Positions 1-64,000 of a DNA stretch of 64,000 nt are shown here, in pieces. Below the pieces are notes generated by a model. That model searched no databases, was not told the DNA's origin, and saw only the letters and a program-made list of their open reading frames with translations. The DNA is from Haliotis asinina (taxonomy: Eukaryota > Mollusca > Gastropoda > Lepetellida > Haliotidae), in contig NC_090288.1 in assembly GCF_037392515.1 (NCBI RefSeq), forward strand, positions 1,798,001 through 1,862,000. Direction: 5' to 3'. Numbering within the stretch: position 1 is the first letter of the stretch; every line of letters starts with the position of its first letter. The translations under genes and the position numbers were made by a program.

Positions 1-2351
1 AAGCATAAAGCCAAGTATACCAAGGCAAAGTGTGTGTTTACATTTTAACCAGCTCATCCTATCTGCTCCCACAGCAACACAGACTTCCCTGTTTCATCAG
101 TATACACATACAGGCTAGACAAGACTGGCTCCACTATCTCTCTTAACATTACCACATAGATTTTAGTGTTAGGATGTGGACTATTACCAGCTGAGCCAGA
201 CCAGACCATAACCATGTCTTGGACCTGGGGCTGCAGGCTGTTTCACCTCTCCGTGATAGGCAGTATGAATACAGGAAATGTCAGACCAGGTTACTGCATT
301 TTATTTAAACATATATATTGTAAACTGCTTCTCTAGGTGTCTTATCATTCATCAAAACATCAGACAGTAGCGAAAACTCTAGTGCAGATCAATATGATTA
401 TTGACAGGTAGGTTTGTGAGACAACTGGTCACTACTCACTTCAATGTAATGGTGGGTAATTACAGGCAATCATGGCTGCAAGAGTAATTCTGTCAGGGGA
501 AGGTCAACAATACATTGAACCATTCTAAAATTAGACTTGCCAAGAAATAAAAATTAGGACCAACCACTAAAATAACATAAATTCAGTATGAAATGTACTT
601 GTATTAGTTTTATACAGGACCATACAAGATTACTGATACTTAGGTAGACTATTGGTTTAAGTGCTATCCTAGTCATGCCAAAAGTGTGGGTTCAACTCCC
701 CACATGCATGGGTACATTCTGTGAAGCCCATTTATGGTTTCCTTGCTCTGATATTGCTAGAAATTGCCAAAAGCAGTAAAGTCAAGTAAATGTGTTTCCT
801 AATAATTACTGGTTCACATGCAGTGAAATAAGATCCAGAATAGAACACTGAAGAGCCTGGACTAGTCAAACTAGAGGCTGACAGAGTGAGCAAGGTCAAC
901 GGTGTGACGACCTAAAACCTCCACATCCACAGCAGCCACATCTCATCCAGTAATAAGAAAGAAATAATTTACATGCATGTTAACTTTTATCACAGGGAAT
1001 AATCTTTATACCAAACAGTAAGAGATTAATGGGAGTTATTAATTGCAGTATCTTATGCTACATGGCCATTGCCACATTTTTTTAATATCCATTTTATGTA
1101 GAAAAAAGTGAAAAGAGTCTCCCGTGTAGCAAAGCCTGGTAATGACTGAGTCACCTCCAACAACAGACGTGTCAAATGTTGTCCATACCTCTACGTAACA
1201 CCCAAGGTGGTCAGCTGATAATGTGATATCAGTGTGCCTGCCATCAAAGTGTGAATGTCTCTCATGATGACCAAAGACCATTCTTCTGTACTATAAAAAA
1301 CACTGAATGTCATCCACTGATTTGGTCACCTTCTATGACTGCCTTGGGAACCTGATGAATGTCTGGGATTGAATATCTGACTGCAGGGTGATCACAGGGT
1401 TTGTCTGTCTCTGTATTCTGCATGTACCCTTAAAGACACAGGCGATCACATTCATGAACCTTATTACTCTCCCCTCTACCCTGCCGTTACTCTAAACAGA
1501 TAACACCAGCATATATTGTCTATGCTCCAATGAACTGTCCTTCATGAAGCCAAGTGTACATACTTTCACAAGTTGTCAATCTCAAAACTCATTGTCAATT
1601 TACATGTAGTTGGGTTTTATGATTTTTTTTCCAGGTGATATCAAGCGAGGTATGAAAAAGTCATTCTGTCAGTATTCTCATTATGCATAACATTAAATCA
1701 TGTCAGGATCAAGCTCTCTGACATGGTTGAATATACATCATCATACCTAAACACTATCAGTCTCTAGACTGTCTGGTCCAGACCAGATGATTTACAGGCT
1801 GTCATCATGAACCTGGAATATCACATCCAGTTTCAAACATCAAACAGACTATACATTATTCCAGCTCATTGGTACAGTGTGACTGTACACACTGTTCACA
1901 ACTTCACAGGGAAGAAAAGAAATTCTTGCCTTATCTGTAACTTGTGTCAGGTCACAAAAATAATTTTCCTTCAAGCATTAGTGAAAGGAAGCCACAAGAT
2001 GTCAAACAGGTGGATCAAGTATCGGTGCTATCTTTGTCTTTATAGTCGTTATCAACAACTTTATGGGCAAGGTAATGGCCATTGAAGAATATTCGATTTT
2101 CGGAATTTTCACCAGATTAGCAGATTAGAATTGGACCTGCAATTTCCACTTGTTGTGACGCGATACAAGATATAAAGTACATCATATGCATATATAGCAT
2201 GTCGACTGTGTATTATGTTGGGATATAAAATCACTGCCTTGCACGAGTGTGAGTTCGTCACGCTTGGCCGGTGACTACTGATCCGAATCTGATGGGAAAT
2301 CGTGTTTCTCTTCGCGTAGATCTAGTAGAAAATGACAAAATAAATACCTAC
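1..2351 (-). other. Intron 1 of the ITPR gene (partial), no exon seen
   Basis: This stretch follows the splice donor of the IP3-receptor first coding exon on the minus strand. I found no second exon (the family continues with a conserved LVDDRC-type segment, which is absent here), so the remaining gene should lie beyond the left edge. The only recognisable content is a tRNA-derived SINE copy near 640-800 and short SINE-like scraps around 1740-1800. Otherwise I see nothing. Confidence 0.6.
640..800 (+). mobile_element. tRNA-derived SINE copy (family 1)
   Basis: A tRNA-like head is visible: an A-box-like stretch near 645-665 and a B box reading GGGTTCAACTCCCC at about 688-701. The body then reads TGATATTGCTAGAAATTGCC, followed by a degenerate GTAAAGTCAAGTAAA tail. 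The same arrangement recurs many times in this window in both orientations. Confidence 0.6.
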
Positions 2352-2434
2352 CCCAGTGTTGATATAAATCCATTGACACTCCCTTCGGCATAAAGGGAGA
2401 CGATATCGCCGATGTGCAAGAAACTTGCAGACAT
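2352..2434 (-). CDS. ITPR: Inositol 1,4,5-trisphosphate receptor, first coding exon (partial gene)
   Basis: The exon encodes 27 residues plus two bases: MSAS followed by [19 protein letters not shown] and ISTL. This closely matches the start of animal IP3 receptors (human ITPR1 has FLHIGDICSLYAEGSTNGF), the first strands of the N-terminal suppressor beta-trefoil. IP3 receptors are tetrameric calcium-release channels of the endoplasmic reticulum. The exon ends CTGGG before the donor GTAGGT (phase 2), the position where the family sequence continues GLVDD. The start is the Met aligned with the family start. An ATG 30 bases upstream (2464) is in another frame. The rest of the gene lies beyond the window. 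The identification rests on a short but very conserved segment with a correct donor. Confidence 0.9.
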
Positions 2435-3077
2435 CTTGACACTAAAACCGTATACACATCCACTCAAAAACTTAGAACATAATCACATCCATCGGTGAGC
2501 AGAAAGTGAAGTCTGCTAGGCTAGTTCCGTATCCCTGTTGAGGGAGGTCACTTGAGTCCGTCGCATCGTGTGTTGTGGCCTAAACTTGCAATGAATTTCT
2601 CTCCCGATTGCATGGGTCGTTTATGCTATCCGGTTCTTCCAAACGGCACCCCTAACGTGGCCAAACGGAACTTCCAACTTATCAAAACATCGTACCATCC
2701 TCAACACACCTGTCAACCATGACACAACTGGAAGATACGCCAATTCCGTGATTCTTCGGTAACTCTCGGTAGTTTCCGAGGCTTATCGACCGAGCACTCT
2801 CCGGTGTTTAATGATATCATTCCTTGTGCCACCTCTCCGCCCAGCGAACATTCAAGGGGAGGTATCAAAATACTAGAATAAGATTTTCCAAGTTTTTTTT
2901 CGTTTTGGTATCCGAGGGTGAAACCAGTTTATAATTAATTATTTACGTCTAAATGAAACAGTTTTATGCCCATCGTTATCACATTTAATTATTTTCACCA
3001 CTTGATAAGAAAAAAATCTTTTTATTAAAGCTTAATTCAGAGTGAATCATATACGCCTGTCATGGGCGGATCCGTGT

Positions 3078-3147
<70 letters not shown>

Positions 3148-3149
3148 GT
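2435..3149. other. 5' flank / probable 5' UTR and promoter region of ITPR
   Basis: This non-coding stretch lies directly upstream of the IP3-receptor start codon. It is more GC-rich than the surrounding DNA at 2500-2860 and has no repeat I recognise. It probably holds the 5' UTR and promoter, but I see no clear TATA box or other defined element. Confidence 0.4.
3075..3149. repeat. (TG)n microsatellite
   Basis: An almost uninterrupted TG dinucleotide run of about 36 repeats. It abuts the ghost copy of exon 1 of the SRCR-ZP gene. Confidence 0.95.
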
Positions 3150-3317
3150 GCAGGAGTAGGACATACCGCTCGTCATACACGTACATATATCGATCATGTC
3201 GTTGTATGTAGAATATTTGGACAACCTAACTGACCCCAGGCCACTCCCATGATTTAGCTGACCAGTGTCCACACCACAGCGATGAACATGCCCTGCCGCA
3301 CGGAGTTTTTTTCATCT
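3150..3317 (-). pseudogene. Ghost copy of exon 1 of the SRCR-EGF-ZP gene
   Basis: Read on the minus strand, this segment matches the signal-peptide exon at 7677-7775 and the start of its intron, in inverted orientation 4.4 kb away. Both share GTGGACACTGGTCAGCTA, GTGGCCTGGGGTCAG and TAGGTTGTCCAAATATTC; weaker similarity continues to about 3160 and upstream to about 3317. In the copy a Tyr codon has become TAA and the donor GT has become TT, so it cannot serve as a signal-peptide exon. It may be a leftover of a duplicated or inverted gene copy whose other exons are lost or lie elsewhere. No second exon of such a copy is visible here. Confidence 0.8.
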
Positions 3318-4554
3318 TGAGTTTGCGGGCCCCTCCCTACCCCAAAATTTCTGGACCCGCCCATGCCTGATATTTCAAAACAGGCTACACGTGCATGTTT
3401 CCCATATATTGACATGGTCCCTAATATCCAAATCTAACATTTGACTGCAGCTTACGTTTTACATTCTATGGCGATATGGTGTGACTCTATTGTGTTCAGT
3501 GTGATCCACATCCGTCTGTATTGTCAAGTATGTGCCGAGTGTTAAACTGGCTAACGCGCGTCGCTTCAAAGGCGAGCGTTGTAATGTTGTATAATAAATG
3601 ATTCTTTATTGATTATTGGCAAACCAATTAGGATGTAATATCATGTGTACATCAGTTCAGACTGATCCTCGACTGTTACATTGTTTGACATCCGGCTGTC
3701 CTTTGGCAGTGTTTCACAATTGGTGCTCATAATGGCCGACAGGTGCCCCAGGCCACGCGACAACAGGAACGTGAACCTGACATTTGATGTGCGTATCAAA
3801 ATACATATGCAGTTACAGTCTTGTCATTTGGCCAGCCAGTTTGAGCACCATTAGGTGAAAGTGTTCTTGTATCGATGGAAGCCGAGAGTTGGAATAAAAC
3901 GTGACATTAAGAAAATATCGATTCCTGTCAGTCACACTGATGAAAAAGATGGCAATTATTTTAATCATCATATATATGATTTATGTGTGCAGCTAACACG
4001 GAGATTCGTTAGTCACTGTAGTTACTGACATCTGGTTCTGTTGAACGTCCCTTTGCATACATTCAATGATTTCGTTAAAAAACAGTAAGCTGTTGAAAAC
4101 CGGTGTGTACCGTACGTTAACGGTTTGAGCAACACAAAAGTTATACTGTTGTTGATAAAATAAATAAATTCCTCATATTCTGTTTTAAAACTTATTGTCT
4201 GCAATTCACTGTACAAGTATAATTGCGTCCCTTAACTGTGCCAGGATCCGCTGGGGAATATTATGGGTTTTAATCCCTGAGTCGCCTCGACATTTATCCT
4301 TGGTCTGTCAGCAACGTACTTGTGTTTTTTGGGTTGTGATTTTGGCTCATACAGGCGTTATACCCTGGAACAGGGCGCGTTAAACTCAAGGCTTTCATCC
4401 TATTTCATATTAGTCTCTACATCATGGACGACAACCTATCTCTCAGCCAATTCCCATTCTGTCACTCATTGTGTCTTTATCCTGTTTTCATTGTGTTCAC
4501 ACTCTGTTTCTCCTTGTGGGACACGTGAAGATCCGTGTTAGAACGGGTATTCAG

Positions 4555-4740
4555 CAACCCATGCTTGTCGTAAGAGACGAATAACCGGATCAGGTGGCCA
4601 GACACATGTCATCCTATGTAAATCTCGCAGATCGATGCTCAGGCTCTTGATCACTGGATCGTCTGGTCTGACACGATTATTTTCAAACCGCCGCTGGAAT
4701 ATTGCTGTGTGCGACTCTAAACACGAACAAACTTACCAAC
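4555..4740 (+). mobile_element. SINE copy (family 2)
   Basis: It contains the diagnostic order CAACCCATGCTTGTCGTAAG, CAGATCGATGCTCA, GATCACTGGAT, GTCTGGTC, then CCGCTGGAATATTGCTG and a degraded tail. It matches the well-bounded copy at 34292-34559, with substitutions. Confidence 0.75.
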
Positions 4741-5342
4741 CATGTATTATTGTTTTGTTTCTCTACGTGTTCTAATCATCTTTCCATTGTGTTCCCCACC
4801 CTTTCTCATTGTGTTCTCATTGTATTGATGAGCTGTTTCTCAGTGTGATCTCGTTCTTTTACCAATGGTCTCATCTTGTTTCCTAATATACTTCATGGTT
4901 TTTCTCATCCATGTTTCCTCCCTGACCTCTGTGTTTTTATCATTTATTTGTCGTTGTGAATCCGAACAGTTTCTCACAGTGTGCATAACCGCTTATTCCG
5001 TACACTCATAGGAACTCATTTACCCGTTGTCAACTGACCAGACGCAGGAAACACAAACACACACATTCACACAACACACAAGTATGAAAACGAATGGTGT
5101 TACCTTGACCAAGTCACTTAGTTCATGTAAGCGTCTGTTCATCCTGTACGGGACAGGTAACTGATATGTGGGATGGGCGTTGTGTAAAGCTTTCTGGTGC
5201 CTGGTGGCAGTACTGGTTGTATACTGCCCAGGGCGTTGAGACTGATAACTGGAACGCATACAGATCACTGATCAGCCGGCAAACATGCATGCCTTTTGAG
5301 CAGGAAAGTCTGAGTGACTGGATGGGCATACGCCGATTTTAA

Positions 5343-5450
5343 CAATGTTCAACAGTATCACGGCTAGGGACGCCATAATGGGTTTCACATGGTGTACCCT
5401 TGTGAGGAACCGAACCTGGGTCTTCGGCTTGACGAACGAACGAATTAACG
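5343..5450 (-). mobile_element. SINE fragment (family 1)
   Basis: The reverse complement carries the tRNA-like head with a B-box-like GGTTCGGTTCC and the conserved AAGCCGAAGACCC segment, plus part of the CGTGATACTGTTG body. Confidence 0.6.
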
Positions 5451-6639
5451 ACTAGGATGAAAATATATGTAGAAAATATAATACATGCAAATGCGACATT
5501 TTCTCTCGAACGCTAACCATTAACTGATACATAAAATCTGACAGTACGCGTCCTTGATAATCTAGGTTAGCGCATAGTTATCGGGACGTACACCCAGGAA
5601 ATCTGTTTGCACCCGTCAAGGTGAGTTGCTAATATTCTGTGCCTAGCTTTTTGACCCTCTCATAGCGCTAGAACAGTCGTAAGTTAATGTTAATGTTTAT
5701 CTGGTACTTAAGACTATCTTGGCGCTAAGAGAACTTCGAAAATCTGGTATGTGATTGTGTATTTTATGAGCGCTTCATACAATGACATTGACTTTGGGGA
5801 AGCGTTACACATCCCTGTTGGTGGGGAGGGTTGATGAGGAGACTGTGAGAACGATGTGATGGTCGTCAGATGCTACTTGTCCGACTACCTGTGGGACAAA
5901 GCGGTTGTTGGCGATGTTAATGTCACTGGGGCCATGGGTCTTCTTTATCCCCGCCCTACCGTGTGCTTCAGGGGAGCTGTGCACGACTGGGTGAAAGAAA
6001 CACATCTGCTCGGTAGACAGTGGGGTAGCGTAGACACAACCCTCGCTATGCACTTTCATTGAACGGGTTCGATCCCCCTGTGTATATGTGTATATCGATT
6101 TTACCTGTTGTGGCATTTCTGAAATATCCTAAACGCAGACTTTGATAATATTTGTTCACTCTCGGCTGTGTTGTCGCTACCTGATTGATGGTTACGTACA
6201 TGCAGGTATGTTTACGACAGGTGTTCCTGTTATGTTCTACAAACAGCCAACTGTCTGAAGATTATTCCTTATCCCCTGTGTCGTTTACCCCCACGCTCCC
6301 AAAGACGGCGTTTATCACCTCCTGCTGTTGCTGTTGCAGATGCTACATCCTGGTGAGAAGCATCTGTTGTCGAGTCAGCGTCTCCGCCGTCATCGTCTGT
6401 AACCTATGTCTGTACCTCGACGGAGAAGCACCATGTTCCAGGTATTTGCCATCAATAAGTACGTCTCTCTTGGGGCATTCCGTGAAGACCAAACACAGTA
6501 TAGTCTGGTGTTTGAGGATCCTTCCCATCTACTGGGTTATTGTATAGTTATCCTGGTATTTAGGAATACACGTGCGATCATGACTGGCACCCCTCAATAT
6601 CGCATTCCCTATGTACGCTACAAAACATTCCCAAATGCC

Positions 6640-6800
6640 TTCTTAAATATATGGGGCTCTGGGAGCTCCTTAGTGGTTAAATCCGTCGCACGTTTTTACC
6701 TGGGGTCGATTCCTCACATGGACACAGTGTATGAAACCTTTTTCTGGTGTCCTCCGCCGCGATGTTGCTGGAATATTGCCAAAAGCATTATGCTTTATAT
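6640..6800 (+). mobile_element. SINE copy (family 1)
   Basis: An A-box-like TAGTGGTTAAA and a B-box-like GGGTCGATTCC are followed by TGTCCTCCGCCGCGATGTTG and CTGGAATATTGCCAAAAGC. The order is that of the other family-1 copies. Confidence 0.7.
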
Positions 6801-6904
6801 CCGTCTATATTACCCAGTATGTTTCACTGATATATTTCTCACACATGTCACTGTCTGATCCCCTGTGAAACAAAAACAATATATTCAAACACTCTCCCGA
6901 TTCG

Positions 6905-6968
6905 TTTATTTACAGACCGCCGCCGGATTGCTGGAATATGGCTGAAAGCGGCGTAAAACTAAACTCAT
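6905..6968 (+). mobile_element. SINE 3' tail fragment
   Basis: Only the shared tail is present: GACCGCCGCCGGATTGCTGG, a short spacer, then AAAGCGGCGTAAAACTAAAC and TCATTCAG. Both SINE families use this tail, so the family cannot be decided. Confidence 0.7.
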
Positions 6969-7569
6969 TCAGTTCTCGGTATAATATCTACAAACACTGT
7001 CGCGCAAAATATTCTCCATTGTATTCCTGTATCCCTTACTCATCCCTTATGTTATCTATACTCAGAGGTACATGTTCCTGTGTCATGGAAAGTTATCAGG
7101 TAATCTCGAGAATCATTTTTTGAATCTGAACTAAAGAATCACGCGAACGCTTAATTGTTATTTGAATAGCACTAATTGTTATTTGAATAGCACTAATGAG
7201 ACATGGCAATATTCGAGAGAAAATGGCTATCAATGTTCAGTTTGAAAGTTCACACATCCAGACGCACGTCATTTTCATTCAGTGTAATTTTAGACCTCTG
7301 GAACCTCGCAGTGTGACGTTTCTCGTCGATTCAACGTCCACCCCATATATGGTCCTTCACCGTTGTGGCCACCAGCCAGTAACGACCGTAAGTCAAGGCC
7401 GAAAATAACAGTAGTATGCAGTGGTCAGATTCGTTAACTGGGATGAAGCGTATCAGTCTATTCCATGAAGGGTTGCTCATGATGTCAATCACTGGATTAC
7501 CTGGTCCAGGTTCCATCATTTCCATATAGAATATAGAAGGGACACAACAACAACCACCCAACCCGACTG

Positions 7570-7577
7570 TATATAAC
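7570..7577 (+). promoter_or_regulatory. Candidate TATA box of the SRCR-EGF-ZP gene
   Basis: TATATAAC lies 100 bases upstream of the start codon at 7677. A transcription start near 7600 would give a 5' UTR of about 75 nucleotides. This is inferred from position and motif only. Confidence 0.45.
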
Positions 7578-7676
7578 AGTGCCATTGATGTGACAGCCGA
7601 TGCCATGTGTTGACTCTCACGACTGTGGTACTTAGGCTGTAATTTGAACCTGCTCGCTGATAAGACGACCTAGGTT

Positions 7677-10600
7677 ATGCAGCTCATGTATAAGACAAAC
7701 TCCATCCGGTACACCATGATCAGCGCTGTGGCGTGGACACTGGTCAGCTATATCGTGGGTGTGGCCTGGGGTCAGGTAGGTTGTCCAAATATTCTACATA
7801 CACCGGCAGGGATATATACATGTGTATAACGTGTATATATCCTGTATGTACACTGATCAGTACGGACTATCAGTCCTACTTTCCACTGAGGCCGGACTTG
7901 TCAATAAACATGTACACAACCTCCCATACTGCAGGTGTACTGCTCCTTCAGCACATACATATGGTATCGTCTCCAACTGTCGGGGGTACATGTTTACACA
8001 AACTAGTACGTTATCATGTTTACACCAATTGGTGTTATCATGTTTGCACTAATTGATCCTGTGCCTGGATCCGATGCCAATGTGGCTTCTGAAGAAATCC
8101 ATGGCTGGATCCCTACCTTTCCTAACCTACATGGTTAATCGGTCTTTGTCCGAGTTGTGCTTACCACTGCCCATGAACGCAGTATTTGTCATACCCCTTT
8201 TGAAGAAACCTAATATAGACAATGATAATATTATCATAAAACACTATCGTCCTGTGCCGAACCTGTCCTACATTTCCAAATTGACAGAGGAAGTAGTTGC
8301 CCTACGTCTCAAGGAGACATCCCACAACTGCTATGAACCTGTTCAATCTGCCTGTCTCCCTGGTCAAGCTCTGAAACAGCCTTGAGTAAAGTGATGAATG
8401 ACCTGTCAGAAAAGACTGATCCCATTTGGTGTACCCCAGTGATCTCTTTAGGCCCCGTGTTGTTCACCGAATATACAATCCCCCTGTGTGATGTTGCAAG
8501 AAAGCACAACCTACAATATCATCTGTACGCTGATGACACAAGATAAACATTGCCTTTGAATCTCTCCAAACACAAAATTAGAGCATCGTCCCAGAATGTC
8601 CAGGAATGTGTTGAACAAATGAGAAGTTGGATCACAAGTAAAGTTCTACCTCAAACTGAAGAACAAAATAGAACTGTTGATTCTCTGTCCTAAACGTGTT
8701 CGACCTAGAGTCTCACTGACATAAGTCAATTTTGGCGATTGTGAGATCACACCAAGCTCTTAAGTTCGAAACCTCGGAGTAGTTTCTGACACTCAGGTCA
8801 ATCTTGAGTCACAAGTCAACCTCCTCTCCAGGGGAGCCTACCATCACATCCGCCGCATTGGACATATCAAGCGATATATCAACACATTCAGTATAGGATA
8901 CTGGTACTGGTGTGCAAGTGTCTGGGCAGATCAACTCCGTCTTACTTCTCCAGTCTTATTCACTGATGCCAGCCATGTCGCTCACTCAGATCCAAACAGG
9001 GACTTCAACTACAAGTACCAACGTCAAGCAAAAAGACCTTACAAGTTTTAGGACAGACAGACAGACAGACAAATAGATAAATACATAGATAGATAGACTG
9101 ATAGATGTTTGCAAGGTACGTCATTATGTTTACAACGACTGGTATGTTATCATGTTTACACATAAAGTGTGTATGTTATCCTGTTGTGTTTTCAGATAGT
9201 TGGTGACATCCGCCTCGTAGGACAGAGTTCCAGGAACAGAGGGCTGTTGGAAACCTTCGTTAAGACGTACGTGTCTCAGGTATAGACAACACTAATACTT
9301 TCTGGAGACATGACAACCTTCATCGGGTAGAGCACATTTTCCATAAAAGTGATATGCTTCATACTTTATAAAATTATTAAATATTTTACAGATATGTGAC
9401 AACCTTCATCAGATAGAGTATAGTTTCTAGAGATGTGACAACCTTCATTAGATAGAATATAGTTTCTAGAGATGTGGCAACCTTCATCAGATGCGACAAT
9501 ATTCATTAGATGCAGTATAGTTTCTAGAGACATGCCAACATTTATTAGATAGAGTATAGTTTCTAGAGATGTGACAACCTTCATTAGATAGAATATAGTT
9601 TCTAGAGATATGCCAACAATCATTAGGTACAATATAGTTTTTAATACATGTCAACCTTCATTAGTTAGAGTATAGTTTCAATTGATGACAACCTTCAGTA
9701 GATAGAATAATTATAGTTTCTAGAGATATACCAACATTCATTAGGTACAGAATAGTGTCTAATATATGTCAACCTTCATTAGGTAGAGTATAGTTTCAAC
9801 TGATGACACCCTTCCTCAGCTACAGTACAGTCCGCATAGGATAGACAGCGAGAGTATAGTATAGTTTCTAGAGATATAAATTTATCAGCTGGACCATAGT
9901 TTCCAGAGGAAAGACAACCGTATCCAGATAGAAACCCTATGGTAGCTAGATATACCTCTTGGTAGAAAACACGTCTGTGACACAGTAGATTGTTAGTTCG
10001 TGTCTATGCTCTCACAACATGAAACAGGAACCGGAATGAAATTACCCGGAAGTCCTAACACGTAATTATCACGTGACAGATGGGGAGGCGTCTGTGACGA
10101 CGACTTCGACGAGAATGCTGCCATCGTTGCGTGTCGTCAGCTGGGGCTGCCCACGTCACATCCGTTATTCCTCACCAACAGACCGGGCTCAACGGTGTTC
10201 AATCTGGATGATGTCCAGTGCAGCGGCAACGAGACGGAGCTGGGGAACTGCCGACACAGGCTCTGGGGTGTATCCAACTGCGGAGATAACGAACACGTGG
10301 AGCTTGCATGTGCAGGTGAACTGGAACAGGCTTGATGCATACAGCATAGGAAGGGCACCAGAAATGAATAATGTGTATGACATATCACGCATAACAGTGT
10401 CTATATCAAAAAGTCTGACATACTAGTTTCATAAGAATCAATAAATGTAGCAGCTTCATTCATATTAGTGAAGGCACCAAACGAGACCATTTTCCCGTCG
10501 ACTGGACGTAGAACAATATGGGAGTGAAGCGTCTAAAGCGCCACAGTTTCCTATACGGAGTTGTGACCCTTAGGTTATACAACATCAAATGTTTTACCAT

Positions 10601-13600
10601 AGAATTCTATAGTAACCTTATATATTTTTTTAAAAAAAATACCCAGGCTATCAACAGCCAAGCCATGTACATAGGGGCACAGTCTGGCCTTTAAACTACA
10701 ATGAAACACAAATTCTGTCCAACTTGTCCGACGATTTTTCCCAGCACGGGAAGCGGAACACATCAACCCTCCATTTCGCACCAAATGTCACTTACTTGAA
10801 AATGTCGGTGCACACATAAGCCTAAGTCTTGGTGATAAAAAATGACAACACTGAATACTTAAAATTGTGGTCAGTTTTAATTACTGGATGGATGTGCTTT
10901 TAAAACACATAAACATCTTACTCTACTTCAGCCAATCACATCTGTCTCAGGCCTCTGTCCGTTTGAGTTGTTTGAGCATGTGATGTTGATATAGTGTAGT
11001 GGAGCCCTGATCGAGGCTATGTGACTGCTCTAACTTCCGGCACGAGTGTGTCGCCTGTTTTGGAACGGGTGCTCTCCAATTAGACCTCTGTATTACTTCG
11101 AGGGAGACAATTTTTGGCCCGAATCCTCGATACTCTCCTGGGTATGCGTTCCGATAAATCTCTACTACTTCTCTCTATGCACCTATGGCTCGGCCCTATA
11201 GTTTTAGAACCTCCCTTTGCTGGGTCTGCCTTCTCACAGCAGCCGATGTCAATGAGATAAACCTTCAGAACCGTGCTTGCCATCATCAACAACCGTGCTT
11301 GCCAGTATCAACGACCGTGCTTGCCAGCATCAACAACCGTGTTTGCCAGTATCAACGACCGTGCTTGTCAGCATCAACAACCGTGTTTGCCAGTATCAAC
11401 GACCGTGTTTGCCAGCATCAACAACCGTGTTTGCCAGTATCAACAACCGTGCTTGCCAGCATCAACAACCGTGTTTGCCAGTATCAACAACCGTGCTTGC
11501 CAGCATCAACGACCGTGCTTGCCAGTATCAACAACCGTGCTTGCCAGCATCAACGACCGTGCTTGCCAGTATCAACAACCGTGCTTGCCAGTATCAACAA
11601 CCGTGCTTGCCAGTATCAACAACCGTGCTTGCCAGCGTCAATAACCGTGCTTGCCAGTATCAACAACCGTGCTTGCCAGTATCAACAACTGTGCTTGCCA
11701 GCATCAACAAGGGTAGTAAGGCTTGAATCAGATGTAGGTGAAAAATCACACACACAAATTAATATGTCTGAAACCTTGAAAAAAATGTATGCAAGATCTC
11801 CTTCTACCTCTCTCAGAGAATTCCTGCAACAACTGTGTTGCCAGGTTTCATAGATCTATCGGAACACATATCCTGGAGATTATCGAGGTTTTTTTTCGCG
11901 TTGAAACCGTTTTCACCGGTTGATATTTGACAGTCAGCGATATATCAAACCTAACTGCGCCGGAGACTTGATAACAGATCAAAAGATGCCATGGCTGTCG
12001 CACTGCACCTTGTCGGATGACCTTGAGATGAGGTCAACCGCACCGTCACTACAACGTCCATAAAGATCACGTTGGTTAATGGTACACCTTACGTGTCGCC
12101 TTGACGTTGTTCCAAAACATGTCCAGGATCATTTCATTAGCCATTGAATTGTCCTTGCTTACAACGGTGAGCAAAGAGTTGACCGTCGACGGTCAACATG
12201 AAGTTTGTCCCGAACTTACATACTTAACTTCTAGTTGCATCCATTTGGCCTCATTGATTGATTGTATATAGGTATAAATAGCACCTCATTAGCTGTATTC
12301 ACATCTTCTTATCCTCTTTGTTTGCGGCAAGTGGCTTTACTTTATGCCCATTATCATTGCGTTTGTGTGGTCCTTTGTGAACAGAACAGAACATTTTGGT
12401 CTGAAAAACCCACCCCAGGTTTTTCAACTGTTTTGTTTTCTTTACTAATAACAGCCGTTGAAGTTTAAACATTAAAAATTTATTTGGTTTTTCTCCGTTT
12501 GTCGAATCAAAAAGTCATGCCAATATCATTGATCCCTCCCCAGCCGATCCCTGCACATCTAATCCGTGTCCAGATGGCGTGAGGTGTCGCCACGTGATGG
12601 ACAGCAGGTACACCTGTGACTGTCCGAGAGGTTTCACAGGGACCCGTTGTCAGACAGGTGGGTTATCGCTTCTTAAAAAGTATTTAACACATGAACAATT
12701 CTGATATCAGTGGTTGTGAATGCGGAAAACAGCCAGTAAAAAACGTGACAATTTAAAATGTGTTATAAGTCCCGTTGACATTGCATGAAACCCGGGCATT
12801 TAGTATACGCAAATCTATATTCGGCATGATAGCATGTATTGTGCAGGGAACAAACATATTTTCATTGAAAATCTATATTTGAATTTTTTTTGACTATCAC
12901 AGACTACAAATTATTGAAAGATTTATTAATCAAGAGACACCTCCATCCTATGTAATGAGTGAGTGGCAGGGAAAATAGTAGCCGTAGGAATGCATTTTAG
13001 CTTACACAGTGGTTCGATTTGATTTCTATGAAGTTTCAAGGTATTATTTCACTTTAGATTTGATTGGATTTGTCCCACAGAACATCCTAAACATCTAATC
13101 CACCACCGTAACACATGAAAAAAAACAACAGAAAAAACACAATATTAAACAAACTAATTTAAACTGTATTTAATATGAATTCCATATAACCTGTTAACAC
13201 TTTCGTTGATCAAAAGTGACTGCTCGATGTTATTTCTCAATGCCTTATGCTTTTAACAACATTTACTATAAAAAGTTATTTCCCTGCGGAAAAACATTCT
13301 TGAAATTCACAATATTTACCTTGTATGTCATAATTAACCGCTTCTAAACTTCTGTTGTGACAACAATGTCAGCCATTTTGGCTGTTGCTAAGAAAAGAGA
13401 TAACTCAGATAAACTTGGTCATACGACTGATGCTCGTCACTGTGATACATTGTCAAATGGTCATAACTTTTTTGCCCGAGGTTGATTTTGGTTGGTTGGT
13501 TTTTTTTCTCTCTGCATCACAGGTACCTATAAATCATTTTAAGACGCATATTTGCTTGTTATACTGAATGTCCAAGTCACTTTGATTTCATGTCGATTTC

Positions 13601-16600
13601 TAGTGGACTATATTATTGTCAGACGTAGACGAGTGTGTGGACGCCACCAACGGCTGCAGCCACATCTGCGTCAACACCCCAGGGTCCTACTACTGTCAGT
13701 GCCCGTACGAGCTACAGCTTGGAACCGACAACCACACGTGTCATGGTAGTGTCGTTTATTTTTTTGATATATCCGGTTCAAACACTGGCACAGTTTCATA
13801 CTCTCAAACCCGTTTTCATTCATTGTGACTTGTCAATGCATTGTTACCTGTCCATGCATTGTTACCTGTTCATATCGTCACCTCTAAATATTTTTGTAAC
13901 TATTTCATGCATTTTGACCTGTCCATACTTTTAACAGATTCACGTAAAAGATTCACACATTGTTACGATTTCCCTGAACTAGCAAAATATCCGCTCCACA
14001 CCTTCCTACCTCGTGTAGCCGGTAACCGGTTACATTGTAACCAAGCATACCTTCTATCGTCAGTGTGTATATACCAGACGTTGTGCTTTCCCATGTATTA
14101 GTCCATTAGTCCCTACAGTGATAGTAAAACATGCTGACATCCATGTCCACTACAAATAACATCTGCCTTCAGGGTCATCTACTTGGGTCAAGTTAGCTGC
14201 CCAAGCTGAACACATATTGACGCCCCAGCAACCCACCCTTGTCGTTAGAGGCGATTAATGGGATCTTGTAGAGAGACATGCGGATGAATGTCATCGTTTC
14301 TCAATTCCGCAGATCGATGTTCATGATGTCAGTCACTTGATTGTCGGTCCAGATTCGACTGTTTCCACGCTATTTTGCTATAGCTAGATAATAACTGCAA
14401 AGTGCTTTGTTAGACAAACAAAACATACAAGAAAACACGTAACCACCCGCAATGAAGCCATGTTTTGCTGTGATACACGTCTGTAGACAGTGTTTGAACA
14501 TGCACGTGTGTTTATTCTCAGCTGAAGGTGTGCAGGTGTCCTGCACGTCACAGAATATGGTGGTGGAGTTGGACAAACGTCACATCCACGGCCTCCATGG
14601 CCAATACTTGACGTTGAGGGACAACACATGTGGTGCCACGGACACACTCACCCACGTGTATGTAACAGTGCCTCTCCAGGGGTGTGGCACCCAGGTCACG
14701 GTAAGGCATTATTTTGTCCTAGTACTAATCATCACCTTTACTTTCGTCTTGAGTTATCAATATTGTATTTTTTCATAGCCATCTGATGGCTAAATGGAAA
14801 AGTGAGTGAGCTGTGTTTTGCGCCGCGTTTTGCAATATTCCACCAATATCACGGCGGGGGCACACCAGACTTCACTCATTGTACCCAAGTAGGGACTTGC
14901 ACCCGGGTCTTCGGCCTGAGGAGCGAATGCTTTAACCACTGGGCTATTCCTTCACCCCTCCATGGGAAAGGTCAACTGGCATAATATAAAGTACTTTTTC
15001 TAAGAAGGTATTGACAGCATCATTTTAGGGAATAGTTGCCAGCTCTGGCCGCACTTAAGTCCCCTGACTATACACCGTAGTTCATACAGAATGTGTAGGC
15101 GCGAAACGTCAAGATCATCGAGGCCGATATATAGTCTATTTGTCGTCGGCGTGGTCGGCGTGGCCAGTACCCTGGACAAGGTAGACCCCGTTAGAACCCA
15201 AAATATAGTGTGACAAGGAAACAATGTAGCAGATATCTTGACAATGTATTACTTACAATACGTGACAAGGTCATTGTGTCCTGCTATAAAAGGGCGATAC
15301 GTGCAAGTGCCTTCATCTAAATAAAAGCATGATGCAACTCTGTACATGGCCCTTTCGTGATCAACTCCTTCCTGTAGGTTACGGAAAGGGTCGAGTTCAT
15401 GGCAAAGTTCGGGGAGATAACTCATGCTCATATGGACATTGGAAACCACTAAATATGAATATCTGGAAAAATGCATGATGTGGTTTATCAATATTTTAGC
15501 CGACCCGTTCGCAAATAGCGTGAGAATGTAACAAAATGCGTGACAACGCAACACTCAGCAAGTCAATGGAGAATACAGCTGTACAATGTTGTATATAGAC
15601 TGACAAAGAATATCATATGATGATAAGAATTTAACATATACTGCGACAACGAAGTATCCTGGATGACAAAGTATAAGTAACATGTACATATATGCTTACT
15701 TCACTGTAAACCTGTACACTACGCTGATATTATTGTAGTTTAGTATGTAGGATGAAAGTGTAGGGCATAGCGTTACCGAAAATCATTTAATTTAGGATAA
15801 CAATGTAGTATAGCATGACAATGCTTTATGTAACATAGCAATGTAGTATATAGTGTGGCAATGTATTACGTATCGTGGCAACGAAGTATTTACAGTGTGG
15901 CAATAAAATGTACAGCAAGTCATTAAAGTACATCGTGACAATGTAGTGTATGATACGGCGATGTTGTTTTGATTGTGATAGTGTTTCCAAGTGTAGGCCC
16001 ATCTCTTTCTCTGCACTTTGTACGTAGCAAAATATTGCTGATTCAGCACAACTTTGACCGTTACAAGTGTTTTCCACACATACCAGGGTTCCGATCATAA
16101 CGCCTCCGTAACGTCACGGCTTGTCGTAACCCTGTAGTTTATCATCGGCTTACGAATGTCTTAGCTCCACGAACGTTTCGTTGATCGGGACCCGGGACAT
16201 ATACCATTTACAAAAAGTAGAAGATATTCCAATTTGTGAGCATACCACTAGCCAATGCGTTTGAGAAAAAGTAACATATAGCCATATGGATGCAACATTC
16301 ACTGTCACCACATAGTCCCTGTCATGTTGTGTCCGTCTGCTTCTTTGTGACCGGCAGCAAGACGGCGATTCATTTGTGTACGAGAACCAAGTACTGTCGC
16401 AGACCGTGCCAGTGAAGGGGTTAGTGACGAGGGTGAGAGACGTCAACATCACCGTCCGCTGCTACTACAGTACCAACAACAACACTGCAGGGAACATGTA
16501 CGTTGTCGACACGGGAGAGCTGCACTTCACCGACCACAACGAGGGCGTTTATCAGATCAGGTGAGCGGTTTACATACAGATTTATGTTGCCTCACACAAA

Positions 16601-19600
16601 TTAATGTAATTTTCTGACTGGCTGAGCTCTCATCTAATATTTTCAATGTATCTCGCTTACAAGCGAGTAAAGTTTTTTTTTGGAATGTCGAGCTCAACTG
16701 GTACTTCGTGGTAGTACTTCTTTAACTCGAATAACATTTAATCACGTATGATGTACGGAAATTATTCTTTCTGATGACATTGCTAGATTTTGCAGGCAAG
16801 AAAAGCAGATTTAGAGTTATCTTCCATCCATCGATTTGCATTCTCAAAACATGGGTAATTTTCGTGCATCATGCGTAATTCAATGTTATTCAAGATACAA
16901 AAGTACTACCACGAAGTACTGAATAAGTTACCATTGGCAGCGGGGTACATTGAAAATAATGGAAGAGTGCTAAGCCAATCACAAAGCGATATTTGTGTGT
17001 GAGGCAAGATGAAGGTTAATGTACCCTCGATGTCTGTTTATGTTCCTTTCGGGCTCAGGGAACATAATCAAACATCGAGGGTACATCAGCCCATATTCCC
17101 TCGTGACCTCGTGAACAACTTAATATAGCACACGTCGGATCATTTTGACAAGTCAATAACAAACGCGTCGATACTATCCATGCACGACACATATATTATT
17201 GATGGATGGATGAAGTGAGAGAAAGGTCATGATGATGATGATGATGATGATGACGACGACGACGACGAAAAACAATTTCTGGCTATTTTCAAACTAGCGG
17301 AATCGACACCAACTGTCAAAATAATTGCCGGTCTGTTTGAAAATAGCTAAAACCACATTTCTCGAACACAACATGTTTATTCCCAGTGAACATTTGCACT
17401 TGCATTTAGAACTTTGTGGGGAAAAAACGAATTTGCAAGAATAAAACCGAAACTGTGCTCAAAGTTAGGGTATAAAAGCTAACCAGGTGTGTTCTCATAT
17501 ATCATGTTAATCGATTGACAACAAGGAACATGCCTCGTTCAACACCAGAGCAGAGGGGAGCAATCGGTATGTTACAGATGAGCACAAGAGCACGTGGCTA
17601 GGACCATGGGGTTCTTCACATCCACAATCGGGAGCCTTGTCATACGTCTACGACAGATTGGCAGTACAGCAGACAACCCAAAGAGTGGTAGACTGAAAAT
17701 CACTACTCTACGACAGATTGGCAGTACAGCAGACAGGCCAAAGAGTGGTAGACTGAAGATCACTACTCCATGACAGACTGGCAGTAATGCAGACAGGCCA
17801 AAGAGTGGTAGACTGAAGATCACTACTCTACGACAGATTGGCAGTACTGCAGACAGTCCAAAGAGTGGTAGACTGAAGATCACTACCCAACATGAAGAAC
17901 CACATTTACGGATTTTGCGCTTGAGGAACGTCACTGTGACGTCATGAAGCGCCAACAGTATTGGACATCCATTCAGCAGACAGCGTGTGACCAGAAGACT
18001 CCACATTCATGCATAAATTCATGTACATGGTCTCTGTGCCGATCGACCTTTCAACAGAGATGACGTTGACCTGCCAGATTGAGATGAACCAGGACTGTGC
18101 CACACTGGCAGCAGCGACACTGGCGAAGAGTGAACTTTGGTGACGAAAGCACGTTCCAGCTCTTCAAGATCTGTCCCCATTTGAGCACCTTTTTGAATAA
18201 CAGGGACGTCGTATTCGGAAACGCCAAAATCAGCCACTGACGAGGATGCTCTGCTAAACAAATGGCGTCGGATCCCTAATCAAGACAATAGTCGACGCCG
18301 GGTTAGGGCTTGCATCAGCGTCAGAGGTGGCCTCAGCCGGCATTGAACAATATGTTCTGCCCAAGAAGTTGTGAAAGCTCCCACTCGATTCTGCATTAGT
18401 GATCGATTACTGGATAATGCACCCCAGTGTCATTCATGTGATATTTGATCACGAGTTGCGTCGTTTTCCTTCTTGTTATCCATTTTATACTGTTGCTGAA
18501 TGATTGATTTTTGCAATAAAACATTTAATGTTACCTAATTTAGCTTAGGTTTTCTTTTAGACCGGAAAATATTTAGTGGCCTTTCTTATGGACGCTAGTT
18601 TAATTCTATCGAAAGTCTTTTCTACACACCTAAATTTGTGTAATTGTGGCCATATATTATAGAGGCACGATCTAACTTAAAGAAACGCTGTGCCAAATTC
18701 GTGCGTATTTTGAGATTCAGTCTAAGAAACAATGCTATTTATTCCAGTATGGATTTGATTCACAACGGGGTAGAGTACCAACCGAACACAACCGATCCTC
18801 TAACAGTGGAACCAGGGGAGAAGCTGTCAATCAAACTGTCTCTCCATAGCAACGACACGAATCTGCAGGTTTTCGCCAGGAACTGCAAAGCCACGCCTAC
18901 AAATGAAGAACACAAAACTGAACAATACCTGGTGTTAGACAATGGGTAAGTGTCACTAAGTTCTTACTTCTCCCGTAGAGCGTGTCAGACAATAGATAGG
19001 TGAATACTTCTCCTGTAGACTGCGTTTGACAATAGATAGGTGAATACTTCTCCTGTAGACTGCGTTTGACAATAGGTAGGTGAATACTTCTCCTGTAGAC
19101 TGCGTTTGACAATAGGTAGGTGAATACTTCTCCTGTAGACTGCGTTTGACAATAGGTAGGTGAATACTTCTCCTGTAGACTGCGTTTGACAATAGATAGA
19201 TGAATACTTCACCTGTAGACTGCGTTTGACAATAGGTAGATGAATACTTCACCTGTAAAGTGTGGCAGACACTGGATTGGTGACTACGTCTCCAGTAGCG
19301 TGTGCCAGACAGGGTAGGTCTTGTGAATTAATCTATTGTTGGATGCGTTCGTAAAATATATCCAGTCCCATGCTTTTACCAGTGAATGAGTGAGTGAGTA
19401 TGGTTTTACGCCGCTTGCAGCAGTATTCGAGCAGTATAATGTGCTTTTCACATTGTACCTATGTGGGGAGTCGATTCCGGGTCTTCGGCGTTACCAGCGA
19501 GTGCTTCACCGCTAGGCTACCCCACGGCCGCTATTACCAAACAATGACCTGGAGGACATTTCCCGATAGGTTCGACCTCCACGATGTCCATTACTGGGAT

Positions 19601-21263
19601 GTCTGGCACAGAATCGATTCTTTACACACGTAAAAAAGATACTGGGTGTAATACCAAACAACAAAAAAACAGCCACAGCCTGCGTTAGATGTCTTGTAAC
19701 TTCACTTACATATTGGTCAGAGTCCTATTCGGAGTCAAACTCTGGTCTTTGGCGTGGCAAGCAAACGTTCGACCCCCTAGGCTACCCCATCGCGTTGTTT
19801 GTTGATTTACTACAAACCAAACTTAACAAGGGCGGAGCAGTGAGTTGTAACTTCTCTCCCAAAACTGACGTCGCTGGACATGTGGACATGTCTCAGTATT
19901 TGTTTCCATTCGTTTTTAATTAAGGAGGTTACACATGCGCTTCTATAGCCGGACATGATACAGGTGTGTACCACATTCCCGGCAGTTGACTCCACGCGGC
20001 ATTGGGTTGCTCGTGATACATGAAACATGAACCAGGTTAGATCTCTACTAAAAGCGGACTGTGAATAATCTGCGGGAGTCATTCCAGTGATTGACATTAA
20101 TATGGAACTCTCGACCACTATTATTGTGATCTAATAGTTGTTCCACAAACCTTATGTGGTCCCCAGTGTTCCGGGGACTTCTGCATGCCATATTCGGTAT
20201 GACGCTGAGGTGATTCCTGTGTTTGCTGAATGTGAAACCGATAGTATATTTCTTCCATCATCAGAACAACATCCTCTGTCTTGGATTTAGCGCAATCTTT
20301 AAGGATTCTTAACAATCTGAAGACAGACTTCAAACGTTAACTCAGGGAATACCGTTTGAGAAAAACCAACATACTGTGTCTATCTTGTAATTCTTTAGTT
20401 GTTCGGGGATCATTACTGAACAGAACCTTTGGCGTGGATAACTAGTGCTATATAAATGTCTTTTTATGAAGAATGATGGTGATTTAAAACTTAATTAAAT
20501 TACTTTGTGCACAGGTGTTCAACTGACTCCACATTAACCTTCAAGAACGTCAGTGAGGTCACGCAAGAAACCTTGACCCTGGAGACGTTCAAGTTCGACA
20601 ACTCGAGCATGGTGTATTTCCACTGTGAGGTGTTGGTTTGTAACGTCACGGACCCCGATTCTAGGTGCCATCATGGTTGTCTCAGCCCGGGGAGGGGGAG
20701 GAGGGACGTCACGGGGAGGGAGGAGGATCAGGATGTGTACATAGCATCCCACAAACTGAAGGTGGGGCCGGTAGAACTCCAAGGACAACCCAACAGCTCA
20801 GTGCGCGTGAGGAAGTCAGGTGTGTCTTAGTGAAGGAATGGGTGATGATTCAATGCCACCATTAGAAAGCTGCGTTATTTTGTCAGCACCAGTGGCACCC
20901 TAAATGTCGTGGCCCAACGCTCTACGTTTTCCGTGCTAACGCACAGTGGAAGTTATTGGACCTTCAGGATTAAATGGATATATGTGTTTTTACGTGAAGT
21001 GGTATTCCTGTTATGAACTCGTGTAGGTTCTCAGAGTGGTTAATATCATGATCGCACATATGTTGCTTGTTTCAGACCTACCAGCGATCCCACCCTCCGA
21101 CCCCGAGACTGGGAGGGCCGCCATGACGGCGGGATTAGCCCTCCTGGGCGTGACGCTTATCATGATCACCGTCGCTCTCTCCATCATTGTCAAAGGTGAC
21201 GAGGAGGTCGACATGAAGGTCAAGGACGATGCTGAGGAAAAGCTTATCAACGGAGATAAATGA
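7677..21263 (+). CDS. SRCR-EGF-EGF-ZP type I membrane glycoprotein, complete 10-exon gene
   Basis: Coding exons: 7677-7775, 9196-9266, 10080-10315, 12544-12657, 13623-13745, 14522-14700, 16358-16560, 18748-18945, 20515-20819, 21076-21263. Every junction is GT-AG and phases match throughout; the sum is 1716 bases, 571 residues plus TGA. An in-frame TAG lies two codons before the first ATG. Domains: signal peptide about 1-33, SRCR about 37-135, EGF 136-173, calcium-binding EGF 174-214, ZP about 215-480, furin site RGRR 468-471, hydrophobic patch after it, TM helix about 525-548, short acidic tail. ZP proteins polymerise into extracellular filaments after furin-type cleavage releases the patch; vertebrate relatives by layout are uromodulin, GP2 and DMBT1. 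With SRCR and EGF modules in front, a secreted or membrane-bound recognition or matrix protein is likely, but the ligand is unknown. I assign no symbol. Confidence 0.88.
8045..9060 (+). mobile_element. Degenerate CR1/L2-like LINE fragment in intron 1 of the ZP gene
   Basis: Translation gives reverse-transcriptase landmarks: [41 protein letters not shown], then after frame changes [16 protein letters not shown] (the YADD motif, truncated context), [12 protein letters not shown] and [15 protein letters not shown]. The order is RT fingers, palm, then the C-terminal NLGV motif. It starts abruptly (5' truncated), has several frame shifts and stops, and ends near a GACA/GATA microsatellite at 9056-9110. 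It is dead, sense to the host gene. Confidence 0.85.
9196..10315 (+). CDS. SRCR domain (exons 2-3 of the ZP gene)
   Basis: Exon 2 (9196-9266) gives [20 protein letters not shown]. Exon 3 (10080-10315) gives [20 protein letters not shown], then [18 protein letters not shown] and ends [12 protein letters not shown]. These are the conserved opening, the WGxVCDD box, the CRQLG box and the final cysteines of a scavenger-receptor cysteine-rich domain. Two donors are possible after exon 2: GTACGT at 9267 and GTATAG at 9280. Only the first gives phase 2 and joins cleanly to A-TGG of exon 3, so I chose it. Using the second would break the frame. SRCR domains bind proteins, glycans or bacterial surfaces. 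Confidence 0.9.
9312..9905. repeat. About 40-bp minisatellite in intron 2 of the ZP gene
   Basis: About 12-14 diverged copies of a unit containing ACAACCTTCATTAGATAGAG and TATAGTTTCTAGAGATGT. It starts 45 bases after the exon 2 donor. The unit resembles that exon-intron junction: AACCTTCGTTAAGAC, then GTACGTGTCTCAG, against AACCTTCATTAGATAGA, then GTATAGTTTCTAG. Confidence 0.85.
10316..11269. other. Intron 3 of the ZP gene, proximal part
   Basis: No exon or clear transposon is seen. There is a short A/T-rich stretch at 10610-10640 and a 12-base palindrome ATAGAATTCTAT at about 10599-10610. Confidence 0.4.
11270..11712. repeat. 22-bp minisatellite in intron 3 of the ZP gene
   Basis: About 20 copies of CAACAACCGTGCTTGCCAGT plus two bases. 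Because 22 is not a multiple of three, all three plus-strand frames stay open and show the same 22-residue cycle shifted; this is a repeat artefact and not a gene. Confidence 0.95.
11713..12543. other. Intron 3 of the ZP gene, distal part
   Basis: The only clear structure is a perfect 20-base palindrome at 12178-12197. The rest has no recognisable domain or repeat. Confidence 0.4.
12544..13745 (+). CDS. Two EGF modules (exons 4-5 of the ZP gene)
   Basis: Exon 4 (12544-12657, 38 codons) encodes a six-cysteine EGF ending [12 protein letters not shown]. Exon 5 (13623-13745, 41 codons) begins [20 protein letters not shown] and contains [14 protein letters not shown]. The DVDEC start and the Asn at the hydroxylation position mark it as a calcium-binding EGF. 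Both are phase 1-1 exons, the usual shuffling form of EGF modules. Confidence 0.92.
12658..13622. other. Intron 4 of the ZP gene
   Basis: Plain intron sequence between the two EGF exons. I see no repeat array, transposon or exon. Confidence 0.5.
14225..14385 (+). mobile_element. SINE copy (family 2) in intron 5 of the ZP gene
   Basis: Diagnostic pieces in order: CAACCCACCCTTGTCGTTAG, GGCGATTAATGGGATC, GCAGATCGATGTTCATGATG, CAGTCACTTGATTGTC and GGTCCAGATTCGACTG. The tail is degraded. Confidence 0.75.
14522..20819 (+). CDS. ZP domain (exons 6-9) with furin site
   Basis: Exon 6 (14522-14700) gives [39 protein letters not shown]. Exon 7 (16358-16560) gives [11 protein letters not shown] and [12 protein letters not shown]. 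Exons 8 (18748-18945) and 9 (20515-20819) give ZP-C, with [17 protein letters not shown] and SRCHHGC. Exon 9 ends with RGRR, a consensus furin site at residues 468-471, and the hydrophobic [15 protein letters not shown]. In the family, cleavage here frees the ZP module from its membrane anchor and allows assembly. Several NxT/NxS sites (NIT, NNT, NVS, NSS, NVT) suggest heavy glycosylation. Confidence 0.9.
14798..14965 (-). mobile_element. SINE copy (family 1) in intron 6 of the ZP gene
   Basis: The reverse complement shows the tRNA-like head (TAGCCCAGTGGTTAAAGC, GACCCGGGTGCAAGTCC) at the high end. The tail segment with CGTGATATTGGTGGAATATT ends in CACTCAC at the low end. Confidence 0.75.
15180..16000. 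repeat. Degenerate tandem repeat in intron 6 of the ZP gene
   Basis: A loose alternation of TGACAATGTAGTATA-like words with variable spacers runs through this stretch. Copies are too diverged for me to fix a unit length. It looks like an old minisatellite. Confidence 0.5.
16587..17007. mobile_element. MITE-like element with terminal inverted repeats
   Basis: The left end TTGCCTCACACAAATTAATG and the right end (reverse complement) TTGCCTCACACACAAATATC match. Matching continues inward through ATTTTCAATGTA and TACTTCGTGGTAGTACTT. Total 421 bp, no coding capacity. I see no clear target-site duplication. It sits in intron 7 of the ZP gene. Confidence 0.75.
17019..17086. repeat. Near-perfect hairpin, 68 bp
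   Basis: ATGTACCCTCGATGT at the left is the reverse complement of ACATCGAGGGTACAT at the right. The inner arms TTTATGTTCC and GGAACATAAT also pair across a short loop. It could be a tiny foldback element or the end of a neighbouring one. Confidence 0.75.
17285..18610 (+). mobile_element. Tc1/mariner-like transposon with degenerate TIRs, dead, in intron 7
   Basis: The left end has AAACTAGCG, then CACCAACT, then GCCGGTCTGTTTGAAAA. The right end, reverse-complemented, has AAACTAGCG, GGCCACT, then TCCGGTCTAAAAGAAAA, so both TIRs are visible. Inside, translation gives [15 protein letters not shown] (the N-terminal DNA-binding start), [20 protein letters not shown] (end of the second helix-turn-helix region), [25 protein letters not shown], and [20 protein letters not shown] with SVRGG at the C-terminus. 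Much of the catalytic region is missing and there are several stops and frame shifts. A 62-bp segment encoding the [11 protein letters not shown] piece is tandemly repeated four times at 17640-17890. Confidence 0.85.
18950..19320. repeat. 40-bp minisatellite built from the exon 8 donor, intron 8 of the ZP gene
   Basis: About seven good copies and worn edges of a unit TGCGTTTGACAATAGGTAGG, then TGAATACTTCTCCTGTAGAC. The neighbouring junction reads GTGTTAGACAATGG, then donor GTAAGTG, then after a few bases TTACTTCTCCCGTAGAGC. The unit is a copy of that junction, and each copy still shows an AG-GTAGGT donor-like site. Confidence 0.93.
19385..19530 (-). mobile_element. SINE copy (family 1) in intron 8 of the ZP gene
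   Basis: The reverse complement has TAGCCTAGCGGTGAAGCAC, CGCCGAAGACCCGGAATCGA and CTCCCCACAT (tRNA-like head), and ends with GGCGTAAAACCATACTCACT. Confidence 0.75.
19690..19790 (-). mobile_element. SINE fragment (family 1)
   Basis: Only the tRNA-like head is clear in reverse complement: ATGGGGTAGCCTAGGGGGTC and GCCAAAGACCAGAGTTTGAC. Confidence 0.55.
21076..21263 (+). CDS. TM helix and cytoplasmic tail exon of the ZP gene
   Basis: The exon reads through a helix of about 24 residues, starting [20 protein letters not shown], then KGDEEVD and a short charged tail ending INGDK and TGA. The tail is only about 23 residues and lacks a signalling motif I recognise, which suits an anchor that is cleaved off rather than a signalling receptor. 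Confidence 0.9.
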
Positions 21264-21710
21264 ATAAATGCTGTTTTTTTTCACAAACGTTTACAATTTC
21301 ATGTTCAGTGGTAATTATGTCATAATTTCAAGTTATGCTTTAGAGACAAGTGAAGCCAGTCTGTTTTAGAATGTTATCATAATTATGTGACAAAATGCAA
21401 CTAAAACATAGACAACAGACAAGCATCTTTTAAATACGCTAAAGTCAGGTGGTTAGAAACGCTTCTAGAAAGTTCACACCAAGCTGGAACATCAGCATAA
21501 GAACGTTGTCATATATGTGAGAAGTCAACACACTGAAGCTAACTGTACTTGACTCTGTGTCAAGGTTAATATTTATGTGTGTTCACCACTGCTCTAGCAG
21601 TCATTGTCTTTGATGTGTATCCAGTATATTTCAAAGCCCCAATTTCCATACCCTGCCGAACATGTGAAAATCTAAAGATGCAAATAATAGTTTCTCGTTT
21701 TGCTATATTC

Positions 21711-21716
21711 AATAAA
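21711..21716 (+). promoter_or_regulatory. Candidate polyadenylation signal of the ZP gene
   Basis: AATAAA about 450 bases after the stop codon. Another AATAAA overlaps the stop (21263-21268) but is too close to be likely. Confidence 0.4.
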
Positions 21717-21974
21717 TCAGAATGCACACGTATTATCCGTGTTGGAGTAAACTTATATTGAATCTGTATTCCAGAGGGTTTCTTTTGACCAAGCGTAATC
21801 AGCGTTGTGTTTGATAGGTGAACGCTATATGCCATAGTCTTATCTTCATACGTGACGGAACCATTGATGGAACACTGCTTATATAACAGTATACATTGTC
21901 GTGCGCCTCTGCAGAATGACGATTACAAAAGACAAAAAAAATAATAACAATAAATAATTTTTTCTTAAAATTAA

Positions 21975-21979
21975 AAAAT

Positions 21980-22010
<31 letters not shown>

Positions 22011-22012
22011 AA
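21975..22012. repeat. (AAAT)n microsatellite
   Basis: About eight AAAT repeats inside a longer A/T-rich tract. Confidence 0.85.
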
Positions 22013-22857
22013 GATAAGATACAAATAAAAAATTTTAAAAAACCCATTTACAGGGAAATTTGTAGTTTCCCTTTCTTTACTTTTTTATTTAAACATTTTC
22101 CGACATGATTTTCTGTTTTTCGTAATTGCAATCGCAACCTCTGCTCTATGTCACACATTCATGTCATTCGAAGTTCAAATCTGTGTCTCGCAGTGCTTTA
22201 CACAGAATACTGCAGATATTTTAGAAAAGAGGTTTGCATCACAATTACAGTATTCCGCACGAATATTTCGATAAGATTTTTTAAAACTTCCTGTATTCAG
22301 CGACTACGTGATTCTTCGTTATTGTGACTTTCTCTTTTATCAAGTTCCAAATTAATCTGCGGCATATCTTCACTGTATGTAGACGTCACACAAAGCCCCG
22401 TCATCTGCACATCTATCTCAGCAGTATTGATGTAGTATAAAACGTATTTACTCATTGTTCTTAAGAAATGTCTCATTCTCACGTGGACAGTATTGTTTAA
22501 CAGCCTAATGTGTTCACGGCCGGAAATTACGGTTTGTCGCGTTAAACCTGATAACCTCGAATATAGGTGTTTTCTTCATTGCTGGGAAGCATTATGTTGT
22601 TGGCTTTAATGGATAAAAAATGTAATCAAAAGTTTACGCCACTTTTTTGGCGTAAATGAAATAGGGAGTACTTTCTACTTGTAAGGATCCAGGCAATATA
22701 CCTTTCAAAGACATATTGACGTTATGAACAAACTCTGAAACTTGTATTAAGATTGAAAACCCTTGTTGACAGGATGTGTTAAAAGCATGACAACTATTGC
22801 ACAAAAACATCATGTTGACCAAAATAACACCAATGAAATTCAACCAAGTCAAGTAAA

Positions 22858-24345
22858 ATCTTTTATTTCGTACGAAGGCCTTCGGCCCATATACAAATGT
22901 ATAAACAGTTGTTACAATAAATGGTGACGTTGCATTGTAAACTGTAAAGACGCTTGATTTAACATGAAAGGCACGATGAAGTACAAATGTATAATATGTT
23001 AACCAGCCGATATCATAGCTCGAAGTTCAAACATAAATATTTACAAAGATTATTTAATAACCCAGTTGATGAAGTTAATACTTGATTGAATTTATAGGTA
23101 GACGGAGTGTTGTTGTACATTTGTTGTAAATAAGTTAATTATTATAGCATTCACATATAGGTATAAAGTGAAATTTATCTTCTATTCCTTTATTACATAC
23201 GAGACAAATACGTTGATTATAATCAACTCCCAACCACTGTCCCTCACTGACCTTTAGTTTTAAAATACCCGCTCTGATCCTAGTAAGAATATTTATGTGT
23301 TCTTTATTTGTTCACAGTTAAATAATTTTCCTGCTGTAAAAGGCTTTTATATTGCCTGTACAGCTTCTACCTTGAACTTTCTTCAATTGTGTTATTCCAT
23401 GTCTGCAGATGCATATCAAATGCAACTCATTTGCATGAGATGTCAATTGCATATTAAACATCTGAAGAAACTGGAATTCATCACCGACACCTTGAAATAA
23501 CCAAATATAACCAAATCCATATGAAAGCAATTAATTACGCACACGTGAAACGTAATTATCATAACCACACATATCGTAACATATTAACATTATCATAAGC
23601 TGTTTTTTGGAATTCTTTGTTGATGCACATTTACAAGTTTAAGTCAGTATTTTATATAACGACATTGTCCGTTTATAAACAGTTGGTAACGTCCACATTC
23701 ACCATAAACAATCACATTTGGTGTTTGGGGACCAGCATTTAAGAACTTCTTACAATGCAATTAAATGTAGAATTTCAATCTTATAAAATCTATTAATAGC
23801 CCACACTTCGGCACAGTGCAAAAGTATTGGTTGAATTTGGGTGTGAAATATTTTAAAGAACACATAACAGTCAATATTATCTAATTTATGTAAGTGGTGT
23901 AATACTTTTAGAAGTACCCTATTACCGGGAGATGATAAATCTAAAATATGCATTTATTGAATTTACACGAAGATGAAAGAAGTATACCTAGATATCTATA
24001 GGAATCAACTGTTAAAACACGTTCACTTTTATAGAACCGTTTCTCATTTCCCGCTAAGGGTCCACTCTTCCCAAGACACCAATCTGACTTTGCTCCAGAT
24101 TAACTGTCAATCCCCACGTGCCTGCATATCATGCTAGAATTGCTAATAGTCTTTGCAAACCCGATACAACATCAGAATCTAAAACCGCATCATCAGCAAA
24201 TAGTAATAATAAAATATCACAACGATTATGTTTTAATCATAATTTCAAAAAATCATCAAACTATATACAGTTAAAAGTAAGACCAACTGAGACCCAGCAT
24301 ATATTTAATTTCTTGTTAATCAATTTCAGTTGATCCCTAAAGGAT
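22858..24345 (-). mobile_element. 5'-truncated LINE, RT palm to 3' end, dead
   Basis: Minus-strand translation gives CDILLLLFADDAVLDSDVVS (the FADD catalytic motif), then YAGTWGLTVNLEQSQI, VLLKVLHHLHKLDNID, FFKIFHTQIQPILLHCAEVW and GFGYIWLFQGVGDEFQFLQM, and finally a 3' end with a CCGAAGGCCTTCG hairpin. The C-terminal segment resembles that of the LINE at 57585-62480 (VGDE with FL), so the two are related. Stops and frame shifts are frequent. It lies in the gap where the ZP gene and the EGF receptor gene converge. Confidence 0.85.
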
Positions 24346-24846
24346 GAATAGGGTACATTTTAAACGTTTTTGAGGTTTGCTTTAAAGAAAGGTGGTGACA
24401 TTGACATCCAATGAAGAGAGTTAAGATATCATGTACTAGTTGCGTGGATATGTGCGCTGTATTAATACGGTATAATGATAATGAAAGGTGCAAAAATGGA
24501 GATGTATTTCTATATGCTGAAGAAGTGCTAGTGCCGTTCATGTTTGTGATACATTCATGCTCGAACTCGAACACTGTTTTATGAACCCCTGATATTAATA
24601 TGAAAACTGACAGCTGAAATTTTAACAAAAACACAAATCCGCCGCTACAAAGTGCTGATTCTTTAATGTTATGATGATATACATAATGAAGTAAACGAGT
24701 CATGTCAGAAGAAGTTGGGGTAACCTCTCTTTAGCAGGTTTATGTCTCTGCGTCACAGCATTACGTGGGAGGAAAACCTGGAGCAGTACCAGTTCTCGGT
24801 CTGAGAGACACATCCCCCTGGAATAAGACAACCGCCATATGAGACC
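24346..24846 (-). other. 3' flank of the EGF receptor gene
   Basis: Minus-strand sequence after the TGA at 24847. It holds a possible ATTAAA poly(A) signal at 24662-24667 (reverse complement of TTTAAT), giving a 3' UTR of about 200 bases. Otherwise I see nothing before the LINE starts. Confidence 0.4.
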
Positions 24847-25726
24847 TCAGACATCTGGTGACACGGAGTCCGGGATGTAGTTGGGGTTGGTAATGCCTGC
24901 TGTTCCCGCCTTCTGCTTGGTGTCCGGGAATGGTCCATACTTCGGAAGTTCCGTGCCTGACGTAAAGTCGAAGTCCTCGGGGCTCTCTATCCGATCTCGT
25001 CCGTATGTGTGTTTCCGTCTCCCCTTGAGCCAGCCACATGGGCGCCGTCTGGAATATCTGGAAAAGAAGTTTGCTTGTTATTGGCAGTCTAAGAGACTGC
25101 ATGTAGTTTACCACCGCTGTTAGCAATAGTTCAACAAATACTAAATCATCATCTGGTAGAGCACGCTACAGCGGTACGACAATGACCTCAATAGACCCAC
25201 TATGCTGTCTTAGGTAAACCCTGAGCGAACGTTGACCGTCTAATCAAAATAAAGGAAGCGTGTGTTTCTGCCTCACACAGCCATTCAGATGTCGCCTTTC
25301 TGACACGATTTATTTCTTAACAAGTGTGACCGGTGAAGATAATCAGAATTGGTCTTCTGTCGCCCATTCCGACTGACAGGATCGGGTGGTCAGGCTCTCT
25401 GACTTGGTTAACACATGTCATCGTATCCCAGTTGCTGAGATCGATGCTCATTGTCCAGACTCCATTGGGCGATATATCTTTAAGACAATCTTCGTACAAG
25501 ACAAACCGTCCTTCGATTCTCCTCAATTTTGAATGTGTCCTCTGACACGTCAGGTAGCATAAAACATATACTGTGTATAGTCACAACTCGATCTTACTTA
25601 TCTACATCCGAAACTTGTCGTTTACTATGAGATCCTGTGGTGGATATCATTACCTGATGAAGATGAATGAGTGCAACACGATGCACAAGGCAAGAACACA
25701 CGAAACCACAATGGCTGCCACAGCAC
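24847..25726 (-). CDS. TM and cytoplasmic exons (19-20) of the EGF receptor gene
   Basis: Exon 19 (25726-25654) encodes GAVAAIVVSCVLALCIVLHS and FIFI, a TM helix, ending in phase 2. Exon 20 (25057-24847) begins RYSRRRPCGWLKGRRKH (stop-transfer) and ends TNPNYIPDSVSPDV and TGA. NPNY fits the NPxY pattern used by PTB-domain adaptors and endocytic machinery. Three further tyrosines (YSRR, YGRD, YGPF) are present. Confidence 0.88.
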
Positions 25727-28700
25727 CTGCAACAGAATACCGGGAAGTGACAAAACAGGTGAATACAGGGGAGCAACCCATGGAGGCGAATACAGGTGAT
25801 CAACACAACAGGTGTATACAGAGGAGCAACACAACAGGTGAATACAAGCGAGACAACAGGTAAATATGGGGAAGCAAGACAACAGGTAAATATGGTGAAG
25901 CCAGGCAACAGGTAAATACGGTGGAAACAAGACAACAGGTAAATAGGGGGTGCACGAAAACAGGTAGATATGGTGAAGCAAGACAACAAGTCCATATTGG
26001 AAGTCCAGGATGCAAGACACATATGTCAAGTCTTCACGACGGACACGATATCTGAATACAGGACAAGTAACACAAAGTGTGAATATAGGAAATAACACAT
26101 CATGTGATCTACAGTGCTTCCCGCTACAGCCTCTAGATTGTATAGTGTATAGCTTCATCATTCACCAGCCTATGATCTACAGTGTTTCCCGCTACAGCCT
26201 CTAGATTGTATACGGCCTCACATAGTGTATAGCTTCATCATTCACCAGCCTATGATCTACAGTGTTTCCCGCTACAGCCTCTAGAATGTATACGGCCTCA
26301 CATAGTGTATAGCTTCATCATTCACCAGCCTATGATCTACAGTGCTTCCCGCTACAGCCTCTAGATTGTATACGGCCTCACATAGTGTATAGCTTCATCA
26401 TTCACCAGCCTATGATCTACAGTGTTTCCCGCTACAGCCTCTAGATTGTATACGGCCTCACATAGTGTATAGCTTCATCATTCACCAGCCTATGATCTAC
26501 AGTGCTTCCCGCTACAGCCTCTAGATTGTATACGGCCTCACATAGTGTATAGCTTCATCATTCACCAGCCTATGATCTACAGTGCTTCCCGCTACAGCCT
26601 CTAGATTGTATACGGCCTCACATAGTGTATAGCTTCATCATTCACCAGCCTATGATCTACAGTGCTTCCCGCTACAGCCTCTAGAATGTATACGGCCTCA
26701 CATAGTGTATAGCTTCATCATTCACCAGCCTATGATCTACAGTGCTTCCCGCTACAGCCTCTAGATTGTATACGGCCTCACATAGTGTATAGCTTCATCA
26801 TTCACCAGCCTATGATCTACAGTGTTTCCCGCTACAGCCTCTAGAATGTATACGGCCTCACATAGTGTATACCTTCATCATTCACCAGCCTATGATCTAC
26901 AGTGTTTCCCGCTACAGCCTCTAGATTGTATACGGCCTCACATAGTGTATAGCTTCATCATTCACCAGCCTATGATCTACAGTGTTTCCCGCTACAGCCT
27001 CTAGATTGTATACGGCCTCACATAGTGTATAGCTTCATCATTCACCAGCCTATGATCTACAGTGCTTCCCGCTACAGCCTCTAGAATGTATACGGCCTCA
27101 CATAGTGTATAGCTTCATCATTCACCAGCCTATGATCTACAGTGCTTCCCGCTACAGCCTCTAGATTGTATACGGCCTCACATAGTGTATAGCTTCATCA
27201 TTCACCAGCCTATGATCTACAGTGTTTCCCGCTACAGCCTCTAGAATGTATACGGCCTCACATAGTGTATACCTTCATCATTCACCAGCCTATGATCTAC
27301 AGTGTTTCCCGCTACAGCCTCTAGATTGTATACGGCCTCACATAGTGTATAGCTTCATCATTCACCAGCCTATGATCTACAGTGTTTCCCGCTACAGCCT
27401 CTAGATTGTATACGGCCTCACATAGTGTATAGCTTCATCATTCACCAGCCTATGATCTACAGTGTTTCCCGCTACAGCCTCTAGATTGTATACGGCCTCA
27501 CATAGTGTATAGCTTCATCATTCACCAGCCTATGATCTACAGTGCTTCCCGCTACAGTCTCTAGAATGTATACGGCCTCACATAGTGTATAGCTTCATCA
27601 TTCACCAGCCTATGATCTACAGTGCTTCCCGCTACAGCCTCTAGATTGTATACGGCCTCACATAGTGTATAGCTTCATCATTCACCAGCCTATGATCTAC
27701 AGTGCTTCCCGCTACAGTCTCTAGAATGTATACGGCCTCACATAGTGTATAGCTTCATTATTCACCAGCCTATGATCTACAGTGTTTCCCGCTACAGCCT
27801 CTAGATTGTATACGGCCTCACATAGTGTATAGCTTCATCATTCACCAGCCTATGATCTACAGTGCTTCCCGCTACAGCCTCTAGAATGTATACGGCCTCA
27901 CATAGTGTATAGCTTCATCATTCACCAGCCTATGATCTACAGTGCTTCCCGCTACAGTCTCTAGAATGTATACGGCCTCACACAGTGTATAGCTTCATCA
28001 TTCACCAGGGTATGTTCACCTTCTGAGAGCTGATCTGCTGAATAATGATCTGACTTGTCAGTCCTGCTATGTCTGGAGTGTCCGTCAGATGTAGGCCCTT
28101 GTGTTGGCGGTTGGTCTGTCTTATGTTGGGTATGTCCGTGTGGTCGGTAGCCCTGGGACGTCTGGTCATGACGCTTCGCTGTGGTAGAATGTCGCGATAT
28201 CGTGGATGTTGAAGATGTTGCCGGTGTCTTTGTTGTAGCTGTTGTGTGAGTATATGTTACTGTCGTCGAAGATAGTGGTGTTGGTTCTTGGTAGGTCCGT
28301 GTTGTCGGTTGCTTATCTGTAGGGTGGACATGGGATCTATACACAAAGCACAGAATTACCGAGCGTCATTACTTTACTGAAAAACATCACAATAAATTAC
28401 AAATATCATGTATTTTACAGCATCATGAATAAATTCAGTTTTGCAAACACGGTTGCAAGATTTCCCGTGATGGGCTAGTGATGATGGAATGCTTAAATCA
28501 CCCGGCTACTCCATCGTCCCAGCAGGCATGACACCTCGTAAAAATAAATATGCATATTTATATTAGACGTTGGACCGAGTAAGTTTAAAGAGACGTAAAT
28601 AGACAGCGTGGACAAGTTAAAATACGTGACGTACTGTCACACAAATCCCCACTCCAGCCATGGGCACATTCGCCCAGACAAAAGCCGGTCAGCTTGTCAC

Positions 28701-31700
28701 AAGGGGTCGGGTCCACGCAGTGACCACACACCTTACTGCAGTCGACACCGTACCGGTCGTCGGGACACTCTGGAAGATGGAGAGAGTGACATATTGAGAA
28801 ACAGTAGCACTCATACTGACGTACGTCTTTACATACTAAACAATCTGTGAGGCTCTGTCGCTATGTATACTTCTCCCCTTGTTAACACGGCGGCCTGTGG
28901 TGTACTTCTCTCCTTGTTTACACGGCGGCCTGTGGTGTACTCACCTTGTCGACAAAGAGCCCTGTGTTACTCACATTGTTGACTCATCACCTTCTGGTGT
29001 ACTTCTCTCCTTGTTGAGACAGCGTCCCCGAGTACTTCTCTCCTTGTTTACACTGAGCTCCTTGGTGAACTCACCTTGTTGACACAGCGCCCCTTGCCAT
29101 CCGGGGTCGCAACCGTCAGGGCAGAGCCCGGTCGTTGTGTTGCAAGGACTGTCGTTGCGGCACTCTCCACACGGCAACTGACAACTGGAGCCGTACCAGT
29201 CGTCATGGCAACCTGAAAGGTAAAACAGCCGTCATTACACATTCAGGGTTAGGTAGTGAGGATGCACATCACTCAGTCATTACATTCTGTTTCACATCGG
29301 CCTCACTAACAATATCGAGGATGTTTTACAAAACGAAACACTGTGCTCACAGAATGATCTCAGTTTTAGGTTAAATATCGGTTACACATTTTTCCACGTT
29401 TCCTTTTCCCCCAACTTCCCAACGTCAATTGAAGACGTCGAGATGTTTATATGCCTTGTTCAACAATTGCCAGTCCAGATATTCACGTTTCCTTTCTACC
29501 AATGTCTCAATGTCGAATACAAGTTCTCGGATACAAAACTGTTATGTTCTTGAGGTCTCTTAAACTACATTAAAGACTTCGAGATAACCACGATTACTTT
29601 CGTGCCGGTTCTAAATGTCCAATATAGACTTCGAGATACCCACGGTCACAGTTGGCTCCAGTGTAATGAGCTGGACAAGGTGTGGAACAGCTACCGTTGT
29701 TGCGGTTGCAGGAACCGTTTCCAGCGCAACCAGGACATGTCTGATCACAGTTCACGCCATACAAGCCAGTGAGACATTCTGCCAGATAAAGAAATACCTG
29801 TTGGTTAAATTTTCTTTATATTTTATCTTGCCATTTCTTAAGTTGTTATGTTGTATCCAAACAGAGCAGGAGCTTTGTAGGTATCCCGGCAACCTACCAG
29901 AGCAGTCCTTGCCTGCAAAACCAGCCGCACAGGTGTCTGGACATGTGCCGGTCACGTGGTCACAGGTGACGTTGTCGGCGCACATGCCGCAGTTGGAGGA
30001 ACAGTTGAGCCCGAATGTGGAGTTGGGACAAACTGCGGAAAAATCAGTGTCAAACTCAAACTTGCATAAATCTATATACGAGCGGAAATGAAATGTTCTA
30101 AAAGCACTTTACAAGACCACCATCCTGTCACTCTGCCCCACCATCCGGCCACTCCCCCCCACCATACTGTCACTCTCCCCCACCATCCTGTCACTCTTCC
30201 ACGCGATCATATCACTCTATCCCACCATCCTGTCACTCTATCCCAACCATACTGTCACTCTGCCTCACCATCCTGTCACTCTCACCACCATCCTGTCACT
30301 CTATCCCACCATACTGTCACTCTCCCCAACCACACTGTCACTCTTCCACGCGATCATATCACTCTATCCCACCATCCTGTCACTCTCCCAACCATCCTGT
30401 AACTCTATCCCACCATACTGTCACTCTGCCCCCCTCCCTCCCCTCACCATCCTGTCACTCTACCCCACCATCCTGTCACTCTGTCCCACCATCCTGTTAC
30501 ACTACCCCACCATCCTGTCACTTTGCTCCACCATCCTGTCACTCTATCCCACCATCCTGTCACTCTGTCCCACCATCCTGTCACTCTATCCCACCATCCT
30601 GTCACTCTGTCCTACCATCCTGTCACTCTACCACACCACCCTGCCACTCTGTCCCCCAACCGTCACTCTACCCCTCCATCCTGTTACTCTATCCCACCAC
30701 CCTGTCACTCTATCCCACAATCCTGTCACTCTGCCCCACCATCCTGTCACTCTGTCCCACCATCCTGTTACACTACCCCACCATCCTGTCACTTTGCTCC
30801 ACCATCCTGTCACTCTATCCCACCATCCTGTCACTCTGTCCCACCATCCTGTCACTCTATCCCACCATCCTGTCACTCTGTCCTACCATCCTGTCACTCT
30901 ACCACACCACCCTGCCACTCTGTCCCCCAACCGTCACTCTACCCCTCCATCCTGTTACTCTATCCCACCACCCTGTCACTCTATCCCACAATCCTGTCAC
31001 TCTGCCCCACCATCCTGTCACTCTGTCCCACCATCCTGTTACACTACCCCACCATCCTGTCACTTTGCTCCACCATCCTGTCACTCTATCCCACCATCCT
31101 GTCACTCTGTCCCACCATCCTGTCACTCTATCCCACCATCCTGTCACTCTGTCCTACCATCCTGTCACTCTACCACACCACCCTGCCACTCTGTCCCCCA
31201 ACCGTCACTCTACCCCACCATCCTGTTACTCTATCCCACCACCCGTAACTCTACCCCACCATCCTGTCACTCTGCCCCACCATCCTGTCACTCTGTCCCA
31301 CCATCCTTTCACTCTGTCCCACTATCCTGTCACTCTGCCCCACTATCCTGTCACTCTAACCCACCATCCTGTCACTCTAACCCACCATCCTGTCACTCTG
31401 TCCCACCACACTGTCGCTCTCCCCCACCATCTTGTCACACTTCCCCAACACCCTGTCACTCTCCCCCAACCATTCTCTCACTCTAACCCACAACCCTGTC
31501 ACCCTCACCTGTCTGACAGTCTGTCCCCATCCACCCGGCGCTGCAGCCAGTGCGAGGACACTCTCCGGTCATCTTGTCACAGACTTCTGACGTGTTCTGA
31601 CATCTGCACAGCTGACTACAGTTAGCCCCGAACCAGAAATCATCACATTCTGCAACAATCCAGCCATGGATGGGTCAATGTACCTGCTTCCTCTCCTGGC

Positions 31701-34700
31701 AGGATTCGTTAACCTGTGACAGCTGTCACGCGTGTATTTGTGCAGAAGAGCCACGGTATGTCAGCTATAAATCTCATCATAAGCCAGAACCTGCTACGTT
31801 TTGGAGCATGAGGAAGTGTCACGCCCAGTAACAGAGTTAGAAACACATACAGGCATACAGACAGCCCCTGCACTATATAAAAGGGTGTTCTAATACACTA
31901 ATAGGGTAAGCCCTGTGCCTTTCTAACGCTGTTTCTGGGGGCGACACGATATATGCTAAACAAAGTGTGGGTGTGTATTGGGTGTTTGGGTCTGAATCTC
32001 AGAAATTACAGAATTTCTATTGGTCAATATCTAAAACATACGAAACTAGGCAGGCGGAATTGCCAGTGTCGAATCTGTCACGTGACTCACTACACAGATT
32101 GTTCAAATGACCTTGACCCTAGATGGAAGGTGTCTGCCAAAAGGCAGATTGCTTCGAAATTTTGGAGTATTCGTACACAATTATGACCATAAACAGAATA
32201 ATACAATTGCTACCATAGTTTCATACTTGTTTGCGTTAATACATTTGTAAAGAAAATAAAGCGTTTCTGTATTACATTTGCCGTTGAACAAAAAATCAAA
32301 CTCGATCATTTTTATCATAAACTTAAAGTTATCTCCCTTCATGAGCGTTCAGAAAAAATATGACGAAACGTTTTTCAACTCATTCTGATAAAGACTGAGT
32401 GCTGTTTTTTTTATAAAGATAAACTAGCTAAAGAGATCTTAAGGGTAATAAATTCGTCGCATGGTGTTTCGAAAGGATGTACGGCACTGTTTAAGTCCCT
32501 TACAAATTTCGTATTTCAGTAGGGGGCACCTGTATACCCTTTCAAAACACCGTGTGACTACCAGTATGAGATGTGTGGGTGTGTATATAAGATAGCTGTG
32601 ACTGGGATCCGTGTGGCCTCGTCTTAGAAATACGTTACGTACTGTCACACAAATCCCCACTCCAGCCATGGGCACATTCATCCAGACAAAAGCCGGTCAG
32701 CTTGTCACAAGGGGTCGGGTCCACGCAGTGTCCACACACCTTACTGCAGTCCATACCGTATCGGCCGTCGGGACACTCTGGAAGATGGAGAGAGTGACAT
32801 ATTGAGAAACAGTAGCACTCATACTGACGTACCTATTTATACAATGAACAGTCTATGGTGCTCTGCCGCTTTGTGTCCCTGATGTCCTTCTCCGGGCCTT
32901 GTTGACAAAGCGCCCCCTGGTGTACTTTTCCGGACCTTGTTGACACAGCGCCCCCCGGTGTACTTCTCACATTGTGGACACAACGCTCCCTGGTGTACTC
33001 ACCTTGTTTAGACAGATCCCCCTGAAGTACTCACCTTGTTAACACAGCACCCCCTGGTGTACTTCTCTCCTTGTTTACTGAGCGCCCACTGGCGTACTCA
33101 CCTTGCTGACACAGTGCTCCCTGGTGTACTCACCTTGTTGACAAAGCGCCCCCGGGTGTACTTCTCTCCTTGTTTACACAGCACCCCCTGGTGTACTCAC
33201 CTTGCTGACACAGTGCTCCCTGGTGTACTCACCTTGTTTACACAGCGCTACTTGGTGTATTTCTCGTCTTGTTGACACCGCGCCCCCTGATGTACTCACC
33301 TTGTTGACACAGAGCGCCCAAGGTGTGCTTCTCACCTTGTTGACACAGCGCCCCCTGCCATCCGGGGTCGCAGCCGTCAGGGCAGAGGCCGGTCGTCGTG
33401 TTGCAAGGACCATCGTTGCGGCACTCTCCACACGGCAACTGACAACTGGGGCCGTACCAGTCGTCATGGCAACCTGAAGTTGAGGGAACTTAACATATTC
33501 AGGGTAAGGTAGCGATCCTGATGATGTGCATCACATGAATACTAATTAAGCCATTAATGTATATCGTCCCATTTTTGGTACTTCAAAAACGCATTTCTGT
33601 CCTATTTGTGAAGGTAGAAACTTACAAATATAGACGTGAATGAAGCCACGGTGAATTTTAGTGGTTGAACCAGTTTCATTACTTGCAAGTTCTTTAAGCA
33701 TGACTACTTCCAGTGGCAAGGCAGATCCCAAGCCAGTTTTTCGAAGTGCGACGTACGATGATTTTTTTTATTGGTCCCTAATTTAACCATTAAGTCATTA
33801 GAATGAAACTTTTTTGTTCAAACAGAAAAATAAAATGAAAACGGTTTACAGTTTTTTCCATACTTAAATTGCCAACAAAGTACAAAAATGGGACAATATG
33901 CAGATAAGTTAACTTCAATCAGGGCATATATTCGGCTTAGGTGATGAGAAATCAAGTCTTAAAATTGATTGTTTTTATTTGAAAGTTTTCATGGAATAGA
34001 ACCAAACTGGCTTTTATGTGCAACTATATGTGTTAACAGATTGAAACCTAGACTTCCGGGTATTCTCTAAATGTCCAGTATAGAGTTCGAGATACCCACG
34101 GTCACAGTTGGCTCCAGTGTAATGAGCGGGGCAAAGTGTGGAGCAGCTACCGTTGTTGCGGTTGCAGGAACCGTTTCCAGGGCAACCAGGACATGACTGA
34201 TCACACTTCACGCCATACAAGCCAGCTAGACATTCTGCCAGATAAAGAAATAGTCGTTAGGTATTGCTTAAAGTTTGTCTTTATACTTCATATCCCGTGA
34301 AGTTCTGGGTTAGAATAGGCTCCCGGCAACCCTTGCTCACAATAAATTGGCGACTATGCTTGTCGTAAGAGGTGACTATTGGGATCGGGTGGTCAGACTC
34401 GCTGACCTGGTTGACACATGTCATCGGTACCAAGTTGCGCAGATCGATGTTTATGCTGTTGATCACTGGATATTCTGGACCAGACTCTATTATTTACAGA
34501 TCGCCGCCATATAGCTAAAATAATTCTGAGTGCGGCGTAAAAGTAAAGTCACTCACTTCATACTTCATCTTACTTTTTCTGATGTGATCTTATTTCACCC
34601 AAATAGAGTAGGGGCTTTGTAGGTATCTCCGCCAACCTACCAGTGCAGTCCTTGCCTGCAAAACCAGCCACACAGGAACCTGGACATGTGCCGGTCACGT

Positions 34701-37700
34701 GGTTACAGGTGGCCTTGTCGGCGCACATGCCGCAGTTGGAGGAACAATTGAGTCCGAACGTTGAGTTGGGACAAACTGCGGAGACAGTAGTGGGAAGAAG
34801 GCAGGTGAAATGTTCCCTTAACAATTCTGTAGACAGTTTGCAAGAAATACATACACTAGTTTCATTGTGTTCCACCACCTATCACTCTCAGTCACCATCT
34901 TGTCACTCTCAGTCACCATCTTGTCACTCTCAGTCACCATCTTGTTACTCTCCCCCACCATCCTTTAACTCTCCCCCACCATCCTGTCACTCTCCCCCAC
35001 CATCCTGTCACTCTCCCCCAATCATCCTGTCACACTTCCCCAATCATCCTGTCACTCTATCCCATCACCCTGTCACTCTCCCCCAACCATCCTGTAACTC
35101 TCCCCCAAACATCCTGTCACTGTCCCCCAACCATCCTGCCACTCTAACCCACAACCCTGTTACTCTCACCCACCACCCTGTTACTCTGTCCCACATCCTG
35201 TCACTCTACCACAACACCCTGCCACTCTGTCCCACCACCGTCACTCTCCCCCACCATCCTGTCACTCTACCCTACCATCCTGTCACTCTGTCCCATCACC
35301 CTGTCACTCTACCCCACCACCCTGTTACTCTGTCCCACAATCCTGTCACTCTGTACCACCACCCTGCCGCTCTGTCCCACCATCCTTTCACTCTAACCCA
35401 CCACCCTGTCACTCTAACCCACCACCCGGTCACTCTGTCCCACCATCCTGTCACTCTGTCCCACCACACTGTCGCTCTACCCCACCATCTTGTCACACTT
35501 CCCCAACACCCTGTCACTCTCCCCCAACCATCCTGTAACTCTACCCCACCATCCTGTCACTCTGTCCCACCATCCTGTCACTCTGTCCCACCATCCTTTC
35601 ACTCTAACCCACCACCCTGTCACTCTAACCCACCACCCGGTCACTCTGTCCCACCATCCTGTCACTCTGTCCCTCCACACTGTCGCTATCCCTCACCATC
35701 TTGTCACACTTCCCCAACACCCTGTCACTCTCCCCCAACCATCCTGTCACTCTAACCCACAACCCTGTCACCCTCACCTGTCTGACAGTCTGTCCCCATC
35801 CACCCGGCGCTGCAGCCAGTACGAGGACACTCTCCGGTCATCTTGTCACAGACTTCTGACGTGTTCTGACATCTGCACAGCTGACTACAGTTAGCCCCGA
35901 ACCAGAATTCATCACATTCTGCAACAATCAAGCAACATTTCCTCTGCTGGTAGTTCGTCAATGTCTTGTCAATCCTCTGTCAATCTTCGACTATGTATCC
36001 TTGTAACGGGTGTATGGACCCTTTTAACGGGTGTGTGTATCCTTGTAACGCGTGTATGTATCATTGTAACGGGTGTGTGTATCCTTGTAAGGGGTGTATC
36101 ATTGTAACGGGTGTATATATCCTTGTAACGGGTGTATGTAGCATTGTAACGGGGGTGTGTATCCTTGTAACGGGTGTATGTATCATTGTAACGGGTGTAT
36201 ATATCCTTGTAACGGGTGTATGTATCCTTGTAATGGGTTCATGTATCCTTGTAACGGGTGTGTGTATCCTTATAATGGATGCATGTATCGTTTTAACGGG
36301 TTTACAAATCTCATGTGAGAAGTATTTTGTTTTCAGATTTTCGGGGAATACATTCCTTGTTTTGTAAATAATCTCGCGACACATGTCTTGTCTATGCTGC
36401 GATTTGCCTTCACGTCCTTAGGTGTTTGGAGCACAACGCCATCTAAACATTACCACCACGGCTACCTGAATCAAGTGCTTCTTGCTTGTTTCGTTAAACC
36501 TCAGGCTGAGTGTTGGCATGTCGTGTTAACCTACGTCCAACAACCGCAGAACTTGTGCTCATACTATAAACTGTTTTTAGAATTTAAAATTTTGATTTAC
36601 AGTTTTCTTTGAACTCACATAAGCTCTATCAAGAAAGAATTAATGCTTTTCGCCTCTTTCAGCAACAATATGGGTACATCGTCAAGGAACACCAGACATA
36701 ACCTTCATCCAGTTGAGACTCGAACCTGGGCCTTTGACGTGACGAGTGAACGCTGTAACCATTACGCTTTAAATCGCCTCCACCAAGATAGAGAAAGAAA
36801 AGTCCTCGACACAATCACATGCGATTTGTTGCTGCACGCTCGGCCTTGTAACTGACTTTCATATTTGTGACAGATAACTAATAGGTGTTGTTTTCTCTGG
36901 ATCTCTCGTCACGTTTTGTGTTTGCTGGAAGGAATTTATGACCTTTAACGGAACCAAGTTAGTATAGTGTAAGACTTCCTCTCACCATAAATCAACACCT
37001 CGCAGAGAACAAGTACTCGGTCGATAGGGCCGCCGGTCACCCCCGGGCTGGTCGGGAAGGGGGGCAGGTTGATGGACACAAACACCCCTCTGAGAGGTTG
37101 TCGGCAGGTGATGTCGGCGATGGTGGGGAGAGAGGTGTTGGAGACGTAGCACACTGCACCGTCCACTGTCACTTTCAGACCCACCGTGGAGTAGATGTCT
37201 GTAGAAGTGTGATAAATGAGAAACCATGACGACATTGTATGAAGCTCGTAAGGCAACATCGGTGTGAGGGGTTGGGTGGTATTCCGTCCTCTACAGAGGA
37301 TGGCAGTTGGTATTCAAACTGATATGATTACCGTGTCTGAAGCTTAATGATGTGGGTGGGTGGGCGAGTAAGTTGGGTGTCTGGGCGAGTGAGTTGGGTG
37401 AGTGAGTGAGTGAGTGAGTGAGTGAATTTGAGTGCCAGTTTTTGCTGTATGCAATACATCGATTCCAGAACACAAAAATACCCGTAAATAAGGAGAGATC
37501 CTGGAACATTATTCATAGTAAGTACATAAGAATTATGGCATGTGGCATAGTCTAGATCTGTCGTGAAATGTACAAACTGTTCACTATGTAAGGTTTTAAT
37601 TAGGGGCACATGTACAACGTGAATGTCACACACACAGATACACACACACACACACACACCACCTCCACCCGCATGTACAAAATCAATGACCACTCCTTAA

Positions 37701-40700
37701 TTCATGTGTACACAACTGACTCCCACTCACTACCTCCACAAAACAGAATGGGAGACACCTCACCTAAAATACATTATGAACGGTCGATCATATTATCTTG
37801 ATCTACATTATATTGATTATAATCTCGATCACCCAGCTCAAGAAATAACAACGCCACTCACATGTGGAAGTTGATTATTTGAATCCAGCTCACGAAATAC
37901 GTTGAATCTTTGGCTTTGTTCATTATGTAGATAGAGTAAACCACAGGCAAACTAGCGCAAGTGGGGTTGCGCAGCGTAGAGAATATGACCAGTCTTCATA
38001 TATGCGCGCGAAGCGAGCAAAGGTTGGCAACACACTTCCCCCGCTTCGGTTCAAAAAGTATTTTTCGTGTCAAAATAAAATATTGCCACCATCAAAGGTA
38101 CACTCCAAATTGCTGACTAGGTTGTGATCTCAGATTTCATTTCCAACGCCATATTTAACAATTACTCACGTAAAATATGTTTTATTCAACATTTTAAGCG
38201 CCACATGAATAAAACACATTTCACGTGAGTAATTATTAAATATGGGTTTGGAAATCGGACAGAACAACCTACTGAGGAAATGGGAGTGTACCTTTGATGG
38301 TGGCGACAGTTTATTTTGACACGAAAAATACTTTAATTTTGAACCGAAGCGAGGGAAGTGTGTTGCCACCTTTGCTCGCTTCGCTCGCCAATATGAAGAC
38401 TGGTCATTTTCTCTACGCTGCGCAACCACATTTGCGCTTCAGTTTGCCTGTGAGTAAACGAGGATGAGTAATATTTCCAACATAAAGACTAGAGTAGTTT
38501 TCCCCCATAAATGCTGCGCAACACCATAAACATTAACCTAGATATCTAGGTCATATGACTCATCGCGATGTGTTGTGAAGAGTAGTAATTACTTGCCCTT
38601 CAATCCCTGGATATACTTCAGAAACGGATTTGTAGTCCTTCCCCATTTCTCCACGATTTTCCTGGGCTATTGGACAGTTTTGTAATGTGCCGTTCAAAGG
38701 AAATTTCAAAGCAGGAAGTACAGATTGAGATTTGTAGGCATTATGTGTCCTTGCCCTGATTAGCCTCGTTTAGGTACAGATATAAATATTCAAATGGCAT
38801 CATTAAGAATAGTATATTGTAGTCGGATCTAAAATGCTGTACGCCTGGTGACAAAATTCATCACAAAATAATTATTTGTAAGTATCTTCCTAATTTACTG
38901 ATGCACTGCTGTGTTGAGAAAACACCCAGGACATGAACAGGGGCACATAAAGGAACCTTTTTGAGGAAAGTAAATCTTCATCCTGTAGATCTGATGTAGA
39001 CTTCCCAAACTGAGGTCCCAGGAAGTGATGGTTCGCCCAAGTGCAGTGTGGGAACAAGATCCGTGCCGGAAGTCCTGGTCAGTGCTGCCATCTACCGCTA
39101 GTGACGCCGGTCTGGGACCGCAGTATGTCGTGGAGGTCGTGCTGCAGTTACTGGCGTCGCTCCACGTTCCCTCCTGGTGTGCGGTCTTGTTCAGGGCCAT
39201 GTTATCTGGACACGGGATGGACACAAGACACTTTAAGCCAACACAACACGTGGAAGTGAGTTGAAGTTGTAACCGTTGATTTACCAATACCCGGATTTCA
39301 CCACGACCCAACGTCACCCAAACCTATTTCTTCGACCACTGTCCGCCAAAATTGTCTCAAGAAACCAAAAATGCAACTGTATGAACTATATATGTTTTTG
39401 AATGACCCTCAAATATTGGGGACAGCATGTAATCTGCAGCACCGGTGTCCTTGAACCAGTCCCCCTCGTTACCTTTCAGTACCGTCCGTCGTTAAATCTA
39501 CCAGTTCCACAGACGTCTAATGTAGCACGTCGGTACTCACGGGTCTGGCAACCTGTGCCCGTCCATGCTTCCGCACACTGACTTGTGCATGCTCCAGAGA
39601 GTTTATCGCACACTTCTAGTTCATCCTTACAGTGGCACTTATACTGGCACTTGTTTCCGAACCAGAAGTCGCTACACTCTGAAAGAAACAAACTGTTGTT
39701 ACCTCACTTCGTATAAAATGCATTCCCATAAGGGTTAAACACCCGGGATTTGATTTTGGAAGCACTCTTTGAGCTAAGACAGTGGTAAGTTAATGTCTGG
39801 CACTTAAATCTTAACACTAGGAGGACTTCAAAAATCGGGATCCTAACGTTTACAAATGCAAGTACTTAATTTGCGATGGCGGGTACGGGTGGTCAGACTC
39901 GCTGACTCATGCATTGTTTGCGTATATCGATGCTCATGATGTCGGGCACAGAATTGTCTGATTAATTGTAGATGTTCTTTACTTGTGTTGAGAGAATTAA
40001 GTGTCAATGTATATGGCTGTATACAGGGTGGCTAGCACGTCACACGTTGGTTCCTGACATGCTATATCCTGGATCTTGTACTCACGGAATATCTTGACCT
40101 CACATAACGTCAGGGACGGAACAGTGTCGATAGACGACGTCCGCAACGTTAACGTGGAGCCCAACAACGTCTGGTGACAGGTAACGTGAATGATCGTGCT
40201 GCTGATGTCACTTCCCGTGACGTTGTAACATTCTTGCCCGTTCACAAACACCTCGATATAACGCGGCGGCAGAGGAACTGGGAGAGATAATGTAAGTGAG
40301 AGACATCATATGTATATATCTTACCTGATGACATCAAATCTCGACTTGAAGACGCTCTCTCACAAAATCAGAGATAGGGGATGAGTGGATTTAGTTTTAC
40401 GCCGCTTTTAGCAAGAATCCAGAAATGTCAAGGCGGGGTACATCTCCGAGAGACATTCAAAGAGTAGTCAGCTTCACCTAGAATTTGACACAAATGCTGC
40501 TGCTTTTATGTTTTATTTTTCTACATATTATCTGTCAGCCTTAAACAAACTGGCTGCTATGTTCCAGCCTCACGATCCCAAGTTTGTGTGACTTTGTAGC
40601 TTGGCTTGGAACTAAAGTAGCTTTTTCAAATAGCCCCCTATCCTGTTTACTGAAAAAAAACACCTCGAGAAATGATGGACTGTGTTCAAATTAAGTACCA

Positions 40701-43700
40701 CAATTTATTGACGAGATGTACCGACAACCATTTGGGTTTTGTTACAGCAAGGTGTAACAGTTTTGTACATACCAAGCTTGGTAACCGCGAACACAGGAAA
40801 TAATAAAATGATTTTGATCCAATTTTATATCAAGATGTATTCGCGGGATTCCACCATCACAAGTTGATTTCGGCATTTGTGCTCATTTTAAGTTCACAGT
40901 GAAAATTGTTTTTGCACACGTCCGTCTATTGTTTTAGTGCGAAAACACAAGACAGAATTAATATATTTTGCTTAAAAGTAGAACCAAGATGTGTTGGGAG
41001 TGCCGCCAGTCAAAGTCAGTGACTTTCGGACATTTTCGAGGTCACAGCGAGTATTCTTGCGATATCTCCAAAACTAATGGATGAATTTGGTCGCATCTTA
41101 TATCAAGGAATCAGATGACAGTTTCGGTAACGCAACAATTTTCTGGGTCAGACAGAGGATTACTGCGACATTCAGATATCCACATGGAGCAGGGGTAATA
41201 GCTATATCTGTGACAAACGCTGTTTCAATACTAATTTTCAATTTTGTTTGATACCAAATGGTTTCTATAGTTTCATGCTAATTCTTCCATCTGTAAAATT
41301 ATTTGTCACACTTCTTACAAAAAAACCCAGAGCTTTTTGTGTATGTTTCGAATAGTAAAGTTTATTGTTCTTCATTACGGAGTTTTTACCTATTTTGACG
41401 CAAGAACATATTTTACGAGCAACAGCTTTCAACAATACAGTGTTATTTCTATTTCATTTTGAAGTTCTTCACAGCAGATCCAAAAATAACAGGATATTGT
41501 TTGTCTGCCCTTTGAGGTGTATTCTTCCTCATTTTCGAATAATTATCAATGTTGACGCTCTGAATATTTGAAGTTAATTTTACGTTTTGATCATTTCTGA
41601 CTTATTATGATTTATGTTTCGACCATACATTAACTTATTGTTAATGCAGTTTAACCTGGTTCGTACTATTTTCTCCATCATATTCCTATATATCAAGGAG
41701 TCTCCCATACATGCTCAAAGTAACCCCAGACTTCCTCCTGTGAGATACAGAATGTGTCTTCTACCTGTCAGGTAAGGAATCATGTATTTAGTTTCACCGC
41801 TGAAATTTAAACCAAGAAACCAAAGGGTGGAATTAGCCTCAAAGAGTGATAATAACAAATTTTCTAACATACAAGGGCAAAACTATCGGTGATAATTTTT
41901 CATAAGATGTGTACGGGATAAAATATCATTTTGTCATGGTGACATGACATCACGAATACTGTTATGACGTCAGATTGCTTCTAAGATGTCGCCGTCTAAT
42001 ACAACGGTAACGGGGACCCTGCCTTTGTTGGAAAATAGATGTCGCCGTCTAATAGAACGGTGACGGGGATCCTGCCTTTGTTGGAAAATAGATGTCGCCG
42101 TCTAATACAACGGTGACGGGGACCCTGCCTTTGTTGGAAAATAGATGTCGCCGTCTAATACAACGGTGACGGGGACCCTGCCTTTGTTGGAAAATAGATG
42201 TCGCCGTCTAATACAACGGTGACGGGGATCCTGCCTTTGTTGGAAAATAGATGTCGCCGTCTAATACAACGGTGACGGGGACCCTGCCTTTGTTGGAAAA
42301 TAGATGTCGCCGTCTAATACAACGGTGACGGGGACCCTGCCTTTGTTGGAAAATAGATGTCGCCGTCTAATACAACGGTGACGGGGACCCTGCCTTTGTT
42401 GGAAAATAGATGTCGCCGTCTAATACAACGGTGACGGGGACCCTGCCTTTGTTGGAAAATAGATGTCGCCGTCTAATACAACGGTAACGGGGACCCTGCC
42501 TTTGTTGGAAGATAGATGTCGCCGTCTAATACAACGGTGACGGGGACCCTGCCTTTGTTGGAAAATAGATGTCGCCGTCTAATACAACGGTGACGGGGAC
42601 CCTGCCTTTGTTGGAAAATAGATGTCGCCGTCTAATACAACGGTGACGGGGACCCTGCCTTTGTTGGAAAATAGATGTCGCCGTCTAATACAACGGTGAC
42701 GGGGACCCTGCCTTTGTTGGAAAATAGATGTCGCCGTCTAATACAACGGTGACGGGGACCCTGCCTTTGTTGGAAAATAGATGTCGCCGTCTAATACAAC
42801 GGTGACGGGGACCCTGCCTTTGTTGGAAAATAGATGTCGCCGTCTAATACAACGGTGACGGGGACCCTGCCTTTGTTGGAAAATAGATGTCGCCGTCTAA
42901 TACAACGGTGACGGGGACCCTGCCTTTGTTGGAAAATAGATGTCGCCGTCTAATACAACGGTAACGGGGACCCTGCCTTTGTTGGAAAATAGATGTCGCC
43001 GTCTAATACAACGGTGACGGGGACCCTGCCTTTGTTGGAAAATAGATGTCGCCGTCTAATACAACGGTGACGGGGACCCTGCCTTTGTTGGAAAATAGAT
43101 GTCGCCGTCTAATACAACGGTGACGGGGACCCTGCCTTTGTTGGAAAATAGATGTCGCCGTCTAATACAACGGTGACGGGGACCCTGCCTTTGTTGGAAA
43201 ATAGATGTCGCCGTCTAATACAACGGTGACGGGGACCCTGCCTTTGTTGGAAAATAGATGTCGCCGTCTAATACAACGGTGACGGGGACCCTGCCTTTGT
43301 TGGAAAATAGATGTCGCCGTCTAATACAACGGTGACGGGGACCCTGCCTTTGTTGGAAAATAGATGTCGCCGTCTAATACAACGGTGACGGGGACCCTGC
43401 CTTTGTTGGAAAATAGATGTCGCCGTCTAATACAACGGTAACGGGGACCCTGCCTTTGTTGGAAAATAGATGTCGCCGTCTAATACAACGGTAACGGGGA
43501 CCCTGCCTTTGTTGGAAAATAGATGTCGCCGTCTAATACAACGGTAACGGGGACCCTGCCTTTGTTGGAAAATAGATGTCGCCGTCTAATACAACGGTGA
43601 CGGGGACCCTGCCTTTGTTGGAAAATAGATGTCGCCGTCTAATACAACGGTGACGGGGACCCTGCCTTTGTTGGAAAATAGATGTCGCCGTCTAATACAA

Positions 43701-46700
43701 CGGTGACGGGGACCCTGTCTTTGTTGGAAAATAGATGTCGCCGTCTAATACAACGGTGACGGGGACCCTGCCTTTGTTGGAAAATAGATGTCGCCGTCTA
43801 ATACAACGGTGACGGGGACCCTGCCTTTGTTGGAAAATAGATGTCGCCGTCTAATACAACGGTGACGGGGACCCTGCCTTTGTTGGAAAATAGATGTCGC
43901 CGTCTAATACAACGGTGACGGGGACCCTGCCTTTGTTGGAAAATAGATGTCGCCGTCTAATACAACGGTGACGGGGACCCTGCCTTTGTTGGAAAATAGA
44001 TGTCGCCGTCTAATACAACGGTGACGGGGACCCTGCCTTTGTTGGAAAATAGATGTCGCCGTCTAATACAACGGTAACGGGGACCCTGCCTTTGTTGGAA
44101 AATAGATGTCGCCGTCTAATACAACGGTGACGGGGACCCTGCCTTTGTTGGAAAATAGATGTCGCCGTCTAATACAACGGTGACGGGGACCCTGCCTTTG
44201 TTGGAAAATAGATGTCGCCGTCTAATACAACGGTAACGGGGACCCTGCCTTTGTTGGAAAATAGATGTCGCCGTCTAATACAACGGTGACGGGGACCCTG
44301 CCTTTGTTGGAAAATAGATGTCGCCGTCTAATACAACGGTAACGGGGACCCTGCCTTTGTTGGAAAATAGATGTCGCCGTCTAATACAACGGTGACGGGG
44401 ACCCTGCCTTTGTTGGAAAATAGATGTCGCCGTCTAATACAACGGTGACGGGGACCCTGCCTTTGTTGGAAAATAGATGTCGCCGTCTAATAGAACGGTG
44501 ACGGGGACCCTGCCTTTGTTGGAAAATAGATGTCGCCGTCTAATACAACGGTGACGGGGACCCTGCCTTTGTTGGAAAATAGATGTCGCCGTCTAATACA
44601 ACGGTGACGGGGACCCTGCCTTTGTTGGAAAATAGATGTCGCCGTCTAATACAACGGTGACGGGGACCCTGCCTTTGTTGGAAAATAGATGTCGCCGTCT
44701 AATACAACGGTGACGGGGACCCTGCCTTTGTTGGAAAATAGATGTCGCCGTCTAATACAACGGTGACGGGGACCCTGCCTTTGTTGGAAAATAGATGTCG
44801 CCGTCTAATACAACGGTGACGGGGACCCTGCCTTTGTTGGAAAATAGATGTCGCCGTCTAATACAACGGTGACGGGGACCCTGCCTTTGTTGGAAAATAG
44901 ATGTCGCCGTCTAATACAACGGTGACGGGGACCCTGCCTTTGTTGGAAAATAGATGTCGCCGTCTAATACAACGGTGACGGGGACCCTGCCTTTGTTGGA
45001 AAATAGAAGTCCCCGTCTAATACAACGGTGACGGGGACCCTGCCTTTGTTGGAAAATAGATGTCGCCGTCTAATACAACGGTGACGGGGACCCTGCCTTT
45101 GTTGGAAAATAGATGTCGCCGTCTAATACAACGGTGACGGGGACCCTGCCTTTGTTGGAAAATAGATGTCGCCGTCTAATACAACGGTGACGGGGACCCT
45201 GCCTTTGTTGGAAAATAACAGATTCCTTCTCTGGCCCCGAAAATACCAAGATTTAGGCAGTGGTATTGTTGGTATGGTATGACAAGAGCAGCCACATTAA
45301 GCTTCTGTAAAGTTGGTTACATTCCAATCATGAGAAATGTCGTCATGTAATGTCTGATAAAAGTTACCAACTCCCCAGTTTTAGAAATCTATAACAAATA
45401 TTCACACCCTTTTTAGGATAAATGACAAAGGATAATTCAACCATGTCAAAAGGTTTTCTGGCTTAAAGGACGAAGCTCATTAAAAATTTCCGTTTTAGAG
45501 GCTAATAAAAGGTTCGGAAATGTGGGTTATAAATACATGACGAGAGTCATTTGAACAAGCGATTGTAGTTCCAAGCCAAGCTACAAAGTCAGACAAAATG
45601 GGGATTGTGAGCCTGGAACATAGCAAACCACTGACAGATAATATGAAGATAATATGAAGATAATATGTAGATAATATGTAGATAGTTAATACATAAACGC
45701 AGCAGCATTTGTATCATATTCTAGGTGAAGCTGACTTCTTTTTTAAACGTCACTCGTAGATATACCCGTCCACCACCACCCGACTCTACATGCATGGAAG
45801 TGTTAGATATATCCGTTATGATACCCCATCTCCCCAATGCCGCGCCCCCCCCCCCCCCCCCCCCCCCCACCACCACCACACACACACTTTATATGAATAT
45901 ATATCACCACCTCAACAGATATTTGCGGGGAAAAACACATAAAGACATGATACAGAAGGCAGTTAGCGACTTTCTATCGATTAAACATCAGTGCGAATAT
46001 CATCTACGTCATTTAGCTAAGATTTGTCAAATCTTCCATGCATTATCGCGCTAACAATCTTTGTATTGGCAAAATGCTCAGATTTTTGCTGTGTCCTTGC
46101 AAATTATCTCAAGGTCACTCAGTTTTACTGATGTCGGTGAATCTCGCCAATCTATATGTTTTGGCACCAGATTTGAACAAAATCTATCAGTAGTTTCTTG
46201 AGTTATCGCCCTAACAATCTTATATGATGTATGATTTACAACGAAAAACAACACACGTATTTACGAGTGATTAAAATTATCACAATTTACGTAAATTTTA
46301 ATTACAATTTGCACATTACAATTTACGTCAATGTTTATTACAGTTTGTAACAACAAGCCCCTGTGTTACACTATACGTCAAGTCTATTACAATTTGCTGC
46401 AAGTATTACAATTTGCGTTTTTGTTACACTTTTCGTGGTAACATTTGTTACCCACTATGCGTAACCACCGACCCCAGGACTATATAGAAACAAAAGATGC
46501 TAACTACTGATACCTACTCAAAATAAACAAGTTCGTATAATTCTAATTCTATTGTTTTTGTGTTTTTTAAAGTTTATGCGACCTATTCATGTGGTCATCA
46601 TCTTACATATCAATTCACGTTGTGACGTTAAATCACAACACGACTGCACATGACTGCACACGACCTACGTACGGTAAGAAGTCATCATTGCAACACAAGC

Positions 46701-49700
46701 ATTGCACAGAATCTGGTCATGTACATATTTGGGTTGCACATACAACTTATAATAACCTACACATATTTCAAAACATCTATATATCGTCATAAAATCTTTA
46801 AGAACAACATGTATTCCATATCATGGAATACTTTGTTTTGTTTTCAGAAACCTGTCTAAACAATACCAAATGGGCTACAAAAAGTCACGTTGAAGAAATC
46901 ATGTCGGATTTCTTGAAACAGGCCACACATAAGAAAGATGGACTAAAGTGCTCGCAATTATTTCCGCGAAAGTTTGATTCGCCAGAATTTAGTGAAATCA
47001 ACACGTCGATTTTGACTGAATATAATTTCTGAAATAATCATAGAAGCAGAAGGAGTCCAGTAACTGGTTATTTTTGGCATGTATTAACAAAAATGAAGTA
47101 ATCACAGAAAAGCAACATTGTCTCGTTTTCCTACCATGATTAGCTTGATATATCTGCAGGCTGCTGATATTATAGGTGGCCCCGAGATCTAGTCGCCACC
47201 AAGCGGACTGGTTACTTGTGTCTGTCACTGAGCATGAGCCATGCCAGTAGTTGGTGTCGTCACTTCCGTCGACGGCTAGCTGCGCCCCGTGCGCCCCACA
47301 GAAACTCTGCACATCTTGGGTGTCGGGGACACAGTCCGAGGTGTCCACGTAAACCCCACTCTGACTCGCCGATCTGTTGTAGGCCACGTTGTCTGGAACC
47401 AAGGAAGGACGATAAAAGTATCGATGCAACAAGTACATGTTACAACTTTGAACATTCAGCCGTTACTTAATCACCAGTTCAGTTCAGACGACAATTGCTG
47501 ACAGTTGATGGAGCTTGTGGTACGATCCTAACTAATCTTGCTAACGGTTTTGCTAACATTGTTGATGAGATACGCTCGAATGTTTCAAGTGACTTTGTTT
47601 ACCAGTAATTTCAAAATTACTGTGCCAACACGCCATCTGCGTGTAAATTGTAAATTTGTTAGGTTTTCTTTTTTATTACAATTACTTCAGCAAGATAGAT
47701 ATAAACATATATCATTTTTGCACTAAACGTTCACTATTTTCCACTCATGTCCGGATTCCTCCGCGTGACGTGTGACCCGGATGTAGTTGGCTTGCTCTGG
47801 AACGTCTAAACGTAATACATTTAGCTCTACGGCTGAAGTCAAATCACGGGAAGGTTTTGACGTATCTGAGAATATATCACATCGTGGTGGACAATATTGA
47901 ATTTATTCATCAGAAGTTTACATCGTAGTTACATAACCTGCGTTATTCTCTCGATAAGCTGTATATTCATAGTATTCTGTATATTCATAGTATTCTGTAT
48001 ATTCAAGTATTCTGACTTAATCTTGTTTGTATGTACCACACGGGAATTAAATTATAGCTACCAGACCGCGATGTAAAGTCTATACTGGTGGTCACAGATC
48101 ACATTTTCACCATTTTAATGTGAGGCATTCATCAAAGGTAATTACATGTGTTACGACTCTCTATTGCTATATGTATCCATCCCCCATTTGAAGTAGACCT
48201 AACAGTGGGCACTCACGGAGCTGACAGAAAGGTCCATCCCACCCCGACTGACACCCGGATGAACACGGCGTTGGGAACGTGAAACACTCCTTCTCCACCT
48301 CAGCACAGTGGCAGTTGAAGGTACCTGTAAAACAATGAATACATCACATATGTCTGTCTGTAGTGTCCGAAATGGCTTACCTTGACTCTAATCGGTGTGG
48401 GATGTGTACAGTAATGTCTAGTGTCCCATATGGCTTACCTTGACTCTAATCGGTGTGAGATGTGTACAGTAATGTCTAGTGTCCCATATGGCTTACCTTG
48501 ACTCTAATCGGTGTGGGATGTGTACAGTAATGTCTAGTGTCCCATATGGCTTACCTTGACTCTACTTGGCGTGAGATGTGTACTGTAATATCTAGTGTCC
48601 CATATGGCTTACCTTGACTCTAATCGGTGTGAGATGTGTACAGTAATGTCTAGTGTCCCATATGGCTTACCTTGACTCTAATCGGTGTGAGATGTGTACA
48701 GTAATGTCTAGTGTCCCATATGGCTTACCTTGACTCTACTTGGCGTGAGATGTGTACAGTAATGTCTAGTGTCCCATATGGCTTACCTTGACTCTAATCG
48801 GTGTGAGATGTGTACAGTAATGTCTAGTGTCCCATATGGCTTACCTTGACTCTAATCGGTGTGGGATGTGTACAGTAATGTCTAGTGTCCCATATGGCTT
48901 ACCTTGACTCTACTTGGCGTGAGATGTGTACAGTAATGTCTAGTGTCCCATATGGCTTACCTTGACTCTAATCGGTGTGAGATGTGTACAGTAATGTCTA
49001 GTGTCCCTTACGGCTTACCTTGACTCTAATCGGTGTGGGATGTGTACAGTAATGTCTAGTGTCCCATATGGCTTACCTTGACTCTAATCGGTGTGGGATG
49101 TGTACAGTAATGTCTAGTGTCCCATATGGCTTACCTTGACTCTAATCGGTGTGGGATGTGTACAGTAATGTCTAGTGTCCCATATGGCTTACCTTGACTC
49201 TAATCGGTGTGAGATGTGTACAGTAATGTCTAGTGTCCCATATGGCTTACCTTGACTCTAATCGGTGTGAGATGTGTACAGTAATGTCTAGTGTCCCATA
49301 TGGCTTACCTTGACTCTACTTGGTGTGAGATGTGCACAGCAATGTCTAGTGTCCCTTATGGCTTACATTGACTCTACTTGGTGTGAGATGTGTACAGTAA
49401 TGTCTAGTGTCCCATATGGCTTACCTTGACTCTACTTGGTGTGAGATGTGTACAGCAATGTCTAGTGTCCCTTACGGCGTACATTGACTCTAATTGGTGT
49501 GGGATGTGTACAGTAATGTCTAGTGTCCCATATGGCTTACCTTGACTCTACTCGGTGTGGGATGTGTACAGTAATGTCTAGTGTCCCTTACGGCTTACCT
49601 TGACTCTAATCGGTGTGAGATGTGTACAGTAGTGTCTAGTGTCCCATATGGCTTACCTTGACTCTAATCGGTGTGAGATGTGTACAGTAATGTCTAGTGT

Positions 49701-50811
49701 CCCTTACGGCTTACCTTGACTCTAATCGGTGTGGGATGTGTACAGTAATGTCTAGTGTCCCATATGGCTTACCTTGACTCTAATCGGTGTGGGGTGTGTA
49801 CAGTAATGTCTAGTGTCCCATATGGCTTACCTTGACTCTAATCGGTGTGAGATGTGTACAGTAATGTCTAGTGTCCCATATGGCTTACCTTGACTCTAAT
49901 CGGTGTGGGATGTGTACAGTAATGTCTAGTGTCCCATATGGCTTACCTTGACTCTAATCGGTGTGGGATGTGTACAGTAATGTCTAGTGTCCCATATGGC
50001 TTACCTTGATTCTATCCGGTGTGGGATGTGTACAGTAATGTCTAGTGTCCCATATGGCTTACCTTGACTCTAATCGGTGTGGGATGTGTACAGTAATGTC
50101 TAGTGTCCCATATGGCTTACCTTGACTCTAATCGGTGTGAGATGTGTACAGTAATGTCTAGTGTCCCATATGGCTTACCTTGACTCTAATCGGTGTGGGA
50201 TGTGTACAGTAATGTCTAGTGTCCCATATGGCTTACCTTGACTCTAATCGGTGTGAGATGTGTACAGTAATGTCTAGTGTCCCATATGGCTTACCTTGAC
50301 TCTAATCGGTGTGAGATGTGTACAGTAATGTCTAGTGTCCCTTACGGCTTACCTTGACTCTAATCGGTGTGAGATGTGCACAGCAATGTCTAGTGTCCCT
50401 TACGGTTTACATTGACTCTACTTGGTGTGAGATGTGGACAGCAATGTCTAATGTCCCATATGGCTTACCTTGACTCTACTTGGTGTGGGATGTGTACAGT
50501 AACGTCTAGCGTCCCATATGGCTTACCTTGACTCTACTTGGTGTGGGATGTGTACAGTAATGTCTAGTGTCCCTTACAGCTTACCTTGACTCTACTTGGT
50601 GTGAGATGTGGACAGTAATGTCTAGTGTCCCATATGGCTTACCTTGACTCTTCCCACTGTGGTGTGTGTACGGCAATGTATAGATAAGGATTTCCTCCAC
50701 CCTACCCGGGGTGTCCACCTATGTGCAGCATATTGAAGATTTACCTTGACTTTGTCCGCGATGGAGTGTAAACACAATGACAGCAAACAGGTAGAGAATA
50801 TTTGACTTCAT
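24847..50811 (-). CDS. Multiple-EGF / F5/8C-like type I receptor with NPxY tail, complete 20-exon gene
   Basis: Coding exons in order: 50811-50745, 48324-48217, 47392-47135, 40277-40086, 39678-39541, 39205-38957, 37198-36986, 35918-35778, 34775-34641, 34234-34100, 33473-33336, 32777-32643, 31649-31509, 30032-29898, 29778-29644, 29212-29075, 28769-28635, 28316-28020, 25726-25654, 25057-24847. The sum is 3174 bases: 1057 residues plus TGA. Exons 2 to 18 are all phase 1-1. Domains: signal peptide 1-22; EGF 23-58; F5/8C-like 59-208; EGF 209-254; F5/8C-like 255-408; ten EGF 409-864; Thr/Ser-rich stalk 865-963; TM helix 964-987; 70-residue tail with NPNY 1045-1048. The EGFs are of the eight-cysteine MEGF/Draper/SREC type. 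The tail motif could bind PTB adaptors, as in CED-1/Draper engulfment receptors. In molluscs similar ectodomains also occur on receptor tyrosine phosphatases, but no phosphatase domain follows here. Function (recognition or scavenger receptor) is inferred. Confidence 0.88.
25345..25470 (+). mobile_element. SINE fragment (family 2) in intron 19
   Basis: Contains GATCGGGTGGTCAGGCTCTC, TGACTTGGTTAACACATGTC, GAGATCGATGCTCA and GTCCAGACTCCA, the middle part of family 2. Confidence 0.75.
25738..26000. repeat. About 28-bp minisatellite next to the TM exon acceptor (intron 18)
   Basis: About nine diverged copies of a unit containing ACAACAGGTAAATATGGTGA and AGCAAG. It begins about 12 bases from the acceptor of exon 19. 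Confidence 0.8.
26101..28012. repeat. 80-bp satellite-like array, about 24 copies (intron 18)
   Basis: A very regular unit containing TATGATCTACAGTG, TTCCCGCTACAGCCTCTAGA and ATAGCTTCATCATTCACCAG. Copies differ at only a few fixed positions (GTG[T/C]TTCC, CTAGA[A/T]TG). It starts about eight bases after the donor of exon 18 and fills most of intron 18. Confidence 0.97.
28020..28316 (-). CDS. Thr/Ser/His-rich stalk exon (exon 18)
   Basis: About 99 residues rich in Thr, Ser, Pro and His (for example TTVTYTHTTATTKTPATSST), with no cysteines. It is probably an O-glycosylated stalk holding the EGF array away from the membrane. It ends CAGAAG before donor GTGAAC, phase 1. Confidence 0.85.
28635..31649 (-). 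CDS. EGF block B, exons 13-17, tandem duplicate of block A
   Basis: Exon lengths are identical to block A (141, 135, 135, 138, 135). The first module differs from its partner by one residue (DDFWFG for DEFWFG); the others differ at a few positions each. The starts of the blocks are 4269 bases apart. Introns also match in order and position, including the minisatellites in the first and fourth introns. The duplication is therefore fairly recent and in frame. Confidence 0.93.
28860..29074 (-). repeat. Donor-bearing minisatellite, intron 16 of the EGF receptor gene
   Basis: About six copies of a unit of about 35 bp. On the minus strand each copies the end of exon 16 (GCGCTGTGTCAACAAG) plus its donor GTGAGT or a worn form. 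It begins immediately after the real donor. Confidence 0.9.
30100..31508 (-). repeat. 22-bp minisatellite with 271-bp higher-order repeat, intron 13
   Basis: On the minus strand the unit is about GGATGGTGGGACAGAGTGAC plus two bases. It runs from the donor of exon 13 to within about 70 bases of exon 14, nearly the whole intron. Three 271-bp blocks (near 30523, 30794 and 31065) are almost identical, showing later block-wise expansion. Long open frames in it are artefacts. Confidence 0.95.
32643..35918 (-). CDS. EGF block A, exons 8-12
   Basis: Five phase 1-1 exons of 141, 135, 135, 138 and 135 bases, each one EGF module of the MEGF type: ECDEFWFGANCSQLCRCQ; VCPNSTFGLNCSSNCGMC; ECLAGLYGVKCDQSCPGC; GCHDDWYGPSCQLPCGEC; ECPDGRYGMDCSKVCGHC. 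Block B (31649-28635) repeats the same five modules in the same order. Confidence 0.92.
32870..33335 (-). repeat. Donor-bearing minisatellite, intron 11 of the EGF receptor gene
   Basis: About 14 copies of a 32-37-bp unit. On the minus strand it reads GGGGGCGCTGTGTCAACAAG, then GTGAGTACACCA. The real exon 11 ends GGGGGCGCTGTGTCAACAAG with donor GTGAGA. At least seven copies keep AACAAG or AGCAAG followed by GTGAG. Confidence 0.95.
34292..34559 (+). mobile_element. Full-length SINE (family 2) with 9-bp target-site duplication, intron 9
   Basis: Flanked by ATACTTCAT at 34283-34291 and 34560-34568. It starts ATCCCGTGAAGTTCTGGGTT and ends GTGCGGCGTAAAAGTAAAGT then CACTCACTTC. The equivalent intron 14 is only 119 bases long and has no SINE. 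Confidence 0.92.
34880..35777 (-). repeat. 22-bp minisatellite, intron 8 of the EGF receptor gene
   Basis: The same family as in intron 13 (the duplicated partner): minus-strand units such as GTGACAGGATGGTGGGACAG. It starts at the donor of exon 8 and fills about 90% of the intron. It lacks the 271-bp higher-order blocks. Confidence 0.93.
35985..36305. repeat. About 21-bp minisatellite, intron 7 of the EGF receptor gene
   Basis: About 15 copies of ATCCTTGTAACGGGTGTGTG or close variants, 65 bases before the acceptor of exon 8. Confidence 0.93.
36625..36775 (-). mobile_element. SINE fragment (family 1), intron 7
   Basis: The reverse complement has a tRNA-like head with GTAATGGTTACAGCGTTCAC, GTCAAAGGCCCAGGTTCGAG and GTTGCTG in the body. 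Confidence 0.65.
36986..39205 (-). CDS. F5/8C-like domain 2 (exons 6-7)
   Basis: Exon 6 (39205-38957): DNMALNKTAHQEGTWSDASN, SLAVDGSTDQDFRHGSC, SWDLSLGSLHQIYRMKIYF. Exon 7 (37198-36986): VTVDGAVCYVSNTSLPTIAD, ITCRQPLRGVFVSINLPPF, LVLCEVLIYG. The layout and intron position are those of domain 1, so the two arose by duplication of an EGF plus F5/8C unit. In exon 6 the first Trp of the usual WWxxDLG is replaced (SWDLSLG). Confidence 0.85.
37370..37430. repeat. GAGT-rich simple repeat
   Basis: A run of GAGTGAGTGAGT with interruptions in intron 6. It may be a degraded SINE tail. Confidence 0.7.
37628..37660. repeat. (CA)n microsatellite
   Basis: A short CA run with one GATA interruption, in intron 6 of the EGF receptor gene. 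Confidence 0.85.
37942..38452. mobile_element. Foldback MITE with 7-bp target-site duplication, intron 6
   Basis: Two arms of about 245 bp form a near-complete palindrome around a loop of roughly 19 bases. The outer ends are CACAGGCAAACT and AGTTTGCCTGTG. AGTAAAC is present on both sides (37935-37941 and 38453-38459). It has no coding capacity. The family is not certain. Confidence 0.92.
39885..39965 (+). mobile_element. SINE fragment (family 2), intron 4
   Basis: GGGTGGTCAGACTCGCTGAC and ATCGATGCTCATGATGTC mark the middle of family 2. Confidence 0.65.
40385..40440 (-). mobile_element. SINE tail fragment, intron 3
   Basis: The reverse complement ends in AAAAGCGGCGTAAAACTAAA. It lies just outside the left inverted repeat of the satellite-bearing unit. 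Confidence 0.65.
40466..45736. mobile_element. 5.27-kb unit bounded by about 150-bp inverted repeats and carrying a satellite array
   Basis: The left end AGTCAGCTTCACCTAGAAT and the right end in reverse complement are identical over the first 19 bases. They stay alignable through ACAAATGCTGCTGC, CTATGTTCCAG and ACTTTGTAGCTTGGCTTGGA. The right copy carries an extra short TAATATGAAGA repeat. Between them lie about 1.4 kb of non-coding sequence, the 53-bp array, and about 0.35 kb more. I see no coding sequence and no target-site duplication, so it may be a non-autonomous DNA transposon or just an inverted duplication. Confidence 0.65.
41995..45217. repeat. 53-bp satellite array, about 61 copies (intron 3 of the EGF receptor gene)
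   Basis: A unit ATGTCGCCGTCTAATACAAC, then GGTGACGGGGACCCTGCCTT, then TGTTGGAAAATAG. Copies are nearly identical; the main variants are GGTAACGG for GGTGACGG and a few single changes. Such homogeneity suggests recent expansion or ongoing homogenisation. Confidence 0.98.
45737..47134. other. Remainder of intron 3 of the EGF receptor gene
   Basis: Contains a C-run of about 27-29 bases followed by CCA and CA repeats (45845-45888) and a stretch rich in TTACAATTTGCG-like words (46260-46440). No exon recognised. Confidence 0.45.
45845..45888. repeat. Poly-C / (CCA)n / (CA)n tract
   Basis: A long uninterrupted C run grading into ACC and CA repeats. The minus strand is a G run, able to form G-quadruplexes. 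Confidence 0.9.
47135..47392 (-). CDS. F5/8C-like domain 1, N-terminal half (exon 3)
   Basis: Begins DNVAYNRSASQSGVYVDTSD, then AVDGSDDTNYWHGSCS and WWRLDLGATYNISSLQIYQ. The AVDG and WWxLDLG boxes mark F5/8-type-C / F-type-lectin-like beta-jellyrolls, which bind glycans, phospholipids or proteins. The C-terminal half is exon 4 (40277-40086, RYIEVFVNGQECYNVTG to LCEVKIF). A 6.9-kb intron separates the two halves. I cannot see the fucose-binding triad of true F-type lectins clearly. Confidence 0.85.
47393..48216. other. Intron 2 of the EGF receptor gene
   Basis: Mostly plain. A small triplication of GTATATTCATAGTATTCT lies near 47960-48015. An exon-like open stretch at about 47740-47815 was considered and rejected. 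Confidence 0.45.
48357..50660 (-). repeat. 58-bp donor-bearing minisatellite, about 40 copies (intron 1 of the EGF receptor gene)
   Basis: On the minus strand each unit carries AGAGTCAAG followed by GTAAGCC, a consensus 5' splice site. The unit resembles the end of exon 1 (TTACACTCC, then AAAGTCAAG, donor GTAAAT). The array fills about 95% of the intron, from roughly 30 bases before the exon 2 acceptor to roughly 85 bases after the exon 1 donor. Confidence 0.96.
50745..50811 (-). CDS. Signal-peptide exon of the EGF receptor gene
   Basis: Encodes MKSNILYLFAVIVFTLHRGQ then SQ, and ends AGTCAAG before donor GTAAAT (phase 1). A short positive start, a hydrophobic core and a polar end fit a cleaved signal peptide. 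It is the only phase-1 signal exon upstream of the EGF exon at 48324-48217. Confidence 0.85.
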
Positions 50812-51214
50812 TCCCTGGACTTGGTCACTGTGACGTAGTGTACGTGTGATAACAGGTGTATACAAAGATAACATCGATATACCCTTGTTGATAACACCCT
50901 GTTGATAACTCCTCTCATACTGCCAAGTGGGCATTAGACGGTCTGTGAAAACGTGTCTACAGCTGCACTTACAATCATCTCACTGGATGTGTAATTGCCA
51001 CAAATAGACATGTTCCCGTAAGATGAAAGTATAAAGACGAGCTTTGACATATTTATATGAAATATTGCTTGCGATATTAAAGTTGCAACGTACCGGCAAA
51101 GCATCTCCAGGAGTATCGTGTAGGTACTCGCTTAGTAATAGTGATAGAAATATTAGTAGCAGTCGTGTTAGTATTAGTTAAAAGAGTATTATTTCTCCTT
51201 CTAGTGTTGGATGT

Positions 51215-51640
51215 ATATAAAGCCGTTGTGAGAGAGCTGTATCAGTGGTCCCTCTAGTACTGGTATTATATATAGTCGTAGTGGGACAGTTGTATCAGTG
51301 GTCCCTCTAGTACTGGTAGTATACATAGTCGTAGTGAGAGAGCTGTATCAGTGGTCCCTCTAGTACTGGTATTATATATAGTCGTAGTGGGAGAGTTGTA
51401 TCAGTGGTCCCTCTAGTACTGGTAGTATACATAGTCGTAGTGGGAGAACTGTATCAGTGGTCCCTCTAGTACTGGTAGTATAGATAGCTGTTGTGAGAGA
51501 ACTGTATCAGTGGTCTTTCTAGTACTGGTAGTATATATAGTCGTTGTGGGAGAGCTGTATCAGTGGCCCTTCTAGTACTGGTAGTAAAGATAGCTGTTGT
51601 GAGAGAGCTGTATCAGTGGTCCTTCTAGTAGTAGTGGTGT
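51215..51640. repeat. About 53-55-bp minisatellite
   Basis: About eight copies containing AGAGCTGTATCAGTGGTCCC, TCTAGTACTGGTA and a variable TATATAGTCG end. Confidence 0.92.
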
Positions 51641-51689
51641 ATATTGCGGCACAAGTTGTCAGCCATATCGGGACGAAGCAATAATAATG

Positions 51690-51741
51690 ATGGTAGTAGT
51701 AGCATTAGTAGTAGCATTAGTAGTAGTGTTAGTAGTAGTGT

Positions 51742-51775
<34 letters not shown>
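51690..51775. repeat. (AGT)n-rich microsatellite
   Basis: AGT trinucleotides with GTT and GCAT interruptions, running into the SINE tail. Confidence 0.9.
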
Positions 51776-51776
<1 letters not shown>

Positions 51777-52008
51777 AGTGAGTGAGTTTAGTTTTACGGC
51801 GCACTCAGCAATATTCCAGCTGTATGGCGGCAGCCTGTAAATAATCGGGTCTGGACCAGACAATCAAGTGATCAACAGCATGAGCATCGATCTGCGCAAT
51901 TGGGAACTGATGACATGTGTCAGCCAAGTCAGCAAGCCTGACCACCCCACCCCGTTAGTCGCATCGTACGACATGCATAGTCGCCGTTTATCATAAGCAT
52001 GGGTTGCT
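51776..52008 (-). mobile_element. Near-complete SINE (family 2)
   Basis: The plus strand reads GTGAGTGAGTGAGTTTAGTT, then ACGGCGCACTCAGCAATATT, CTGGACCAGACAATCAAGTG, GAGCATCGATCTGCGCAATT and CATGGGTTGCTT, the reverse complement of the 34292-34559 copy without its 5' end. Confidence 0.9.
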
Positions 52009-52027
52009 TGGTACACAAAACATGACG

Positions 52028-52742
52028 TATGGTGAGTTGGTTGGGTATGAGTTGGTTAGGTATGAGCTGGTAAGGTATACGTTGGTTTGGTATGAGTTGG
52101 TCAGGTATGAGTTGGTTAGGTATGAGCTGGTCGGGTATGAGTTGGCTAGGTATGAGTTGGTCAGGTATGAGTTGGTTAGGTATGAGTTGGTCAGGTATGA
52201 GTTGGTCAGGTATGAGCTGGTCGGGTATGAGTTGGTTAGGTATGAGCTGGTCGGGTATGAGTTGGTTAGGTATGAGTTGGTTAGGTATGAGTTGGCCAGG
52301 TATGAGCTGGTTAGGTATGAGTTGGTCAGGTATGAGTTGGTTAGGTATGAGTTGGTTAGGTATGAGTTGGTCAGGTATGAGTTGGTTAGGTATGAACTGG
52401 TCGGGTATGAGCTGGTAAGGTATACGCTGGTTAGGTATGAGTTGGTCGGGTATGAGTTGGTTAGGTATGAGTTGGTTAGGTATGAGTTGGTCAGGTATGA
52501 GTTGGTTAGGTATGAGTTGGTTGGGTATGAGTTGGTTAGGTATGAGCTGGTCGGGTATGAGTTGGTTAGGTATGAGTTGGTCGGGTATGAGTTGGTTAGG
52601 TATGAGCTGGTCGGGTATGAGTTGGTTAGGTATGAGCTGGTCGGGTATGATTGGTTAGGCATGAGTTGGTTAGGTATGAGTTGGTTAGGTATGAGTTGGT
52701 CAGGTATGAGTTGGTCGGGTATGAGTTGGTTAGGTATGAGGT
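52028..52742. repeat. 15-bp minisatellite, about 48 copies
   Basis: The unit is TATGAGTTGGTTAGG, with T/C and A/G variants. As 15 is a multiple of three, long open frames appear on both strands (YELVR and LTNSY cycles). They are repeat artefacts. Confidence 0.97.
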
Positions 52743-53284
52743 AATAAAAAAACACTACGAACGTTCAACAACAAACAAAAAACATTTTATGATTCGCCCC
52801 GTCTGCATCCTGAGGTAAAACTACTCGTTGAGGTGTTTGTTTCTGTGTCAGGGTAAGGACGAGATAGCAAGGCAATGATAGACTCGCAGAGTGTATCCGT
52901 ATCACCACTGCCAGATGATAGCTGGCAATGATCCGTAACCGTGAATTGCGAACCTTTTATCATGCAGATGACACGAAATCCCTGTAATTGAATCAACTGA
53001 AAGTGTACACAAGGACTGGGACTCCTGACGAGAACATGGAGGGGTTGGGTAGTTAGTTGACGAGGGAAACCAGGTGTATACAGGGATCAGCTAACGAGTG
53101 GTCATCCATTTTGTGGTGGGATCAATCAGCGGGATGTTTTTCCCCACTTAATTAACCCATGTTAGTTCTGTAGTAATTAATGTGTGTACGTGTTATTTGG
53201 CAAACAAACTTGATTGATGGGACACAACATCGTGTAGCATGATCACAAACAGCCACAGAAGTCGCTAGTCTCGAGAACTCGACG

Positions 53285-56200
53285 ATGGTGCAGCGCACGA
53301 TGTTGTGGTACCTTGTAGCAACCATTACAGGCCTAGTGACCGGTAGGTACACGAGTAAAACGCTTTATAGACGACAGGTAGACTTTATTGCCAGACATTT
53401 GTGTTATAAAGCCTTGCGGAGAGTCTCTGACGGCATTCAAAAACGAGGTGAGGCGAATTGGGGGGTAAACACATTCATAAATATTTGGGGGGGTTAGTTA
53501 GGTATGACGTCACTTTCAACAGTAATCCAGTAACACTACCCGGCAGCGTTCAGAATTATTTGGATGAGTTAGTTGATTACATTCGGGATAAACTTTCTCA
53601 TTGAAGGACGTAGTCTAGTATCTTTTTGACAAGGCACACTTGCCACGTTTTTAAATGTCATCGCCAATTCATATTGTTATAGCGTCTATTTGAGGACAGC
53701 CATCGTCCAGATATTTTTATAGAAACAAAACCTATTCATCCAAGCCATATGAGACTTATTTGTTGTTATTTAATCTGCATTATTAATCTTTATGACCACC
53801 GCAGTGTACATAGTCATGTCAGTCACCCTGCTGCTCTTTGTCACTTCCATTTATTGCTGTAAATCACATTTATGGCCTTTATTGGTCATCTCCTTTGGCG
53901 GTGTCTGTCGTCACATCAACTGTACAAGGAGGTGCTTTTGTTTTTCTATCTGTCCTTTGTTGAGTATTTGTCCGTCGACTGTTGTCAAAATTTGTGTATA
54001 TATGCTCACACCTATATTGGAAGGGGGAGTCCTGGATTTCGCCTGTCTATGTAGGACGACCGCGAGCAGGAATACCTCTCGCCTGATTCCCTTGTTTGTC
54101 ATATCTTGTAGAGACAATTAAAGGACACTCCATCTTAATGTCGAGCATATACAACGCACTGACAACATAAAGAAAGCAATAGAATCTGTACCTGTACTGA
54201 AAACGTGCAATCCCAAATATAGCAGTTTACATTTGGCCACTTTCTAAATGGCATCGTGAATTCATGGCTTTCACCCCTTTGAGACATGTCAATTCACATC
54301 TGTCAGAGTGGTACACACGAGCGGTAGACAGCACATGATCTAGCCTACCAGTTGTACTGCTTCCTTTTTTGTGAATGCCGAGGTGGCATGCTGGTAAATA
54401 TGTGTTTGAATGGCTGTCCGAATCCTGGACTCAACCCCCAAAATGCACTGGAACTTGTACTTTACTTGAAATATGACCTGTATTACGTTGCATCACTTTC
54501 TTCATGTCACATTATGAATTTATGTACTAGTTGAGTTTGACGCTGTTCGCAACTGTAATCCATGGTAGTCTGGTTGAGGCATTTATGACCAACTCAGGAT
54601 CACCGGAAGTCGTCAAGTGGACCAGATTCCCTGCCTTGTTGTAAACTGACGGTCAAAAGAAAGTTGTCACCTTAAATTGCGCATAACACGTTTATGGCTT
54701 ATGGAATCACTGCGTGCTAACATAACCCAGCCATGTGCAAGGAACCCAACTAAACTAAAAATACAGTTTTCGGTTTTCCATGGAATCTCCATGGAGATAC
54801 CAATATATATCTCAGTCCAAGTAGCCATACACTGTCACATCAACTTAAACACATTGGGTCATCAGTTAAGCCGAAACAAGGTGAGGAGACGATTGTGTTA
54901 TAGGCAGCAGGGCCTACCGACCCTTCCGAGGGATGGCGCTAGCCGTCTAAAATCTCCTCGCCAGACTCCTTGCTCCGAGGTGTACGGCATTGGCAGCGGC
55001 TAGAAGAACATCGTATTTTGTTAACTAATGAGAGTAGATTTAATATGTTCCATACAGACGGGTGCCGCAAAACGAATGATTGTCCATATTCGATACGTGG
55101 CAAGGTGGATATAGCGTCATCAGACTTTCGACGTCATCCACGACGTTGTGAGGCATGTATCCTTACCAGAGGAGGTATTGATAGCGTCTCTCGTCAGTCA
55201 AAGGGTTCACCAAGATGTTGGCCACACTTGTTTTCACAGGTTTAGTGAAACTCGACATGTCCCCAGTGTTTGACAGTAACCGTTGTAGGTGATCTTATAA
55301 GTCAACCACATCGATATTGTGCAAAATTGACAACACATTACTGAAATATAAATGTGTGTTTACATGAACATAACTTGAGAGTTCGTTTTTATTTTAGAGT
55401 CCACCAAAGTATGTGACAACTTTCTTTTGATCTCCGTCCGTGCAACAGAATCATCAAACACAATAACAACTGACACAGTTCTGACTTGCACAAGGGAATT
55501 TTGTTTCCCTTGCGCAGATTGCATTTGCAGATTTTATGTCCAATGTAAAATGATGCAGCTTTCTACTTTAAGTGATGACTAATATATCCTGAACCTAATA
55601 TATCAAGGCTTCAAGAAATATTGAGTCATGACTTTTCAGTCAGTGAAGTGAGTTTTCTAAGAATTAAAAGCGGTTTACGCCCTTAAAACTTCTAACATAT
55701 GTTCCGTTGTCAAGTGTTTCAAAAACAGTGTTCAAAAAAAAAGAAGAAAAAACAAAACAAAAAAACCCCAAACAAACAAACAAACAAAAAACATGTCCAA
55801 ATTTGTTTGTGTTCGTTTATGAGAAAATGTGATCGATTTCGTATTCGTTTTGTTACTGCGATCAATCTTGGATAATTTTAAATAGTCGGACCATCACTAG
55901 ACCACGTATTGCAAGTGGTGCTCCCCTTTGAGCTCATCTAAATCAGTGTATGGATGTCCTAGTCAAAGTAAACATACAAACAAACATCGTTATGATATGG
56001 GTATTATCCAGGCTGTGCCTTGGGCGGATCTCGGAGTCACATATGTGACGAACAGGGTAAATGAGTTAAGATATGCAGGGCACCCACTGAAAAGGAGTTG
56101 CGCCGTCTCTTTGAAAGTCACAAAGAATGCCTCTGTTTCCAGCCAACATTTCGCCGCCAAAGGTGTCGGTTAGATTGCTATATCTGTGTATGTATACACG

Positions 56201-59200
56201 GCATAGTGATACCCACACAGTGTCTCCTTAAACGACCGACTCCGGGCTCGGATAGCGCATGACGCCACCTGGTTTACTCGTGTAGCGTCCAGCAGTACAT
56301 CGCCATTAACAACATCAGATTCACGGCTGATAACCTGTCCAACAATCTTCGCTTAAAAATGAAAAGTGGGCATAGATAAGGGAATTTCATTCCCAGAACC
56401 AAAAGTACACCACCCAGTTAGGGCTGACCCCCAGTGTTGGTTTTCTTATTGTTACCAACAGACGTGAAGAGTACCATCTTTCAACTCCGCAGCCCAGTCG
56501 GCCTTCCTCCGGTAGTGACATACTGGAGGTGGGACATGCCCCAGGGGAAGGCACAGAGCCCGACCAGGAATTATTTGGTCGAACCATTTCAAATCCACAA
56601 TACTAGAGTGTGCGAAAGCGACAGGATGGCCTGGTAATCCACGCATCGATGGCAAATCGCTTAAGCTGCATTGTATGCTTACTTCACGGAACAAAATCTC
56701 CGAGACCAACTCCGGAGACATAAAAATCTCATGCCCGTCAAGAACCTTTGCATAACAAAACTGCTCAAGTGGCAGCAGATCCAAACCTTCGCGCGACAAA
56801 CTCTTCCGACATAAAGCCAACTGACCCCGAAATTTCTCTTCCTTCACTTGCTGGTCTTTCCGAAATTCCTGTGTATAGTCTGTTTCACTCTGTTTATGAT
56901 GAAATATCTGCTATACCTGTAGAAAAACTGAGGCCAGTCAAACAAAGAAATGTATCTTTTCTCAAACATGAAACTGATTTATTGAATGACATTATCTGGG
57001 AATATTATCCAATACTAAGAGCAATACACCAAAAAAAAATCGGGTTCAAGTAAAATTAACAGTAGGTAGAAAAAACATTTCCTGGATAGAGCTGTGCCTA
57101 AAGTTAAGATCTAAACGACAAACAAAATAAATTTTTAGAAATAATGGAAAACACTTCTACGAGCAGCTTAAAACAAATCATGATGGTGAGCATGACATGA
57201 CAAACGGCTTCCCATGGATGCCAATGAAAGGTTCTGGAATCAGTTGCACACGGCGACTGTAACCTGGAGGCACCATAGGTCCGTGATTATGAGTGTTATT
57301 GGGGTGGGGGGGGTGGGGTGGGTAGAGTTATTGAGCATCATTTAGCGCCAGTGGATGCCCGTCCTTGGCACAAACAGCATATCTTAAAAGACATGATGGC
57401 ATGGCTCGCTGTCTTTTACTATCGTCTTGGCCATTCCTTTGGCTTTGACCCCGAGGTCCATCCATGGAACGACCCTGAACATGTCCAGGGCGTCATGGAA
57501 AATTATGCTTTCAAACGTCTTTGGAAAGGGCCTTTATACCTCAGAAAAATTCCGGCCAACAACTCGTCACGACAACTCGTCACAATATACGGGCTCATGG
57601 CCCAATTTACAGTTGATATGTAATGTGTTTATAATGTCACTTGAACCCAAATTAAAATAATTATCTAGCAATAAATATATGTTTTAACAAAGTTGCAACT
57701 GAATGTATAAGATGAGGATTTTGAGATGTTGGTAAATTTACCATTAACATAATGGTTTTATGGACATGTTGAATGTGTGGAAGACATCTCTCTCTTACAT
57801 CTTTATATTTATCGCAAACTAATGATACATGAAATTCATCTTCAATAAAACCCAATGTACAATTTGCACATTTAATTAGATCAATATCTTCTTGTTTGTG
57901 CCTATGGACAAAATTGACATTGAAATTGTGTTGAGAAAGTCTAAAATTACACATGGCTCTTCTCAAATCCTTGTTTTCTAATAATGCTAAATGTTTTTCT
58001 GTCTCTATAGCTGATTTTATCGAGTTATAATGACACAGAAAGGATGATGATGAAATATTATTGAGCCAGTTTTGATAACACATATCTTGTAATCTTTGTT
58101 TTAATGAGGATAGAAATAGCTCTTCATCACCGACGTCTTGCTCAATCAAGACAAAAGAATACCCACAAGTAAACAGCAAAGTTCTAACATTTGAAACCCA
58201 GTTACAACTGGTCTTGAATCCACCTTTCGACGTACATCAATATTTTGTACACAATGCTTGCAATATGAATAGATTATCAACAGTCGAGTACTTTTGGCGG
58301 AAACCGGCTTGACGTTCTGATAAAAGATCATTTATATCTAAACAAATTCTAAGACGCTTTTCCATAACAATAGTGAACAATTTACCCGTGACATTCTAAA
58401 TAGAAATACCTCTATAATTGTTGGGGTGGGAACGTTTACCCGACTTACAAAAAGGCAAAATCATACCTATATTCCATGATTCTGGAAAATCGCCAGTATT
58501 TAAGACTCTATTAAAACGAAATTGCAAATAAGGTATGATAAAGATAATAAAAAATCTACATACAATTTTAAGTGTAAGTCACATTTAAATCGTCTAAATG
58601 TGTTGAGTAGAAAATAGTTTCTCGTGTAACTGTATCATATGCTCATGCATTTACTGCACAGTGAATTAGTATATCACTTAGCTGTCCTTCTGCAGCCTTA
58701 TTTTCTCCTCCAGTAATAATGTAAATGTGTTAAACATATCTATGTTCTCCTCCAGTAATAATGTAAATGTGTTAAACATATCTATGTTCTCCTCCAGTAA
58801 TAATGTAAATGTGTTAAACATATCTATGTTCTCCACCAGTAATAATGTAAATGTGTTAAACATATCTATGTTCTCCTCCAGTAATAATGTAAATGTGTTA
58901 AACATATCTATGTTCTCCTCCAGTAATAATGTAAATGTGTTAAACATATCTATGTTCTCCACCAGTAATAATGTAAATGTGTTAAACATATCTATGTTCT
59001 CCTCCAGTAATAATGTAAATGTGTTAAACATATCTATGTTCTCCACCAGTAATAATGTAAATGTGTTAAACATATCTATGTTCTCCTCCAGTAATAATGT
59101 AAATGTGTTAAACATATCTATGTTCTCCTCCAGTAATAATGTAAATGTGTTAAACATATCTATGTTCTCCACCAGTAATAATGTAAATGTGTTAAACATA

Positions 59201-62200
59201 TCTATGTTCTCCTCCAGTAATAATGTAAATGTGTTAAACATATCTATGTTCTCCTCCAGTAATAATGTAAATGTGTTAAACATATCTATGTTCTCCACCA
59301 GTAATAATGTAAATGTGTTAAACATATCTATGTTCTCCTCCAGTAATAATGTAAATGTGTTAAACATATCTATGTTCTCCACCAGTAATAATGTAAATGT
59401 GTTAAACATATCTATGTTCTCCTCCAGTAATAATGTAAATGTGTTAAACATATCTATGTTCTCCTCCAGTAATAATGTAAATGTGTTAAACATATCTATG
59501 TTCTCCACCAGTAATAATGTAAATGTGTTAAACATATCTATGTTCTCCTCCAGTAATAATGTAAATGTGTTAAACATATCTATGTTCTCCTCCAGTAATA
59601 ATGTAAATGTGTTAAACATGTCTATGTTCTCCACCAGTAATAAAGTAAATGTGTTAAACATGTCTATGGCGGAGATAATTTTGATATGGAATTTGACAAT
59701 CCGCAGGAAGCCTGTAACTCATCCTTGGATATAATTCAACTTTTTGTAAATTCGGAATCTCATTATTACTTACTGAAGGGATCATAATATTCTTAAAATA
59801 GCACACAAGTGGAAGGTGGTCCAACTCCGTGCGTTTAAAAACCTTCATATCTACAACATTATCGAACATATTTGAAGAAAGAATAAAATAGTGAAGAACA
59901 CTAGATCCAGCATGTGATATACACGTCATGTTTCCCACATTATCTGACTTACTTCTTCCATTAACAATATGGATACTAAGGACCTTACATATATGTACTA
60001 GGTTTAAGCCATAATTATTAACGACAGTATCTAGCGAATGTCGGGGGCAAGAGAAGTAGTCAGATTTATAGTCATCATCAACTGGTAAGTACTCATCATC
60101 TATGATATAATCAAATTGATTTCCAGTTCTGGTATTAAAGTCGCCACACAATATAAATTCCGACAACTCGCCATAATCATTTACAATATCGAGCAGTTGT
60201 CGCTCTAGACTGTGAGTCCCACTCTCTCCACTGTCTCTCTAGACTGTGAGTCCCACTCTCTTCACTGTCTATATAGGCCGGTGACCTCTCTGGGTTAAAA
60301 TAAACAGACACGAGGAAGACTTTGAAGGGGGGCAACTCGCTTCTTATTCTGAAAAAGAGAGCGTTATTTTCTTGGCAGTAAATTTTCGCAAAATAAGATG
60401 CAATATCTCTTTTAATACCAACTGCTAATCCACAAGAAAATGTTCCCCTGGTTTTATATCTTCTAGGATTGCGTGTGAAAATATCATGTTCACCGACAAT
60501 GTCATTTCGAACATCATATCCGTTTGGACACATTGTCTCAATGAAACAGAAAATGTTGATTTTTTTACAGAATGATATAAAATCAAAATATTCAACTTTA
60601 GATGTAAGACCATTTATATTCCAGGAGCATATGGACGTTATGACGTCATTGTCACTCAGTGTGTTGTCGCTGGTAATAATGTCACTAACAGACATATTTG
60701 TGTCATCATTACACAGTGTGTTGTCGCTGGTAATAATGTCACTAACAGACATATTTGTGTCATCATTACACAGTGTGTTGTCGCTGGTAATAATGTCACT
60801 AACAGACATATTTGTGTAATCATTACACAGTGTGTTGTCGCTGGTAATAATGTCACTAACAGACATATTTGTGTCATCATTACACAGTGTGTTGTCTCTG
60901 GTAATAATGTCACTAACAGACATATTTGTGTCATCATTACACAGAGTGGTTGACGAAGGTGGTGTATTAAGTGAAAAGTCAGGGCAGAAGTTGGTTGAAT
61001 CAGGAGACACGTTTGTTGAATCTCCAGCAAACTTTGGTTTTGACTTATCACATTTCCGGCTTAGCGACCCTGCTGAGTTACTGTCCATTGACGAGCTCAT
61101 AAAAACTCGCACCACCTTCTCTGTCCCAATCAACGTCTCCTTTCCTCCCTCTATGAAACCATCGAATATATGGTTATCTTGCCTGGATTGTGTTTCTGAG
61201 TTATCTTGTAGAGTCTTTACATCCGAAAACAGTTTTCTTGACATGACTGTGGCAAAGTTTTCCCTAACGTCGTGATGAAACACGTTAAACTTGTCATTTG
61301 ACAATGACAACTGAGACAGAATTTTGTTAAGAGTTTTAGCGAGATCACCAAGGGTGACCTCAGCGTCTGAAGTAACACGCTGACCTGAGACGCCAGAAGA
61401 GAAGGTATTCTGATCTCCAGCAAAGTGCGATTTGGAATTAAAGTCAGTATATAAATTACCAACGTTAGTACTATATGCAAATTTGTTATGTAGACAGTCA
61501 CCTTCACTGAGACCATGACCGTATTCCTATCCATTATGATGATTAGCTTCATCTGATGAGACCCAGTTGCGACGCTTTCATACCTGTTTCAAATCGGAGA
61601 GTTCATGGTCAAACACATACACCAGGCCATCTATGATGAGCTTGTCATAGCTCATGTATGACACTTTCTTATCATCCCGTGCTCTCATCATAAAGGGGAA
61701 TAATTTGGATCTGGTGTGTCGGACACGGTCTGTAAAGTCCTCAGACACTCTGAACTGTTTATTTCTGTTCAAAGTTTTCTTTTCTACTTCTAACATATCT
61801 GATTTGTCTGAAGAAAGTGAACTTGACAATCACAGGTCTATTTCCATTGCGAGCATGCAACCGATGAGCACGTTCGATGCTCACTGAAACGACTGAATCG
61901 ATGTCAAGGGCCGAGCCCATAAAATCTCGCACCACCTTCTCTGTTTCAATCTACGTCTTGTTTCATCCTTCTGTCAATCCATGAAAAATGAGGTTACATC
62001 GCCTGGATTGCGCTTCTAACCTATCCTGTTTTACCTCATGATCAGAAATTTGCTTTCTTAAAATGTCAATTTCCTCCTGGACTGCGACAATATTTTCCTT
62101 GACGTCGTGACGAAACTCTTCAAACTCATTCAACAATGACATCTGAGACTGAATGCTAGTGAGTGTTTTAGCGTGGTCACCAAAGGTGAGGCCAGCGTTC

Positions 62201-63473
62201 GGAGTAACATACCGACCTGCGACATTCTGAGACGACAGTCTTGTCTGAACCCTATCGTTAGAAGACGTATGTGGTGTTTTAGGAGGTCCTGGGTTTAATT
62301 CCACGTCTCCAGATACAATGAGTAAAGTCATTATCAACAACAGCAGGCGACATCCTACACGCATCCCACCGGGTATTCCTATACCGGGGTAAAAACAACG
62401 TGGACAAACACAAACAATTCTAGCTCTCCAGACACTTATATCAACCTTCATGGTGAAAATCAAATAGTTGGTTTACTTATCTCGTTGCTGTTATCGGAAT
62501 CCGATTATTATTACCCCTGATAAATCAAACTCTCTCTTAGGCGGTAGAAGGTTATAGTCAGATGACTTTATCCCATTTTTTTCTGCTCAGTGAACAGACG
62601 CAATTCTGAACAAACTTACTTGCCTAAGGTGAGACCACAGGTATCATATGTGTTTCGTTGTGGGGCAGAACTTAAGTCCAAGAAAGTCTCAGGAGTCAAG
62701 CTGGCAAACACCATCCAAGGACTCGACGTTGCTTAACTGCAACTGATTTGTGACCTGTCCTCTACGCACATGACCATCAGAGGATCAGAAGACGAATAGA
62801 CAGAAACCTTCCATCGTGTAGACCATCCACGGGTTAGTAGAAACCCATCCTGATTGGCATAAATAAACGATTAAAACAGAAACGAGGGTGGTTGACTAAG
62901 CTCACACTCATGATACTTGTGGTCAGGCGGTCAAGACTCTGGATATCGTGCTTTGCCCAAGTAACTATTCCAAATTAACGGAATAAGAAAGGACTGGCAC
63001 AACAAGGGAAGTTGTGACTTTGTTTTGTAAACAATTCGAGTCTCCAAAAATCATTTTTGGTTGATCCTTGCATCCCCAACATCTCTTGATCGCGCCGTTT
63101 TGCTCTCAGTAAATAATATCGTGTGAAGAGCAGTAAGATGGCACGACGTTTTTGAAACATCTTCTGAAGATTTCAAGTTGTAAAAGTATTCAGGATATAT
63201 ACTTTCTAACCGTATCCAAACCTTGGGTTCCAGGAACTACATTTATCTCCTCGGTGGAGGAAGGCATCCTGAAGGCCGTCCCTGCTGTGACGTCTCGGCT
63301 GCTGAAGGACCCCAGCCCACTCCTCGACGTAGCCAGCGCCAGTGACATCGTGGCCTTCTTCTCTGGCCCCTGTGTCTACGGATATAAGCCCTCCCCGCCA
63401 TGGTGGATATTTGACCTTGGGAAGGAAATGAAGGTCGTCAGCATCAGCGTGAAGAACGGCGGCAGCTGCTGCA
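53285..63473 (+). CDS. F-type-lectin / F5/8C-like secreted or membrane protein, first two exons (partial)
   Basis: Exon 1 (53285-53342) encodes a signal peptide, MVQRTMLWYLVATITGLVT, and ends in phase 1 at donor GTAGGT. Exon 2 (63234-63473) follows an acceptor GGTTCCAG, is phase 1-1 and encodes about 80 residues: FISSVEEGILKAVPAVTSRL, PCVYGYKPSPPWWIFDLGKE, MKVVSISVKNGGSCC, donor GTGAGT. The PWWxxDLG box and the NxGxCC-like end match the first half of an F-type lectin / F5/8C jellyroll, cut by an intron at about the same point as in the neighbouring EGF receptor gene. Linking the two exons is inference: strand, phase and order fit, and the 9.9-kb intron is explained by a LINE and other elements. 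Later exons lie beyond the right edge. Confidence 0.6.
53343..57584. other. Intron 1 of the F-type-lectin-like gene, proximal part
   Basis: Contains a Tc1-like remnant (54840-55330), an A-rich tract (55735-55790) and unassigned open frames at 56380-57620. Nothing else is recognisable. Confidence 0.45.
54840..55330 (+). mobile_element. Tc1-like transposase remnant
   Basis: Translated pieces fit the middle of Tc1 transposases: RRRLCYRQQGLPTLPRDGAS (region before the catalytic core), RLEEHRILLTNESRFNMFHT (family: xxxVLFTDESRFxLFHxDG; the Asp is Asn here), then HPRRCEACILTRGG (family: RRGERxxxAxVxxRDRxGGG). Frames change between pieces and no ends are visible. It is old and dead. Confidence 0.65.
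56380..57630. other. Unassigned open frames
   Basis: A plus-strand frame at 56748-57053 (contains SLAGLSEIPVYSLFHSVYDE), one at 57318-57623 (contains MMAWLAVFYYRLGHSFGFDP) and a minus-strand frame at 56452-56847 (contains GLDLLPLEQFCYAKVLDGHE) read like protein rather than noise. I cannot place them in a family. They may be remnants of a mobile element or of a processed gene. Confidence 0.35.
58706..59668. repeat. 42-bp tandem array inside the LINE, about 23 copies
   Basis: The unit on the plus strand is TCTATGTTCTCCTCCAGTAA, then TAATGTAAATGTGTTAAACA and TA. CTCC and CACC versions alternate in a partly regular order. 42 is a multiple of three, so both strands keep 14-residue open cycles. 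Confidence 0.97.
60650..60955 (-). repeat. 60-bp in-frame repeat in LINE ORF2, five copies
   Basis: Each copy encodes a 20-residue cycle, LCNDDTNMSVSDIITSDNT plus one residue, just upstream of the endonuclease domain. Copies differ at single positions only (for example NDY for NDD, TRD for TSD). Confidence 0.95.
62284..62364 (-). other. Signal-like leader plus 2A ribosome-skipping peptide of the LINE ORF1
   Basis: Minus-strand translation gives MRVGCRLLLLIMTLLIVSG running into GDVELNPGP. The last nine residues fit the 2A consensus D-[VI]-E-x-N-P-G-P, where the ribosome skips the Gly-Pro bond. The hydrophobic run just before it looks like a signal peptide. Confidence 0.85.
62481..63233. other. 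Distal part of intron 1 of the F-type-lectin-like gene
   Basis: Between the 5' end of the LINE and exon 2 I see no repeat or exon. The exact LINE 5' end is not defined. Confidence 0.4.
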
Positions 63474-63514
63474 GTGAGTATTGTGTTGCAGGAGTCCTTG
63501 GATCTATACGAGTA

Positions 63515-63645
63515 AGTACATTGGGTTTACACCACTATAGCAACATTCCAGCCACCCACAGGGAACACCAGAGACGGGCTTCACACATTGTATCGATGTG
63601 GAGAGTCGAACCCGGGTTTTCGGCGTGACGAGGGAACGTTTTAAC
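63515..63645 (-). mobile_element. SINE fragment (family 1), intron 2 of the F-type-lectin-like gene
   Basis: The reverse complement has the head with CGTCACGCCGAAAACCCGGG and TTCGACTCTCCACATCG, then GGTGTTCCCTGTGG and CTGGAATGTTGCTATAGTGG. Confidence 0.8.
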
Positions 63646-63667
63646 TTCAATTAAACCCAACGACCAG

Positions 63668-64000
63668 GTTATACGAATAGACCGGTGTTGGATGCAGGCG
63701 ATATGGCTAATAGGCTGGTGTTGGATGCAAGCAATATGGCTGATAGGCAGGTGTTGGATGCAAGCAATATGGCTGATAGGCAGGTGTTGGATGCAAGCAA
63801 TATGGCTAATAGGCCGGTGTTGGATGCAGGTGATATGGCTAATAGGCAGGTGTTGGATGCAGGCGATATGGCTAATAGGCCGGTGTTGGATGCAAGCAAT
63901 ATGGCTAATAGGCTGGTGTTGGATGCAGGCGATATGGCTAATTGGCCGGTGTTGGATGCAAGCAATATGGTTAATAGGCTGGCGTTGGATGCAGGCGATA
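63668..64000. repeat. 33-bp minisatellite, at least 10 copies, cut by the window edge
   Basis: The unit is ATGGCTAATAGGCTGGTGTT, then GGATGCAGGCGAT, with AAGCAAT/AGGCGAT and GCAGG/GCCGG variants. It continues to the last base of the window. Confidence 0.95.

Follow-up and report, generated by a model that had tools for sequence, protein, structure and literature searches.

Tandem arrays in introns of two genes of Haliotis asinina repeat the end of the neighbouring exon together with the 5' splice site that follows it, and arrays of the same kind recur in further genes of this genome. We interpret them, with a probability of about 0.7, as local tandem duplications over donor junctions that already existed, which were tolerated and then grew into boundary minisatellites of the type called 'mirages' in amphioxus. 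The reading that donor junctions are themselves the starting points of a mutational process, proposed in a first-pass annotation of this DNA, is weighed against this below.

Gene models and arrays of the window

The window, by which we mean the whole analysed stretch of 64,000 nucleotides (C9:1798001-1862000 in a genome of 1.14 Gb), contains a receptor gene and a ZP gene (Table 1). The receptor was rebuilt exon by exon; all internal junctions of its 17 exons are in phase 1, and the spliced translation has no internal stop and matches F5/8C and laminin-EGF domains in Pfam. The ZP gene is likewise translated without an internal stop, has a stop codon at its end, and gives Pfam matches to SRCR, EGF, ZP-N and ZP-C. 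Since both genes could be rebuilt, their splice sites are reliable and the arrays could be tested against the junctions. Exons 8-12 of the receptor are internally duplicated as exons 13-17, and the exon pairs are 91-99% identical (123/135 to 139/141), with 131/138 for exons 11 and 16. The pair of exons 8 and 13 stands apart at 139/141, against 91-95% for the other duplicate pairs (28635-35918), an unevenness that suggests gene conversion or patchy age. The EGF modules of the receptor have many matches in the genome, which cluster on few contigs, mainly C7 and C9, and evidently represent a large related gene family.

Arrays were taken as called by TRF. Alignments paired each intronic array of the window with the donor and acceptor of its own intron, taking 40 bases on each side, and the donors and acceptors of other introns as well as shuffled units served as controls. 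For 11 arrays the exon side alone was also compared with shuffled exon ends. The genome was searched with the repeat units by a method that skips common words. Seven of the 16 receptor introns contain no TRF array at all.

Table 1 Genes of the window and the arrays proposed as donor copies (window positions; a slash marks the exon-intron boundary)
Feature	Position	Strand	Description
ZP gene	7677..21263	+	exons 1-10; SRCR, EGF, ZP-N, ZP-C
ZP intron 2 array	9390..9814	+	39-bp unit; true donor 9266
ZP intron 8 array	18965..19257	+	40-bp unit GTTTGACAATAG/GTAGGTGAATACTTCTCC
Receptor gene	28635..50813	-	modelled exons 1-17; EGF-like, F5/8C
Receptor intron 16 array	28868..29096	-	duplicate-derived counterpart of intron 11 array; true donor 29075
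Receptor intron 13 array	30117..31502	-	duplicate-derived counterpart of intron 8 array
Receptor intron 11 array	32897..33357	-	~32-bp unit GGGGGCGCTGTGTCAACAAG/GTGAGTACACCA; true donor 33336
Receptor intron 8 array	34872..35778	-	21-bp unit, begins at exon 8 donor
Receptor intron 1 array	48361..50651	-	58-bp unit, 39.5 copies, consensus GAGTCAAG/GTAAGCC; true donor 50745

Arrays that copy the donor junction

The copying is plainest in receptor introns 11 and 16, where the unit, GGGGGCGCTGTGTCAACAAG/GTGAG, consists of the last ~20 coding bases plus the donor and the TRF arrays begin 22 bp inside the exon. The exon-end bases recur in the array at 20/20 positions for intron 11 and at 17/19 for intron 16 (with shuffled exon ends as control, p 0.005 in both cases); intron 16, at 305 bp, is short and yet carries a junction array. 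ZP intron 8 has its true donor after position 18945, GTTAGACAATGG/GTAAGTG, and its unit carries GTGT.AGACAAT on the exon side, followed by the donor. Its junction score ranks 1 among 25 donors (p 0.004), and the exon side alone reaches p 0.025.

We regard receptor intron 1 with moderate confidence as a donor-junction copy. The unit shares 11 identical bases with the true site across the junction (AGTCAAG/GTAA, p 0.012), and the exon side alone gives p 0.33. All 40 copies carry the GT, and 37 of them equal or exceed the true donor in score. The arrays of receptor introns 8 and 13 start at the donor, with offsets of -1 and +6. Their exon side alone gives p 0.11 and 0.045, respectively, which may point, weakly, to an exon origin.

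The units of introns 11 and 16 match the genome only at these two introns, those of introns 8 and 13 only at introns 8 and 13, and that of intron 1 nowhere outside its own locus, all within a search that skips common words; the arrays thus look locally grown. Members of the two pairs differ in array length (461 against 229 bp in introns 11 and 16, 907 against 1386 bp in introns 8 and 13). As both pairs are duplicates, they count as two events rather than four, and the window as a whole holds three or four, not seven.

Seven was the number of donor-copy introns proposed in the first-pass annotation. Receptor introns 11 and 16 and ZP intron 8 bear the proposal out, receptor introns 1 and 8/13 are weaker cases, and ZP intron 2 drops out. 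The donor proposed there, CAG/GTATAG, would throw the SRCR sequence out of frame; the donor that keeps the frame follows position 9266 and reads GTACGT. The ZP intron 2 array lies 123 bases from it, with p 0.11 for the exon side and p 0.04 for the junction against mispaired donors. Accordingly, the proposal that the arrays start no more than about 100 bases from the donor is correct for all the listed introns except ZP intron 2, and the figure of up to 95% of an intron filled by the array is confirmed by receptor intron 1.

Eleven other arrays, in receptor introns 2, 3, 6 and 7 and ZP introns 1, 3, 5, 6 and 7, do not match their own donor, bar one of the two arrays in ZP intron 6, which does so marginally (p 0.048). 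In ZP introns 1 and 3 the array matches the window around its own acceptor (p 0.008 and 0.014), but in intronic bases only, with no exon content. Receptor intron 3 contains a 53-bp array of 61 copies that is 99% uniform (41984-45217); it matches neither splice site, each of which is over 1.7 kb away. Downstream of receptor exon 17 there is an 80-bp array of 23 copies, 97% uniform (26142-28008), which does not match the exon 17 donor (p 0.42). ZP intron 1 also contains a reading frame ending in ..YHLYADDTR (8337-8546), which, judging by this motif, looks like a decayed remnant of a LINE-type reverse transcriptase.

Junction arrays in other genes

Loci outside the window were chosen by matches to ZP, SRCR or EGF queries. 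Among them we read L002 and L004 as clear junction arrays, L074, L068 and L046 as diverged ones and L001 as a partial one. The recurrence across genes that had been claimed for the two genes of the window therefore holds there and extends to further genes. L002 is a ZP paralogue on contig C5 with an array of ~3.3 kb and 55 matches (C5:73315179-73318466). Its exon end and donor, ACCTCATCAGAGATGG/GTAAGTGACACAAGACG, are followed by a ~60-bp unit with the identical exon end and donor. This unit matches the genome only at its own locus, again in a search skipping common words, and is the fourth without matches elsewhere. Most L002 copies have TGA where the exon has AGA; the copies have thus been freed from coding. 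L003, a paralogue ~17 kb from L002, has identical last exon bases and a GTAAG donor, and no TRF array was found in the 1.5 kb examined. As L003 has the donor without the array, the L002 intron need not derive from the array.

L004 repeats GACC.ACGTCACG/GTGAGTACAGGACGTCACA, and L074 contains two further diverged copies of ATATCCGGGTGTT.AACCACCCACAAG, both of which have lost the GT. At least 19 exon bases are repeated with few mismatches in receptor introns 11/16, L002, L004 and L074. Among copies with a full 9-mer, the GT is retained in 40/40 for receptor intron 1, 25/25 for L002, 32/34 for L046, 9/12 for receptor intron 11, 4/8 for ZP intron 8, 2/4 for receptor intron 16 and 1/2 for L004. L027 and the remaining arrays in the list of 46 gave no accepted case; L027 is donor-like but has p 0.16. 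By eye, a two-copy repeat spanning an acceptor and exon start (ttgtttgtacag/TGTGTCCTAATGG) was seen at L077:2053-2135; it is an acceptor-side counterpart, seemingly in a broken exon.

Donor junctions compared with acceptor junctions

For a formal comparison, 150 donors and 125 acceptors were sampled, of which 124 and 100, respectively, come from loci beyond the window, and each array was scored against its own junction (25 exon plus 12 intron bases) and against mispaired, dissimilar junctions. Over all pairs, with hand-added donors included, matches at p<=0.01 number 10 among the 44 donor arrays and rise to 14 at p<=0.05; none of the 32 acceptor arrays matches at p<=0.05. The set was then reduced to one array per junction, leaving out the duplicate introns 13 and 16 and two donors that had been added by hand after their arrays were seen (an NHL-like exon at L074 and the upstream exon of L004). 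In this pooled, reduced set the counts at p<=0.05 are 9/36 for donors and 0/29 for acceptors (Fisher 0.003). The nine include ZP intron 2 (p 0.04), which we do not accept as a donor copy, and L046 (p 0.047), whose donor was corrected by hand after the array was read; neither counts at p<=0.01, where 6/36 donors and 0/29 acceptors match (Fisher 0.024). The arrays therefore resemble their own donors better than mispaired ones (binomial 1.5e-6 for the six), as the first-pass annotation had expected.

Its further expectation, an enrichment at donors and not at acceptors, stands for the pooled set and falls short of significance outside the window. There, without the hand-added donors, donors still exceed the mispaired null, with 3/24 matching at p<=0.01 (binomial 0.0017) and 4/24, L046 among them, at p<=0.05 (binomial 0.030), against 0/15 acceptors (Fisher 0.22 and 0.13, respectively). 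The eight ZP exon ends (L001-L008) were read by hand as one set. Array starts lie less than 100 bases from the donor in 15/44 cases, with 4.4 expected under uniform placement, and less than 100 bases from the acceptor in 7/32, with 4.0 expected; outside the window without hand-added donors the counts are 6/24 (2.3 expected) and 3/15 (2.2 expected).

A search of the exon-end 30-mers of SRCR/EGF exons against their flanking introns is a weak test. At a score of at least 22 it gave 6/113 matches on the donor side (0.95 expected) and 0/96 on the acceptor side (0.78 expected), but several controls were raised as well: mid-exon against the downstream flank 3 (0.99 expected) and exon end against the upstream flank 4 (0.85), with 2 (1.03) for exon start against the downstream flank and 1 (0.78) for mid-exon against the upstream flank. 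By eye, the only junction arrays among the six donor-side matches are L068/L065; three matches are alignments to apparent neighbouring homologous exons, and the L046 match used a misplaced donor.

Signatures of mechanism

The ten junction units show no unusual folding (z from -0.81 to 1.14), and their GC skew takes both signs (-0.87 to +0.85), without a G-skew signature. Amplified donors are not significantly stronger than the others (mean score 9.3 against 8.1, p 0.11; groups of 10 and 141 of the 150 donors, with L074 in both). Arrays without a junction match have no sense-strand bias for donor motifs (14/29), indicating that such motifs come with the junction and are not favoured in arrays generally. 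In receptor intron 1 the donor 9-mer diverges less between copies than the rest of the unit (1.4% against 3.9%, p 0.013), which hints at constraint. The relation is inverted in ZP intron 8 (11.1% against 3.0%, p 0.01), and five other arrays tested show no significant difference, so constraint on the repeated donors is inconsistent across arrays. Genome-wide, paired donor 9-mers number 185, against 374 for the reversed motif, 2400 for a permuted motif and 217 for its reverse, counts that are swamped by a few huge arrays, in some cases single ones, and that lend no support to an excess of donor motifs across the genome. Paired AAGGTAAGT occurs at no fewer than about 20 distinct places on C1-C7 among the matches listed, about half of which have more than one pair.

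Origin of the junction arrays

The course of events that we favour would begin with a short tandem duplication that took in the last exon bases and the 5' splice site of an existing intron. The first, exon-adjacent donor would still be spliced, leaving the extra copies intronic and harmless. Slippage or unequal exchange could then expand the duplicated pair into a minisatellite, in some cases until it fills the intron. The excess at donors would reflect tolerance: duplication of a donor does no damage to the exon and would be tolerated because the first donor would still serve, whereas a duplicated acceptor would put an earlier AG before the exon. Tolerance would thus lead to fewer acceptor arrays without any donor-directed mutation, and selection of this kind is most likely the cause of the donor bias.

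The process envisaged in the first-pass annotation would instead start at the 5' splice sites themselves, through R-loops, hairpin slippage or transcription-coupled breakage, making donors hot spots of tandem duplication. On a genome-wide scale, duplications beginning at 5' splice sites would enlarge introns in many genes and spare the acceptors. We consider both the mechanism and its genome-wide form unlikely. The pooled contrast of 9/36 donors and 0/29 acceptors agrees with it, and the clustering of array starts near donors (15/44 against 4.4 expected) is not obviously explained by tolerance alone and keeps a mutational reading alive. However, folding, G-skew and donor strength give no sign of such a process, the paired donor 9-mers are fewer than the reversed, permuted and permuted-reversed motifs (in counts swamped by huge arrays), and the donor-acceptor contrast outside the window is not significant (Fisher 0.13). 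In amphioxus, moreover, both kinds of boundary are repeated, and selective tolerance accounts for the donor bias equally well. Still less probable is that the arrays of pseudo-5' splice sites are kept for a function, such as binding U1 to protect long introns or delaying splicing. Receptor intron 1, with its 40/40 GT, its 37 copies matching or exceeding the true donor and its better conserved 9-mer, is what such a function would lead one to expect, but ZP intron 8 behaves in the opposite way, five other arrays show no significant difference, non-junction arrays lack a sense-strand bias (14/29), and even an intron of 305 bp carries an array.

Rogers-type intron gain, in which the introns themselves would have arisen when an AGGT site was tandemly duplicated, is disfavoured and very improbable here. 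The units do contain AG/GT; the mechanism has been proposed for amphioxus globin introns (PMC3087553), and in duplicated human genes boundary repeats have been tied to introns that are new (PMC2812944). Such a gain requires that the intron be absent before the duplication, but the receptor introns lie at phase-1 module boundaries, 7 of the 16 without a TRF array, and L003, in the 1.5 kb examined, has a donor without an array at the ZP boundary that carries the array in L002. Coincidence, in which abundant minisatellites would occasionally match the donor consensus, might serve for receptor introns 1 and 8/13 and ZP intron 2, which are near noise on the exon side. As an account of the whole it is just as hard to credit, given the 19 or more exon bases repeated with few mismatches in receptor introns 11/16, L002, L004 and L074, and the 6/36 junctions at p<=0.01 against mispaired ones (binomial 1.5e-6).

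Relation to known boundary repeats

The first-pass annotation knew of no description of this pattern, but two known systems are of the same kind. The amphioxus reports (PMC3087553, PMC3902484) describe 'mirages' in globin (BflGb6/BflGb9) and Adh3 genes, where exon-intron boundaries are tandemly duplicated in the manner of minisatellites, with similar duplications in PGBD5, and with troponin C cited alongside; both 5' and 3' boundaries are affected, and RT-PCR suggested normal splicing. As in the abalone, the units span the exon-intron boundary, many copies contain AG/GT, and the arrays occur in several genes of one genome. The animal is different, our formal test finds donor boundaries only, and one array here has 55 matches over 3.3 kb. 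Judged by the features that define mirages, the unit spans the boundary in receptor introns 11/16, ZP intron 8, L002 and L004, and in diverged form in L074; the tandem copies lie in the intron adjoining the boundary that they resemble, with the own junction scoring above mispaired ones; and many copies carry splice signals.

The other system is the 31-bp VNTR of human CBS, described as c.1444_1467+7 with 16-21 copies (PMC2630376), which we take to mean 24 bases of exon followed by 7 of intron, the donor among them. A second report places it at the exon 13/intron 13 boundary, links it to enzyme activity and calls it non-coding (PMC5188458). It is a single polymorphic locus with a reported effect, whereas the abalone arrays occur in several genes and, in comparison with CBS as with amphioxus, are known from genomic sequence alone. 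Boundary repeats in human segmental duplications have been linked to novel introns (PMC2812944). These and AGGT intron gain share with our arrays a tandem duplication or repeat at AG/GT, but the abalone introns seem to pre-exist. In abalone, a polymorphic 27-bp intronic minisatellite is reported for a TSSK1-like gene, and splice-site copying is not stated in the part of that report available (PMC6905558). The literature searched, with subscription journals mostly outside it, gave no molluscan or genome-wide donor-junction case. The kind is thus known; what is new is the host, how many genes of a single genome are affected, how large the L002 array is, and an apparent preference for donors.

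Receptor intron 1, whose 40 copied 5' splice sites are intact and mostly match or outscore the real one, offers a natural test of how the spliceosome selects the donor next to the exon. Should the donor bias extend over the whole genome and be mutational rather than selective, it would reveal one way in which introns lengthen from the 5' end. The occurrence of the lancelet 'mirage' pattern in an apparently different phylum suggests that the small number of published cases understates how common it is.
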